From Sipunculus nudus (lineage: Eukaryota; Annelida; Sipuncula; Golfingiida; Sipunculidae), in the NCBI GenBank assembly GCA_026874595.1, contig CM049309.1, positions 52,178,079 to 52,242,078 on the forward strand: a stretch of DNA of 64,000 nucleotides. Reading direction: 5' to 3'. The notes below the pieces were generated by a model that was not told the origin of the DNA, did not search any database, and worked only from the letters and a program-made list of their open reading frames with translations. Both the position numbers and the translations under genes were made by a program. This document shows, piece by piece, positions 1 to 64,000 of this stretch; within the stretch, counting starts at the first letter, position 1; each line of letters opens with the position of its first letter.

Positions 1-461
1 TAAACACAGGTCACGTGTGTCTGCAGATCATAACAAGTCCGCATGACCGGAGGTCTGATTGTGAGCCACAACAAGAGATGTTTCAGCCAGCAGGAACATG
101 TATTACATTTTTTGGGCCAAGTCAGTCATAACATCTAATGGACACGTGTTGTGACCGGGTTATACACTCGCTGTGTTTATGTTGACACCTGTGATTGCGC
201 CCGGTGCACTGTTTTTTTCGAGTGCAAAAACAGTGCACCGGGCGCAATCACAGGTGTCAACATAAACACAGCGAGTGTATAACCCGGTCACAACACGTGT
301 CCATTAGATGTTATGACTGACTTGGCCCAAAAAATGTAATACATGTTCGAGTAAGCAAACAGTTTCAGGGCAATATTTTGGCAGGTACAAATATATTTTA
401 AAAGAAAGAAGCTATTTTTTGTGTTATTCAACATGCTTTATAGGTGATTAGGCCCCTTTAA
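1..461 (-). mobile_element. L-family TIR mini-element, minus copy, cut by window edge
   Basis: Reverse complement of the element at 1569-2071. The left end (TTAAAGGGGCC on the minus strand) lies at 451-461, and the arms follow the same order: the AATCACCTATAAAGCATGTTG-type segment, GTTTGCTTACTC, then the CAGTGCAC-GGGCGC segment, then GCTGCTGGCTG. The far end lies beyond base 1. Unlike the other copy, its middle has been turned into a long perfect inverted repeat (94-348). No coding capacity. The superfamily is unassigned; the TTAA-containing ends resemble other TIR mini-elements (MITEs) in this window. Confidence 0.75.
94..348. repeat. Perfect 123-bp inverted repeat with 9-nt spacer
   Basis: Arms 94-216 and 226-348 are exact reverse complements; the spacer is 217-225. 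I checked the arms base by base. In the related copy at 1569-2071 the corresponding segment (from CAGTGCAC-GGGCGC onward) is present once, so the second arm was created by a local inverted duplication. The DNA could extrude as a cruciform, and a transcript would fold into a long perfect hairpin. Confidence 0.95.
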
Positions 462-1568
462 TGGACAACTTGACTCCAGGCACTGTCATTTGAATTGCTC
501 CTGATTTTAGGGGAAATGGGAAGAAACTGATAAAGTATGGGACAAATGTATGTTTTTGGCACCTCTTTTCTGACACATGCAAACAAAGGAAAACATAACC
601 TTATACTCATTTAGTGCACAGTTAATTCCATTTCTCAATAAAATCACACCCAAAAATAGGGATTCAAGCAGCTGTGCTTTGAATGAGCAATATTTACAGT
701 AATATATTTTCTTAGTTCTTCCAAGCACGTACATTGACAAATCATTCCTCTCATAAAGCCTCTCTAGTTATCTTATACTGTGCAATCTGGTACAGATGTG
801 TTAATGGTCAGGTCATGTCTGAGGGATGCCTTTTACAGGGGGCTGCAGTGCTGGGATAGACATGTCTCTGATTACAGAGCAGATTTGAATACAGAGTGCA
901 TCATCTGAGCCCAAGGGAAAAATAACTTGTCAGATACTTGAAATTAGCCTTTGTGACTGGGATATGCTTTCACAGACAGTTTATGTCAGGTTACATATTA
1001 CAGGAAACCCAGCATATCTGGTTCTGTGATTTTTATCAATTTTTTTAGACTGGCAACTTTTTTCTTAAGATAAACATTTCTTAAAGTTTTAAAAGCATTT
1101 ACTTTTCTCACTAAATTCATTTGAAAGATGGTGATATCTTATTTTCAAGCAGATATTGTTGGATTTTTTAGACTTATTGGCGTAAACTTTTAGCCAGTTC
1201 CTTATATAACCAGACTATTGTTTATGTGGAAAATATGTTAAATTTAGAATTCCTCAGTTATAGATCCTTAATTTACAGGGTTCATAATACTTTGTTATGT
1301 TCACATTTCCTCATTTCAGAAAATAGTACCAGTCTTTGAAATATTCACATTTCCAATAGAAAGACATAAATCTAGTTTTGCCTTTCCACAGGAAAATTTG
1401 CCTTTCCACTATAGATGCATCCTATCATCTTATCAAAATTTCAGTCAATGACTTCTGTTTTGACATTTCTGAGGAACGATCAACCTGCATCCTAATGGCA
1501 ACACCTGGCAGTCTATTTGTTATGTACTTTGTGAACAAGAACCTTACAAAATTAGAATGGGGTCAGGC
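462..1568. other. Unannotated AT-rich DNA
   Basis: I see no coding signal, RNA gene or clear repeat end here. Two short TGCCTTTCCAC-like direct repeats occur near 1378-1410. Confidence 0.5.
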
Positions 1569-2071
1569 TTAAAGGGGCCCAATCACCTATAAAGCATGTT
1601 GAACTAACACGAAAAATAGCTTCTTCCCTTTAAAATGAATTGATACCTACCAAACTTTTGCCCTGAAACCGTTTGCTTACTCCGGTTGACGAGTTTTAAA
1701 AACAGTGCACTGGGCGCGATCACAGGTGTAAACAAAAACACAGCGTATGCATCGCAGGGCTACAAAAAGTGTCATTCTGGAGATTTTAGGACTCCTTGGC
1801 CGAAAAAATTGAAATCACGTTGCTGCTGGCTGAAAAATCACGTGTTGCAGCTCAAAATCGGACCTCCGACACGCGGGATTATTTTGGTAAACAAACACAC
1901 GTGGACTTTGTTTATCAACACGCAGAGCCATAACAAGTGCTAAACCGCCGTATGCGAGGTACTTAGCCTATGTGCTAGGATGTTTTTGCTGGAAAACTTT
2001 TGTATAAAGGAAAACTGAACTATTAGTGTGGAAGAGTAGGCAAAATATTACTCCTGATTATGTCCCTTTAA
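1569..2071 (+). mobile_element. L-family TIR mini-element, about 503 bp
   Basis: Starts TTAAAGGGGCCCAATCACC and ends ATTATGTCCCTTTAA, so the termini are imperfect inverted repeats (TTAAAGGGRC plus an AATCA-like block). It contains the GTTTGCTTACTC, AACAGTGCACTGGGCGC and GCTGCTGGCTG landmarks shared with 1-461, 13577-13900 and 61090-61312. No ORF fits a transposase, so it is a non-autonomous element. The target-site duplication is uncertain. Confidence 0.7.
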
Positions 2072-2164
2072 GACTCATACTCAGCTCTATTATCGATCTG
2101 CTGCTTAAATAATGCAAATCACAGAGCTATATGATGTCATTAGTGATGCAAAGCCATAATAGCG

Positions 2165-2365
2165 TAGGGTACCTGGGTTAAGCTTGGGGTTTCCAAGTTA
2201 CCACTTCGCAAGGGAAAATTTTGTTTTTGTGTATTTTTCATTATTTGAGATGTGGGGAACATCTGAAAGTTCACCTTCCCAACAGATTGGTACAAAATAA
2301 AAAATGCCTTTCCGTTTATCTGTTTGCCTGTCTGAGACAGGTGGAAAGGTGTTAGTAAGATCCCT
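2165..2365 (+). mobile_element. P-family hAT-like mini-element, degraded copy
   Basis: The segment with TTTTTCATTATTTGAGATG, GGGGAACATCTGAAAGTTC and TGGTACAAAATAAAAAATG is the reverse complement of 18098-18235. Its right edge (GTGTTAGTAAGATCCCTAC) matches the mutated terminal repeat of the better copy at 18078-18318. The left boundary is approximate. Confidence 0.6.
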
Positions 2366-2454
2366 ACTTTACAACAGACAACTTTTCATTTTCAAAGAAT
2401 GTGTGCAAACAGCTTTATGGAAATTGATGCGCATGGCTAAAGGTATCATAATTG

Positions 2455-2631
2455 TACCCGCCAGAACAGTTTTGCAGATACTGTTTTCAGCTGAGTTCTG
2501 CCACTGCTGCTTTTGTCTCTTGAGAACTCCTCTGAGCTCCAGACCCCAGACCAAGAGTTCTGAAACCCATCATATATTGCATCACATGTGAACCCATGCC
2601 TAACAAAGATTGGTTGCACCACCACCACTGG
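2455..2631 (+). mobile_element. A-like element, 5' fragment
   Basis: GCCAGAACAGTTTTGCAGATACTG followed by the GAACTCCTCTGAG block matches the starts of A3 (about 18525) and A4 (about 44466) and the segment at 48070. It stops exactly where element C1 begins with TTTTTAGCG, so C1 probably inserted here. No continuation is seen after C1. Confidence 0.5.
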
Positions 2632-3414
2632 TTTTTAGCGAACCTGTGAGCTTATGCGATGGCGCAGCGTCGTCCGTCCATCGTCCGCCGTCCAGGGCTG
2701 GCTTTCCGCCTTCCATGGCTGTAAGTCAGAAACTGTCGGAGCTAGCAGCTCCAAATTACATGTAAGAATTCTTCACATGTGAAACTTGGTGCCCTGGAGC
2801 TTATTATTGGGTATCTGCATTAATTTAGATTTTACAGAGAAAAAGATTAAAAACCTTTAAAAACCTTCTTCTCTGAAACTGTCCAGCCAAATTGTCCAAT
2901 ATTTCACAGAAATGATCCCTGGAACAATCTCTCTCAAGTTTGTTCGAATAGTTCCAGTTCGGAGATTTTTGGTCAAGTTACAGGAGGTTGAACTTAGTCA
3001 TCTGTCCAAAAAAGCACACTAAAATTAAAATCTCAGAAACAGCTAGAGCTATAATGACCAAATTTTATACGAATGTTTGTCACATATGTCATATCTGATT
3101 TTGAGGTATTGGTGGTGCCACCTACATTGATGTGTTTTTTACACTGGTTATACACTGATTTATGATGAAACTGTTAAGCTGATTGGTTTAAACTTTACAA
3201 GAATTATTCTATGGTAGGGTTCTGCCAGTTTTATAAGAATAGATACAGTTTTATAAAAGCATTGTAGCCAATTGAAAAAGGCTTTCTGTATTTGAAAACA
3301 GATTTGACTGCATGCTGAGTTTCAGCAGCTAAGTCAAGAGGTCACTCAGTACAAACAGGTGGGGTCCAGACATCACCATGGCAACTGACCTGGCTCTTGG
3401 GGGTGTCTAGACAA

Positions 3415-3457
3415 TGTATCTAGACGTCTAGACACAGCGATTAGACGTCTAGATACA
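3415..3457. repeat. Short perfect hairpin with doubled AGACGTCT
   Basis: TGTATCTAGACGTCTA (3415-3430) and its exact reverse complement (3442-3457) flank an 11-nt loop. The stem extends a few more bases outward with one mismatch. Each arm itself contains the palindrome TAGACGTCTA. It sits in C1 just before A1. Confidence 0.9.
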
Positions 3458-3479
3458 ATGTTTAGATGCAGAATTCCCA

Positions 3480-4604
3480 GATTATTGGAACTATATCTTT
3501 CAGCTGTTTGAAATAACTTGGTTTGCATTTTAAGCGAATCGAGTTTATCATCAGGTCACATTTGAACTGCTGCGCCCTCATTTTTGGTTGACCTCTGACC
3601 TTTCCTTGCTGCCCAGCATCCATTTGTGTGTCTGTTTCCACACATAAACCCACATATCTCGGGAACCGTTTGACCAATCAGGCTAAAAATTTTGCACAAA
3701 TGTAGCCCTTTGATAGCTTTATAACATACACTAAAAATGGTGGCGCCACCTACAACCATTTTTGCACAGCGTCCATCTGTTCATCTGCCTTGGGATAATA
3801 TTACTCATATCTCAGCAGTGGTTTGACTTATCCACCTGAAATTTTGCAGGTGCATACATCAAGGACAGCTTACTTGATTTTATGACAGGTGGCGCCACCT
3901 ACATTCACATTTACTCTGCAAACATCCAAGCTCATATCTCGGGAAGAGTTTGACCGATTGGGCCAAAATTTTGCATGTGTATAGATCTTACATAGCTCTT
4001 CATCATAGGCAAAACTGGTGGTGCCACCTGCAACCATTTATGCACAGCATCCATCTGTTCATCTGCTTTAGGTTAAAATCACTCATATCTCAGCAGTGGT
4101 TTGACTTTTCCACCTGAAATTTTGCAGGTATTTTACATCTGTGACAGCTTTTTCGATTTTATGACAGGTGTCGCCACCTACATCAGATTTACTCTGCAGA
4201 CATCCAAGCTCATATCTCAGGAACCGTTTGACTGATTGGGCCAAAATTTTTCATGTTTATAGATCTCACATAGCTCTTCATCATAGGCAAAACTGGTGGC
4301 GCCACCTGCAACCATTTATGCACAGCATCCATCTGTTCATCTGCCTTTGGATGAAATTACTCATATCTCAGCAGTGGTTTGACTTGTCCACCAGAAATTT
4401 TGCAGGTTTATACATCCTGGACAATTTTCTCGATTTTATGACAGGAGGCACCACCTACATTCACGTTTAAGCTGCAGACATCCATGCTAATATGCAACAC
4501 ACCACGCTCTATTCCCCTTGCCACTTAATCCATGCCTCACTTCACCCTTCCCACTCTGATTTCTGCGGATACACATATTGGCTTGTCGACTACCCATATT
4601 CTGG
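3480..4604 (+). mobile_element. A1: Helitron-like element with 278-bp tandem core
   Basis: Opens with the TTGACCTCTGACC and GTCTGTTTCCACACATAAACC blocks, then alternates two monomer types. GGTGGCGCCACC-type centres fall at 3888, 4016, about 4166, 4295 and about 4444, giving a 278-bp higher-order period of two unequal halves (about 128 and 150 bp). The 3' end is the shared block ending CTACCCATATTCTGG, a mutated form of the CTAG end in other copies. The 5' edge is approximate. Confidence 0.65.
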
Positions 4605-4778
4605 TTTTAAAATGTCCTAGTCCGAAACTTGCAGGTCAGAAACGTCCATTTTGCTGAAATCATAATGACTAAGGTAGATATGCAGGACTTAGGAGGATCA
4701 ATATTAAATTTTAAAAATAAACCTCCATTCATACTCCTAAACTTTGCACAGGTTCGCATTAGGCCTGTAGGCCTTGTT

Positions 4779-5050
4779 ATATGCCCATCTGACGAGACGT
4801 ATTTTGGGATTCCCACAGTTCCTCTGTCTGTCTGTCCGTTAACTTTAAGAGTCTCCCGATAACCGGCACTTTAATGGATTTTCATGGAACTCACCATAAC
4901 TACTTTCCAATAGATTACGTCGCCCAAGTTTGATTATGGGTGAAACCAACGCATATTAAATAAGGTCAGGGGTCACTAGGCTTCTCTGTGTTGTCTCTAC
5001 CATAGCTCATAGGGAATATGATGGATTTTGATCAAACAGAGAGCAGAAAT
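4779..5050 (+). mobile_element. F1: GTCCGTTAAC-seeded element, partial
   Basis: ATGCCCATCTGACGAGACGTATT, a CTGTCTGTCTGTCCGTTAAC seed, then GATGGATTTTCA and AACTCACCATAACTAC blocks and AATAAGGTCAGGGGTC. The same order appears at 14948-15215. It abuts the 3' end of C1 directly. No coding capacity; the 3' end is not defined. Confidence 0.55.
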
Positions 5051-5206
5051 ATTAATTTCATACTTTTTTCATTATAAAATTTTTCCTCTCAGTGTTTATA
5101 CTTTTTGGGTCAGTGTGATATGTAAATGTGATAATTAATGTTAGCACTGAATCCAGCATAGCATATCAAGCAGAGTAGAAAATCTTGAATAGGCAAATTT
5201 AAATTC

Positions 5207-5383
5207 AAGATAGAACCCCGCCTTATGACAAGCCCACAGTGACAATGCAATCATCCCACACCTACAATTATAACTAATTTTCTTGATTCTGAATATATGA
5301 TCCCAGTAACAAATATGACCAGCCCCAAAATAACAAGCACTTTGGTCAGTCCCCAAGGTGGTTGTAATTGTATGGTTCTACTG
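5207..5383 (+). mobile_element. Mariner-type mini-element, degraded (J-like)
   Basis: The right end GGTTCTACTG is followed by TA; the left end AGAACCCCGCC is its decayed inverted partner. The internal text (AACCCCGCCTTATGACAAG, CAAGGTGGTTGTAATTG) is of the 'accelerated inverted ends around GGTGGTC' type seen at 8836-9003 and 26801-26977. No ORF. Confidence 0.45.
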
Positions 5384-5471
5384 TACCATTTAGGTAAAAA
5401 AGTAAAGGTAGTGGGGGTTTAAAGTCTGATATCACCGACAATGTCAGTCTCATCTGACTTAATTTTACACT

Positions 5472-5730
5472 TCATGGTCTTTCGGGCCTGTTCATTCTTT
5501 TACTTTTATTTCTCAGCTCCCTGGGGAGCATACACCAAGCAGCCACAAACGACGCTAGGTTATTCATTCTATATTTGCCTGACACCCATGTTTTGAACAG
5601 TACCCATTCACTCCTGGGTGAAGAGTGCACCCTTGTGGTAAAGACTTTGGCTTGAAGTCTTAGCATAGAAAGCGGTCAGATTGGGACACGAACCCATGTA
5701 GTATGGATGAGACAAGCTAACACATTACCT
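5472..5730 (-). mobile_element. tRNA-derived SINE remnant, minus strand
   Basis: On the minus strand a box B-like GGGTTCGTGTCCC is followed by a block reading CACCCAGGAGTGAATGGG and a CTCCCCAGGGAGCTGAG hairpin-like block, a body I associate with invertebrate SINEs. The long minus reading frame across it is incidental. The 5' half of the tRNA head is too degraded to fold confidently. Target-site duplications were not established. Confidence 0.5.
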
Positions 5731-6107
5731 TTCCTTCATTATATTAGCAGGAGGTATTTTTTTGTCTTGGTTACTTAGTTGGTTTGACTTTTACCAGTTT
5801 TACCTTAAGAATTTGCGTCTGGATTTTGATGAAATTCCAAGGATGGTTAAGCGACAATCCATACAATGTTTTAGTTAATACATATTCCTGTAATATGATT
5901 TTATATAAAGGATCCTTTACCATCTTCAGATAGGACAGTTTGTATTCCCCCTTTTTTCAAGCTCACAGAGCTCACTGAGTCAGATGTATTAATTGGTGAA
6001 TTGTGGCACACATTTCTCTGGACTTGCTTTTGTTTATTTCCTGCTCACCAGTCATCAGTTAATTGATTAATTGTATCCACCAAAAGAGAGTTATGTGGAT
6101 GCTGTGT
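5731..6107. other. Unannotated spacer
   Basis: No gene or defined repeat end is visible. Confidence 0.4.
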
Positions 6108-6835
6108 TTTCAGTTGCATGCTACCTGCCGCCTCTGCCGCATAGGTTTCCGGTGAACTTCACTGTAACCACTAGGCAGAATTTTTTAAAATTCCAAATTA
6201 CGATCAGGTCACAAGTGAAATGCTGCGCTCTCATTTTTGGTTGACCTCTTGACCTTTCCTCTCTGCCCAGCATCCATCTGTGCGTCTGTTTCCACACATA
6301 AACCCACATATCTAGGGAGCCGCTTTGGGTTAAAAGCACTTCTATCTTTGCAGTGGTTGGACTTATCCACCTGAAATTTTTAGATTTTATGACAGGTGGC
6401 ACCACTTACTTTCACGTTTTTGCTGCAGACATCCAAGCTTATATCTTGGGAACTGTTTGACCGATTTGGCCAAAATTTTGCATGTATATAGATCTCACAT
6501 AGCTCTTAAATATCATACACAAACTGATGGTGCCACCTGCAACCATTTTTGCACAGCGTGCATCTGTTCCTTTGCCTTGGGTTAAAATCACTCATATCTC
6601 GGCAGTGGTTTGACTAATCCACCTGAAATTTTGCATGTGTATACATCTTGGATAGTTTCTCATTCAAATAACAGGTGGCACCACCTACAATCATGTTTAC
6701 ATGGTAGACATCCATCCTAACATGTAACACATGTAACTTTATTTCCCCTTGCCACTCAATCCATGCCTCACTTCACCCGTCCTACTCTGATTTTGGGGGA
6801 TACTCGTAGTCACTTGTCGACTACCCGTACTCTAG
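6108..6835 (+). mobile_element. A2: short Helitron-like A copy
   Basis: Starts near the CCGCCTCTGCCGCATAGGTTTCC block and carries fewer core monomers than A1 (GGTGGCACCAC at about 6396, GGTGCCACC at about 6529, GGTGGCACCACC at about 6674). The 3' end is the clearest in the window: GTAGTC-ACTTGTC-GACTAC (6 bp stem) then CCGTACTCTAG and a T-rich flank. Hairpin plus CTRR is the canonical Helitron 3' end. Confidence 0.7.
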
Positions 6836-7875
6836 TTTATTAATGTCATGTTCATACCCCTGTATGTTGTAAAATGGAAAAAGGAGGTGCCAGCTATTCA
6901 AAAGTTTAAATATATGATGTAAAGAATGAAAAATTAAGACCTTTAAAGGTGGTCGTTTTTTTGAGGTGGTCGCAATAGCGGAGTGATCATAATGTGAATT
7001 TTTACTGAACCTCCTAAGGGGGAACAGCAATATGAAAAAAAAATACATTGTGTGATTGAGGTTATTAAGCATGAAATTATAGAATTGTTCACACTTTTTA
7101 TGCAATTTAATATAAATAGACCATTTAAGTCTGAAGACATACTGAAAGATATGTTTTCCTCATACCACTCTTATTTAATTACTCATGGCATTACCTGTAT
7201 ATTTAATATTACATCATCATGGCAGATGCGAATCACATTAAAAGATTTGTACTGGACATCTGACAGCTCATAATTTTGCCAAAAAGCTTTCAAAAACAGC
7301 CTGTGTTATGCTTTTATCTGAGAAGATGACTTCCACAGACATCTAACAGCAGACACAAGCCATAGAACTTTCTTTAAAAGGAATGACATGCAGGATGTCA
7401 CAATGTAATCCAGTGCTTAGCTATAATTACCTAGGTGCATTAACGGGTGCCATGATTGAGTTACCTGGAATTATATCAGCGTAAGTGATATGACATATTT
7501 ATTAAAGTATCCTCTCACCCCTGTACACTTACACATCCATGCCCTGCTCCAGGCTGCTGTTTGATCATTGAACATGTGACTGTTACATTGATTTTACACA
7601 ACTACACTCACAGGTATATAACTTAATATGCTCCAGTATCAGTCAAAGGAAAGACATTCACTATGGGCTTAATTTGAACATACACTCATAAAAAAACCCT
7701 TTACGATTCTATAAAAAATCCTTATTATTATTAAAATTTTAGGAAACACTTATGATATTAAAAGTTGTGGTATAATATATATAAGTGATTGAAAAGCCAT
7801 AGATGACATTCAGGAAATTAAAGGTAATAAAATTTGATTTGATTTACTGTCAGTCTGCCAGTTTCAGTATCAGTG

Positions 7876-7878
<3 letters not shown>
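6836..7878. other. Mostly unannotated, with a J-like scrap
   Basis: AGGTGGTCG repeated at 6948-6975 resembles the interior of the J mini-elements. Otherwise AT-rich with no coding signal. Confidence 0.4.

Positions 7879-7913
<35 letters not shown>
7879..7913. repeat. (TA)n microsatellite
   Basis: Uninterrupted alternating TA. Confidence 0.95.
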
Positions 7914-7918
<5 letters not shown>

Positions 7919-8749
7919 GTTCTCTATATACACACACACCTATGGGCATTAATGTTGCTGCCCTAGGCTATATACAGAGAGATCAATATTCGTAGTGGCA
8001 CCTTTCATGTGGTGTGACATCATTGTCCTCTGTGCATGACATCATTCATGTCATGTTATTGCGCTTAATGGGTGACCATCAGCACATGATATAAGTCCTT
8101 GTGATAAACATTATGCTACCAAACCTTATAAAACACTCACCAAAAGCAAAATTATTTTAGCAGGGGTATACACCAAAATGAAATCACTGATATGTCAAAT
8201 TTCAATAACATCTGTAATAAAATTCTTGAGGTATATTGTAGGTACACACAAAAAAAAACACACAATCAACAGAAACAATAACCTTTGCTTTGCACAAGGT
8301 TAATATTAAACTTACTCTGAAATGATTTCCCAGTTTATACCAAAAACTGCAGTAGTGACTTAGCAATCATTGTGTTTATCAGTAACTGCACCAGCAGTAA
8401 TTAAATGAAGTGGCTGAAAAAATATTTGCTGAAACTTTCTTGTAAAAAGTCAGTTCAAATTTAAAAGATACTTGATACCATCAACTAATAATAGAATTTT
8501 CACAGTCTGAAAGTAAAGTTTTGTGTCTTTTTTTGAAAGTTTCCTAACAGGTTTCAAACAGGGCTGATATGTTTATTTCTAGATAAATATGTGCATTATT
8601 CCAGATCTATCTTTGAAGGCTCTTGAAAGTGTTTCCTTTCCTTTTTCCTTCACCTTTGAAATTCTTGAAAAGTGTTGAAGCAAAAGATGACATACCTGTA
8701 GATCATTTTCGTGATTCTTCACAAAAAATGCACACCAGTATATTCTTCT
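7914..8749. other. Unannotated AT-rich DNA
   Basis: I see no gene, RNA or repeat boundary. Confidence 0.4.

Positions 8750-8831
<82 letters not shown>
8750..8831. repeat. (AT)n microsatellite, one interruption
   Basis: Alternating AT broken by AAAT near 8777. Tyr-Ile reading frames across it are artefacts of the repeat. Confidence 0.95.
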
Positions 8832-8833
<2 letters not shown>

Positions 8834-8835
8834 AG

Positions 8836-9003
8836 TTGAACCCAACCTTGCAACAACCCTGCAAAATGGAACATCCCACATTTTCCACCACATTTCTTGG
8901 TCCCAAATTTATGATCCATTTATCTTAGAATTTCACAAATATGACCATCTCCAATTATGACCAATTTGAGCAGTCTGCAAGTTGGTCTTAATTGTGGGGT
9001 TCC
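8836..9003 (+). mobile_element. J-like mini-element, degraded
   Basis: GAACCCAACCTTGCAAC at the left and GTTGGTCTTAATTGTGGGGTTCC at the right are imperfect inverted ends of the 'gAACCCC' type. It lies directly beside the (AT)n tract. Confidence 0.4.
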
Positions 9004-9109
9004 ATTTAATTTTAGAATCAATAGTATTAAATATTTTGTAAGGCATGTTAATCTTCTATTTCTGAATAAACCAGTGTTAAATATTTTCATTATGTACACA
9101 TCCCTGTGG

Positions 9110-9650
9110 AAGAGAATTTAGAACTAGCAGAGCTGGTTCCCATGGGTGAGTTATCTACAGCACACAGTTTAGCCGCAAGCCTTTAGTAAATCATGCTAGC
9201 AGCAGTCCCTTTTAAAGCACTGTTGCAATCCTAATGCTAATTGATTAAGCTTTAATTGAGACAAGGGTGTTTCACACATCAGACTTGGCCACCTGACAGG
9301 CGATAAAACCTGTCCCATTCATGTTCATTAATATTTCCCAGTCTAATTCCCATTTGCTCAACCAGCAATCACTGTAATGATTAGATACCGTTAATAATTC
9401 ACAAACCTCCATCCACAATAAGTTAAAACCCTGTTTCATCTGGGAAATATTTGTGCTGTGTTAGTTAGGGCCCGGACAGGCAAAATAAAAATGAAAATTA
9501 AGAGCATTAAACATTAATCTTCACCACAATTACAGTGATACAATGAAAGAGGTCTTTAATATTAAGGGCTCATTGCAATGATCATGATAGAGCTATTTAT
9601 TTTAAGGTTATCTGACTCTTCTTGTTACTGTGAGTAGAGGTACAGGGTCA
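9110..9650. promoter_or_regulatory. Candidate conserved enhancer-like block
   Basis: Repeat-free stretch with dense developmental transcription-factor-like words: TAATTG/TGATTAAG homeodomain cores near 9236-9256, the E-box CACCTG at about 9291, TAATGATTAG at about 9374 and a MEF2-like CTATTTATTT at about 9592. This texture is typical of conserved non-coding elements. It is a judgement of texture, not of conservation, which needs alignment. Confidence 0.25.
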
Positions 9651-9725
9651 TAAAAGTCAGAGCAATAAAGCAATAACAAATGTAAAAAAAACAAGGTGAA
9701 ATTCTTAAGTGTTTGAGCTGATGTA

Positions 9726-12100
9726 TTTTTTAGCGAACTGTGAGCTTATACAGTGGTCCGTCCGCTATCTTCCTTACATTAACCCATATGCTATCTCAAA
9801 AAACGGCAGGAGCTAGCATCGCCAAATTTTTGGTAAAATCAGTCATCTAAAGCACTTTACTAACTCTGCTAATTTTTTTTTGCTATTTTCATTGACATTT
9901 ATAGGGAAAAAGCTGAAAACCTTAAAAAATCTTCTCTGATATCATTCTGCCAAATTGTTCAGTATTTCACAGAGTTAATCCCCAGAGATGAGCTCTCTCA
10001 AGTTTGTTCAAATGGATTGGGTTCAATGAATTTTGGCCAAGTTACAGGAATTTGAACTTAGTCATTTGGCAAACTAAGCATACTAACATAACAATCTCAG
10101 AAACAACAGAAGCTGGCATCAACACGTTTTGAGCAAATATTGGTCACATGACTCATTTTAGAAAATGAGGTTTTTGTGGCACCTCCTACATCAACCTGTT
10201 TTTTATTGGCAAAACCTTGTCTTTATAATGTTAGCTTCTTTGAGATTATAAAAATTGTATGATGAATCTCTCAAGTTGAATGGTACATTTTCACATGGAT
10301 TATCCTATGGTAGTGTTCTCTCAGTTGTATAAGAATAGATTGGGTTCATCGATTTTTGGTAGAGTTATACAAAGCTGAAGTGGTCTTGTGGTCATTAGTA
10401 AGCCTATTTAAAACTGAGGGCTGCAATAGTCTTCTTCTGCGAAACTATTGTTTCAACTTCTGTATCATTGCACAAATATTAAGAGAAAAACATCAAGACA
10501 AAAATTTACAAATATTTTTTTCCTAGAAATTGTTTGGCCACATTTCACAGCCTTGTGCATATGTGTGCCCATGTGTGTGTGCTGTGTATGTTATATTTAC
10601 ATAATACAGAAGAACATAGATTATAAATATTCCTAAAATAATAAGTTAAACATGTTACTTATAATTATTAGGCAACATTTCACAGACTTGTGCAGATGTG
10701 TGATGGTGTGTGCATATGTGTATATTAAATTTACATAATACAGAAGAATATATATTATACATATTCCTCAAATAATTTAAATTGAAGCATGTTTCTCATA
10801 ATTATTATGCACCCTCGTATGTATTAATTGCTAAATTATCATAATAAAAATTTTTTTTTAAATATTCACAATTATTCTAAGGTGGCCTTTGTTCAAGTTT
10901 TCTTAAATGATTTTTTTGTTGAACTATTAGACCTTAAACAATAAAAGGACTGAGATACTGAGATAACCAAAGGTAGTAATTTTATTCCTTTAACAAACTG
11001 AGCTCATTGGGTATGTAAGCAGAGCTGTACAGGCAACTTAAATAAATGGTTTTCATATCCAGCTTATGTGTTAGATAAATCCATGAATAAAATATGTCTG
11101 TATTCTGATTTTGCTTTCAATAGGCATCTCTGTTATTTTAAACATTTTGATAAAAAAAACTTATGAATATGAAGCTTGAAAAAAGCATTGTAGCAGAGTC
11201 CTTCAGTATGTATAAACAGATTTGACAACATGCCAAGATTTTATCTGTATCTATAAATAGCTTGGCAACTATTTCAGACTTGGCAACAGGCCAAGTTTCA
11301 GTTTCTATCAGTTTATAGCTTTGGCAGACTGCCAACTGAAACAGATATTGTAATGGGTTAAGAGTTCACTCAGTGCAGCCAGGTACAGGTCAAGAGTTCA
11401 TTCAGTGCAGTAGCTGCACCTGCCAATTTGCTTCGCTTGATTTTGGGCATCTGCCTAATTCTTCAGCTGAGCTTGGTCAGCCTAGTGCACCTTATCCAAA
11501 AGAAGTTTGATGTATCAGCCTGAAATATTTTTTGCACAGTGTATTTGATATATCAGCCTGAAATTGGGCTAATGTAGACATCTGGGTTAGCTGTGTCATA
11601 TACAAGACTGGTGGCACCACCTACATAATTTTTACACAGTGTATGTCCATGCTTATTTTTCAGGAGTGATTGGACAAATCAGCCTGAAATTGTGCATGTT
11701 TATACATCTTGGATAATTTTGTTGTAAACAAGACTTTTTGTGCCACCTACAACTGTTTTTTTAGGTTTCATGGATCTGTCCACATAGCTCAAGAGAGGTT
11801 TGAAGTATTATCCTGAAACATTACATGTCCATGAGTTGTCCGTGGCTTTCTAATACACAAGACCAGTGGCACCACCACAATCATTTTTGTGTTGTCTACA
11901 GCAATGCCAGTATTTCAGGAGTGACATTTGTGTAATTGTTGCTTATACTCAGGTTCAGTATGTTTAGTTCATGCATTGTACATATACATGTGATGTCACA
12001 CATGCACTTGAAATATAACGGTCAAGCATGTTATCATGGAAGCATTATACCTGATGTATATCTCTTTGCACAGCTTTGCATTAAGCCTGAAGGCCTTGTT
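9726..12100 (+). mobile_element. C2: near full-length Helentron-like C element
   Basis: Starts TTTTTAGCGAACTGTGAGC and ends GCACAGCTTTGCATT, then AAGCCTGAAGGCCTTGTT: mutated forms of the C subterminal repeats and hairpin. In order it carries the 'seed', CTCAAGTTTGTTCAAATGG monomers, the GGCAGACTGCCAACTG block, the TTCACTCAGTGCAGCC block, and GGTGGCACCACC monomers in the 3' half. At about 2.4 kb it is the least disrupted C copy and a guide to the others. No helicase or replicase reading frame. Confidence 0.75.
10536..10810 (+). repeat. 135-bp direct duplication inside C2
   Basis: CATTTCACAGCCTTGTGCA (10541) recurs as CATTTCACAGACTTGTGCA (10676), followed in both by a TG-rich stretch, TTTACATAATACAGAAGAA and an AT-rich tail. 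The copies have diverged. Confidence 0.75.
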
Positions 12101-12999
12101 TTATTTTTTAAGGATAGCAATATTAATTAAAGTACTGGTACCATATAACATTAGCTTGTGTGTTTGCATAATACAGAAAGAGACTACAGGTGAATACAAA
12201 ACCACAAAACATGAATTTTTCATCTTTCCAGCAGCAATTGATGATTTTACAGGCTTTTGATAGTGGGAATTCCAGTCCATGTTAAGCTTAAAAAGTGAAA
12301 TAACATGTTTTCACTTAGGCTTCAAACGCCATAAAAAATGACTAGCAGCATCAGAGCACCTGGTGCAGTCTGTTTTTGATGTTTCCTGGGTGATTTCAAT
12401 CAGTCAGACCAGGTTTATTTCAGAACCTTTAGAGTGGAGAGGGACTAAAGATGGTAATTCATTACTCAGAGATGTGCAATAATTATTTATCATCAGTTGT
12501 AAACGTCTTCAAGGAAATATGGAAATGATTGTACAGAAGAATGTGGCAGCGGTAAAATTTATTGCCTTATGAATATTCATTGGGAAGGAGGCTAAGTGCT
12601 CTTTAATATTCCTAAGTTCATGCATGACTATGACAGCAGTGAAACTAGTTCTGCTGTCTGATTCACTTATTGTATAATATAACTGGATTTATATATGGTA
12701 CTTTATTTGTTTCTTAGAATTGAAGTTGTTCTATATAAAAATCATTTGATGGATCAAGGTTAAAAAAATTAGATAAATATGGATTAATGTCATATGAAGG
12801 ATTTTGTTTTTTAGATAAAAAGAATTCAGGCTATGCTGGTACAGTTGTGCATTCATCATGCAGTGCTATTTCAGAGTCTTCATAAACTGATGCTGAGAAT
12901 CGTTCGATCAGCAAAATTGAAAATTTATTTTAATATGTTTCTACTAAAATTAATTATTTAAGAAATGTGTTAAAATTAACCAAACTAGAGATTTGGGAC
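12101..12999. other. Unannotated DNA
   Basis: Unique-looking sequence without a recognised gene or repeat end. Confidence 0.4.
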
Positions 13000-13500
13000 C
13001 ATAAAGGTCCTCAATTAGGGCCCAGCAATTGCCAGTTCCTCAAAATGGCAGCCCTATGGCCATATATTTGATGTCAGATTGGTCTGTAATTGATTGGGCT
13101 GGAGCCCTCATAAAATCATCCCTGTGAATTTGAGAAAGATCAAGCATATTCTTGTTGAGATATTGTGCATGAAAAAAATCACAGTTTTTTGCTGTGATGG
13201 CCATATTAGAATTCAGACAGGTCTGTAATTAGACAGATCTAGAGCCCTCATAGGCACCAATCATTACTGTGACTTTGATAAAGATCAAGCATGTTCTCTT
13301 GGAGATATTGTACATGAAAGAAAATCAACAATTGTGGTCCATCGGCCATCTTGTAATTTGGACAGGTTTGTAATTTGATTGTCTCGAAGCCATTTAGGTA
13401 CCAATCATCCCTGTGACTTTGAGAAAGATGAAGCATATATTCTCTTTGAACTATTGCGCTCGATAGAACAGATTGTGCTCTGGCAGCCATATTGGAACCT
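13000..13500 (+). repeat. H: about 143-bp tandem repeat
   Basis: The block CTGTGA-TTTGA-AAAGAT-AAGCAT recurs at about 13122, 13265 and 13410, each followed by GAGATATTG-like text and preceded by 'GCCATATT...GTCTGTAATT' text. About three and a half diverged monomers. No terminal hairpin was identified. Confidence 0.75.
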
Positions 13501-13576
13501 ATTCACATACAAGGTATGTTACATATAGATCTAATATAGTTTTTTCTTCTTAAAATAGTATTATAACTGCAAATAC

Positions 13577-13900
13577 TAAAACTGTTCGCTTACTACTGTA
13601 CACAGGTGTAAATAAGCTTGCACCAGGCAGGGTCAGTGGGGCAAAACATAACCATAACAAGCATGCCACCTGTTGGCCATATGGCACAATCTCAAATCAA
13701 GATTTCTCAAGCTTTAAACTAGCATTTCTTCTGTGTATTTTCTTTCATGTGTTTTCTCCTTGTTTTGGAGTTGACATGCATGTTCAAAATCTCACCTTTG
13801 GTCACACATAGACTTGTTTTAGTAAACAGACACACTGTAACTTGCAACAATGTCTTAAAATGACAGGCTATGATTATGACATCTTAATAATAGATATAAT
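13577..13900 (+). mobile_element. L-family element, diverged internal fragment
   Basis: GTTCGCTTACTACTGTACACAGGTG and the later CAAAATCTCACCTTTGGTCACAC / TTTTAGTAAACAGACACAC align in order with 1677-1925 of the good L copy. The TTAAAGGG termini are not evident. Confidence 0.55.
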
Positions 13901-14850
13901 ATATGTATTTTAATATATAAGCTCTAAAATATGGTTACCTTTATACTCATGTACATTTAGTAGACATATCCATGTACCTTTCCTTGTACCTCTTAACAAA
14001 TCAGTACATGGACACAAGTGGTTTTAATTTCTCATTATATATGATAAAGGTACTTTGAGAACTGTTTTCATGTTGAAAGAATAGAATTTTCATTTAGCTT
14101 CTCACCTAATTAAAATAAAGAATTCACAACACAAGAAGGGTCAGCCATCAGTGCACCAAAGAGCAATTACTGCTTGCTTGTTTTTTTTACAGTATCTAAG
14201 TTGTCCTCGGTATTATATATCTTATATCAAAATGACAAGCAATTTTACCACACTGCTCAGGATATCATATTAAAGGTATAGCGTTGACATATTCCATGTG
14301 ATAGTTGAACCAAATTAACAGTTCCCATATCATGTCCACATATTTTCAGACATCTTTCTAAGAATGTTATTTTGATGGATCTGCACCATCAACCATTAAA
14401 TAGCATCAGTGAATGTCAAAATGTGAGATCATCTCATTTGAATGTATAGGAATGATTCCAGCCTCCAGGAATATTTATGCCCCACACTATATGATAGAAA
14501 TATGAGAGGAATTAACTCTTCAGCACAGATCGATCTGCTGATACATTAATGCTTCCCCTCACCAGACCCAGCTATCTCTGCACATAAACAAATGCCCAAG
14601 TGAACTGGATCATGGTCGTGCCAGATCTCAACACACATATAAAAGTCATAGATAATCAACAGTATCCTGTCTGAAATGTTCTGACGGCTGCTCTTTTTAC
14701 AATTTCTTCATGCAGTGACAGGGTGACACATATGGGACTTTTTTTTACAACATGTCAGCAACTGCCTATAGCTTAAAACAATACAGATATCTGAGTTATT
14801 CTAACCTGTTACTTAAATCTGAAATATAGATATAAAGTTAACTTTTAGCT
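13901..14850. other. Unannotated DNA
   Basis: No gene or repeat end is visible. Confidence 0.4.
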
Positions 14851-14851
14851 C

Positions 14852-14945
14852 ATCCGGCCACAGGCCTTATGGTCAAGCTTACTGTGCCATGGCTATGCGG
14901 AGTCCATTTTCTTCTCCTTCATTTCTTTACCAGGTTTTATTTTTT
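14852..14945 (+). mobile_element. N: 5' end fragment of another hairpin-capped element
   Basis: TTTTAGCTCATCCGGCCACAGGCC, then TGTGCCATGGCTATGCGGAGTCC, is a TTTTAGCTCA-type 5' end distinct from B and C. It is cut short where F2 begins. Confidence 0.4.
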
Positions 14946-14947
14946 AT

Positions 14948-15215
14948 ATGTCTATGATAGGACTTATTATGGTATATCCACCGTCCGTCTGTCTGTTAAC
15001 TTTCAGTGTCACTGCGATAACTTAAGGTGAATTGATGGATTTTCACAAAACTCACCATAACTACTTACCAATAGATTATATCACCAAAGATCAATTACGG
15101 GCAAAATCCACGCATATTTAATAAGGTCAGAGGTCTCTAGGCTACTTTGTGGTGTTGCTGTGATAACTTGCAAGGAATATAATGGATTTTGATAAACGTT
15201 AACAGAAATTTTAAT
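14948..15215 (+). mobile_element. F2: GTCCGTTAAC-seeded element, partial
   Basis: Same order of blocks as 4779-5050: a GTCCGTCTGTCTGTTAAC seed, GATGGATTTTCACAAAACTC, ACTACTTACCAATAGATTA, AATAAGGTCAGAGGTC. The two copies differ by many point changes, so both are old. Confidence 0.55.
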
Positions 15216-16699
15216 CAATAAAATATCTTACCTAACAAGACTGACCTTTGTTTGCACAGCAAAGCCATGAAGTATATACTGTGGTGATCATTGAATTACA
15301 TGGTTTGGTAATCAGCTAAAGATAAATCGATCCTTCCCCCATGTGTCAGATAATGACATGTAATGATCAGCTACAGGGCAGACATTTTGCTCATGAACAG
15401 TATAACAAATACAAATAAGATTCAGTCGTGTAGGTCTTGTTCAGGACCAACAAATAAAACATTAAATAATAATACTGTGGTGAACCTGCATTATTGTTCA
15501 TATTTATGATGAGCCCTTACAAAAAATGTTGATATAAGGCAAAAATAAAGTTATGGTTCTTAGGCACTTTTTTTCAGAAATCAGTGCAGGCAGGAGATTT
15601 TTTTTTTACCTTTTTTTGTATGTTTCAAGAAAATGTTATATGATCAGGGAAAAGCATGATAATAACATAATTTTTTTGGTAAACAGGTAAAAAAACTACA
15701 TAACAAAGGAAATCTTATCAAAATTGTATTATTTTTATCTTCTTGAAAGATGAAAGTCAGAATAAAAACTTTTGATGCAGGCGGTGCCTGAGAACCATCC
15801 CTAGCCTTTTTGGTCTAATTTCTTAGGAATTTGCCATAGACCTTTTCAGAATACTTACTTATTCAAGTTTTATCTTGATTTGTTCTCAGTCTTGGGCTTC
15901 CCCCTATGGGTGTGTTATAAGCCTTCCATACACAAACTGGTTTCAAACAGTGTTTTAAGCAAACATGTTTCATATAACTTGTTTCAACATGCTTGATGCA
16001 TTCACATGAACACAAGGACAATTTGATTTTGCAGGCTGCCAGTGTATGATGTGACATGTCTGTCTTTGCAATGAAACAGCAGTTGTGCTTGTAGATTCAA
16101 GATTTCAAACTGAATTGGTTAAATTTATTTAAATTTAAAACATATTGGATTGCTTTATATATATGAGTTTTCAATTTATAGTAAAATGGTTTCAAATTAT
16201 ATAAGCATCTACCCTATATGGAATAGGCACTGGCACTGGTCTAACCCTTTCTTTTTAGATGTGTTGCTTCATTTTCCAGTAGGCTCCACTATCCCCAGTG
16301 TAACCCTGGACGGCCAGCACTGGTTAACCAGAGTAAAGTGCTACTTGTTAATTCAAGGACACTGCCTGAGCATCCTGATCTGACTTCATTGGTCCGTGAG
16401 CAACATGACCACGGTGACTTCTGTTAATGCTGGAGCTTGCCCACTGCCAGAATTGGCAGTTATTTTAAAGCTCTGGCTGAAAGTCTGACATGGCACAAGA
16501 CCAAGCGTTATAATGTTCATATGAACATCAATACCCTGTACCACTAATCGGTAAGATGCTTATATAGTTTTGCTAAGTATGACTATATTGGATAGGTTTG
16601 ATCATAGTGTTATGCGTAGTTTAGAAGAGTATCATTCCTCATAGGAAATATATGCAGTGCTAGTATGGAATTGTAATTTTATAGATTTTAAAAATTAAT
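15216..16699. other. Unannotated DNA with a GC-richer patch
   Basis: 16260-16500 is richer in G+C than its surroundings but has stops in all frames over any useful length. It may be a decayed repeat. Nothing else is visible. Confidence 0.35.
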
Positions 16700-17075
16700 C
16701 CTGGTTATTGGTCAGGGGCAAATCAAGGGCTTTAGAAAAGACCTGGAGGGGGTTCTCCAACCCAGGAAGATTAACCGTATAACCTGAAAAACGTCCCTAG
16801 GTTCAGAATAGGCAAGGGTTGACCCAGACAACAAAAATTGGTTTTAACCCCATAAACTTACAGCAGCTGGAAAGGGGGGGGGGGGGTGTAATCCCTGCCA
16901 GCCCCCAATCCATTACTGTGGTTTGTCTACATGTTTAATTTGTATATATGGACAGCATACCTAGCTAGCTCAGTCCCAAAATTTGTTTAAACCCCTAAAA
17001 CTTGGGGCAGCTGGAAAGGAATTTAGGATTAACAAACCCTGGAACCCCCCCCCCCCCCCCATCCTCTGGATCTGC
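16700..17075. repeat. O: duplicated G/C-tract repeat
   Basis: The block TTTAACCCC.TAAACTT.CAGCTGGAAAGG occurs twice (about 16855 and 16985). The first copy ends in 13 G (16874-16886); the second is followed by 16 C (17045-17060). Related text (ACAAAAATTGGTTTGAAACCC) is at 32120. Confidence 0.65.
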
Positions 17076-17624
17076 TAGTGTGGGTAGTCTATATGTTTAA
17101 TTTATATCTGTATTGCAAACCTCCATCTAGTGATATGCCATAAAATAGGAAATTATTGAAATTTCATGTGTCACACAGGGTGTTGGGAGTCTGCACTACC
17201 ATGTACAACATTCATGACTTATATACATGACTCACATATGTTCATTAAGTCTTTTTGGGGCAGGCAATAACTGATAATTATCATTTAAATAGACTAATCA
17301 CAATATTACCCATATCAGTCATCATCACTGTAAAACATAGGCTTTTGAGTCATCAGAGTAAATCCTTTCACTTTTCATTCTGGACATGTTAAAATGAAAG
17401 TGAAAATGTAGCCTACTGGGGAAAGGGGTGGGTACAGCTTTAAAAAACTTGACACAGAGGCGTAAATGGTGATTTTATGTTAGAACATCAGTGATTCTTC
17501 AAATATGTCTTAAATAAATAAAGGTTATTCCTGATCATCTATATATATCAAGCCTAATCGTGGGAAACAGTTATTAACAGTGTATCCATCTTATCATAAT
17601 TGGTTGTCTTCATCCTAGTTTAGT
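17076..17624. other. Unannotated DNA
   Basis: No feature recognised. Confidence 0.4.
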
Positions 17625-18010
17625 AGACAGTGCAACCTACATGCAATTTTTATTGAATCAAAATTTTTGTTTCAGTTTTGAGGTAGATAGAGATGTACAT
17701 GATTTAGGACTAACAAAAAATACTTTTGAGATATTGTATTGTAGTTTAATATTAGTCCGCTAAAAAAAGGCCTGCTGCGCTACTGGGTGCTTCAAATATT
17801 GTACTATTTAAAAATGTTGAAAAATAATTAAATGTTAAAATATTGTATGAAAAGGAATGAAAATTAAAAACAATAACTATACCATCAGCACAAACATTGT
17901 ACCAGGTTTAAAAATGTATACTTAATGGATCTAATATTGGTTTAAAACAGCTTTTAGACTGATTGTAGGAATATATGACTTTTTCACAGTGCTGCTACCT
18001 AAGTACTTAA
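17625..18010 (+). mobile_element. M-family TIR mini-element, diverged copy
   Basis: GTAGTTTAATATTAGTCC, GTACCAGGTTTAAAA and ATGTATACTTAATGG align in order with the good copy at 27982-28398. The termini (TTAGTAGACAGTG and its partner CACAGTGCTGCTACCTAAG) are weak. Confidence 0.6.
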
Positions 18011-18077
18011 TACAAGTAAGGTGATGGAATGGGCCCCTTTAAAGCAGGTTTAAAAAAGTCACAACAGTTTGTTATAT

Positions 18078-18318
18078 CAGGGGTCGTAACAACACTTTTT
18101 GACCTGTTTCAGAAAGACAAACACATGAACGGAAAGGAATTTTAAATTTTGTACCAACCCATTGAAAAGGTGAACTTCCAGATGTTCCCCACATCCAAAA
18201 TAATGAAAAATACATAAAAATGAAATTTTCCTTCACATAATTGTTACTTTGAAACTAAAAAACTAGGTTTTTGCCTTTCTGCTGGAAAGGTAAACATTTA
18301 AAAGTATTGTGACCCCTG
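18078..18318 (-). mobile_element. P-family hAT-like mini-element, 241 bp
   Basis: Ends CAGGGGTCGTAACAACACTTT and AAAGTATTGTGACCCCTG form imperfect inverted repeats starting CAGGGG, as in many hAT elements. No matching 8-bp target duplication is visible, so the superfamily is tentative. The interior matches 2165-2365 in reverse. Confidence 0.55.
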
Positions 18319-18524
18319 AATATGTATCATACAGGTCTCTTTGTGATCTTAAGGCTGCAGATCAGTCATCTAAGTCTTTTATTTGTATCAAGCCACATGA
18401 TGGTAAATTTCGCATGTTTTGGACCAGTGAAGAGTTTAATCAGGGCTGTTACATTGCTTTCAACAATCATTAAAGCAGTAATTTTGAAACATTTCTGCCT
18501 AATTAAACAATTATTTTATCTGCC

Positions 18525-19959
18525 AAAACAAAGTTTTGTGGGTACTATGTCTTTGACTGGGTTCCGCTGCTGCATTCGTTTCCGGAATACCCCTCTGAGA
18601 CCACGGGACTGATTTTTCCAAAACTTTACCCCATTATTGGGTCACATGTGAACTGGTGCAAAATAATTTTGTGTTGACCTCTGACCTTTGCCCTCTGCAG
18701 TGCGTCCATCTGTGCATGTGTTCTCACACATTAAACCCACATATCTTTGGACTCATTTGGCCAGTCGGGCTGAAATTTTGCACAAGTGTAGCTCTTGGAA
18801 TGCTTTATATCATATAGAAAACTGCATGGTGGCGCCACTTGCACAGTGTCCATCTGTTTGTCTGGCTTTGTTTAAAATCACTCATATCTCATAATGTGGA
18901 TGGACTTATCCTCATGAACTTTTGCATGTGTATACATCCTTGATATCTATCTTTCTTTTATAACAGATGGCTATATTCACGTTCACACTGCAGAAATCCA
19001 TGATAATATCTCAGGACTGGTTTGATGTATCCTCCTGAAATTTTGCATGGATATATAGATTTCACATAGGTCTTTATCATGTACGCAAAACTGGTAGTGC
19101 CACCTGCAACCAATTTTGCACAGCATCCATCTGTTTTCTGCCATTGGATAAAATCACTCATATCTCGGCAGTGGTTTGATCTGCCTTGAATTTTGCATAT
19201 TTATACATCTTAGACAGCTTTGTGGCTTTTGTGTCAGGTGGCACCACCTACATTCACGTTCATGCTGCAGACATATATGATAATATCTGACAACTGGTTT
19301 GACATATTGGCCTGAAAGTTTGCATGAGTATAGATCTTATACATAGCTCTACAGCTTATACAAATTTGGTAGCCCATTTTAACAACCATTTTTGCATGGT
19401 GTCCATCTGTTCATGTGCCTAGAGTAAAAATCTCCCATATCTCAGCAGAGGTTTGACTTATATCTGCCTAATATTTTGCATATATATACATCTTGGACAA
19501 CTTTCTCGCTTTTGTGTTAGGTGGCGCCACCTATATTTACATTTACACTGCAGACATCCATGCTTTTATCTCAGGACTGGTTTGACGTATTGGCCTGATA
19601 TTTTGCATGAGTATAGATCTTACATAGCTCTACAGCTTACAAATTTTGTGGCACAACTTGACTACCATTTTTGCATTGTGTCCAGCTGTTCATGTGCCTA
19701 GGGTAAAAATCACTCATATCTCAGCAGTGGTTTGACTAATCCACCTGAAATTTTGCATATGTATACATCTTGGATAGCTTTCTCTTCCAAATAACAGGTG
19801 GTGCCACCTACAATCATGTTTCCATCACAGACATCCATATACTAATATGCCACACATCTCACTGTTTTTCCCTTGCCACTCAATCCATGCCTCACTTCCA
19901 CCGTCCCACTCTGATTTTGGTGGATGCATGTAGGCGCTTGTTGACCTCCTGTATTCTAG
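18525..19959 (+). mobile_element. A3: long Helitron-like A element
   Basis: Begins GCCAAAACAAAGTTTTG and GGTACTATG, the 5' text shared with A4, then the CCTCTGAGACC block and alternating monomers (perfect GGTGGCGCCACC at 19521). Terminates with the shared CCATGCCTCACTTCCACC block, a decayed hairpin and CTAG at 19956-19959 before a T-rich flank. Reading frames across it merely reflect the palindrome (Gly-Gly-Ala-Thr on either strand). Confidence 0.7.
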
Positions 19960-21103
19960 TTTCCACTGATCTCACCTCTCAGCATAAATCATTTTATAAT
20001 CACTGTGAAATATCACATAGCAGGGACAGTATGAGCTATAAGATGATATATAGAGTCAAGCTGGTTAAATGTTTTAATAAATGAGATAGTGTATTGCAGC
20101 AACCTGTATTAAACTGAAAATCTAATGAAAAGATGAGAACCAACAGGGTTTATTGTTTAAAGATAACAGAAAGCTAGAACATGATACTAGGACATGAGTA
20201 TCCAGTTTTACTGCGCTTCCAATGACTCCTGAAATTCTTCTGTTTTCCTATGAAAATATTGTCGTCTATGTTATCATATATTTTCCGAACAATCTGACCA
20301 TAATCTCTCAGAAATTTTTCTATATACTTGTTCACAGCACAATCATGTTTCTGTGATAACTTATAATTATTGTTATTTAGACATCTTATGTAACATACAT
20401 TTGATTTCCTTCAAATAGATCACTGTCTCCTTCTTTTGTAGTGTAATAAAAATGGCAATGAAGTTATTTTTTTTTTCAAAATTGCTGATGATTGCTTCTT
20501 TTAAATATTGTGAAGGCATAAGGGCACCATAATAACAATGAGTACTTGTTTGTGCTGTCAGGGAAAGAGGGAAAAATTTCACAATAATGGCACAGTAGAT
20601 CATTTATCTTGATATGAACTTTGCAATATTCCTTGTTTAATATGACAGGTAGCTGGAGATTTGGAAGGTTCTTTGATAATTTATAGGTCATTTATAAGTC
20701 TAAATAGTACAGGTCTAATCAGGTAATTTCCTCCTGTGACAAGTATCGTCAGATCATATTACACCTGACGGGTTAATCAGTTTTGTTTTTGCCAGTGACT
20801 TATTAATTTCTGCAGGGAAGAAGATATTGATTTATTGTATTTGTGAAGTAACAGTGGCCTTCAGTGTTGACTTTTGTACATATGTTTCATATAAATATCA
20901 ATCTATTAAAGGTTAACAGATGAGTTACTTGATAAGTGAGACATCTGAGCAAGATATAGTAAGGTGCAATTCACAGAATGAATGGTGTCTGTGAATGAGC
21001 TAAGTTTAATGAAACAACTGAAATTTGCACTGAATTTATGTTTTCTCCTCTGCTAGTATATGTCACATAATTATGTCAATGTCAGGATTTGTAATAACCC
21101 TTA
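19960..21103. other. Unannotated AT-rich DNA
   Basis: No gene or defined repeat end is visible. Confidence 0.4.
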
Positions 21104-21208
21104 AAGGAGCCAATATTATTCCAGTATCTGTTAGGTATTTAATAAAGATAATCTGTTTAACCTTTTTCTGAAAATAAGCCAGAAAGCACCAGTCCCATGA
21201 TACACAGC
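21104..21208 (+). mobile_element. K-family TIR element, left piece
   Basis: TTAAAGGAGCCAATATTATTCC, CATGATACACAG and intervening words align with the K copy at 32387-32850. It stops where C-type text begins; the right piece resumes at 23100. Confidence 0.6.
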
Positions 21209-23099
21209 ATTTTTTGGCTATCTGCATTTACTTAGATTTTATAGGGAAAGAGCTTAAAAACCTTTAAAAATCTTCTATTCTGAAACTGTCCAGCCAAATT
21301 GTCCAATATTTCACAGAAATAATCCCAGAAACAATCTCTCTCAAGTTTGTTCAAATGGGTAAAGTTTGGTGATTTTTGGGAGAGTTACAGGAAGTTGAAC
21401 TTAGTCATCTGTCCAAAAAAAATCTTTCCAAAAAAGGGTATTAAAATCTCAATCTCAGAAAGGGCTGGAGCTATCATCACAAAATGTTATGCCAATGTTG
21501 GTGACATGAGTCATATCTGAAATGGAGGTATTGGTTGCGCCATCTGCATTGGCCTTTTTTGTACAGGGGCCATCAGTGCCTGTATCACACTGAGGGCTAC
21601 AAAAAACTTCTTCTCTGAAACCATATAGCCAAATTATTAAAAATCACACAGAAATGATCCTAGGGTAGTGCTTTCTGAAGTTTGTTAAAATGGTCTCAGT
21701 GCAGTGACTTTTGGCTGGGTTATGGGAAGCTAAATTTAGTCATATGCCATAATAGCCCATTTTAGCTCGGTGGCTACAAAGATCTTCTTCTCAAAAATCA
21801 CTTGGCCAAATTCTTAAATCTCACACATTAATTATCCTCAGATGTTGATAATTCAAGTTTGTTCAAATGGTTTTTTGGTTTAGTGCTTTTTGGCTGAGTT
21901 ACGGAAAGCTGAACTTAGCCAGTGTGCTGTATCTTCCTGTATAAGTTATAAACCTGCAAAATGTTTTTTGACTGACGATACTGAAGCCAATTTGTTTAAT
22001 ATTTTACAAGAATAATCCTAACAATAATTCTCATAATAATTGTCTTTGATGGTTCCACATGAATAATTTTTGCTGAATTATGGAGATTGAATTGAGTCAT
22101 TTTACCATATATGTTAACTGTGTGAAGCAGTTACATCTAGCCTGGCACCAGTTTATCAGCATCTATTATATCATGCCACCAAACATTTAGATTACAGGTT
22201 AAATAGCTTGGCAGACTGCCATCTATTTCAGATTTGGCAACAGGCCAACATCCAGCCTGGATCTATTTATAGCTTTGGCAGACTGGCAACTATCAGTTTA
22301 GGCAACAGGTCAAGAGTTCACTCAGTGCAGCCAGGTATAGGTCAAGAGTTCACTCAGTGCAGTAGCTGCATTCTATTTATAGCTTTGGCAGACTGCCCAC
22401 TGTACCAGATTTGGCGCCAAAGGTCAGTCTGGATGTATTTATAGCTTTGGCAAACTGCCAGCTGTTTCAAATAATGCAACAGGCCAAGAGTTCATTCAGG
22501 GCAGCCAGGTACAGGTCAAAAGTTCACTCAGTCTAGCCAGGTGCAGGTCAAAAGTTCACTCAGTCTATCCAGGTGCAGGTTAAGAGTACACTCAGTGGCG
22601 TAGCTTGAGCCAGCAATTTGTCACAGTTCACTCACGCCAAATGCCTTTCTCAACTAAGCCTGGTCAGCCCAGTGCATCAAACTCAAAAAGTTTGATGTAT
22701 TGGCATGATATTTTGACCTGTCTATGCACATTTGATGCCTTTCTCGTTCACAAGATAGATGTTGCCACCTACATTGACTTTGCACAGTGTATGTGCCCAC
22801 TTATTTCTCCAGAGGAATTTGATATATCAGCCTGAAATTGGGCATATTTATACATATTGTAAAGCTTTGTCATTTACAAGACTGGTGGGGCCACCTACAA
22901 TAATTTTTGTTCAGTGTATGTCCCGGCTTATTTCTCAGGAGGAGTATCAGCCTGAAATTGGGCATATGTATACATCTCTGATACCTTCTCCGTATACAAG
23001 ACATGTAAGCCAACTTGAAAAGTAATGGCCCAGCATTGAAGCATTATACCTGGTGTTTAAACCATTGAACAGGTTCGCATTAGGCCTGTAGGTCTTGTT
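21209..23099 (+). mobile_element. C3: Helentron-like C element, 5'-truncated
   Basis: Starts within the C body (GGCTATCTGCATTTACTTAG), lacks the TTTTTAGCGAACCTGTG end, and runs through CTCAAGTTTGTTCAAATGG monomers, the GGCAGACTGCC and TTCACTCAGTGCAG blocks to ACAGGTTCGCATT and AGGCCTGTAGGTCTTGTT at 23070-23099. It lies inside K. Confidence 0.7.
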
Positions 23100-23200
23100 A
23101 TGATTGTCAGCATGGTTATATGTACCATGTTTACAAACAGTTTGTAGATCAATAAGCTCATACATCTCTTACAGAGGCCTCTAATCATGGTAACACAGGA
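23100..23200 (+). mobile_element. K-family element, right piece
   Basis: TTGTCAGCATGG, CATGTTTACAAACAGTTTGTAGAT and CATACATCTCTTACAGAGGC follow the same order as 32675-32760. About 200 bp of K are missing between the two pieces, lost at or after C3 insertion. Confidence 0.55.
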
Positions 23201-23372
23201 GAGAAAAAATATTTTGCTAGACCCCATGAAGCTCAAAGCAAAATATCTAGATAAAGGAAAATGGTAATTTTAAATTATAAACTTTATTTATTTTAAACAT
23301 TAAATAGTCATCAGTTCTGATTGTAATTAAAAAGATTGCGTTTTTGCAGCCATGTTTATTCAGATGCTTTAG

Positions 23373-23574
23373 GTCAAAGGTCACGGAAGAATATGTGAAT
23401 TTGACAATCCTTTGGCAGTCTCATATGATGGAGTCTTTGCAGCCATTCATGATGCTGCCACAGCCACAAGAAAATCTGATTACTGGGGATAAAAAGCTAG
23501 CCAGCAGCTCAGTACAAAGGCTGCGGTGATGAGGAGTGGGACCTTACACACTTGTGGGCAGGGCCTTGTTACAG
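23373..23574 (+). pseudogene. Coding-like stretch with one in-frame stop, unrecognised
   Basis: Between an acceptor-like CTTTAG and a donor-like ACAG|GTACGT one frame runs 67 codons with a single TAA at 23490. The first 39 residues include FDNPLAVSYDGVFAAIHDAA; the rest includes QLSTKAAVMRSGTLHTCGQG. The amino-acid texture (Ala, Gly and Asp rich) is more protein-like than neighbouring frames. It could be a terminal exon ending at the TAA, a dead exon, or chance. I do not recognise a family. Confidence 0.2.
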
Positions 23575-24360
23575 GTACGTGATGCTTGATGTCGCAATAC
23601 TGATGGCTGAATAAGCAAATATTGACAGCTCACACATAGTCCTTCCATCACGCAGAAAGGCTAGCTTCTTCAAAAGAATTTTCTTATTATCCACCATGTT
23701 TTCCATAGTTTTTCTCATTATCCACCATGTTTAACTCTAGTATGTGGTAAAATGATCCTAGAAATGTCTATACAATTACAGTGTTACTTGACTTTGCATG
23801 TCAGAACTTCTTGTTGAATTACACCTACCAAAGTAGTATGGTTTACCGGTGTTTGTTCATTTGTTTGCTAACAATTTTGAGACCAGCAACTACATCAAGA
23901 CCAGTAGACACATTGTCTGCTAGCTAGGATTTGTATGTTTTTCAGCATCAAAGACTGACACATGAATTATATTTGTACTATTAGATGGTCAGAATTATTG
24001 AGCATATCTAGTGTATTTGTCATATCTAGTGCATTTTACTTTTCATATGTTATAAAGTATGCAATTCAATTTTGCAAAAAGTGATTTTTCATTTTGAGTC
24101 AAGCACATAGATTTAATTTCCTTACTCTATTACGGTGGACTGACACGCAAGGGGAGCAAGCTGTCCAAATGCAATACATCAAGACATAAATGGAGCTTTG
24201 GCTTACAGTAAAATTAATTACAAAGAAATTATAAAACATGAGAATCTAAATACAGTTTAGCCTTCATATATTAATCAAAGTAAGATAATTTTTGAGAAAT
24301 ACATGTACATGGTTTAGATGAGTAGAATTTGTGTATATTTGTTGTAACAGGGTGACCTAC

Positions 24361-24589
24361 CTTATATCTGACCCAGAAAACAAAAAGTAATTTTGTTGCC
24401 TCATATGACCAGTTTCCAGCACCATGGCACCATATATCTTTCCCTAGCAGGGTGTAAATAACATACGAGTCTGTATGTGTATCTGATATTATTGAATTAA
24501 CCATCAGAGCCACCTGGGGCAGCATGTGAAGTTGCCAGAATCCAGACAGATCAGCCAGATACATAAAGTAGTATTGGTATGTCACCTGC
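24361..24589 (-). CDS. Possible single exon, unrecognised
   Basis: Read on the minus strand, an acceptor-like CATTCAG precedes, and an AAG|GTAGGT donor follows, an uninterrupted reading frame of about 75 codons ending in phase 0. Residues include FWQLHMLPQVALMVNSII and GKDIWCHGAGNWSYEATK. Codons are rich in CTG, CAG and GCT, unlike the AT-rich flanks, which favours real coding. I do not recognise the protein, and no neighbouring exon was found. An open frame of this length also arises by chance. Confidence 0.25.
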
Positions 24590-25678
24590 CTGAATGTCAC
24601 TTATTGTTACCATAAGGTAACACTGATATATATTTATTCCGCTAAAACAGGTTTTTTTTGTTATCTATCATGAAATACTGCAAAACACTTCAAATTTGAA
24701 GCAAAAATTGGGCATTATTTGATACATTGTAATCTGTTGATTATTTCAGTGCAGTGTTTTTATCCATAGTTATAATTATTTGTAATATTATTTGCAGTCA
24801 GTTCACTACCAAACACAGCAGTGTCAGTCTATGTCAAACTAAATTAGCACATGAATGTGTTTAACATTAATCAAACACTTGCATTTAAATTTTGTTTTAC
24901 AAAGTTTTGCCAGTTTACTTAGTAGAAATATTCAACAAATGATTAATTATCAATTGGTGCCACTGTCTGCTTCAAATTTGAGGTTAAATGGGTATATCAC
25001 CGTGTTTAATCACAGGTACCCAGCGGAGCTTATATTTTAGAGGCAGATTTATTTCTGCAGGCAAAACCAACATGGTTAATGCTTTTGACTTTTTTTACAA
25101 AGAGATTAAGAAAATTATTCCATTAAAGCATTTAAAGTTAATGATACCTGTATGGAATGATGGAATACAATTTTTTATCTCTTTAAGCACAAAGAACCCT
25201 TTTATAGTTAGAAGCATGAAATTTTGTGAATAATATTGCAGCATCATTAGTATAGTCCTATATATAGTCAAATGTGTGCCCATCAACAATACTGCCAGAT
25301 ATAATATGTCATGTGGATTGTATTTTGCATACACATGAGTAAATGGTCATGGCAAAAATTAAGCTACCAACAGTAGTTTGAAATAATTAAGACTTAAATG
25401 GGTGTATATGAGTGTGTGATTACTGAAATGGCAGTTAATGACTTTGTTATAGATGAACAACTGTAAATTGATTCAGAAATCTTCCTCTCCCTGTTTCCTG
25501 AGTTATAAATAATTCTTTGATGTTACACATAATGGTTGTTAAACATTTATTATTACTCTCAACAAGGAGTGGTTGCATAATGTACTGAAGTACAATTATT
25601 TAATAAATTGATATAATTAAATTGACCTGTTCACTTTAAAACTTATTATTTTCCTGAAATGGAAAGGCCTTATTAATC

Positions 25679-25710
25679 TCTTTCTTTCTCTCTCTCTCTC
25701 TTTCTCGCTT
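25679..25710. repeat. (CT)n-rich microsatellite
   Basis: TCTCTTTCTTTCTCTCTCTC-type pyrimidine run. Confidence 0.85.
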
Positions 25711-26800
25711 TCCAACTTGGCTGACAGGGAGTCATTTCAGTCAATGGGATCACTCTTAATTTTATGTTATCTTTCCATTATGCTGTTCATCTGGTCATGT
25801 GGTTATAGGGCAATGGGAGACATGGGGATATAAAACTTCACATGTATGCAGACGAATCCTAATTGGTCTTCTGTGAAAACAAAAAGTTGGTCACTGTAAC
25901 CTATATTCTGTGAGCAATGGTGCAGCAACATGTATCAATGAGTTGTCAGTAAAAACCAATCACAAATGCTTAGATTCCTCAGTAAAGGCTTAATTTATTT
26001 GTCATCAGATTTGAATGCTCTTTTATCATGAATAACTTGAACTGCTGCAGAAGACTGCATGCATGGTGGTGCCACTTGCAGTCTTTCCATTTTTCTGTGT
26101 TTTGGCACCAAAACTTGTGTTTTGGGAACTTTGAAGGAGAGACACCTATCAGTAAATGTACTTATTTAAAGGCTAGATTCCTCAGCAATATCTGGATGGA
26201 TTTTTCACAAAAATTGGTTGAATAGTTAATCATTGGAGACATAAACTCCCACAGAAGAGTGGTAGCAATATCTGCAATTTTTATATTTTAACATTTTTTT
26301 ACGTATGTTTACATGTTTTGACAGCAGAATGTGTGTCCAGACTATAATTATATCTAAAGTATTTCAGGATGTTCAGATAGAATATGCTGACAGATACTTT
26401 ATGAAGACTTAGAAGTTGCTCATGGTCAGAAATAAACATTCCACCATATTTAACACAGGTTACATCACCTTAGAAGTTAAAACTCATGCCATTTAACACA
26501 TACTAAAAGGCAAATTTGATAGGAATGGTTCTGCTTATTGTCTTGGGAGTTAGTACACTAATTGACTTCAGAGAATAATCATATATATTATTTATATAAA
26601 TACCTGAGAAAATTTAAGATTCTCCATGGGCAAAAGGCATTTTACAGAAAAATGTATCACTATATAACTGCAGGATTTTAGTGGACATTCATATCTGATA
26701 GCTGATGTACGCTACCAAGATACCTTGAGTCATTGAGTCACACTGGCATGAACTATGAAATCTCTGCTGCCAATCAAATCCAACAAACCAAATGTTAATA

Positions 26801-26977
26801 CAGTAAAACCTTAGAATTACCACCACCATCAGAACCTCAATAAAGTGACTGCATTTGCGAGGTGGTCGTCTAAGCGAGGTCTTTATTAGGAGCAAAAAAA
26901 GAATTGGAACCCTGGAAAGTGGTCATTGTTTTGAGGTGGTCACTAAACCATGGTGGTCGTCAAGCGAGGCTTTACTG
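26801..26977 (+). mobile_element. J1: Tc1/mariner-type MITE, 177 bp
   Basis: Flanked by TA on both sides. Ends CAGTAAAACCT and AGGCTTTACTG are near-perfect inverted repeats. The interior is GAGGTGGTCGTC-like text in both halves. TA duplication plus CAGT ends fits the Tc1/mariner superfamily. No transposase frame. Confidence 0.75.
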
Positions 26978-26979
26978 TA

Positions 26980-27981
26980 TTACACTATTCAGTATTTACA
27001 TGCTGTCTGCACAGGAATACATGCACCATAAACAGGATGGGTTTACAAGGCTTTATTTGATTGGTCAGAATCTCCATGCCCTTCTGCATATTAGCAATTG
27101 ATGTGCTTCAGGAGCCATATAAAGCAAGTGTATGCGAGTGTATTTTTTATTGAACATCTCAGACTCTGTAATCTTCTGTGATGGAAACATGTTGTATTGA
27201 TGCTATTGGGGAGCAATAGCCGAAGTTCATTTGAGAGTCGGAATTCCATGGTTGCTATAGCTCCTGTGACCATAGGAGCCTAATTCAGTTTTATTATGGC
27301 ACTAGTGTCTCTGTCAGCAGTATTGAATTTTAATCATTTGCTTCAGAATGTTGATCTAGATGGGTCGTGCAAGTTGTGTGTAGTCAGATCACATGAGCCT
27401 TGCTAGTCCAGTGGATAACAAAGATGTTTTTGTACAAATACTCTTGGCTACTAATTGACAGATACAAATGGTGTTGATGTTTTTTTTATTGCCTCTGCTT
27501 ATTAAGTTATACATGACAAAATATACAGATGTGTGGAATATTTTATCCCTGTTAAAAGAAACATTTTGGTGGTGTATTCTTTCATATCTGCGGAGGCTAA
27601 TATAATACAGAATGTTATAGGAAGTAGACGTGCCCCTTAAGATTTACATGGACTTAGTGTTATAAAATCCTCTCAGATAAAATATATTACACAGTCATTT
27701 TAATACTTGGTGACATTTGTCATATATTATACTTTTTTCCTTTATTTTTATAGCTATTCCTGGAGACGATTGCAATACATGCTCTAATATTGTAATGAAG
27801 TTGATGTATGGCTTGACTCAGTTTTCATTTTTTGTTAAGGTTTGGTCTATTTACTGTAGGTGGCACTGTCTACTGAATGAGGATGAAGAACACAGGATAA
27901 GAATGCTTGTTATTAATTAGGTTACAGGTTAAATTATATGATTGTTGCCATGAAAATTCCAGAAGTTACAACCTGTTGTTA
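26980..27981. other. Unannotated DNA
   Basis: No feature recognised. Confidence 0.4.
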
Positions 27982-28398
27982 AGATATCATTACTGTTTGA
28001 AACCCCTATATCTAAGTTCAGTTCAAAAGTGCTTAAAATTCCTATTTAATTTTCATTCAATAAATTGTTAAATAAAAACTTAAAATTTCAGTTTGAGGAT
28101 AGATAGAACCATGATAGAGGAAAAACAAAAAACCTTTCTGAGAAATTTTCATGTAGTTTAATATTAGTCCATTAAAAGAGGATTATTGTTACTTGGAGCT
28201 TATATGGTACCTTTTAAAAAAATATTTTTTTTAATGTAACAAATTATGTAAAAATGAGTGAAAAATTCAAAAATATGTCTACTGTCAGAAGGATCACTGT
28301 ACCAGGTTTAAAATAATGTATACTTTATGGGGTCTCATATGAATATAAACCACTTTGGATTGATTTTGATATAGGGGTTCCAAACAGTAATGATACCT
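27982..28398 (+). mobile_element. M: MITE with 31-bp terminal inverted repeats
   Basis: The left end AGATATCATTACTGTTTG-AAACCCCTATATC and right end GATATAGGGGTTCC-AAACAGTAATGATACCT pair over 31 bp with two mismatches. The 417-bp body is very AT-rich and non-coding. An older copy lies at 17625-18010. The target duplication is ambiguous (flanks TTA and AAA). Confidence 0.8.
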
Positions 28399-29084
28399 AA
28401 AGGAATCAGAGTTGATTTCTGAGGTTGTTGCAAGGTTTCACCATTATGCCTTCATTAAGACCAACATTAGAAGGACTTTAGAAAAGGGGGCTGGTGGGGG
28501 GGGGGGGGGGGGGGAGCAACACCCTGGTCCAGGTGAGCATATGTGTCAGGAATGGCAGTTGACTTTATACAAAACTGTCCTGCCTGCAAATATAGTGAAA
28601 TAAATAGTGATTAAAATGCAGTCACTCTCTTTGGTACCTGTAATAAGCATGATTTTTTTCTCTATTTCATATCCCTAGGTTGAAAAGGGGGACATGTGGC
28701 CCCTGCTCCCCCTCCTGAAATTGTTCCTTCTATTAATATGTATGAGTATTTCAGTCTCTTCAAAATGATCTACCAAGGTCTAGTTGGCAATTCATTCATG
28801 GAATTTAGATGCATTTCTTTGAAAAATAACTGTTTTCTACTGCTTGTTCCAAAGAAACATGAATGGCTTTCTTTTACAAACTTTTCTATGGCCGTGAAAA
28901 AATGACATTTTTGGCATTATGTATTGGACTGGTAGGGCTACTTACAGACCTTTCCATAGCCATGAATACATGATGATTCAGGCATTATGTATTGGACTGG
29001 TAGGGCTCTTCAACTGTGACACAAGTCATAAGGGGGAACTCCACTGCAAGGGTCATCCATCCTGTTGAATCAGTATCATTGTGA
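28399..29084. other. Unannotated DNA with a 19-G run
   Basis: 28496-28514 is uninterrupted G. The rest shows no gene. A short duplicated phrase (GGCATTATGTATTGGACTGG) occurs at 28914 and 28981. Confidence 0.5.
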
Positions 29085-29300
29085 ACAGCTGGTAATCTTA
29101 AGAATAAGCAATGATTTATGAGTTAACACAAAAGAATATACAGGAACCCACAGACAAAAGTGTATATCCAGCTTGAGACTATGGTAACTAGTCATTTTCT
29201 GTGCAAGTTACATGTTGGTTATTGTCCAGTAACCTGGATGAGGCATGCATAAATATTCATGCCATCAGAAATTCAACAAACATGCAGGGGGATTTACCAA
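29085..29300 (+). repeat. Q: dispersed repeat, copy 1
   Basis: TAGTCATTTTCTGTG, CAGTAACCTG, ATTCATGC and CAGAAATT.AACAA..A.GCAGGGGGA.TTTACCAAT occur in the same order at 40035-40235. Confidence 0.6.
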
Positions 29301-30849
29301 TTTTCTGTATTATGACAGTAGATGTTGGTAGAAATTACACAACTACATTACTTATAAGCATGGCACTATGACAGGTCGATACTGGAAGACTCTCTACTGG
29401 TGAGCTAAAGGAGTGAAATTGTTTTATCACCATTCCACCACTGGTTGTTAACATATTGTTTCAGTTGAGCTGACTTTCTGTCATACATCATCTATGATTT
29501 CATCCTGACATATCATTTATTATCTGGAATATTTTCTTTACATGCATTATTACCTTTAAGATACAGCACTTGGCCAGATGCGTATCTTGCCATATTTTGT
29601 CAGAATCAGATTTTTTTTGAAATTGTATTAATTAAAAATACTCTTTTAGGTCACTATACTCAAAATAATGATAATGAAGTGGACATGACATGATGATATG
29701 ACAGAATATTATCATGAGTGCAACATGGAGTCACTGTAAATTTCTGTCATAAACATGAGCCTGAAGGTTTCATTAGCACAATGGTTTCCTTAATTAGCCT
29801 TCACTCAGTACAGTTGGCCACCCACTGATCAGAGAACCACCATTATGGACAGCTAAATGTGGCCTCATGCAATCCCAGTGTGACCTGTATCACAATTTGC
29901 TGCCGGGAACCGGTTGTCATCGATGGGTCATGCTCCGAGATTCTGCAGCCTAGTGATGTTCATGACTCACACTGATAATGTTCCGTGGAACATGGGTGAC
30001 TGATACGTCCCACATCCAGGCATATAATTATAAAAAAATAGGGCTGGTTATTGGCAGAAATTTTGTTTTTGATTTTCAGTCCCAGTTCGAAGATGCAGTT
30101 ATCAATGAAATTTTAATGTTTGAATGATCAGAGAATGTAAAAATATTTCTAATAATCAAGGCTTTTACCTAATAGGTGTGAGTTTTTACTGTCTTAAACA
30201 TGTTGATAGACCCTTGTGTCTTTTTGCTATAATTTGTATTACTGCACATTTATATGTGGTGCCACACCTATTTGTGTCACCAGACAAAATCTGTATGGTT
30301 TTAGCACTGCTGCTGCTGTTACAGAAAAATCTTATGTGCAAGATAACTAAAAAAAATATATCACCAATCTTTATCGAACATTACATGTGCATAGATATTG
30401 TGTACATGTACCTGTATAAAATTAAACATTCTGAGACTAAAAAATCACATTTATATTTATGCAATAATTGAGAAAATTGCTTAGTATAACATTAAAAGTG
30501 AAAGTATAAAACAGCATCAACACATTTCATTATTTTTAACATATATTCATAATTTAGTTGTGCAGTTTCATGGCCATATTCTTCAATGCTAATTATAAAG
30601 AGATCCAGAGATGTAAAATTATATCCATGCAAGTTAAAAAATTTGGTAAGGTAAATAATAATGATAATAGTAACAGGAAAATGAATATGTAATCCTATAG
30701 TGATAATTCAACCAAATTATTTTTTGAACAACAAAAAATAAAAAAGCTTGGAACATTTGATAAATTGTTATATCATCTCTAATAATTCAAAATTTAAACA
30801 ATATAAGTAATAATATTATTAAATCTCCATGAATAAGGTTTTCTGAGAT
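29301..30849. other. Unannotated DNA with an enhancer-like block
   Basis: The block at 29750-30010 is listed separately. 30015-30849 is very AT-rich; the 115-codon open frame near 30124 has no protein-like texture. Confidence 0.4.
29750..30010. promoter_or_regulatory. Candidate enhancer-like block with Grainyhead-type site
   Basis: A compact, repeat-free, GC-balanced block with a SOX-like CACAATGG (about 29777), a homeodomain-like TTAATTAG, a perfect Grainyhead-type palindrome AACCGGTT (about 29909) and TTCCGTGGAA (about 29980). Texture suggests a conserved non-coding element; no alignment was possible. Confidence 0.25.
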
Positions 30850-31180
30850 TACTTAAAGCTATTAATCCAAAATTAATTTTTATTATATCTTTAAAGAGAA
30901 GCCACTGCTGAATATCAGATATTATGGGGGCCAGTTTATTCCAAAGCCTAGTGGCACCATGCAGCTCTTGTTTAACCTATCAGAGTCCTTACTGTATTAG
31001 GAACATCTAAAAGTAGTCCTTGGCCATATGACCTTAGCTGCCTTATTTGAACATAAAAGCATAATTTTTCCAATATAAATAGGTCATATAGACCATTTAC
31101 AGCTTTGTATGTCAGTAACAATAATATAACCACTTCTTCATCTGACTTTCCATAAAAGTCTCACAAATGAGTCAGTGCCA
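30850..31180 (-). pseudogene. CR1/Rex1-like LINE ORF2 C-terminal remnant
   Basis: On the minus strand from about 31121 the frame gives LLLTYKAVNGLYDLFI, then RQLRSYGQGLLLDVPNTVRT, then an in-frame stop; after a frameshift it continues RLWNKLAPIISDIQQW and ends at a TAA at about 30850. This order (LTYKA.NGL, LRS..Q, P..R, RLWN.LP..I) is the C-terminal signature of CR1/Rex1-type non-LTR retrotransposon ORF2. Broken by stops and frameshifts, hence dead. Reverse transcriptase and endonuclease domains are absent. Confidence 0.8.
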
Positions 31181-32386
31181 TTAATTCCAAATGTCCTTGT
31201 TGCAATAATGAAGCTGGGTAATAGTTTGCCTTTAGGTTCATCACAATCACATATTACACAAAATTAAGTTTTGGTTTCCATTAGGATCTGGATTAACCTA
31301 AGATAAACATCAGTATTGGCTCTGATTGAGTGAAGGCCATGATCCAGACATAAGGTCAGTGACCAAAATTAATCAGAGGGGTCGGGGGGGGGGGGGGGGG
31401 GGAGTCCAGGGAGTCTAGACCACCTTTCTCAGCAGCTGCTACCTTTTTGTAAAGGTTTCAGACCAGTTTTCACAGCCTGGATCCCCCCCCTTTTTTCAGA
31501 TCTGGGGAACTTTTTTAGGTTTAGTCATTAGTCCTTTTGGGGTGGACCCCTCCTTTTCCTTAATCCTTGATCTGCCTTTGTTAATACATTGTTTCTATGA
31601 ACTCTACTTAGCTAATTACCTACATTGTTAATCAGGTGCAGTTAGGTATATCAGTGTCAGTGGTGAAGATAAATTGTTATAATAAAGACAGTGATTAAAT
31701 AACTAAATTTAACTTTATACATTTTTTATTTAGTTAAACAGGTGCAGCAGCATAAAAACTTAAAAGATGACAGGTTGGTAGAATTAATTCAAAATAGCGA
31801 AGTCCCAAACTCTACAGGGGATAGTACCTTGAGCAATCTAAAATTTATTGATCAAATAGTGCAATCTAGTGTCAAAATGTATTGTGTTGTGACAAATTGC
31901 ACAAAAAAGTGACCTCATCTTAATTATTGACATCCAGTTATTTTCAAATTTTAATTGGTACTGAAATATATGTTACTCGACATATAAAGTGTATAAGTAG
32001 GGGCGGGTCCAATATTTTGAAAAAAGGAAAGGGGGAGGGCAGGTTCAACTGAGGATGGCTAATGGAAAAACACAAAAAAGGTCCTCAGGTCAAGAAAAAA
32101 AGGGGGGAGGGGTGTAGGCCACAAAAATTGGTTTGAAACCCTTATATAAAGGAGCCTCTTGGAGCCCCTCTGGATGACTGCTGGGGTATGTATATGTATA
32201 TGTATATGTTTTATTACTTGTAAATATCATAGAAAACTTATACACATTCCAGGAAAATCTATTTTTACAAATAATGTTTGTATGGTCACAAGAGAACACT
32301 ATAGCTCTAATGTGAGCTTATTTTACTGAAAAGTTTTGTCAAAAGCTAGCAAAGGTAAAAATATGTGGGTCTGATGTCCCTTGCTT
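31181..32386. other. Unannotated DNA with G/C tracts and O-like text
   Basis: Includes a 19-G run (31384-31402), a C run at about 31485, O-like phrases at 31995-32165 (GGTTTGAAACCC, GGAGCCTCTTGG) and a (TATATG)n tract at about 32187-32210. No gene. Confidence 0.5.
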
Positions 32387-32850
32387 AAAGGGGCCTATTC
32401 TGACATCTGACATCTGTTAACTGATGATAATGTTGTAAACTTTCATAAAAAAATAAACCAAAAAAGCAGATCCCATGTTACACAGTTTGTTTATTTTGTT
32501 TATATCCAGGTATTTATAACATGAGAGGCCCATCTAAATAATCAAAACACATTCATCAGAGACATCTTGTGGAACATCAGAGGAACCAGAGTTTTGCATA
32601 TGTCATTTTACAAATAATGACCATTCAGCTTCAGCACCTATGAACCCAACCACCTTACAGTAACATGGTTTGTCTGTTTGTCAACATGGACACATATCCT
32701 GTGTTTACTAACAGCATGTAGATAAAAAAAAGGTCATACTTCTGTCATAGAGGCATTTAAAGAACCTTTCTTAGCATGCAGGAATTAGTTACAATTCATT
32801 AATAGTCACACAGAGTAAGCCAGAAATCATATCAATTCTACAGATAGAGC
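32387..32850 (+). mobile_element. K-family TIR element
   Basis: Starts TTAAAGGGGCCTATTCTG and continues CCCATGTTACACAG, TTTGTTTATTTTG, TTGTCAACATGG, GTGTTTACTAACAGCATGTAGAT and CCAGAAATCATAT. The other K copies have the same order. The right TTAAAGG end is missing here; the copy ending at 38002 shows it. Non-coding. Confidence 0.6.
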
Positions 32851-35540
32851 AGATTATTAGCTGGTTTCAAGAATGGAATGCAAAAGAGAGCATTCTGGTA
32901 CTTATGTGGAAAATGAGCAATTAAGGATTGCCTTAGGAAAAGACTAGAGTAACGATTCTTATCTAAAATAAGAAACAATGTCCTATTGTAAGCATAACAG
33001 CTAACTATGACCCATCTTTCTTTATAACAGATTAACCCATTGTTCCCCAAACCTTACAGTAGGTTGCTGTATAGGTTAAGGAGGGGATAGGGATGTTGAA
33101 CACCTGTCCACTAGCAAGCGGAGGGCCAGGATATAGGCTAATGTCTAGCTACAACAAGACTCTGCCACATGGCATTGGCAAGTCGTGCACTTGTAGTAAC
33201 TTTGCTCCAATTTGCCTCGGATAAAGTAAACAATGTCTAGCCTCAGCTTTTAGATTCACCAAAGGAGATAAGCTTGCATCATATGGGTTTTAGTTAAGGT
33301 TAACTAGTTAATCTTAAGGTTTATCTGAAGCACTGGCAGTATAGCATGTTTTGGCTCAACTGAATAATATTATTAATTCCAGATTTAAACAAATTGGTCT
33401 TTAGGTAATTTTGGTGATATAAAACTAAATTTCTGTGTTGTTTAATTTTATATGTAAGAAAAATCCAAACAAGATGCTGCTATTAAAGTATTTGATAAAA
33501 TGTCTGTAAAACTCCTCAAGTTTGGGCCTCTTTTTGACAACCTTTTCTTAAACAAAACTTTTTACCTGTGAAAAGTTGTCTTTTTGTAAGTCCGTAATTA
33601 AGGACAAGGGAATTTGGGTTCTGCAACCTTTTTGTCATAGTTCTAGTCTGAATAACATGTAGTTGATGCCAATCCATTTATAGTCTCAAACCAGCCACAT
33701 TGCACAAGTATTGGATTGGACCCAGAGTGGAAAATACCTGGCCTACACTTTTCCATATATTAAAAATACATATATGTAAATAAAATGTATAAAATCAAAC
33801 ACTAGAGCTAGTTTTATACAATATATATTGCAAACAGCCAATCAGAGCTGGAATAATTACTACAATTGACTCCGAGCTTATTTGTGCCTTGTTGATTGAC
33901 CAATATGTGTATTTAGAAGACCCTGTAAGATTAAATGCTGGTAAGCTAAGGACATGTTGCCAATAGCTAGAAACAGCATTATATTTGTCTTTTTCACTAT
34001 ACATAAAATAAGGTCATTAAACTTAAAATTTTGTGCTGAAAATAATTTAAAAACTAGTGTAACTTGTTAAATATGGCAGAGAACAGAATGTGTGTTTCCA
34101 CATATAGACAAGGAGAAAACACTCACTATGCATGTATCAAAATGTTTGGTGAAAATATGCAAAAAAATATGTAAAATTTGTACGTTAGAAGGTGGTCAAG
34201 GAGATGAGAGCTTCACAGGAAGTCCTTTGGGCATCTTCAAAGTAGACACAATCTCATTTATATGTATGAATGATAATTTAAGAGAATTGCAGGTAAGTAC
34301 ATCTCATGCATTTATCTTTACAAAACCATTTAAATATCCAAGTGTCCCTGTTCCATTTTTATCATGCTTATAAGGAACATCAGTGCTATACTGGCTGCCC
34401 TAGATGTTTTGAAAGCACTGTTTAAACTTCTGAGAAACCATGGGGACCTTGTCTTTTATTCAGTATAATCAAGGGCTGCCAAAGCCAATTATCCATGAAA
34501 TCTTTGAAGACTAAGTTGCCTCACTCCGTTAGGGATCATTATGCACTGTAAGTGCGTCAGGCTTCTGCCCAACTATTGATCCTTCTGTGTTTAAGCATCA
34601 TCGCATCTCCTTTGGTGCAGTATAACAGCATGCCAGATTATCATATTCTTCTTGTGTATATAATACAACCTGTCTAGTCTTTCTTCCTATATGCATTTAT
34701 TAAATCAACAACTGATGTTTCCAAGCTTTCTCTGATGTCATACAAATGGAGTTAGTTTTTTTTCTTCAGGTGACTTTCATGTGGTTTACAGCTACAACCC
34801 AATTAATGTGAACCATGCAACTTAATGGACAGTTCTTTGTAGGCAACTTTATGGATGGTAATCATGCATTCTTAATAAAATGTTATCTAGTGCATCTTGA
34901 AAGTGGATTGATTTTCAATATAAAGCTTCCATGAATGGATATTTAGGACATAATCTCTACCTCAGTGAGCTCAGATTACCAAATTGTTTTATATTTTATT
35001 GTCAAATCCATAGTTGCCACTGCATACAGCCAGATTACTGATTATGCAGGTTATTGCTGTTGAGTAACATGGATGTTTAAATGAATTACCAAATGTCCAT
35101 ACAATGCATGTTCTAAATAAGTTCTAAATATTCTCAGATGTTGGTTCTGTGTCTATAACTTTATCAAACTTATTTGAGCTATAAAGATACATTATTATGG
35201 TATGACAGGTACTCCTTGGCGACTTTTTTCAAAACTTTAAAATAGATAGCTTTGTAATTAAACCCATTTGAAACATGTGAACTCTTGTTTCTTTTCATAA
35301 AGATTATAATGTCTTTTTTGAGCTGTAGCTAGTCTGATAATCTGCGTATTGAATATCAAATACTGAGTTTACAGGGCTGTTTGAGAAAAAATTATCACAT
35401 GCAGGTGCATTGGAACTTACTCTGTGCCATCTAAAGCTCTGTTTTAGTTATTTTATTCATAATTGAACAGTAGGTTTGATTGCTAATGCAGATACCTTGG
35501 AAATGTATGAAATGATGCACTAGCTATGGACATAACAGTA
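32851..35540. other. Unannotated, mostly unique DNA
   Basis: Holds the possible exon at 34189-34292. 34440-34700 is repeat-free and GC-balanced. No repeat ends were recognised. Confidence 0.4.
34189..34292 (+). CDS. Possible single exon with consensus splice donor
   Basis: An acceptor-like TACGTTAG precedes, and a perfect CAG|GTAAGT donor follows, a frame reading GGQGDESFTGSPLGIFKVD then TISFICMNDNLRELQ. Codons GGA GAT GAG AGC TTC ACA GGA are coding-like against AT-rich flanks. The exon would be 104 nt. I do not recognise the family; chance is a fair alternative. Confidence 0.25.
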
Positions 35541-35594
35541 AAGAGGCCCAATCACCTATCTGACCTTTAAAACATAAAGGTAATCCCTTGGAGT

Positions 35595-37590
35595 TTTTAG
35601 CTCAGCTGACTGTAAGTCATCTCAGCTATAGCGATCACTCTTTTTGTCTGTTGTCCGTCTGTCTGTCTGTCGCGCTGTCCGTCTGTCTGTCCGTTAACCA
35701 GGCACAAATCGTAACCGCTGGACCTAGAATCTTATAACTTGACATTCTGAGAGGTCTATAAAAAATCTCCTTGGAAACCAGAAATTAGGTCTCTGTTACC
35801 CATATTCTTCGAGCTATGGGACCCCAAAGTACCCCCCAGAATAGTAAAAAATTTCATACAAAAACTTCAATATCTGACCGGCTTCTGTGGCTCAGGGGTA
35901 GAGCGCAGGACTCAAAGCCGGTAGATCGTGAGTTCGAACCTCAGCTGAGGCGGTGAGGTTTTTCACGGTCAGCTCCTACCCAGGGTGAGCGCTCTGCAGG
36001 CTTAATGGGAAGTTTGTGCCCAACAGCCGTGTTTCAATCACAAACGAGTGCGCCTTTCGAGGGTCCTTGGTGGTATGATTACCAACCCAAGGCCCGCAGG
36101 TGCAGTAGTCACCGGGCCTGGTTAAAGTCAGGATATCAAATGAGAGGAAGCGCGTGATACTGCCCTGTCACGTAGTCCGAAACTGAAATGGAAATCTGCA
36201 GATGTACATATAATTAGTTAAGCTAGCATTGAAAAAATGGAGGCGGTTACCTCCAACAAAAAATATTTAAAAAATAAAAAAATAAAAAATAAAAACTTCA
36301 ATATCTCATTAACTACATCACTGATAGTCATGATTTTTGGCATACATATTGATCATGAGATGTTCCATCAGTTCCTGCAGACTGGTGGCACCACCTATAT
36401 TTTTCGATTTTTTAAGAATAGTTTTCTCTATTTTTGAGACCTTTAAAAATGTGAACATCTGTTAACAGGGCACAAATCGTAAAGACTGGACCTAGAATCT
36501 TCATTCTTGACACACTGAGAGACCTATGAAAAGTCTCCATGGAAACCAGAAATTATGTCTCTGTTACCCATATCCTTGAGCTAGGGGGCCCCAAAGTACC
36601 CCCCCCCCTGGAATAGTCAAAAATTTCATACAAAAACTTCAATATCTCCTTAACTACATCACTGATGGTAATGATTTTTGGCATACATATTGATCATGGG
36701 ATGTTTCATCAGTTTCTGCAGACTGGTGGTGCCACCTGTATTTTTCGATTTTTAACGAATTGTTTTCTCTATTTTTGAGACCTTTGAAGATATGAACATC
36801 TGTTAACAGGGCACAAATCATAACAACTGGACCTAGAATCTTCATTCTTGACACACTGAGAGACCTATGAAAAGTCTCCATGGAAACCAGAAATTAGGTC
36901 TCTGTTACCCATATCCTTTAGCTGTATGGGTTCAAAATACCCCCCAGAATAATGAAAAATTTGATACAAAAACTGCAGTATCTCAATAACTGCAACACTG
37001 ATATTTATGATTTGTGGCATACATATTGATCATGAAGTGTTCCATCAGTTTTTGCAGACTGGGTGCGCCACATCTATTTTTTTCAAATTTTTACGAATTT
37101 TTTTCCTTATTTTTTAGACCTTTAAAGATGTGGTTATCTGTCAACAGGGTATAAATCGTAACAACTGGACTTAGAATCTTCATTCTGGTCATGCAATGAG
37201 GCCCATGAAAAATGTCTGTGGAAACCTGAAATGAGGTCTCTGTTACCCATATCCTTTAAGCTTTAGGACTCCGAAGTATCCCTCAGAATAATGGAAAATT
37301 TAATACAAAAGCTGAAGTATCTAAACAACTAATGCAGAGTTCACCATGATTCTTTGCATGGATTTTAAAGCCTTAAGTGTTTTTATTAGTTTCTGCAGAC
37401 TTTTTTTTTAAGTTAATGCATTTTTTCTCTATTTTTGATATACATATAAATACAGACACAATCTTGGCCTGTTGGTTAATCTGTTTGATGCTTCAGTTGA
37501 ATGGGTATATAATACCATTCAGATGATAAAATTTCCTTTTGCGAATCTCTTCCCAGTCACCTGAGAGTCATGACCCATGGGTCACTTGTT
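35595..37590 (+). mobile_element. B1: Helentron-like element with 340-bp tandem core
   Basis: Starts TTTTTAGCTCAGCTGACTG, with a local stem (AGCTCAG...CTGAGCT in sister copies), then a GTCCGTCTGTCTGTCCGTTAAC seed, then monomers marked by CTGTTAACAGGGCAC at 36459, 36800 and 37139 (period 339-341). It ends near AGTCATGACCCATGGGTCACTTGTT: the palindrome TGACCCATGGGTCA followed by CTTGTT. In B2 the 3' CAGTCAGCTGAG is the exact reverse complement of the 5' CTCAGCTGACTG. A SINE interrupts the first monomer. Confidence 0.75.
35876..36290 (+). mobile_element. tRNA-derived SINE with 16-bp target-site duplication
   Basis: AAAAACTTCAATATCT occurs exactly at 35860-35875 and 36291-36306, flanking a 415-bp insert in the B1 monomer. 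The head (about 35880-35951) is tRNA-like: acceptor GCTTCTG/CTGAGGC (6 of 7 pairs), D-arm GCTC-AGGGGTA-GAGC, box A TGGCTCAGGGG and box B GAGTTCGAACCTC. The anticodon stem is poor, so it is not a working tRNA. A tRNA-unrelated body (CAGCTCCTACCCAGG ... ACTGCCCTGTCACGTAG) and an A-rich tail follow. The perfect duplication shows a fairly recent insertion. Confidence 0.9.
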
Positions 37591-38151
37591 ATACAAATAG
37601 GCCAGAAAATGTGGAAATAACCTCACACAGGCCAGCTGTTTGTTTTGTTTATATTTACATGTTTATAATATGTGAGGGCCAACAAATAAAAAAATTCAAC
37701 AAAGGCATCTGTCTTCAATTCAGATAAGCCAGTACTTTGCAAATAGAGTTTTGCAACAAGTGACCTTTCTACCTCCACTTATATGCAAAGTACTACCTTA
37801 GGTTACATGTTTTTCCTGTTTGACAAAAAGCTGTATTTACAAACACGTTGTTGATAAAAAAAAGTTCATACATCCTTCACATTATAAGAACTTTTCATTA
37901 CTAGAATTATACCCTTAGATCTTTTATATATACACAGAGGAATCCAGAAATCACTTAAATTCTTTTTAAAAAGATAGGTGAATGGGCACCTTTAAGGGTT
38001 ACCCATTAATAAAATGCAGTGGCAATACACACAGTGCAAAATAGTACTCACGTGAGGAAATCCTTCCCTACAGTGCACTATAGGGCTTCTAAACGCACCA
38101 GATGTGGAGGAGTAAACTTTAGTGAAGGATTAAATGTGGTCCACTGAAATA

Positions 38152-38331
38152 CAGTTAAACCTATATCTAGTAAGACCACCCTTTGGACTGGACACAAGTG
38201 GTCTTAATTCACAGGTGGTCTGATAAGATAGGTCAGGTATAACCAATATGAATGACTTCAGTTGACTAAAGGGTGATCTTAATAGACAGATGGTCTTATT
38301 TAACAGGTGTTCTTTCAGACTAGTTTCACTG
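38152..38331 (+). mobile_element. J2: Tc1/mariner-type MITE, 180 bp
   Basis: TA on both sides. Ends CAGTTAAACCT and AGTTTCACTG are imperfect inverted repeats. Inner halves carry mirrored 'AAGACCACC' and 'GGTGTTCT' words. No coding capacity. Confidence 0.65.
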
Positions 38332-38464
38332 TATGTTGGATTATAATTGTTCCAAGGCAAATAACATTAAAAATAAGGCTTTGTGGTGGAACTTAAAAGA
38401 AGAAATTATATTTGGTAAGCATGCATGTGTGCAATGTAACAGAACAGGCTTTTTCTTAAGTTGT

Positions 38465-38580
38465 AAAAAAAATTGATTTTCAAGTTTGACAGTTGAGACA
38501 AGTTCCTGGCAATCCCACAGTTCCTAACTTGAAGAGGTTGATTTTGAATAGAAACAATCTCTGGTGGGAGGGTGATGACA
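38465..38580 (+). repeat. R: dispersed repeat, copy 1
   Basis: ACAGTTGAGACAAGT, GGCAATCC.ACAGT and TTGA-TAG-AAC-A-CTCTG-TG occur in the same order at 51405-51520. Confidence 0.55.
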
Positions 38581-39111
38581 ATGGAATTGCATTTTAAAAT
38601 GCTGAATCAGCACTTTAGCACAGACTCTACCTTTTGATGCATATTTGCCTAAAAATTTCAAAACACTTAAATACTGCATTAACTACATTACATATTGCCT
38701 TCATAGCTGAAATATCACTCCCTTCTAAGCTTGATATTTTATATTCAGATAATCATATATCAGATTTCCATGGTATTGTCACGTCTCAGATCAACCCATC
38801 AGATCCTGCCTGATTATATGTGGAAAAAAAGGTTCATTAGACCCAGACTCGTCAAACAGCTGTCATCATTAAATCTGTAAGTTCCAAAAAATATGTTGTC
38901 TATGTTTTTTTTGGATGTTAATTGCTCCAATATTTACCAGTCCTGTGGTCTGGTGATTGGCATATCTGAGCTATCACAGCTTAAGATGGTTCAATTGACC
39001 TCACCACCAGAGCCCTAATGCCCCACCCTTTCGACCTAATTATTATAATGAGCCCCAAAAACGCTCCTACATAGAGGGTCTTCCTTGAGACAGCTTTTAA
39101 CAAGGCAGTAA

Positions 39112-39158
39112 TGACGTTACAAAGGTGGATGACATAGACGTCACATTGACTGACGTCA
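39112..39158. promoter_or_regulatory. Cluster of three CRE/ATF-like sites
   Basis: TGACGTTA (39112), GACGTCAC (39137) and the perfect palindrome TGACGTCA (39151) lie within 47 bp of otherwise unique sequence. These match the CREB/ATF site class. No TATA box or start site is evident. Confidence 0.3.
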
Positions 39159-40034
39159 TTGACTGGAATCACTGAACTGATGAATATCTTGCAGTCATTG
39201 TGAACCGTCCTTCAATATTTTGGATTATTTGTCTCATACAAATTACATGCCATGCAGGTAAGACATTATTTATGCGGTAGTCGGAGGAATGGCCCCTGCA
39301 ACTGTTTGCTTAGAACTTTTTACACTGTCTATTTTGTATACAGACTACACGTGTTCTGTTTGGGAGAGGTCTCCCAAATTACGCAGATTATATTATGGTC
39401 AGGTGACTTACAGTTTACAGTAATATCTGCAACCTGATTGGCTGCATGGAACAGTTATTCTCATGATTATTCATTAAATGAATATGCTCTAAAGGTCATG
39501 TAAAGTTCATGGATAGGTCACTTCTGTAAAATGCAGCTGGTATCAGGCATTATGAACCATCTCTATGCCTATCAAGCATCTGTCAGCAGTGCTTTCAGGG
39601 ACCTTGATTCAGCAAGGAAAATGTACTGCAATGGCTATTCATCCTATTGCATTGAGAGAGAGAGAGAGAAAAATATTTTATTCGACATAAAAGTAAAGTA
39701 TACATACAAAATATATTCAATATGTCAATATTTTTGTTCTTATTATGTCTGGAGACTGTTGTTAAGGATTTTTATCCACTGACACAACAGCCACCTGTGT
39801 ATGACACATAGAGAGTGAGAGAATTTGTACATAAATATGGAGGTTAAATGATTATACATTCCATAATTTTTGAGACTATATGATTTAATGAGGAAATTTG
39901 TGAAAAAAATGGGAAGATTTAAAACTTGAAATACTGAAATTAGTTTTTTATGGAAAAAAATTTTTTTTTTGCTTTCACTGATTTTTGTTACAGATGTAAC
40001 AGTTTATCTAGAGGTATTTATATGGTGATAAACA

Positions 40035-40235
40035 GCTTAAAATTAACCTTAAGCTTAGAGTGATGAATATGCCCAAAATAACACATCAATTCACAAACCA
40101 ACTTGTAAATCCATCTCTATGGTCACAAGTCATTTTCTGTGTCATGTACATGTAACATCTAGTAACCTGTGACATGCTTGTATTCATGCAGTCAGAAATT
40201 TAACAATCACGCAGGGGGAATTTACCAATATGCTA
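40035..40235 (+). repeat. Q: dispersed repeat, copy 2
   Basis: Aligns in order with 29085-29300: AAGTCATTTTCTGTG, TAGTAACCTG, ATTCATGCAGTCAGAAATT, GCAGGGGGAATTTACCAAT. The identity lies 11 kb away in the same orientation. Confidence 0.6.
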
Positions 40236-40837
40236 AGTTAAAACAGAATGAGGCATTGTCAAAATTGATGAAAAATAATTGCATCCTAATCAGGCCATAC
40301 AAAGAGTTTCTCCTCATTACTAAGCAGGGCACTCTGACATCTCAATTGATTCTCTTATGTCAGATTGGTAAAATGGCATTAATGATCAGAGACATGGATC
40401 AGAGGATGAGTCTCTTGTCTCATCATAACGGGGTGTTCTGTCTGATACTGGCATGGTCTTATTTTAATACTCCTGGGGGTCTCATCAAGGTTGCCAGGGT
40501 GACTGATACTATTCCTCAAGGATTCTTCTGATCTGATCAACATTAGCACTTCCTATAGACCATGGTTTGGGGTTATTTATTTTTCCTGTTCATCAGTTTG
40601 ATATTATTATGACAGAACAGCAAATAAAAGTTATGCAAACAAGCAAACATTTTTCTATGGATTCCCCACTTCCATTTTTCATGGAGCAAATTTTTCTTAC
40701 AAATGATGAACTGGTCCTTGGTAATGTTGCTAATTTGTGCTGTGGCACAATTTCCTTTAAAGAATTCTTAAAGATATGGCAAAAAGGGCTAAATTTAGTG
40801 TTGATGAGTTACATCATTTCAAGAAATGAGATTTTTC

Positions 40838-41790
40838 CCAGCTGAATGAAAGTCATCTTAGCTACAGTGATCACTCTTTGTCCTTGTACTGTCCAGCTGT
40901 CTGTCTGTCCGTAAACAGGGTACAAATTGTGAACACTGGACCTAGAAATTTTTCACTGTAGATCCATGGAGGTCAATTAAAATCTCTTTGGTCTTTGGAA
41001 ATTAGGTCACTGTGACCTATTTTCTTTCAGTTATGGGACTCACAAGTACACCCCCCAGAATGGGGGTTGTGTCCATCTGACTTATTGGTACTCAAATCAT
41101 ACTCTTTCACATAGCTCACAGATATATTTCATAATGGCCTTACTTTTGATGTAAAAGGAGACATAACAATGACCACCCTTTACATTAAGAAAGGAATTTC
41201 TTGATTCAACAGTTAAGAATTGTGACCTGTCTGACTTTCTGGGTGTTTAAAATTAGGTATTCTGTTCATAGCTCACAGGTCACAGTGGCCTAATTTTAGG
41301 ATTAAAAGGAGACTTACCAAGTTTTGTGCCCTGTCTGACTGTCTGGATGGTCCTAATCATATTTTTGGCTGGTCACTTAAAAAATATAGGTCACCATGAC
41401 CTATTTCCAGGTTTTCAAGGAAATTTGACCAGAACCTCCAAAGATTTTGTGTTATTTTGTGTTTTTTTCCCTATTGCTTGCAAAATGTAGGTCACACTGA
41501 CCTAATTTTATGTTACCAAGGACATTTATATAGGAGCTCCACGAATGTCACATTAGAAGATTCTAGACAAAATGGATATAATTTGTGCCCCATCTGACTC
41601 TCTGCTGGGTGCTCAGAATCATGTTTACAACCAGTAGCTCACAGAATATAGGTCACCAAGACCTAATTTCAGGTTTCCAAGGAGATTTGCCTTGGACATC
41701 TAAGTCTAATGATTACAGTTTGTGCCCTGTTAACATTTCTTCATTTGAAGGTTTCAAAAATAGAGAAAAAAATTAGCTTTTCAAGTGCTT
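40838..41790. mobile_element. B0: composite, head-to-head B-type remnants
   Basis: 40838-41060 is B in plus orientation (CAGCTGAATGAAAGTCATC, GTCTGTCTGTCCGTAAACAGG, ATTAGGTCACTGTGACC). 41640-41790 is B in minus orientation: TGTGCCCTGTTAAC and AAAATAGAGAAAAAAATT are reverse complements of B words. Between them AGGTCAC.TGACCTA-type monomers recur about every 120-140 bp and contain near-palindromes. Confidence 0.5.
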
Positions 41791-42108
41791 ATTTATATAT
41801 AAAAAAAGAAAAAGTATATTTTGCATTTGCTAAAATTAAAAAAAAAATCAGCTATATTTTGCATTTGCTCAACATTTTATACGCCCGTCATATGACAGGA
41901 GTATTATGGTATACATATTTATATAAATTTCCTGTGGTATTGTATCAGTGGACATTACCAGTATTTCCTATGGTTTTTCAATCAGTGGACATTTCCAGTA
42001 TATCCTTTTGTATTGTATCAGTGGACATTACCATTATTTCCTATGGTATTTTTATCACTAGACATTACCAATATTTCCTATGGTAATTTTATCAGTGGAC
42101 ATACCATT

Positions 42109-45100
42109 TTTTAGCTCAGCTGACAAAAAGTCATCTGAGCTATAGCAATCACTCTTTGTCCGTCGTCCGTCTGTCTGTCCATCTGTCCGTTAACCAGGCA
42201 CACATCGTAACCGCTGGACCTAGAACCTTGTTACTTGGGATTCTGAGAGGTCCATGGAAAATCTCCTTGGAAACCAGAAATTAGGTCTCTGTTACCCATA
42301 TCCTTCAAGTTATGGGGCCCCAATGTACCCCCCAGAAAAGTAAAAAATTTCATACAAAAACTTCAATATCTCATTAACTACTTGACTGATGGTCATGATT
42401 TTTGGCATACATATTGATCATAAGATGTTCCATCAGTTCCTGAAGACTGGTGGTGCCACCTGTATTTTTCGATTTTTTATGAATTTTTTTCTCTATTTTT
42501 GATACCTTTAAAAATGTGAACATCTGTTAACAAGGCACAAATCGTAAAGACTGGACCTAGAATCTTCACTCTCGACACACTGAGAGACCTATAAAAAGTC
42601 TCCATGGAAACCAGAAATTAAGTCTCTGTTACCCATATCCTTTGAGCTATGGGGCCCCAAAGTACCCCCCAGAAAAGTAAAAAAAATTTCATACAAAAAC
42701 TTCAATTTCTCATTAAATACTTGACTGATGGTAATGATTTTTGGCATACATATTGATCATGAGATGTTCCGTCACTTCCTGCAGACTTGTGGCGCCACCT
42801 GTATCATTCAGTTTTTTTATGAATTTTTTTCTCTATTTTTGAGACCTTTCAAAATGTGAACATCTGTTAACATGGCACAAATTGTAAAGACTGGTTCTAG
42901 AATCTTAATTCTTGACACACTTAGAGGTCCATGAAAAATCTCCTTGGAAACCAGACATTATGTCTCTGTTAACCATATCCTTCGAGCTATGGGGCCCCAA
43001 TTTTAAGTACCCGCCAGAGTAGTCAAAAATTTCATACAAAACTTCAATATCTCAATAACTACGTCACTGATGGTCATGATTTTTGGCATACATATTGATT
43101 ATGAGATGTGTCATCACTTCCTGCAGACTGGTGGCGCCACCTGTATTGTTCGATTTTTTATGAATTTTTTTCTCTATTTTTGAGCCCTTTCAAAATGTGA
43201 ACATCTGTTAACAAGGCACAAATCGTAAAGACTGGACCTAGAATCTTAAATCTTGACACACTGAGAGGTCCATAAAAAATCTCCTTGGAAACCAGAAATT
43301 AGGTCTCTGTTACCCATATCCTTTGAGCTATGGGGCCCCAAAGTACCCCCCAGAAAAGTAAAAAATTTCATACAAAAACTTCAATAAATCAATAACTACA
43401 TCACTGATGGTCATGATTTTTGGCATACATATTGATTATGAGATGTGTCATCACTTCCTGCAGACTGGTGGCGCCACCTGTATTGTTCGATTTTTTATGA
43501 ATTTTTTTCTCTATTTTTGAGCCCTTTCAAAATGTGAACATCTGTTAACAAGGCACAAATCGTAAAGACTGGACCTAGAATCTTAAATCTTGACACACTG
43601 AGAGGTCCATAAAAAATCTCCTTGGAAACCAGAAATTAGGTCTCTGTTACCCATATCCTTTGAGCTATGGGGCCCCAAAGTACCCCCCAGAAAAGTAAAA
43701 AATTTCATACAAAAACTTCAATAAATCAATAACTACATCACTGATGGTCATGATTTTTGGCATACATATTGATTATGAGATGTGTCATCACTTCCTGCAG
43801 ACTGGTGGCGCCACCTGTATCGTTCGAATTTTTAGGAATTTTTTTCTTTATTTTTGAGACCTTTAATGATATGAACATCTGTTAACAGGGCACAAATCAT
43901 AAAAACTGGACCAAGAATCTTCATTCTTGACACACAGGGAGACCCATGAAAATTCTCCATGGAAACCTGAAATTAGGTCTCTGTTAACCATATTCTTAAG
44001 GCTGTATGGCTGGAAAATTTGATACAAAAAGTGCAGTATCTCAATAACTACAACACTGATGGTCATGATTTTCGGCATACATATTGATCATGAGCTGTTC
44101 CATCAGTTTCTGCAGACTGGGTGCGCCACCTCTATTTTTTTCAAATTTTTACGAATTTTTTTTTTGAGACCTTTAAAGATGCGGTTATCTGTCAACAGGG
44201 TACAAATTGCAACAACTGGACCTAGAAACTTCATTCTTGTCATGCAAGGAGGCCCATGAAGAGTGACTGTGGAAACTTGAAATTAGGTCTCTGTTAGTGT
44301 TACCCATATCCTTCAAGCTATAGGACTCTGAAGTATCCCTCAGAATAATGGACAATATGATACAAAAGCTGAAGTATCTGAACAACTAATGCGGAGATCA
44401 TCATGATTCTTTGCATGGATATTGACCATTAAGTGTTTTTATTAGTTTCTGCAGACTGGTGGAGCCAAAATGAAGTTTTGCAGATACTATGTTGTTGACC
44501 GGGTTCCTCCACCACCGCCACGTTTGTTTCCAGAGAGCTCCTCTGAGAAAAATGGACCGATTTTTCTGAAACTTGCACCAATTATTGAGTCACATGTGAA
44601 CTAGTGCCTAACCAATTTGTGTTGACCTCTGACCTTTCCCCTCTATCCAGCGTCGATTTGTGCGTCTGTTTCCACACATAAACCCTCATACCTCGGGAAC
44701 CGATTGACCAATCAGGAAATAAAATTTATACAAATGTAGCCCTTGGATTGCTTTATAACATACACAAAAATGGTGACGCCACCTGTAACCATGTTTGCAG
44801 TGTCCATCTGTTCATCTGCCTTGGGTAAAAATCACTTATATCTCTGCAGTGAATTGACTAATTCACCTAAAATTCGGCATGCATATACATCCAGGATAGC
44901 TTTCTTGATTTTATGACAGATGGCGCCACCTACATTTACGTTCACGCTGATCACATCGAAGCTCATATCTGGGGAACCGTTTAACCGATTGGGCCAAAAT
45001 TTTGCATGTGTATAGATCTCACATAGCTCTTTATCATACGCAAAATTGGTGGCGCCACCTGCAACCATTTTTGCACAGCGTCTGTCTGTTTTCTGCCGTG

Positions 45101-45819
45101 GGATAATGTCACTCATATCTCGGCAGTGGTTTGACATATCTGCCTAAAATTTTGCAGTTTCATACATCCTGGATAGCTTTCTTGATTTTATGACAGGTGG
45201 CGCCACCTACATTCTAGTTTATGCTGCAGACATCCGAGCTCATATCTCGGGAACCTTTTGAACGATTGGGCCAAAATTTTGCATGTGTATAGATCTCACA
45301 TAGGTCTTTATCATACACAAAACTGGAGTTGCCACCTGCTACCATTTTTGCACAGTGTCTGTCTGTTTGTCTGCCGTCAGCTAAAATCACTCATATACAT
45401 GTAGTGGTTTGACTTTTCTGCCTAAAATTTTGCATATGTATACAACTTGGACAGCTTTCTGGATTTGTGGTAGGTGGCACAAACTACATACACATTTAGG
45501 CTGCAGACATGCATGCTAATATGCAACATACCTCACTCTATTTCCCCTTGCCACTCAATCCATGCCTCACTTCAACCGTTCCACTCTGATTTTGGCGGAT
45601 ACACGTAGTCACTTGTCGGCTACCCGTATTCTAGTTTTTAAAGTTTACACATTTTTTCTCTATTTTTGAGATATATAAATACAGACTAAATCTTGGCCTG
45701 TTGGTTAATCTGTTTGATGCTTCAGTTGAATGGGTATATACTACCATTCTGATGATAAAATTTCCTTTTGTGAATCTCTTCCCAGTCAGCTGAGCGTCAT
45801 GACCCATGGGTCACTTGTT
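42109..45819 (+). mobile_element. B2: Helentron-like B element, 340-bp monomers
   Basis: Starts TTTAGCTCAGCTGAC and ends CAGTCAGCTGAGCGTCATGACCCATGGGTCACTTGTT. The 5' CTCAGCTGAC and 3' GTCAGCTGAG are inverted copies. Monomer mark CTGTTAACA at 42524, 42864, 43205, 43542 and 43879 gives periods of 340, 341, 337 and 337. Monomers starting 43205 and 43542 are nearly identical, indicating recent homogenisation. Perfect GGTGGCGCCACC at 43130, 43467 and 43804. A4 is nested in the last monomer. Confidence 0.8.
44466..45634 (+). mobile_element. A4: Helitron-like A element nested in B2
   Basis: Interrupts a B monomer after GCAGACTGGTGGAGCC; the B text resumes as TTTACACATTTTTTCTC after the CTAG at 45631-45634. 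The 3' hairpin GTAGTC-ACTTGTCG-GCTAC precedes CCGTATTCTAG. Perfect GGTGGCGCCACC at 45048 and 45196. No target duplication, as expected of Helitrons. 5' boundary by comparison with A3. Confidence 0.75.
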
Positions 45820-46448
45820 TCTATGGTATTTTGTCGTGAACATTACCATTATTTCCAATGTTTTTTTTATTTATGGACATCATGATTATTTTCTTATGGT
45901 AATTGTATCAATTGACATTACCAATAATATCTGTGGTTATCAGTAGGCATTACCATTAAATCCTATGGTTATCAGTGGACATAACCATTATTTCCTATTG
46001 TATTTTATTAGTGGACATTACCAATATATCCCCTGGTATTATATCAGTGGACATTACCATTATTTCCTATGGTATTTTTATCAGTGGGCATCACCCTCAT
46101 TTCCTATGGTTATTAGCTCAGCTGACTGAAAGTCATCTGAGCTATAGCGATCACTCTTCATCTGGCGTCCGTCTGTCCGGTCGTCCGGCAGTCTGGCAGT
46201 CCGTCTGTGAACAGGGCACAAATGGTAACCCCTGGACCTAGAATCTTCTTACTTAACATCCAGGGAGGTCCATGAAAAATCTCCTGGGAAACCTGAAATG
46301 AGGTCTCTGTTACCCATATTCACCAAGTTATGGGTCTTGTAAGTAGCCCCCAGAATAATCAAAAATGTTATACAAAAGCTCATGTATCTGAAGTGTTTCA
46401 TCAGTTTCAGCAGACTTTTTATGAATTTTTTTCTTTATTTTTGAGACC

Positions 46449-47270
46449 TTCAAAAAGCCTCATCTTGTAACATGGCACAAATCGTAACCCCTCCCCTAGA
46501 ATCTTCATACTTGACATCTAGATAGGTCCATGAAAAGACTTCATGGAAATCTGAAATAAGGTCTCTGTTACCCATATTCTCCGAGCTATGGAGCTCATAA
46601 GTACCCCTCAGAAAAGTTAAAAATTTGATTCCGAAACTCGAGTATCTGAATAACTAATGCATTGAACACCATGATTTTTTGCATGATTATTGATCATGGA
46701 GTGTTCCATCATTTCCTGCAAACTGGTGGCTCCATCTGTATTTTTTTCTAATTTTTACAAATTTTTTTTCTCTATTTTTGATACCTTCAAGGAAGCTGTC
46801 ATCTGTTAACAGGGCACAAATTGTAACCTCTGGATCTGGAATCTAAGATCTAACTTGACATTCAAAAAGCCTCATCTTGTAACATGGCACAAATCGTAAC
46901 CCCTCCCCTAGAATCTTCATACTTGACATCTAGATAGGTCCATGAAAAGACTTCATGGAAATCTGAAATAAGGTCTCTGTTACCCATATTCTCCGAGCTA
47001 TGGAGCTCATAAGTACCCCTCAGAAAAGTTAAAAATTTGATTCCAAAACTCGAGTATCTGAATAACTAATGCATTGATCACCATGATTTTTTGCATGATT
47101 ATTGATCATGGAGTGTTCCATCATTTCCTGCAAACTGGTGGCTCCATCTGTATTTTTTTCTAATTTTTACAAATTTTTTTCTCTATTTTTGATACCTTCA
47201 AGGAAGCTGTCATCTGTTAACAGGGCACAAATTGTAACCTCTGGATCTAGAATCTAAGATCTAACTTGTT
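46449..47270 (+). repeat. 412-bp tandem duplication inside B3
   Basis: Text from CAAAAAGCCTCATCTTG (46451) recurs from 46863 (offset 412) and stays nearly identical to about 47270, differing at a few bases (for example CCGAAACTC versus CCAAAACTC, GAACACC versus GATCACC). It is longer than one 340-bp monomer, so it is an extra duplication. Confidence 0.9.
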
Positions 47271-48069
47271 ATCAAGGGACGTCCATGAAAAGTCTCTGTG
47301 GAAACATGAAATGAGGTCTCTGTTACCCATATCCTCCGAGCTATGAGGCTCCTAAGTACTCCTCAGTATAAATTAAAAGTTTGATACAAAAACTCCAGTA
47401 TCTGAATAACTAGTGCACTGATGGCCATGACTTTTTGCATGCCTATTGATCTTGGAGTGTTTCATCAGTTCCTGCAGACTGGTGGCGCTACCTGTATTTT
47501 TTTTAAATGTTTTCACATTTTTTTCTCTATTTTTGAGACCTTCAAATAAAGCGTCATCTTGTAACATGGCACAAATCGTAACCTCTGGCCCTAGAATTGT
47601 CATACTTGATATCTAGAGAGATCCATGAAAAGTTTTCATGGAAATCTGAAATTAGGTTTCTGTTACCCATATTCTCTGAGCTATGGAGCTCGTAATTAAC
47701 CCTCAGAAAAGTTAAAAATTTGATACAAAAGCTTCAGTATCTGAATAACTACTGCATTGATCATCATGATTCTATGCATGAATATTGATCATGGAGTGTT
47801 CCATCATTACCTGCAAACTTGTGGCGCCACCTGTATTCTTTCTAATTTTTAATTATCTAATTTTTTTCTCTATTTTTGTTACCTTCAAAGAAGCTGAAAT
47901 CTGTTAACAGGGCATAAATCGTAACTGCTGGACCTGGAATCTTTGAACTTGACATCGAGGGAGGTCCATGAAAAGTCTTCATAGAAATCTGAAATAAGGT
48001 TTCTGTTACCCATATTCTCTGCGCTATGGGGCTCGTAAGTACCCCTCACAATAATTAAAAATTTGATAT

Positions 48070-48775
48070 CAAAACTCTGCGTTCGTTTCCAGAGAACTCC
48101 TCTGAGATCCTTGGTCCTATCTTTCCGAAACCCAACTTAGTTGTTCCCTTCACCTATGTGGTTGTCCCTAACAAAGACAGGTGGCACCATCAGCATGTGC
48201 AATCCTTTCTGTGCAGTACAAAGCTGGGTGTCTTTTAGATAACAGCCCATATCTCAGGAGTGGTTTAATGTATTAAGCTGAAAGTTTGCATGTCCATAGA
48301 ACTTAGATCTCTCCATCTCATTATCATGACTGGTGGCGCCACCAACAATACTTTTTGCGTAGTGTTCATCATTGCATTTGCCATCTTGTCATCTTAGTTG
48401 TTCTTCAATGTATTGGCTTGAAATTGTGCATGTTAATAGATCATCAACATCTACATCTCATTAACAAGACTCTTGGGACCATCTGCAGTCATTTTTGTGT
48501 GGTGTCTATCTGTATATTAGCTTTTGATGAAAATTGCTCAAGTCTTAGGAATGGTTCAAGATATTGGTCTGAAATTTGGCATGTCCATCCATCTTGGTAA
48601 GTTTTCTTAAAAACCAGCTACCTACCACCTACCTTCCCATTTTTGTAGAATAATTAATGCCCTTTTCTCAGGAGTGATTCGCAATAATAGCCTGAAATGG
48701 TGCATGGACTCTTCCATCTTGTACTCAAGACTCATGGTGCCATCTGCAAATGTTTTCCTGTGGCGTCCATCATCT
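48070..48775 (+). mobile_element. A-like monomer block inside B3
   Basis: GCGTTCGTTTCCAGAGAACTCCTCTGAG opens it, then ATATCTCAGGAGTGGTTTAATG monomers, one with a perfect GGTGGCGCCACC (48332). B text resumes at TTTATGAAACCTTCAAATG. It has no CTAG end. Confidence 0.55.
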
Positions 48776-49045
48776 ATTTATGAAACCTTCAAATGAAGTG
48801 GTCATCTGTCAAAAAGCCCATTGAAACCCATTTCTTAGGACTCATCATGAAGTCATGATTTGTTGGCACTCTGGCAGTCATTTTGCTCATTTATAAAAAT
48901 TCCTTGAATTCAGCTGAGCTTCATGGCCCATGGGCCACTAGTATTGTATCAGTGGGCATAACCAGTATTTCCTGTGGTGACTGTATCAGTGGATATTGCC
49001 ATTAATTCCAATGGCTTTCTGTCATGGACTTGTATGTCCTTTGAC

Positions 49046-49839
49046 ATTATATCTATATACTGCTATTTTATAAGTACATTAAATTCAGATGATGTGGTCA
49101 TAGACCCCATTAAAAACATTAACACCATGTGTACAGATTCATTTGTGTTATACATAATTCAAAGCAATGCTGTTATTAAATTAGGAAGCCAGTGCTGATA
49201 AAAATAAGATTAAATTAAGTGACTAAAACAGATTTCAGCAAGTATATCAAGAAAAATCATCCATCATTTCTCCTAATCTTGATAACGGTCAGGTCAATCT
49301 TCTTGGTAAGTTTTTATTTGATTGTTTTCTTTTTGTAATCTACTTTGTGGTGTTTGTCCTCAGTTTCTTAATTTGTTTATCCTTTTTCTATTTTTCACAT
49401 GTGTAACTGAGACTTTTCAGTAAATGGAAGCTTATAGGTGGGATTTTCACAAACAGGTCAGTTGGTGCATGTAGCAGTGCTCATGAATGTGAATTATTGA
49501 CTAGCGGAAATCTGGTTCCGCCATAAACTGTGGAGCTGGGATCTTCATGCAATAAAGAAAGCAGAGGTGGAATAATCGTTATTCCCTGAGGAGAATTGCC
49601 CTTTCATCACCAGATAAAATGCAGGTGATCGCAGAAATTACAGATGTATTGACTGTTAATCGAGGCCTTGGTGACCTTGGTCATGTTTATTCCAATTTAT
49701 TATGCATGTTTATGCTAATTTTCAGTTGCAGTGTATTTTCATAAAACATTTGTTTTCTAACAAGTTCTAATGAGCCAGTTGATCTCCTCTCATAATTTAC
49801 AGATTTGATAGGTTTTGTTTTTTTGTTCTATCTTTATCA

Positions 49840-49842
<3 letters not shown>
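49046..49842. other. Unique DNA with an enhancer-like block
   Basis: No gene or repeat boundary. The block 49440-49740 is listed separately. Confidence 0.4.
49440..49740. promoter_or_regulatory. Candidate enhancer-like block with POU/forkhead-like words
   Basis: Repeat-free, with TGACCTTGGTCA (nuclear-receptor-like, about 49671), TATGCATGTTTATGCTAAT (POU- and forkhead-like, about 49701) and AAACTGTGG. Texture suggests a conserved non-coding element. No conservation data. Confidence 0.25.
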
Positions 49843-49905
<63 letters not shown>

Positions 49906-49911
49906 ATTATT
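49843..49911. repeat. (TA)n followed by (TTA)n
   Basis: Alternating TA to about 49901, then four TTA units. Confidence 0.95.
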
Positions 49912-50248
49912 AGTTTGTTATCCACCAAAGTTTCCCTGGATCGGCCACACTTACATGGACAAACAGGCGCCATCCCAGTTACCATTGCCAATAGTGATTT
50001 GTGCAAAGCCGGCAAAACTGAGGTGTCAGCAGCTGGCGTCCACACAGTAAAGGTGAACAGACCAGGACAACTGCATGTCTGGTGACAAATGAATTGTGGC
50101 TTTTGTTGACACCTTGGCAACAGACATGCCCAAGAGTACAAAGTATGCCTGCTGAATAAAAACGAAGCTGTTTTCTCATGCTTCCACCTAAATCCCAATC
50201 ACTATGCCTTGGTCCCTGCATCAGCCAGGGCTTATGTATAGCATACAT
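49912..50248. other. GC-richer island with overlapping open frames on both strands
   Basis: Frames stay open on plus (to 50085) and minus (up to 133 codons, including the Tyr-Ile microsatellite). The plus frame reads DRPHLHGQTGAIPVTIANSD and AGVHTVKVNRPGQLHVW, which looks more protein-like than most here. No splice sites or family recognised. May be a decayed coding or transposon fragment. Confidence 0.25.
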
Positions 50249-50539
50249 GAAATGCCTACAATGTAATGTATGGCTAGCAGAGATAATCCATTAATTTATC
50301 TAGTATGAAATCCATTTAATAAAATTTCACAAATAAATATTTTAGATAGGGCATAGAAATATTGGATAGTACCACTAGCTGTTGGTGTATATTATTCAGT
50401 ATGCCACCCTGAGCTGACTGTGACTGGTTCATACATTTAGGATTTACTGTATTTCACAGATCCCAAATAATACTGTTATACCTTCACATGGAGGTGTTAT
50501 GTTTTCTTTGCCTTTTGCTAGTTTGTTACCATCTTTCCT

Positions 50540-51020
50540 GAAAAAATTATATATGAATGGATCAAATGTGTGAATGTCTGAATTAATAATAAAGAAAAAG
50601 AACAATACAAAACTGTTAATCTAAGATCCCACTATATGAATGGATTTTAATAAAATGTGTGAATGTGAAAACTTCTCAGAATTAATATAAAAAATGAGAA
50701 CAGTACAAAACTGTTTATCTAAGTTCGAACTATATGAATAAATTTTAGTGAAATGTGTGAATGTGAAAACTTGTCTGAATTTATATTAAAAATAAGAACA
50801 ACACAAAACGGTTAATCTAAGATCCAACTATATGAATGGATTTTAATGAAATATCTGAATGTAAAAACTTCTCTGAATTAATATTAAAAATAAGAACAAT
50901 ACAAGACTGTCAATCTAAGATCCAACTATATGAATGGATTTTAATGAAATATCTGAATGTGAAAACTTCTCAGAATTAATATTAAAAATAAGAACAATAC
51001 AAGACTGTTAATCTTAGCTC
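50540..51020 (+). repeat. 98-bp minisatellite, about five units
   Basis: ACTATATGAA starts at 50631, 50729, 50827 and 50925, exactly 98 bp apart. Units read GGATTTTAATGAAAT, TGTGAATGTGAAAACTTCTC, AATTAATATTAAAAATAAG and ACTGTTAATCTAAGATCC. The last two units are most alike. Confidence 0.95.
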
Positions 51021-52760
51021 CTGATATTCTCTGAAATAATCATTTGAAACATCAGCATCCCCTGCATGATATTATAAGCCTACCCCTGATGACTGCCTGC
51101 GCTGGAGTGACATCAGGAAGACAGTCAGGTCTTGCTGCTGATGGATTGATGTCAGATGCTGTAACAGCATGCCAATCCAGCCGCTGACGGTTCAATCATC
51201 AAGCCTTATACAGCCAACTGTCTGCAGGCTCTGCAATGTCAATAATTATACCTCCATCAGGCAGCAAGGTATCGTGTGATCCTGTGGGTTGGTTGCATTG
51301 CTTGTCTTTTACTAGCAAGTTAACTCAGAAAGTTATGGACCAATATGATGAATTGTTTTTTGTTTGTTAGCGTTTTGTTTGCTAGATTAGCATTAGTGTT
51401 TGAAATGTAACAAATTTTGACTTTGAAGATTAACAGTTGAGACAAGTATTCCCAGCAATCCAACAGTGCCCAAGAAAAGAGAATTTGTTTCAAGTAGTAA
51501 CCACCTCTGATGAAAAGGTCCTGGTTTCTCTGTACTTGGGGCTGTGTAATATTAGTTAAATTTCACTCATTTTCTTTCAAAGATGGGGCAAGAGGATTTT
51601 GACCTACGGGGGAGACTGTTGTGAGCAAAGTGGTTGCTTTTAGGAAGATATTTACAAGAAAAGCGATTTTATAAACAAATTGATAGGTCTGTTAGCTTGG
51701 TTTACTGATTTTCTTGGCCTATCCAGATTTTTAGACCAGAGAGAACCAGAGGAAATTTAAACCAGAAGAAATTGACCCAAGAAGATTGTCCTTGATAAAA
51801 TGGTGTTTAAAATACATGATGTAGCAACACCTGCTGTTTTTTGTGGCCGACCTACAATCGTTGTGCCATCATGAATCTTCCTGAATAGCCACAAGGAGAG
51901 ACGGAATAACGATTTATACCAGCAAGCTGTCACTGTTGCAAACAATGGATAGATTTAAACACAGCTCTTCCTTTGTATTAAAATCAGGGGAGGATAATTT
52001 CCAGAGTAAAGGACCAGTAAAAGCAAGGGAAGATAGGATATTGTAAACTCTTTGTGCAGATAGGCAGGGCACATGTAACAAGGATTAGAGGAGATAAATA
52101 ATGAATAATTTAAACACAGAGTCATATGGCTTTGCTAACTTATGATTATGTTGGGTGAATAACAGTGGCAGGAAGGATGACATATAGTTTATGTATATGT
52201 TTTTTAAGGAGGACTAAGCACACATGCTGTATTGTTTATATTAGGCCTGTGAATTGTGAGGGGCTTTTGAATCAATTCAATTAATCAATTCTTTACCTTT
52301 AACTTTTTGTCCATTTTACTACTATTTTAGTGTCAAATTTCAGACTTTCCTGTAAATAAAAACAAATATTTACCATAATGGAAATTAGTTAATTGTTGGA
52401 AAAATATTGCTTGCCCTCTGTTTATTGCCTCCAATTTCGTTCCTATGCAAGTGGAGCGCTTTACAACCAAGTATTGAAATGATATCTTGAGCACATACAC
52501 AATAAAAAGTCTTGACATTGCAGCTTGCTCCATCAATGTTGATAGATCACTTATAATCAAAACAAATAAATTTGGAGGTTATGAATTTATAATGTAATTG
52601 ATGCATTGTTACACCCCTAGTTGATGTTATAGGCAGGATTATCCCTGTTTAAAGAACCATCTGAGCCTACAAGTGAATTCTCAAAACAGTAATGCTGAAA
52701 GGAGTATTGAGTAAGCACTCGTGTTTGAAATATAGACTCAAGCCTCCATGTAGGTGTGTA
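51021..52760. other. Mostly unannotated DNA
   Basis: Includes R copy 2 (51405-51520, aligned with 38465-38580). No gene or other repeat end is visible. Confidence 0.4.
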
Positions 52761-55700
52761 TTTTAAGCCAACCTGTGAGCTTATGTGATGGTGCTGTGGC
52801 CTCCATCGTGCGTCGTCACCATAGCAAACTCAAAAACGGCAGGAGCTAGCATCACCAATTTTTTTTGCAAATAATCAGTCATCTGAAAAACTCTATCAGA
52901 ATTTGCTTATTTTTTTTTCTTACTGTATTTTCTTTCTGCCGTCCATGGCTATAAGTCAGAAACCGTCAGAGCTAGCAGCTCCAAATTATATGTAAGAATT
53001 AGTCACATGTGAAACTTGGTGCCCTGGAGCTTATTATTGGGTATGTGCATTAATTTAGATTTTAATGGGGAAAAGCTAAAAAAACTTTAAAAATCTTCTC
53101 CGAAACTGTCTAGTCAAATTGTCCAATATTTCACAGAAATGATCCCTGGAACAATCTCACTCAAGTTTGTTCGAATGGTTCCAGTTCGGAAATTTTTAGC
53201 CGAGTTACAGGAGGTTGAACTTAGTCATCTGTCCAAAAAATTCTAAGAAAAGGCTGGCCCTATCATCAGCAAATTTTCTGCCAATGTTGGTCACGAGTCA
53301 TATCTGAAATTGAGGTATTGGTGGCGCCAGCTGCATCGGCCTTTTTTGTACAGGGGTCATCAGTACCTGTATCACAGTGAGAGCTACAAAATACTTCTTC
53401 TCTGAAACCATATGGCCAAATTGTTTAATATCCCACAGAAATAGTCATCTGTCCAAAAATCTCAGAAACAGCTTGCCCTATCATCACGAAATTTTATGCC
53501 AATGTTGGTCACATGAGTCATATCTGAAATTGAGGTATTGGTGGCGCCAGCTGCATTGGCCTTTTTTGTACAGGTCTTCAGTACCTATATCACACTGAGG
53601 GCTACAAAATACTTCTTCTCTGAAACCATTTGGCTAAATTATTTAATATCGCACAGAAATGATCCTAGAGTAGTGCTTTCTGAAGTTTGTTCAAACGGTC
53701 TCTGTTCAGTGACTTTTGGTTGAGTTATGGGAAGCTTAATTTAGTCATATGTCATAACAGCCCTTTTTAGCTCAGTAGCTACAAAGATCTTTATCTCAAA
53801 AACCACTGGGCAAAATTCTTAAATGTCACACATTAATTATCTTCAGATGTTGAAAATTCAGGTTTGTTCAAATGGTTTTGGTTCAGTGCTTTTTGGCTGA
53901 GTTACAGGAAGCTAAACTTAAAGTTTACCCATACTATCTTGAAAACGGCAATAGTTAGCATCACAAAATTTTATGCAAAAAATTAATAATCTAAAAAACA
54001 GATTTTGCTTTTTTTTTGGCTAACTGCATTTTCTTAGATTTTATAGGGAAAAAGCTAAAAAACGCTTTAAAAATCTTCTTTTCTGAAACTGTTCAGCCAA
54101 ATTGTCCAATATTTCACAGAAATGATCCCTGGAACAATCTCTCTCTAGTTTGTTTGAATGGTTTAGGTTCAGTGATTTTTGGATGAGTTACAGCTAGTTG
54201 AACTTAGTCATCTATCCAAAAAAGCATACTAAAATTACAGTCTTAGAAACGGCTGGAGCTATCATCACAAAATTTTATGCCAATGTTGGTCACATGAGTC
54301 ATATCTGAAATTAAGGTATTGGTGGCGCCACCTGCATTGGCCTTTTTTGTACAGGGGTCATCAGTGCCCGTATCATACTGACAGCTACAAAAAACTTCTT
54401 CTCTGAAACCATATGGCCAAATTGTTTAATATCACACAGAAATGATTCTAGGATAGTGCTTTCTGAAGTTTGTTCAAATGGTCAGTGACTTTTGGCTGAG
54501 TTATGGGAAGCTGAATTTAGTCATATGCCATAACAGCCTATTTTAGCTCAGTGGCTACAAAGATCTTCTTATAAAAAAAACACTGGGCCAAATTCTTAAA
54601 TCTCACACATTAATTATGTGTGAATTTTGGCTGAGTTATGAAAAGCTTAACTTCGCCAATTTGCTTTATTTTTCCATATGAGTTATAAACCTGCAAAACA
54701 TTTTTTGACTGATGCCATTGAGGCCAATTTGTTTCATATTTTACAAGAATAATCCCCTGAATTATTCTTATAATAATTTCCTTTTATGGTTACAAAGAAT
54801 CAATTTTGGCTGAATTATAAAGATTGAATTGAGTCATTTTACCATATATGTTAGCTGTGTGAAGCAGATACATCTAGCCTGGAACCAGTTTATCAGCATC
54901 TGTTACATCATGCCTCCAGACATTTAGATTTCAGGTTATCTTTGGTTAATATTGACAAGAATGTATTTTTAAAACTTTTAAAAAATGTAGATTTATGATT
55001 TTAGATATTCCTTATGCCAGGCAATGTTTACAATCACAGGTATACGTTAACCCATACTATTTCGAAAACAACTGGAGCTAGCATCATAATTTGCAAAAAA
55101 TTAGCCATCTGAAAAAATCTGCATTTTCTCAGATTTTATAGAGAAAAAGCTAAAAAACCTTTAAAAATCTTCTCCTCCAAAACCGTCAAGCCAATTTGTT
55201 AAATATTTCACAGAAATAATCTTTTATACCATCTTTCTCAAGTTTGTTCAAATGGTTCAAGTTCTGTGAATTTTGGCCAAATTACAGGAAGTTGAACCTA
55301 GTCATCTGTCAAAAAAAGCATACTAAAATGACAATCTCAGAAACAGCCAGAGGTATCATCACCAAATTTTATGCCAGTCTTGGTCACTTGAGTCATATAT
55401 GAAATTCAGGTATTGATGGCACCACCTGCATTGACCTTTTTTTGTACGGGGTCATTGGTCATCTGTATATTACCTATAATTTCTCAGGAATAGCAGGAGC
55501 TACCATCCCCAGATTTTATGCAATAATCTGTCACATATAAAATGTTGTGGGATTCAGCTTATTTTTTTGCTATCTGCATTTACTAGGATTTTATAGGAGA
55601 AAAGCTGAAAAACCTTTAAAAGTCTTCTTGTAAACAGTACAGCCACATTGTTCAATATTTTACAGAAATGATCCCAGAGGCAAGCCCTCTCAAGTTTGTT

Positions 55701-57887
55701 CATATGGTTTGCATTTGATGAATTTTAGTGGAGTTAAATGAATTTGAACAGTAATTTGGCCAAGTAAGCATACTTCCATAGTTATCTCAGAAATGACAGA
55801 AGCTAGCATTACCAAGTATTGTGCAAATGTTGGTCACATGACTCATATTTGAAGTTGCAGATTTTGTGGTGCCACCTACATTGACCTGTTTTTTATGGGC
55901 AAAAACCTCATAATTTTAGCCTCTTTCAGCTTAAAATGTTGATGGTGAAACTGTCAAGTTGAATCGTTCAATTTTTCAAAAGAATTATCCTAGGACATGG
56001 TTCTTTCAATCATATCAGAGAAGCTTAAGTTGGTCTTAACGCCATTATTATGTCTAACTCAAACTGAGGACTGCAAAACTGTTCTTCTAAAAAAATTTTG
56101 TTTCAATTATAACTTCTGTAACATGGCACAAAAATTATTCTTAAGTGGCCTTTGTTCAAAATTACTTGAATAATTTTTGGGAGAATTATTGGACCTTTAA
56201 CAATGAAAGAACTGCATCTTTTAATATTTTAGATATTTCGATATAAAGTTTATGAATATTTCAGCTTGAAAAAAAGCATTTTAGCCAAAGTCTTTCAGTA
56301 TGTGTTAACAGTTTTGCCAACAGGCCAAGATTGTGTCTGTATATTTAAATAGGTTAAGAAAGTGCCAACTGTTTCAGATTTGGCAATAGATCAAGAGTTC
56401 ATTCAGTGCAGTCAGATATAGGCCAAGATTCAATCAGTGCAGCCAAGCACAAGGCATGTGATCCCCTCATGGGTGACATGTGAACACTTCATGGGCACCA
56501 TGTGATCACCTCATGGGTGTCATGCCCCTTAGGGCTGCATGTGGAGCCAATCTATTTATAGCTTTGGCAGACTGCCAACTGTATCAGATTAGAGTTCACT
56601 CAGTGCAGCCAGGTACAGGTCAAAAGTTCACCCAGTCTCGCCAGGTGCAGGTCATGAGTTCATTCAGTGAATATTTTTCTATTTATTTACTATAAAAGAC
56701 AACAATCATGTCAGTTTCTCAGCTGTGATTACATCTGGTGTCCCAAAACCCGGTGTGTTTAGTGATCACAAGTGGATGCCCTATACTAATCACCCTGTCT
56801 GTCTGTCTGTTTGTATGTCCGTCTGTCTGTCAATCTGTCCATCCACACAAATTTATTTCAAGACGATAACTCCAGGTTGGATTGGCACATGGATTTCAAA
56901 CTTGACTTAGACATGGCCCACCACTAAAGCAAGAACCTATATGATTTTGGGGTCATGAGGTAAATGGTCAAGGTCACAGGACTCACTTAATTAAAAAGAT
57001 TATGGCTGCATTTTAAACTAAGCTTTTCATCCCAAACTTTTCGTCTTGAGCATTTAGCTGACTTGCCAGTATGGGAGAGCATAAATTAATATGGGGTCAC
57101 AAGGTCAAAGGTCAAGGTCACAGGACCCATTTTTTTAAAAGGAATGTGTATGCATTTGAAGCTTAACTTTTCATCGCAAACCTTCCATCTTCAAGATATT
57201 GCTAACCTGCCACTAGGGGAAGATTCTCTTTGATTTTTTGGTCATAGATCAAAGGTCAAGGTCACAGGCCCCATCCATTCACAATTTAGTTTATGGATGA
57301 TAATTCTGCTTTGGATAGACAGACTGGATCCAAACTTGATTTCATAATGACCAACCACATAAGTAAATTCATTTTGATTTTCAGGGTCCAGCTATCTAAG
57401 TTGAAGGTCACAGAAGCCACATCTTTAAAAAGATTGTGGATGCACTGTCAAACTTTTCATTCTGAACTTTCCAACATTCACATATGGCTTACTTGCCCAA
57501 AGTGGGGAAACCTGAAGAATTTGAGGTTATCTGGTCAGAGGTCAAGGTCACTTTTTAAAAGATTGTTACAATAATCCTAATGCTGCAAGTTCAAGGATAT
57601 TAAGTTCTAAGATTTTTTGGTCACAAGGTCATTGGTTAAGGTAAAAAAATTTCTTTAAAATATCCTTATAGACAAATTCTGCTGAGCGTTGAGACCAGTG
57701 GGTCCCTAGTTGTATTGTCTGCACCCATGCCAGAATTTTAGCAGTGATGTTTGTGTAATTGTTTCTTATTCAAAATGTTTAGTACCTGCATTGTTCATAT
57801 ACATGAGAAGTAATGGTCGTGCATTGAAGCATTATACCTGGTGTATTTCCCAATGCACAGGTTCGCATTAGGCCTGTAGGCCTTGTT
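52761..57887 (+). mobile_element. C4: expanded Helentron-like C element
   Basis: Starts TTTTAAGCCAACCTGTGAGC and ends GCACAGGTTCGCATT, AGGCCTGTAGGCCTTGTT at 57855-57887. The body has many TCAAGTTTGTTCAAATGG and GAGGTATTGGTGGCGCCA monomers (perfect GGTGGCGCCACC at 54321) and parts of it are repeated in order (compare 53000-53900 with 54040-54640), suggesting internal duplication. E is nested near the 3' end. Coding-free. Confidence 0.65.
56720..57712 (+). mobile_element. E: GGTCAAGGTCACAGG tandem element nested in C4
   Basis: A CTGTCTGTCTGTCTG-rich seed (56793-56835) precedes about 140-150-bp monomers marked by AGGTCAAGGTCACAGG near 56965, 57105 and 57250. It ends GAGCGTTGAGACCAGTGGGTCCCTAG, a small GACC/GGTC hairpin. 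C text resumes at GCACCCATGCCAGAATTT. Confidence 0.6.
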
Positions 57888-59319
57888 GGCTGAAATATGG
57901 AGATTTAATTGGGTCATTTTATAATATATGTTAGCGGTGTGATGCTGTTACATCTAGCCTGGCACCAGTTTATCAGCATCTATTACATCATACCACTAGA
58001 CAGATTTCAGATTATCTGTGGTTAATATTGATAAGAATGTTTTTTAAAAAGCTTTTAAAAAGATTAGATTTATGATTTAAATTATTCATCATACCAGACA
58101 ATGTTACAATCATGGATATTCAGCCCTCTGTGGCTATACGAAGACGACTGTACATGGATTATAAATTATTGGTATCCATACTCAACTTAATTCAAGAATT
58201 TGCCATCAATGAGTTGTATCTGTATTATAATTTTGCATTCAGTATGCATCTGTAATAATTTTTCATATATTCCTGATTTCTTTAAAAAAGTCAGCTGAAA
58301 AGCGTTTTGTAAAATGTGGGAAAATTTATTTCAAAGTTATTTCAAGTAGGGTCCACTGAATTCTTTGTACAGATGGCAGCACTTATTTTACCATTGGCAG
58401 ATTGCCAGTGCCTTGATGTTGGTCAATTGCCAAGATGATGTCAGCTCTATAAAATGTTTTGGCACAGTGCCAGGATTGGAAGAAGTGCAGCCAGGTATAG
58501 GTCAAGAGTTCACTCAGTGCAGTAGCTGCATTCTACTTATAGCTGTGGCAGACTGCCCATTGCATCAGATTTGGCACCAAAGATCAGCCTGTATCTATTT
58601 ATAGCTTTGGCAGACTGCCAACTGTGTCAGATTATGCAACAGGTCAAGAGTAAACTCAGTGCAGCCAGGAGCAGGTCAAGAGTTCACTCAGTGCAGTAGC
58701 TTGAGCCTGAAATTTGTCACAGATCACTCAGGGGCAACTGCCTTGCTCACCTAAGCCTGGTCAGCCCAGTGCATCAAACTCAAGGGAAGGTTGATGTATT
58801 GGCCTCATATTTTGACCTGTCTATGCATCTTTGATGGCTTTCTCATCTACAAGACAGGTGTCCCCCACCTACACTGACTTTTGCACAGTGTATGCGCCTG
58901 CTTATTTCTACAGAGGAATTTGATACATCAGCCTCAAATTTGGCATATTTATACATATTGGATAGCTTTATTGTGTACAAGACTTCTGGCGCCACCTACA
59001 ATAATTTTTGCACAGTGTATGTCCCTGCTTATTTCGCATGAGGGGTTTGACATATCAGTCTGACATTGGGCATATGTATATATCTCTTCAGTGTTTACAA
59101 GACTGGTGGTTCCAGCTACAATCATTTTTGTGTTGTGTGCACCAGTGCCAGAATTTCAGCAGTGATGTTTGTGTAATTGTTTCTTGTTCAAAGTGTTTAC
59201 TACTTACATTGTTCTGATACATGTTACACATGTTCTTGAATAGTAATGGTCCAGCATTGAAGCATTATACCAGGTGTAATCTCATTGCACAGGTTCGCAT
59301 TAGGCCTGTAGGCCTTGTT
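57888..59319 (+). mobile_element. C5: 5'-truncated C element
   Basis: Directly abuts C4. Starts mid-body (GCTGAAATATGGAGATTTAATTG, compare 54825), with the GGCAGACTGCC, TTCACTCAGTGCAG and GCCACCTACA monomers, ending CACAGGTTCGCATT, AGGCCTGTAGGCCTTGTT at 59288-59319. Confidence 0.65.
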
Positions 59320-59510
59320 TAGGCATTTAAAGCCGACTCTTCGCCTACCTTGTCTGTAGAATTTATGTGATTCTGACTTACTCCCGAACATATTAATGAA
59401 CTGTTGGTAATTCCTAATGAGAAACATTCTTATTACACTTCTGTGATCGATGCATGAGCTTGTTTATACACAACTTGTTAGTAAACACAGCAATGTTGAC
59501 ACATGGTAAA

Positions 59511-59717
59511 GTAGAAGAAGTAGTAGTAGTTTATTTTTATTGTGACATGTACATCATATTTTAATTCCCAATGTATATACATACATATTCTAATTCGTAC
59601 CCGAGCCCCCTGGACTTAAATGTCACCAATTACTAGACATAGTTACATAGTTAAAACTGCAGGTTGAAATAACATATATACAAGAAAATTATCATGTTAA
59701 ACCAGACGTGTCTTCCT
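59511..59717 (-). mobile_element. Duplicated LINE 3' UTR fragment
   Basis: Same text as 60637-60843 through the tandem duplication. On the minus strand it ends AATAAAAATAAAC then a (TAC)n-like tail. It lacks the coding part. Confidence 0.7.
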
Positions 59718-60445
59718 TATCTATTTATAGCTTTGGCAGACTGCCAACTGTGTCAGATTATGCAACAGGTCAAGAGTAAACTCAGTGCAGCCAGGAGCAG
59801 GTCAAGAGTTCACTCAGTGCAGTAGCTTGAGCCTGAAATTTGTCACAGATCACTCAGGGGCAACTGCCTTGCTCACCTAAGCCTGGTCAGCCCAGTGCAT
59901 CAAACTCAAGGGAAGGTTGATGTATTGGCCTCATATTTTGACCTGTCTATGCATCTTTGATGGCTTTCTCATCTACAAGACAGGTGTCCCCCACCTACAC
60001 TGACTTTTGCACAGTGTATGCGCCTGCTTATTTCTACAGAGGAATTTGATACATCAGCCTCAAATTTGGCATATTTATACATATTGGATAGCTTTATTGT
60101 GTACAAGACTTCTGGCGCCACCTACAATAATTTTTGCACAGTGTATGTCCCTGCTTATTTCGCATGAGGGGTTTGACATATCAGTCTGACATTGGGCATA
60201 TGTATATATCTCTTCAGTGTTTACAAGACTGGTGGTTCCAGCTACAATCATTTTTGTGTTGTGTGCACCAGTGCCAGAATTTCAGCAGTGATGTTTGTGT
60301 AATTGTTTCTTGTTCAAAGTGTTTACTACTTACATTGTTCTGATACATGTTACACATGTTCTTGAATAGTAATGGTCCAGCATTGAAGCATTATACCAGG
60401 TGTAATCTCATTGCACAGGTTCGCATTAGGCCTGTAGGCCTTGTT
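59718..60445 (+). mobile_element. C6: second copy of the C5 3' part
   Basis: Exists only through the 1,126-bp duplication; ends with the same CACAGGTTCGC and AGGCCTGTAGGCCT end as C5, 1,126 bp later. Confidence 0.8.
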
Positions 60446-60636
60446 TAGGCATTTAAAGCCGACTCTTCGCCTACCTTGTCTGTAGAATTTATGTGATTCT
60501 GACTTACTCCCGAACATATTAATGAACTGTTGGTAATTCCTAATGAGAAACATTCTTATTACACTTCTGTGATCGATGCATGAGCTTGTTTATACACAAC
60601 TTGTTAGTAAACACAGCAATGTTGACACATGGTAAA

Positions 60637-61052
60637 GTAGAAGAAGTAGTAGTAGTTTATTTTTATTGTGACATGTACATCATATTTTAATTCCCAATGT
60701 ATATACATACATATTCTAATTCGTACCCGAGCCCCCTGGACTTAAATGTCACCAATTACTAGACATAGTTACATAGTTAAAACTGCAGGTTGAAATAACA
60801 TATATACAAGAAAATTATCATGTTAAACCAGACGTGTCTTCCTTATCTAACAAATGTGTGAGTGCAAATGTTCTATATTTCAATAATAAAACAAGCCATT
60901 ATTTCAAATTTGTTTCCAAATAGGAATATGAATTCATCTTCATCATTCAGGTGAATAAATTCTGAATTCCTGTCGTATATAGCACCATACAACTCTGTCC
61001 TCCTTTCTGAGTAAATGATGCATTGACAGATAAAATGAATTTCATCCTCTAC
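60637..61052 (-). mobile_element. LINE 3' end: ORF2 tail plus 3' UTR
   Basis: Minus-strand element fragment: a coding tail (60873-61052), a roughly 230-bp UTR containing CAGGGGGCTCGGGTACG, then CACAATAAAAATAAAC and a TACTACTACTTCTTC tail. 5'-truncated, as is usual for LINEs. Confidence 0.75.
60873..61052 (-). pseudogene. C-terminus of non-LTR retrotransposon ORF2
   Basis: Sixty codons with stop TAG at 60873-60875. It begins VEDEIHFICQCIIYSERR and continues with LNDEDEFIFLFGN. The E(D)E-HF---C--Y---R, then 'DE--F-FL', pattern is the C-terminal signature downstream of the reverse transcriptase in CR1/L2-type and related LINE proteins. It is too short to start at a Met. The reading frame is open upstream only to about 61055, so only the protein's last part survives. 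Not functional alone. Confidence 0.75.
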
Positions 61053-61089
61053 TTTTTTAGTAGGAAAACCATGTGATTAACTCTTGATT

Positions 61090-61312
61090 TATGAAGTTAC
61101 AAAGTACAGCCGCCATGTTACAAGTGTGCTGTGTTTATGTTTTGCACAACTGATTGTGCCCAGTGCAAGCTTTTTCCACTTAAGTATGAACAGGAGGAAG
61201 CAAATGTTTTTACAATGAAATATTAACATCATGAAATGTCAAGGAGAAAACACAGTATTTCATGTAAATATTCAGCATACCTGGTATGTGAATTCAGTAG
61301 CTCCCTTTAAAT
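61090..61312 (-). mobile_element. L-family element, diverged minus copy
   Basis: On the minus strand it starts TTTAAAGGGAGC and reads TTTGCTTCCTCCTG, GCTTGCACTGGGCACAATC and ACATAAACACAGC, in the order of 1569-1745. The distal part is missing. Confidence 0.6.
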
Positions 61313-62176
61313 ATACAAATCATGACTTTTGGGTTGTTCTTCACTCTTCATGTATTACAGACTAACTGCCATGGATATGACTTTCATAATTAATCTGAAA
61401 AATCAGTCTTGCCCTGTACATATATAGGTGTATGCATCATCACTCCATATACATGGCCACCTGCAGTTATACACTTAGCTTGTAAGAAATGTAATGTCTA
61501 GATCAGAAAATAAACTTTTTGTGAATCCAGACAAAAAATGTGTTTTCTGTTGAATCTTAGTCAGTTTTATTGGTAATATGTGTGAACGTGTCACCTTCCC
61601 TGCAACCAAGTGCAGAATTTCTGTCTACTGTAGAAACATATACATTTTATTGTGCAATATTTGTGAATATGACATCTCTGGCAACTGTTTTCTGTTGAAT
61701 AACTTGTATTTTTATGGGCAGTGCTTTTGAATTTGTCCCAAGTGGTAATAACCTATTAGTGTGTCGAGGAATATTTCATTTTAGCAATGTCTGGCCATTG
61801 CAAGTGCTATGGGATTGTTCCATGTTGCAGTTCATTAAACACATGGCCTGGGTGGTCTGCAGTCTGTTTGATTTTAAATGCCAGGAGAATAGAGATGAGC
61901 CTGAAAAACTTGCACTTTGTTGTGACTACAGATCATGTTCATCATTCAAATCAAACCCCACTGGAGATGTGCCTGTGTCCTCACATCTTCCAGTTATTAC
62001 TTATAAATAGTACACTGCAGGTAGTCACAAAGGGTCAGCCCTTTACTGTGATCTAAATATGTAACACTTGTGTAATGCTATCACCGTCTGGGTCCGTGAG
62101 AGGACTCAGACCATCTGTGCATAGTCCCTCTGTCAAGTGTACAGGCTCTCTCACACAAACTGAAGTACAAGGATCT
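61313..62176. other. Unannotated DNA
   Basis: Two overlapping open frames at 61714-62056 show no recognised domain and no splice or start context. No repeats. Confidence 0.4.
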
Positions 62177-62190
62177 TTATATATATATAA

Positions 62191-62242
<52 letters not shown>
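62177..62242. repeat. (AT)n microsatellite
   Basis: Alternating AT with two AAAT interruptions near its start. Confidence 0.95.
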
Positions 62243-62244
<2 letters not shown>

Positions 62245-62334
62245 TTTCAAGATCCTAGGCCTTTTTTCTGTAGGGGGAAATATTTTAAATATTTTATTTT
62301 TAAACACATTTAAACCTCTTTTTTTGGCTCACTA

Positions 62335-62420
62335 TACAAGACCTCACTTAGACGACCACCTCTGAAATGCAACCACTTTATCAAAGTCCCGATGGTGGTC
62401 ATAAATTTAAGGTTTTACTG
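62335..62420 (+). mobile_element. J3: degraded mariner-type MITE
   Basis: CAAGACCTCACTTAGACGACCACC at the left and GATGGTGGTC ... AAGGTTTTACTG at the right are mirrored J-type ends; shorter than J1. Confidence 0.5.
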
Positions 62421-62532
62421 CATATTATACAAGCAAAGGTGAAATGTCATGAAAAATATTCAGATGGGAAGGGACAGAATAATCATATATGTTATGTATA
62501 ACTACTATGTTCATCTATATAAGGCTAGAATA

Positions 62533-62555
62533 TTAATAATAATAATAATAATAAT
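62533..62555. repeat. (AAT)n microsatellite
   Basis: Seven or so AAT units. Confidence 0.9.
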
Positions 62556-62792
62556 ATATATGTATGTTGTTATTTACACATATATTTCTGTTCAAGCTGC
62601 CTCTTTTTGCTTTAATGTTATATGTCTTTTATCCTTACCCCACGCCTATACCTAACTAGTTAACTGCATCTACTGCCAGGATCCATGTGATGAACATACT
62701 GAAACTTTCTGCTGTAGAGTGACTTACCCAGTTACATTGTTCATCATCCAATTTTATCCTAGTCAAGAATATCAAATTTACATAGTTTTTCA

Positions 62793-63060
62793 GCTCTGCT
62801 GACTGGAGTAATACCAGGGTCTGTAGGGAAGGTCTTTTTTTTCCGTTATCTGTGTGTCAATCTGGCCATGGTCATTTGACAAAGAGACTTTAGACATCTA
62901 GAAAAATCCTGAGAGAAATTCTGAAATTAGGTCACTATTACCTAAATCTTGCATCCTTAGGGGCAACCAGAGCTAAAAAAGACTTACTCAGAAATATTTG
63001 TGATAAAGATATGATTTTACAATAGTTACAACAAAGGATTGTCATGAATGCTTTTTGATC
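62793..63060 (+). mobile_element. B-like 5' remnant
   Basis: TTTTCAGCTCTGCTGACTGGAGTAAT and GAAATTAGGTCACTATTACC are mutated B 5' and monomer words. No seed array or 3' palindrome. Confidence 0.4.
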
Positions 63061-63126
63061 TTAGGTACATCATTAAACATGTATTATACATTGTATATGC
63101 CAAAGACAGGAGGTGTCACCTTTAAT

Positions 63127-64000
63127 TATGCCCCCGCCACAAAGTGGCCGGGGCATATAGTTTTACCCATGTCCGTCATTCCGTCCTTCCGTCATTCCGA
63201 AATCAAACAGTTGTACGGACTTTTTTTCGCAGTGCCTGCAGATATTGGCCTGATTTTTGGTGTGTGGGCAGATATAGACCAGTTACAGATCAAGTTTGCG
63301 TTTTGTCCTGGTTGACCTACTTTTGACCGTTTTACGGCTCCTAAACTTAAAAAATTTCATGAAAAATAGAAATTTCATGACAAATACACATGTACGGACT
63401 TTTTTTCACAATGCCTGCAGATATTGGCCTGATTTTTGGTGTGTGGGCAGATATTGACCAGTTACAGATCGAGTTTGCGTTTCGTCCCAGTTGACCTACT
63501 TTTGATTGTTTTACAGCTCCTGAACATAGAAAATTTCATGTTAAATATAAATTTTCATGACAAATACACTTGTACAGACTTTTCTTCGCAATACCTGCAG
63601 ATATTGGCCTGATTTTTGGTGTGTAGGCAGATAATGACCAGTTACAGATCGAGTTCGCGTTTTGTCCCAGTTGCCTTACTTTTGACTGTTTTACGGCTCC
63701 TAAACTTAGAAAATTTCATGAAAAATAGAAATTTTCATGACAAATGTACACATATACGGACTTTTTTTCGCAATGCCTGCAGATATTGGCCTGCTTTTTG
63801 TGTGTGGGCAGATAATGACCAGTTACAGATCGAGTTCGCGTTTCGTCCCGGTTGACCTACTTTTGAACGTTTTACGCCTCCTTAACTTAGAAAATTTCAT
63901 GAAAAATAGAAATATTCATGACAGATACACATGTACAGACTTTTTTTCGCAATGCCTGCAGATATTGGCCTGATTTTTGGTGTGTGGGCAGATATAGACC
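63127..64000 (+). mobile_element. I: hairpin-capped element with 180-bp tandem core, cut by window end
   Basis: TATGCCCCCGCCAC (63127-63140), loop AAA, GTGGCCGGGGCATA (63144-63157): a 14-bp stem with one mismatch. A GTCCGTCATTCCGTCC seed follows. Core monomers start TACGGACTTTTTTTCGC at 63214, 63393, 63573, 63755 and 63934 (periods 179, 180, 182, 179) and contain GCCTGCAGATATTGGCCTG. The 3' end lies outside. Open frames here are repeat artefacts. Confidence 0.85.

Follow-up and report, generated by a model that had tools for sequence, protein, structure and literature searches.

A 12-bp palindrome in homologous tandem monomers of Helitron-like and HINE-like elements of Sipunculus nudus, and the one-orientation runs in which these elements lie

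In a 64,000-nucleotide stretch of the Sipunculus nudus genome (GCA_026874595.1, contig CM049309.1, positions 52,178,079 to 52,242,078; hereafter the window), the 12-bp palindrome GGTGGCGCCACC recurs in mobile elements whose ends differ, which raises the question of whether unlike element families carry a single core sequence and what keeps it. An earlier note on this DNA had listed ten exact copies; nine lie where it placed them, the tenth starts at 19520 and not at 19521, and a copy at 3739 had been overlooked, the total in the window being 11. Its statement that such a frequency is far from chance and that one-mismatch copies abound agrees with our counts, as 19 copies differ at one position (nine of them CpG-decay forms, five TG and four CA) and 46 matches at up to two mismatches were found versus 0.37 expected from 100 shuffles. 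The recurrence is thus confirmed, at a scale far above that claimed: the 1.43-Gb genome contains 111,729 exact copies versus 14 of a reversed-pattern control, and in the ACT...TRYA context the CG, TG and CA forms number 26,909, 8,613 and 6,340, respectively. Among the papers searched, GGTGGCGCCACC occurred in one, in an unrelated context, and none combined GGCGCC with palindrome, satellite and transposable element.

The elements and segments of the window, named by family, are as follows (subTIR, subterminal inverted repeat).

2638..4778, +, D/E HINE-like: 5' subTIR GCGAACCTGTG at 2638-2648, GTCC-rich tract, D monomer with GGTGGTGCCACC at 3111; in the 3' part, subTIR part CAGGTTCGC at 4749-4757, palindrome plus CTTGTT at 4761-4778
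~3550-4612, +, A Helitron-like, dimeric monomers of 149+129 bp: exact palindromes at 3739, 3888, 4295; near copies at 4017, 4167, 4444
6131..6835, +, A: palindrome variants at 6395, 6526, 6674; 3' end CCCGTACTCTAG at 6824-6835, then T
9733..12107, +, D/E-type segment: 5' subTIR GCGAACTGTG at 9733-9742; D monomer at 10175; E monomers at 11610, 11865
18522..19959, +, A: exact palindrome at 19520; variants at 18828, 19093, 19237, 19797; 3' CTAG end at 19948-19959
21209..23099, +, D/E segment: D monomer at 21533; E monomers at 22758, 22884; 3' end at 23070-23099
35600..37590, +, B HINE-like: 5' subTIR at 35600-35610; GTCC-type microsatellite; B monomers at 36384, 36725, 37061; 3' palindrome GACCCATGGGTC at 37572-37583
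41067..41776, -, reversed B-like segment: no palindrome copy found inside
42114..45820, +, B HINE-like: 5' subTIR GCTCAGCTGAC at 42114-42124 with inverted partner; ~337-bp monomers with palindromes or variants at 42449, 42788, 43130, 43467, 43804, 44119; 3' subTIR GTCAGCTGAGC at 45785-45795, palindrome at 45801-45812, CTTGTTT end at 45820
44600..45634, +, A nested in the preceding B, same orientation: exact palindromes at 45048, 45196; 3' CTAG end at 45623-45634
46116..48400, +, B HINE-like: 5' subTIR at 46116-46126; palindrome variants at 46725, 47137, 47481, 47820, followed by an E-like monomer with exact palindrome at 48332
52932..57887, +, D/E array: D monomers at 53320, 53540, 54321 (exact), 55415, 55865; G-family segment inside at 56816-57696; 3' end at 57858-57887
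58484..59319, +, E monomers at 58985, 59105; D/E 3' end at 59290-59319
59700..60445, +, E monomers at 60111, 60231; D/E 3' end at 60416-60445
63128..64000, +, M HINE-like, without palindrome: 5' subTIR ATGCCCCCGC at 63128-63137, inverted partner, microsatellite, 179-bp tandem repeat; beyond the window, 3' subTIR GCGGGGGCAT, hairpin and CTTGTTT

The 5' end at 2638-2648 and the 3' end at 4749-4778 probably belong to one D/E element with A between them.

Families B, D/E and M are HINE-like (HINE, Helentron-associated interspersed element) in their subTIRs, left modules and 3' palindromes. The subTIRs pair perfectly in B (GCTCAGCTGAC with GTCAGCTGAGC, 11/11), in D/E (GCGAACCTGTG with CACAGGTTCGC, 11/11, the ends being drawn from D and E segments) and in M (ATGCCCCCGC with GCGGGGGCAT, 10/10). 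The left module comprises an inverted subTIR copy with one mismatch followed by a GTCC/GTCT tract in B (GTCATCTGAGCT) and by GTCC/ATTCC in M (GTGGCCGGGGCAT), while in D/E the GTCC tract is present and the inverted copy is not clear. In all three, the 3' subTIR is followed by a palindrome (GACCCATGGGTC in B, AGGCCTGTAGGCCT in D/E, GTGTCGTTCCGACAC in M) and a CTTGTT end; folded as single strands, the 3' ends of B and D/E did no better than shuffles (z -0.06 and -1.05). Those 5' ends of B and D that were located come after T-rich runs, as read at occupied sites only. The A elements, non-autonomous like those of B and D/E, appear from their 3' ends to be Helitron-like: the three ends found by end pattern read CTAG followed by T, and a fourth, near 4595, reads CTGG; the stem of their 3' hairpin is imperfect and its folding not significant. 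A search for a Rep/helicase source, confined to the Rep-type domain, gave at least 143 genome matches to Helitron_like_N (PF14214), seven of them in open frames of more than 2,200 aa, and none in 14 control genomes. Around one Rep copy with a long open frame, 9 kb of neighbouring sequence contained no palindrome at up to two mismatches, and no autonomous partner was identified.

Results of our analysis indicate that these unlike termini carry one core module, since the monomer consensuses of five families (A1, A2, B, D and E) share the palindrome at 12/12 positions together with fixed upstream boxes: TCTC starting at -80 or -78 from the palindrome, then A(A/T)TTT (-51 to -48), a GCA-type box (-45 to -43) and ATC/GTC (-33 to -31). 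The common upstream text reported in the earlier note is real in this form. Ungapped flank identity between families is 0.24-0.53 in nine of the ten pairs and 0.62-0.75 for A2-E. Upstream flanks align better than all 300 shuffles in six of the ten pairs (A1-A2, A1-B, A1-D, A1-E, A2-D and A2-E) and weakly in B-E, A2-B and B-D (score reached by 3, 14 and 20 of 300 shuffles, respectively), and those of D-E show no alignment above chance (93/300). Downstream, good alignment was obtained only for A1-E and A2-E (0/300 each) and A1-D (1/300), with A2-D weak (10/300). The interpretation in the earlier note is thus supported in part, namely in its idea of one core monomer with unlike ends (CTAG in A, different subTIRs in B and D/E). 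In our reading, the tandem monomers of at least three kinds of non-autonomous rolling-circle element (Helitron-like A, HINE-like B and HINE-like D/E) are homologous and have GGTGGCGCCACC as their core site.

Whether the palindrome is better kept than its surroundings was assessed, as the earlier note had suggested, in 114 flank-selected monomers, 112 of which were aligned. Agreement with the family consensus is 0.85-0.93 in the non-CpG columns of the palindrome versus 0.77-0.84 in the non-CpG flank, and only 0.57-0.74 in the CpG columns of the palindrome; within families, non-CpG palindrome columns are therefore better kept than flanks, weakly so in family D, and CpG decays fastest. When single copies are compared with their nearest window monomer, the palindrome (identity 0.82, CpG excluded) does not exceed the flank (0.83), which indicates that single copies decay roughly neutrally and that the constraint lies at the family level. 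This fits selection on the palindrome in propagating lineages. A protein, whether a factor of the transposition machinery or a DNA-binding protein of the host, may bind the palindrome during lineage propagation, by which the site would be kept, and tandem monomers would multiply the candidate binding sites per element. Replication pausing and nucleosome phasing, which the earlier note had named beside protein binding, are likewise conjectural functions.

It is improbable, in our estimation, that the palindrome lacks function and is a relic of a monomer from which the families descend in common. The upstream boxes do indicate common descent, per copy the palindrome decays as fast as the rest, and in D as many as 54 of 171 ten-column flank windows are kept equally well; however, such windows are few elsewhere (12 in A1, four in A2, one in E and none in B), and between families the palindrome is identical while flanks differ to the extent given above. 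Similarly doubtful is the possibility that the palindrome is a candidate site of a CTCF-like architectural protein, spread by transposons. The core motif of CTCF is YAGRKGGCRSY, with a CCAS part upstream. The T that directly follows the palindrome in 5/5 consensuses makes the conserved block asymmetric, and YAGGTGGCGCC in its bottom strand, TRYAGGTGGCGCCACC, fits this core, but the CCAS part is missing from all five consensuses and the motif is thus incomplete. Moreover, such a site cannot account for the polarity described below, as family M, which lacks the palindrome, is polarised to the same degree. Regarding RNA features, Rfam gave one borderline tRNA match in the window and ARAGORN no tRNA, and the folding of six short stretches, which included palindrome monomers and 3' ends, revealed no convincing hairpin (best z -2.1, for one A monomer).

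An unexpected side result, missed in the earlier note, concerns the orientation of these elements. All family termini in the window point in one direction, except for the reversed B-like segment. Polarity lists cover the first 4.8-24 Mb of chromosome 1 (C1) and, elsewhere, the window and sampled pieces. Genome-wide, the strands are balanced (13,426 forward and 13,483 reverse sites in the ACT...TRYA context). Over 0.98 Mb of C1 (0.12-1.10 Mb), all 87 sites listed are on the minus strand, in 24 consecutive minus clusters, and so are the CpG-decayed copies (TG 23/23, CA 13/13). Mixed orientation occurs in seven of 84 multi-site clusters of C1. In C1:0-4.85 Mb, adjacent clusters agree in 71 of 85 cases (0/20,000 shuffles), clusters 40-160 kb apart agree in 81-82% (55/67 and 91/112, of overlapping and hence non-independent pairs), and coherence is lost past 320 kb (239/434, then 338/813). 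In C1:4.85-10.7 Mb, adjacent agreement is 54/83, which 179 of 20,000 shuffles reach, and coherence fades past ~20 kb (14/19 at 10-20 kb, 15/26 at 20-40 kb). Five of the six C1 block pieces with elements match their block; the piece L012, inside a plus block, has a minus element. The agreement extends across families: D sites share the orientation of A/B/E-type sites in 31/31 cases within 10 kb, Helitron A that of HINE B in 29/36 within 30 kb, and palindrome-free M is concordant in 27/29 cases within 20 kb and 44/52 within 50 kb. LINE reverse transcriptases are not polarised with these elements (5/13 within 20 kb, 12/24 within 50 kb). Families A, B, D/E and M sit in one-orientation runs on C1 of ~20 kb to ~1 Mb.

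Base composition was rejected as the cause of this polarity: the excess of T over A along it in unmasked sequence (+0.055 vs. -0.049, seven pieces each) was gone after masking (7/13 pieces positive), and the masked bulk sequence of 13 pieces showed no significant skew (TA 0.011 +/- 0.011, GC 0.017 +/- 0.013). The AT-rich repeat GTAGTTTAATATTAG, of unknown type and with 205 copies only, was dropped as a non-HUH control.

The most likely explanation of the polarity appears to be insertion coupled to replication-fork direction. Strand-specific HUH transposition would take as its target the DNA that is single-stranded on one of the two templates at forks, and element orientation would record fork direction in germline cells. 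The orientation of IS200/IS605, a bacterial HUH family, is described as following fork direction (PMC5371812). For Helraiser, double-stranded donors are reported to be needed and circles to be at least partly double-stranded (PMC5876387), so that such a mechanism would operate through target-strand choice alone. By eye, the first 150 bases of C1-C20 contain no telomere repeat in the 17 that are readable, C10, C14 and C18 being N; forks are expected to run outward at telomeres. We propose tentatively, at somewhat less than an even chance, that germline fork direction dictates the strand polarity with which eukaryotic rolling-circle transposons (Helitrons and Helentrons) insert, and that a map of fork direction, with domains of tens of kb to ~1 Mb, could be read from the sequence of the hundreds of thousands of fossil copies. 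The joint reading, a homologous monomer core site kept by protein binding together with an orientation that records fork direction, seems to us to be as probable as its opposite.

Two other causes need no fork. Elements might insert in or beside T-rich parts of related copies and take on their orientation, or rolling-circle transposition might yield them head to tail, with no chromosomal signal involved. They are indeed clustered (among the first 14 10-kb pieces of C1, L004 has 12 core matches, L006 has 14 and ten have none), one A element lies within a B element and faces the same way (44600-45634), and in piece L028 A- and B-type matches interleave in one orientation, bar one reversed A fragment at the end. 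The short coherence in C1:4.85-10.7 Mb could have this reason, Crassostrea gigas HINEs are reported to favour T-rich sites (PMC7492417), and head-to-tail and tandem Helitron arrays are described in plants and bats (PMC5876387). We nevertheless consider it rather unlikely, as separate clusters 40-160 kb apart agree as stated above, as do 24 successive clusters across 0.98 Mb and families with unrelated ends. We regard it as unlikely that transcription sets the orientation, either by insertion into single-stranded non-template DNA or by selection against one orientation in transcripts, with elements facing the gene direction. Gene and element directions agree in four of five genes with local elements: three encode ion channels (C1:71.1 Mb, C2:45.9 Mb and C5:43.3 Mb), and the fourth lies in L012, whose element runs against the surrounding block. 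The short coherence in part of C1 would also suit gene-sized units. At the plus-strand ion-channel gene C8:45.98-46.05 Mb, however, two pieces of intron have minus elements (one being a weak match of 70 bp), the reversed A fragment of L028 does not conform, a 0.98-Mb domain is long for a single transcript, and LINEs are not polarised together with these elements. Splice-donor patterns were discarded as gene-direction markers: they showed no enrichment (18,073 vs. 21,227 for the reversed control), and, with 69 of 100 sites used and tandem arrays collapsed, neither AAGGTAAGTW (concordant 21/21 within 5 kb, 7/10 at 5-50 kb) nor CAGGTAAGTW (4/5 and 4/13) was informative.

Should fork direction be the cause, eukaryotic HUH transposition would be tied to host replication as in the bacterial HUH family, and an assembly would suffice to read replication polarity in organisms for which replication data are lacking; should it be transcription or self-targeting, the landing of these elements would still be seen to obey a strong rule. 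While the anatomy of the elements and their tandem cores have known counterparts, two features stand out: the palindrome, enormous in copy number, is the same in the consensuses of dissimilar rolling-circle families, and orientation is locally near-uniform across unrelated families, with LINEs as the negative control. Among the titles and abstract openings surveyed, none described such orientation domains.

Among known systems, Cg_HINE of Crassostrea gigas, which is Helentron-associated, is similar in its 5' subTIR with inverted partner, GTCC-type microsatellite, satellite-like monomer array in constant orientation to the flanks, and 3' subTIR with palindrome; some clusters of its otherwise dissimilar monomers also have two conserved segments in common (PMC7492417). 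The available excerpt of that report gives both insertion orientations without preference for chromosome or segment, and describes neither local orientation domains nor a common 12-bp palindrome, whereas here a CTAG Helitron has the same monomer core as HINE-like families. The rice Helitron DHH_Mothra is likewise non-autonomous and of high copy number, with two tandem-repeat blocs and 3' CTAG with hairpin, but in the excerpt of its description no monomer common with Helentron-type elements and no orientation domains are mentioned (PMC4683698). IS200/IS605 (PMC5371812) offers a parallel in its single-strand transposition, the orientation of which follows the fork, although it is bacterial and of the peel-and-paste type, and fork direction is a candidate cause in S. 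nudus. In the case of human L1 and SINE elements, the strand bias relative to replication and transcription is likewise an orientation preference of mobile DNA with respect to chromosomal direction; it is reported as significant asymmetries and preferences (PMC10030826), while in S. nudus LINEs show none and the elements described here agree near-completely within ~10-20 kb.

The 12-bp palindrome GGTGGCGCCACC, with its GGCGCC core (site sequence GGTGGCGCCACCTRYA, a candidate protein site), occurs in 11 exact copies in the window, where 46 matches with up to two mismatches compare with 0.37 expected. In the genome (1,426,538,692 bases in 153 contigs, 17 of them of chromosome size), of which the window covers C4:52178079-52242078, 111,729 exact copies were found vs. 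14 of the reversed control pattern, which confirms that the palindrome recurs far above chance, as the earlier note had claimed. In the ACT...TRYA context, the genome holds 26,909 intact copies and 8,613 and 6,340 copies of the CpG-decay forms TG and CA, respectively. Nearly all window copies lie in tandem monomers or monomer remnants of the Helitron-like family A (monomers A1 and A2) and of the HINE-like (Helentron-type) elements. The termini listed are exact, while other coordinates of most window elements are approximate.

Element types and their ends
Family A: 278-bp dimers, two palindromes per dimer (149 + 129 bp spacing)
Family A 3' ends: ...CTAG, then T, at window positions 6835, 19959 and 45634
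Family B: monomers of about 337-343 bp; 5' start GCTCAGCTGAC, then the inverted partner and a GTCC/GTCT tract
Family B 3' end: GTCAGCTGAGC, GACCCATGGGTC, CTTGTTT, from one complete 3' end
D/E type (D and E monomers): 5' GCGAACCTGTG; 3' CACAGGTTCGC, AGGCCTGTAGGCCT, CTTGTT; the two ends paired through the inverted repeat, not from one uninterrupted copy
Type M: layout as in B and D/E; ATGCCCCCGC/GCGGGGGCAT; 179-bp tandem repeat

The one M copy that was read lacks the palindrome. At least 143 Helitron_like_N matches are present in the genome, seven of them in open frames longer than 2,200 aa; no partner of these families was identified, 9 kb beside one long-frame copy being free of the palindrome at up to two mismatches. 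Two further features of the window are inverted repeat pairs at 1-216 with 1698-1914 and 349-461 with 1569-1682, possibly a TIR element, and a borderline Rfam tRNA match at 35881-35952 (29.4 bits vs. a cut-off of 29), in which ARAGORN found no tRNA and which is perhaps a tRNA-derived repeat.

With the palindrome masked, flank similarity picked out 114 monomers across the window and 32 loci (64 from the window and 23, 12, 12, 2 and 1 from the sampled pieces L028, L004, L006, L005 and L001). The family alignments used 112 of these (A1 21, A2 24, B 30, D 14, E 23). All five consensuses carry the palindrome at 12 of 12 positions followed by T, preceded at near-constant distances by the boxes TCTC, A(A/T)TTT, a GCA-type box and ATC/GTC; ungapped identity of the flanks between families is 0.24-0.75. 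The upstream flanks of six of the ten family pairs align better than all 300 shuffles, and weaker alignments were obtained for B-E, A2-B and B-D (score reached by 3, 14 and 20 of 300 shuffles), while D-E failed to align (93/300). Downstream, A1-E and A2-E (0/300 each) and A1-D (1/300) align, A2-D does so weakly (10/300), and the remaining six pairs showed no alignment against 300 shuffles. The proposal of a core monomer common to elements with unlike ends is supported.

Non-CpG columns of the palindrome match the family consensus more often than those of the flanks (A1 0.919 vs. 0.836, A2 0.928 vs. 0.806, B 0.927 vs. 0.814, D 0.850 vs. 0.790, E 0.883 vs. 0.773), and CpG columns reach 0.565-0.737 in the palindrome and 0.545-0.684 in the flanks, where such columns are few. 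The suggested preferential conservation of the palindrome is thus upheld within families outside CpGs, but in D as many as 54 of 171 flank windows are kept equally well (A1 12, A2 4, B 0, E 1), and single copies decay alike, with identity to the closest window monomer of 0.82 for the palindrome and 0.83 for the flank. In our reading, it is the lineages still propagating that are under constraint, while dead copies are free of it, and CpGs go first, as expected if the elements are germline-methylated. The TG form exceeds the CA form in the element-oriented frame despite the symmetry of the site, which may reflect strand-asymmetric mutation at the CpG; since A2 monomers reverse this excess and subfamilies and arrays confound it, no conclusion is drawn. 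A stretch of about 50 kb (C1:10738681-10789774) carries the CA-variant A-type pattern, always in '+' orientation and in many cases spaced by multiples of about 277-280 bp; a transposon monomer seems to have expanded here into a long satellite array. Other tandem repeats were met in L013 (C1:3950001-3960000) and L014 (C1:4100001-4110000), nearly all masked, with fewer than 800 unmasked bases each and possibly a large satellite, and in L058 (C8:80144401-80149400) and L002, which share repeats of up to 94% identity. The family met there, with GCAGCGCCACCTAGCGGCC / GCAGCGCCCCCTAGCAGCC, is closer to the CTCF motif than the palindrome is.

The termini of all families in the window (eight end patterns) point one way. 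Five minus-strand matches are inverted partners of plus-strand ends, and the reversed exception is one B-like segment at about 41067-41776. Orientations are even genome-wide (13,426/13,483), and on chromosome-size contig C1 the first 100 listed sites form long one-orientation runs. The site lists comprise the first 100 matches per pattern, and all lists but one lie wholly on C1; other chromosomes are covered by the window and the sampled pieces. Joining the lists for A/B/E-type (CG, TG, CA), D and M to 10.72 Mb of C1 gave 365 listed sites in 170 clusters, and cluster figures are preferred because sites of one cluster are not independent. Among the sites listed, orientations are mixed in 7 of 84 multi-site and 3 of 41 multi-family clusters, and all 87 sites at 0.12-1.10 Mb are '-'. 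Neighbouring listed clusters agree in 71 of 85 cases at 0-4.85 Mb (0 of 20,000 shuffles), with concordance of 91/112 at 80-160 kb, 158/230 at 160-320 kb and 239/434 at 320-640 kb; at 4.85-10.72 Mb they agree in 54 of 83 (179 of 20,000 shuffles), with 14/19 at 10-20 kb, 15/26 at 20-40 kb and 32/60 at 40-80 kb. Six of 14 10-kb pieces taken within C1 blocks contain elements, and five of these (L001, L004, L005, L006, L011) match the block; the element of L012 opposes it.

Among the sites listed, D agrees with A/B/E-type sites in 31/31 cases below 10 kb, 11/13 at 10-30 kb and 1/4 at 30-60 kb, and A with B, separated by the TRYA letters only, in 29/36 within 30 kb. The palindrome-less M agrees with A/B/D in 27/29 listed cases below 20 kb, 17/23 at 20-50 kb, 6/10 at 50-100 kb and 13/22 at 100-200 kb. 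As a control, LINEs were located by the reverse-transcriptase motif TWYGCNGAYGAYAC (3,869 matches vs. 414 for its own control); among listed sites they showed no concordance with the nearest A/B/D/M-class element (5/13 below 20 kb, 12/24 below 50 kb, 21/41 below 100 kb) or with the fuller joined map (8/19 within 60 kb). Since M is concordant and LINEs are not, the polarity is a property of the rolling-circle element class, not of the palindrome, and, judged by this single control, is not general to mobile DNA.

As to its cause, masked sequence of 13 pieces showed no composition skew along the polarity. Gene direction was sampled in introns of ion-channel genes found by PF00520 (16 pieces, L017-L032) and in four added pieces in which elements are absent (L054-L056, three more ion-channel genes, and L057, beside the L008 gene); 7 of the 20 pieces are informative. 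Gene and element agree at C1:71.1, C2:45.9 and C5:43.3 Mb, with L028 also terminating in a 200-bp '-' A fragment. At C8:46.0 Mb they are opposed in two pieces, one of them a weak 70-bp match. In L012, gene and element are both '-', so element direction follows gene direction in four of five genes, too few to decide. The '-' gene of L008 lies within a '-' block, with the nearest listed element more than 60 kb away. Judging translations by eye, we take the L008 gene to be LCOR-like and that of L012 to encode a glycosyltransferase.

We rank first an insertion coupled to the replication fork, in which HUH transposition would follow fork direction and the domains would be held by a long-lived chromosomal signal. 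CpG-decayed copies, presumably older than intact ones, obey the same domains among the sites listed on C1, and such persistence calls for a long-lived signal. Where domains are short, as in part of C1, self-targeting of the elements is the strongest rival explanation of the polarity. Fork coupling is placed ahead also because the action of HUH nucleases is confined to one strand and keeps a conserved polarity (PMC5876387), and because an orientation rule tied to fork direction is described for a bacterial HUH family (PMC5371812).

The layout of B, D/E and M is that of the oyster HINE elements (PMC7492417), to which one Helitron-like family is added here.
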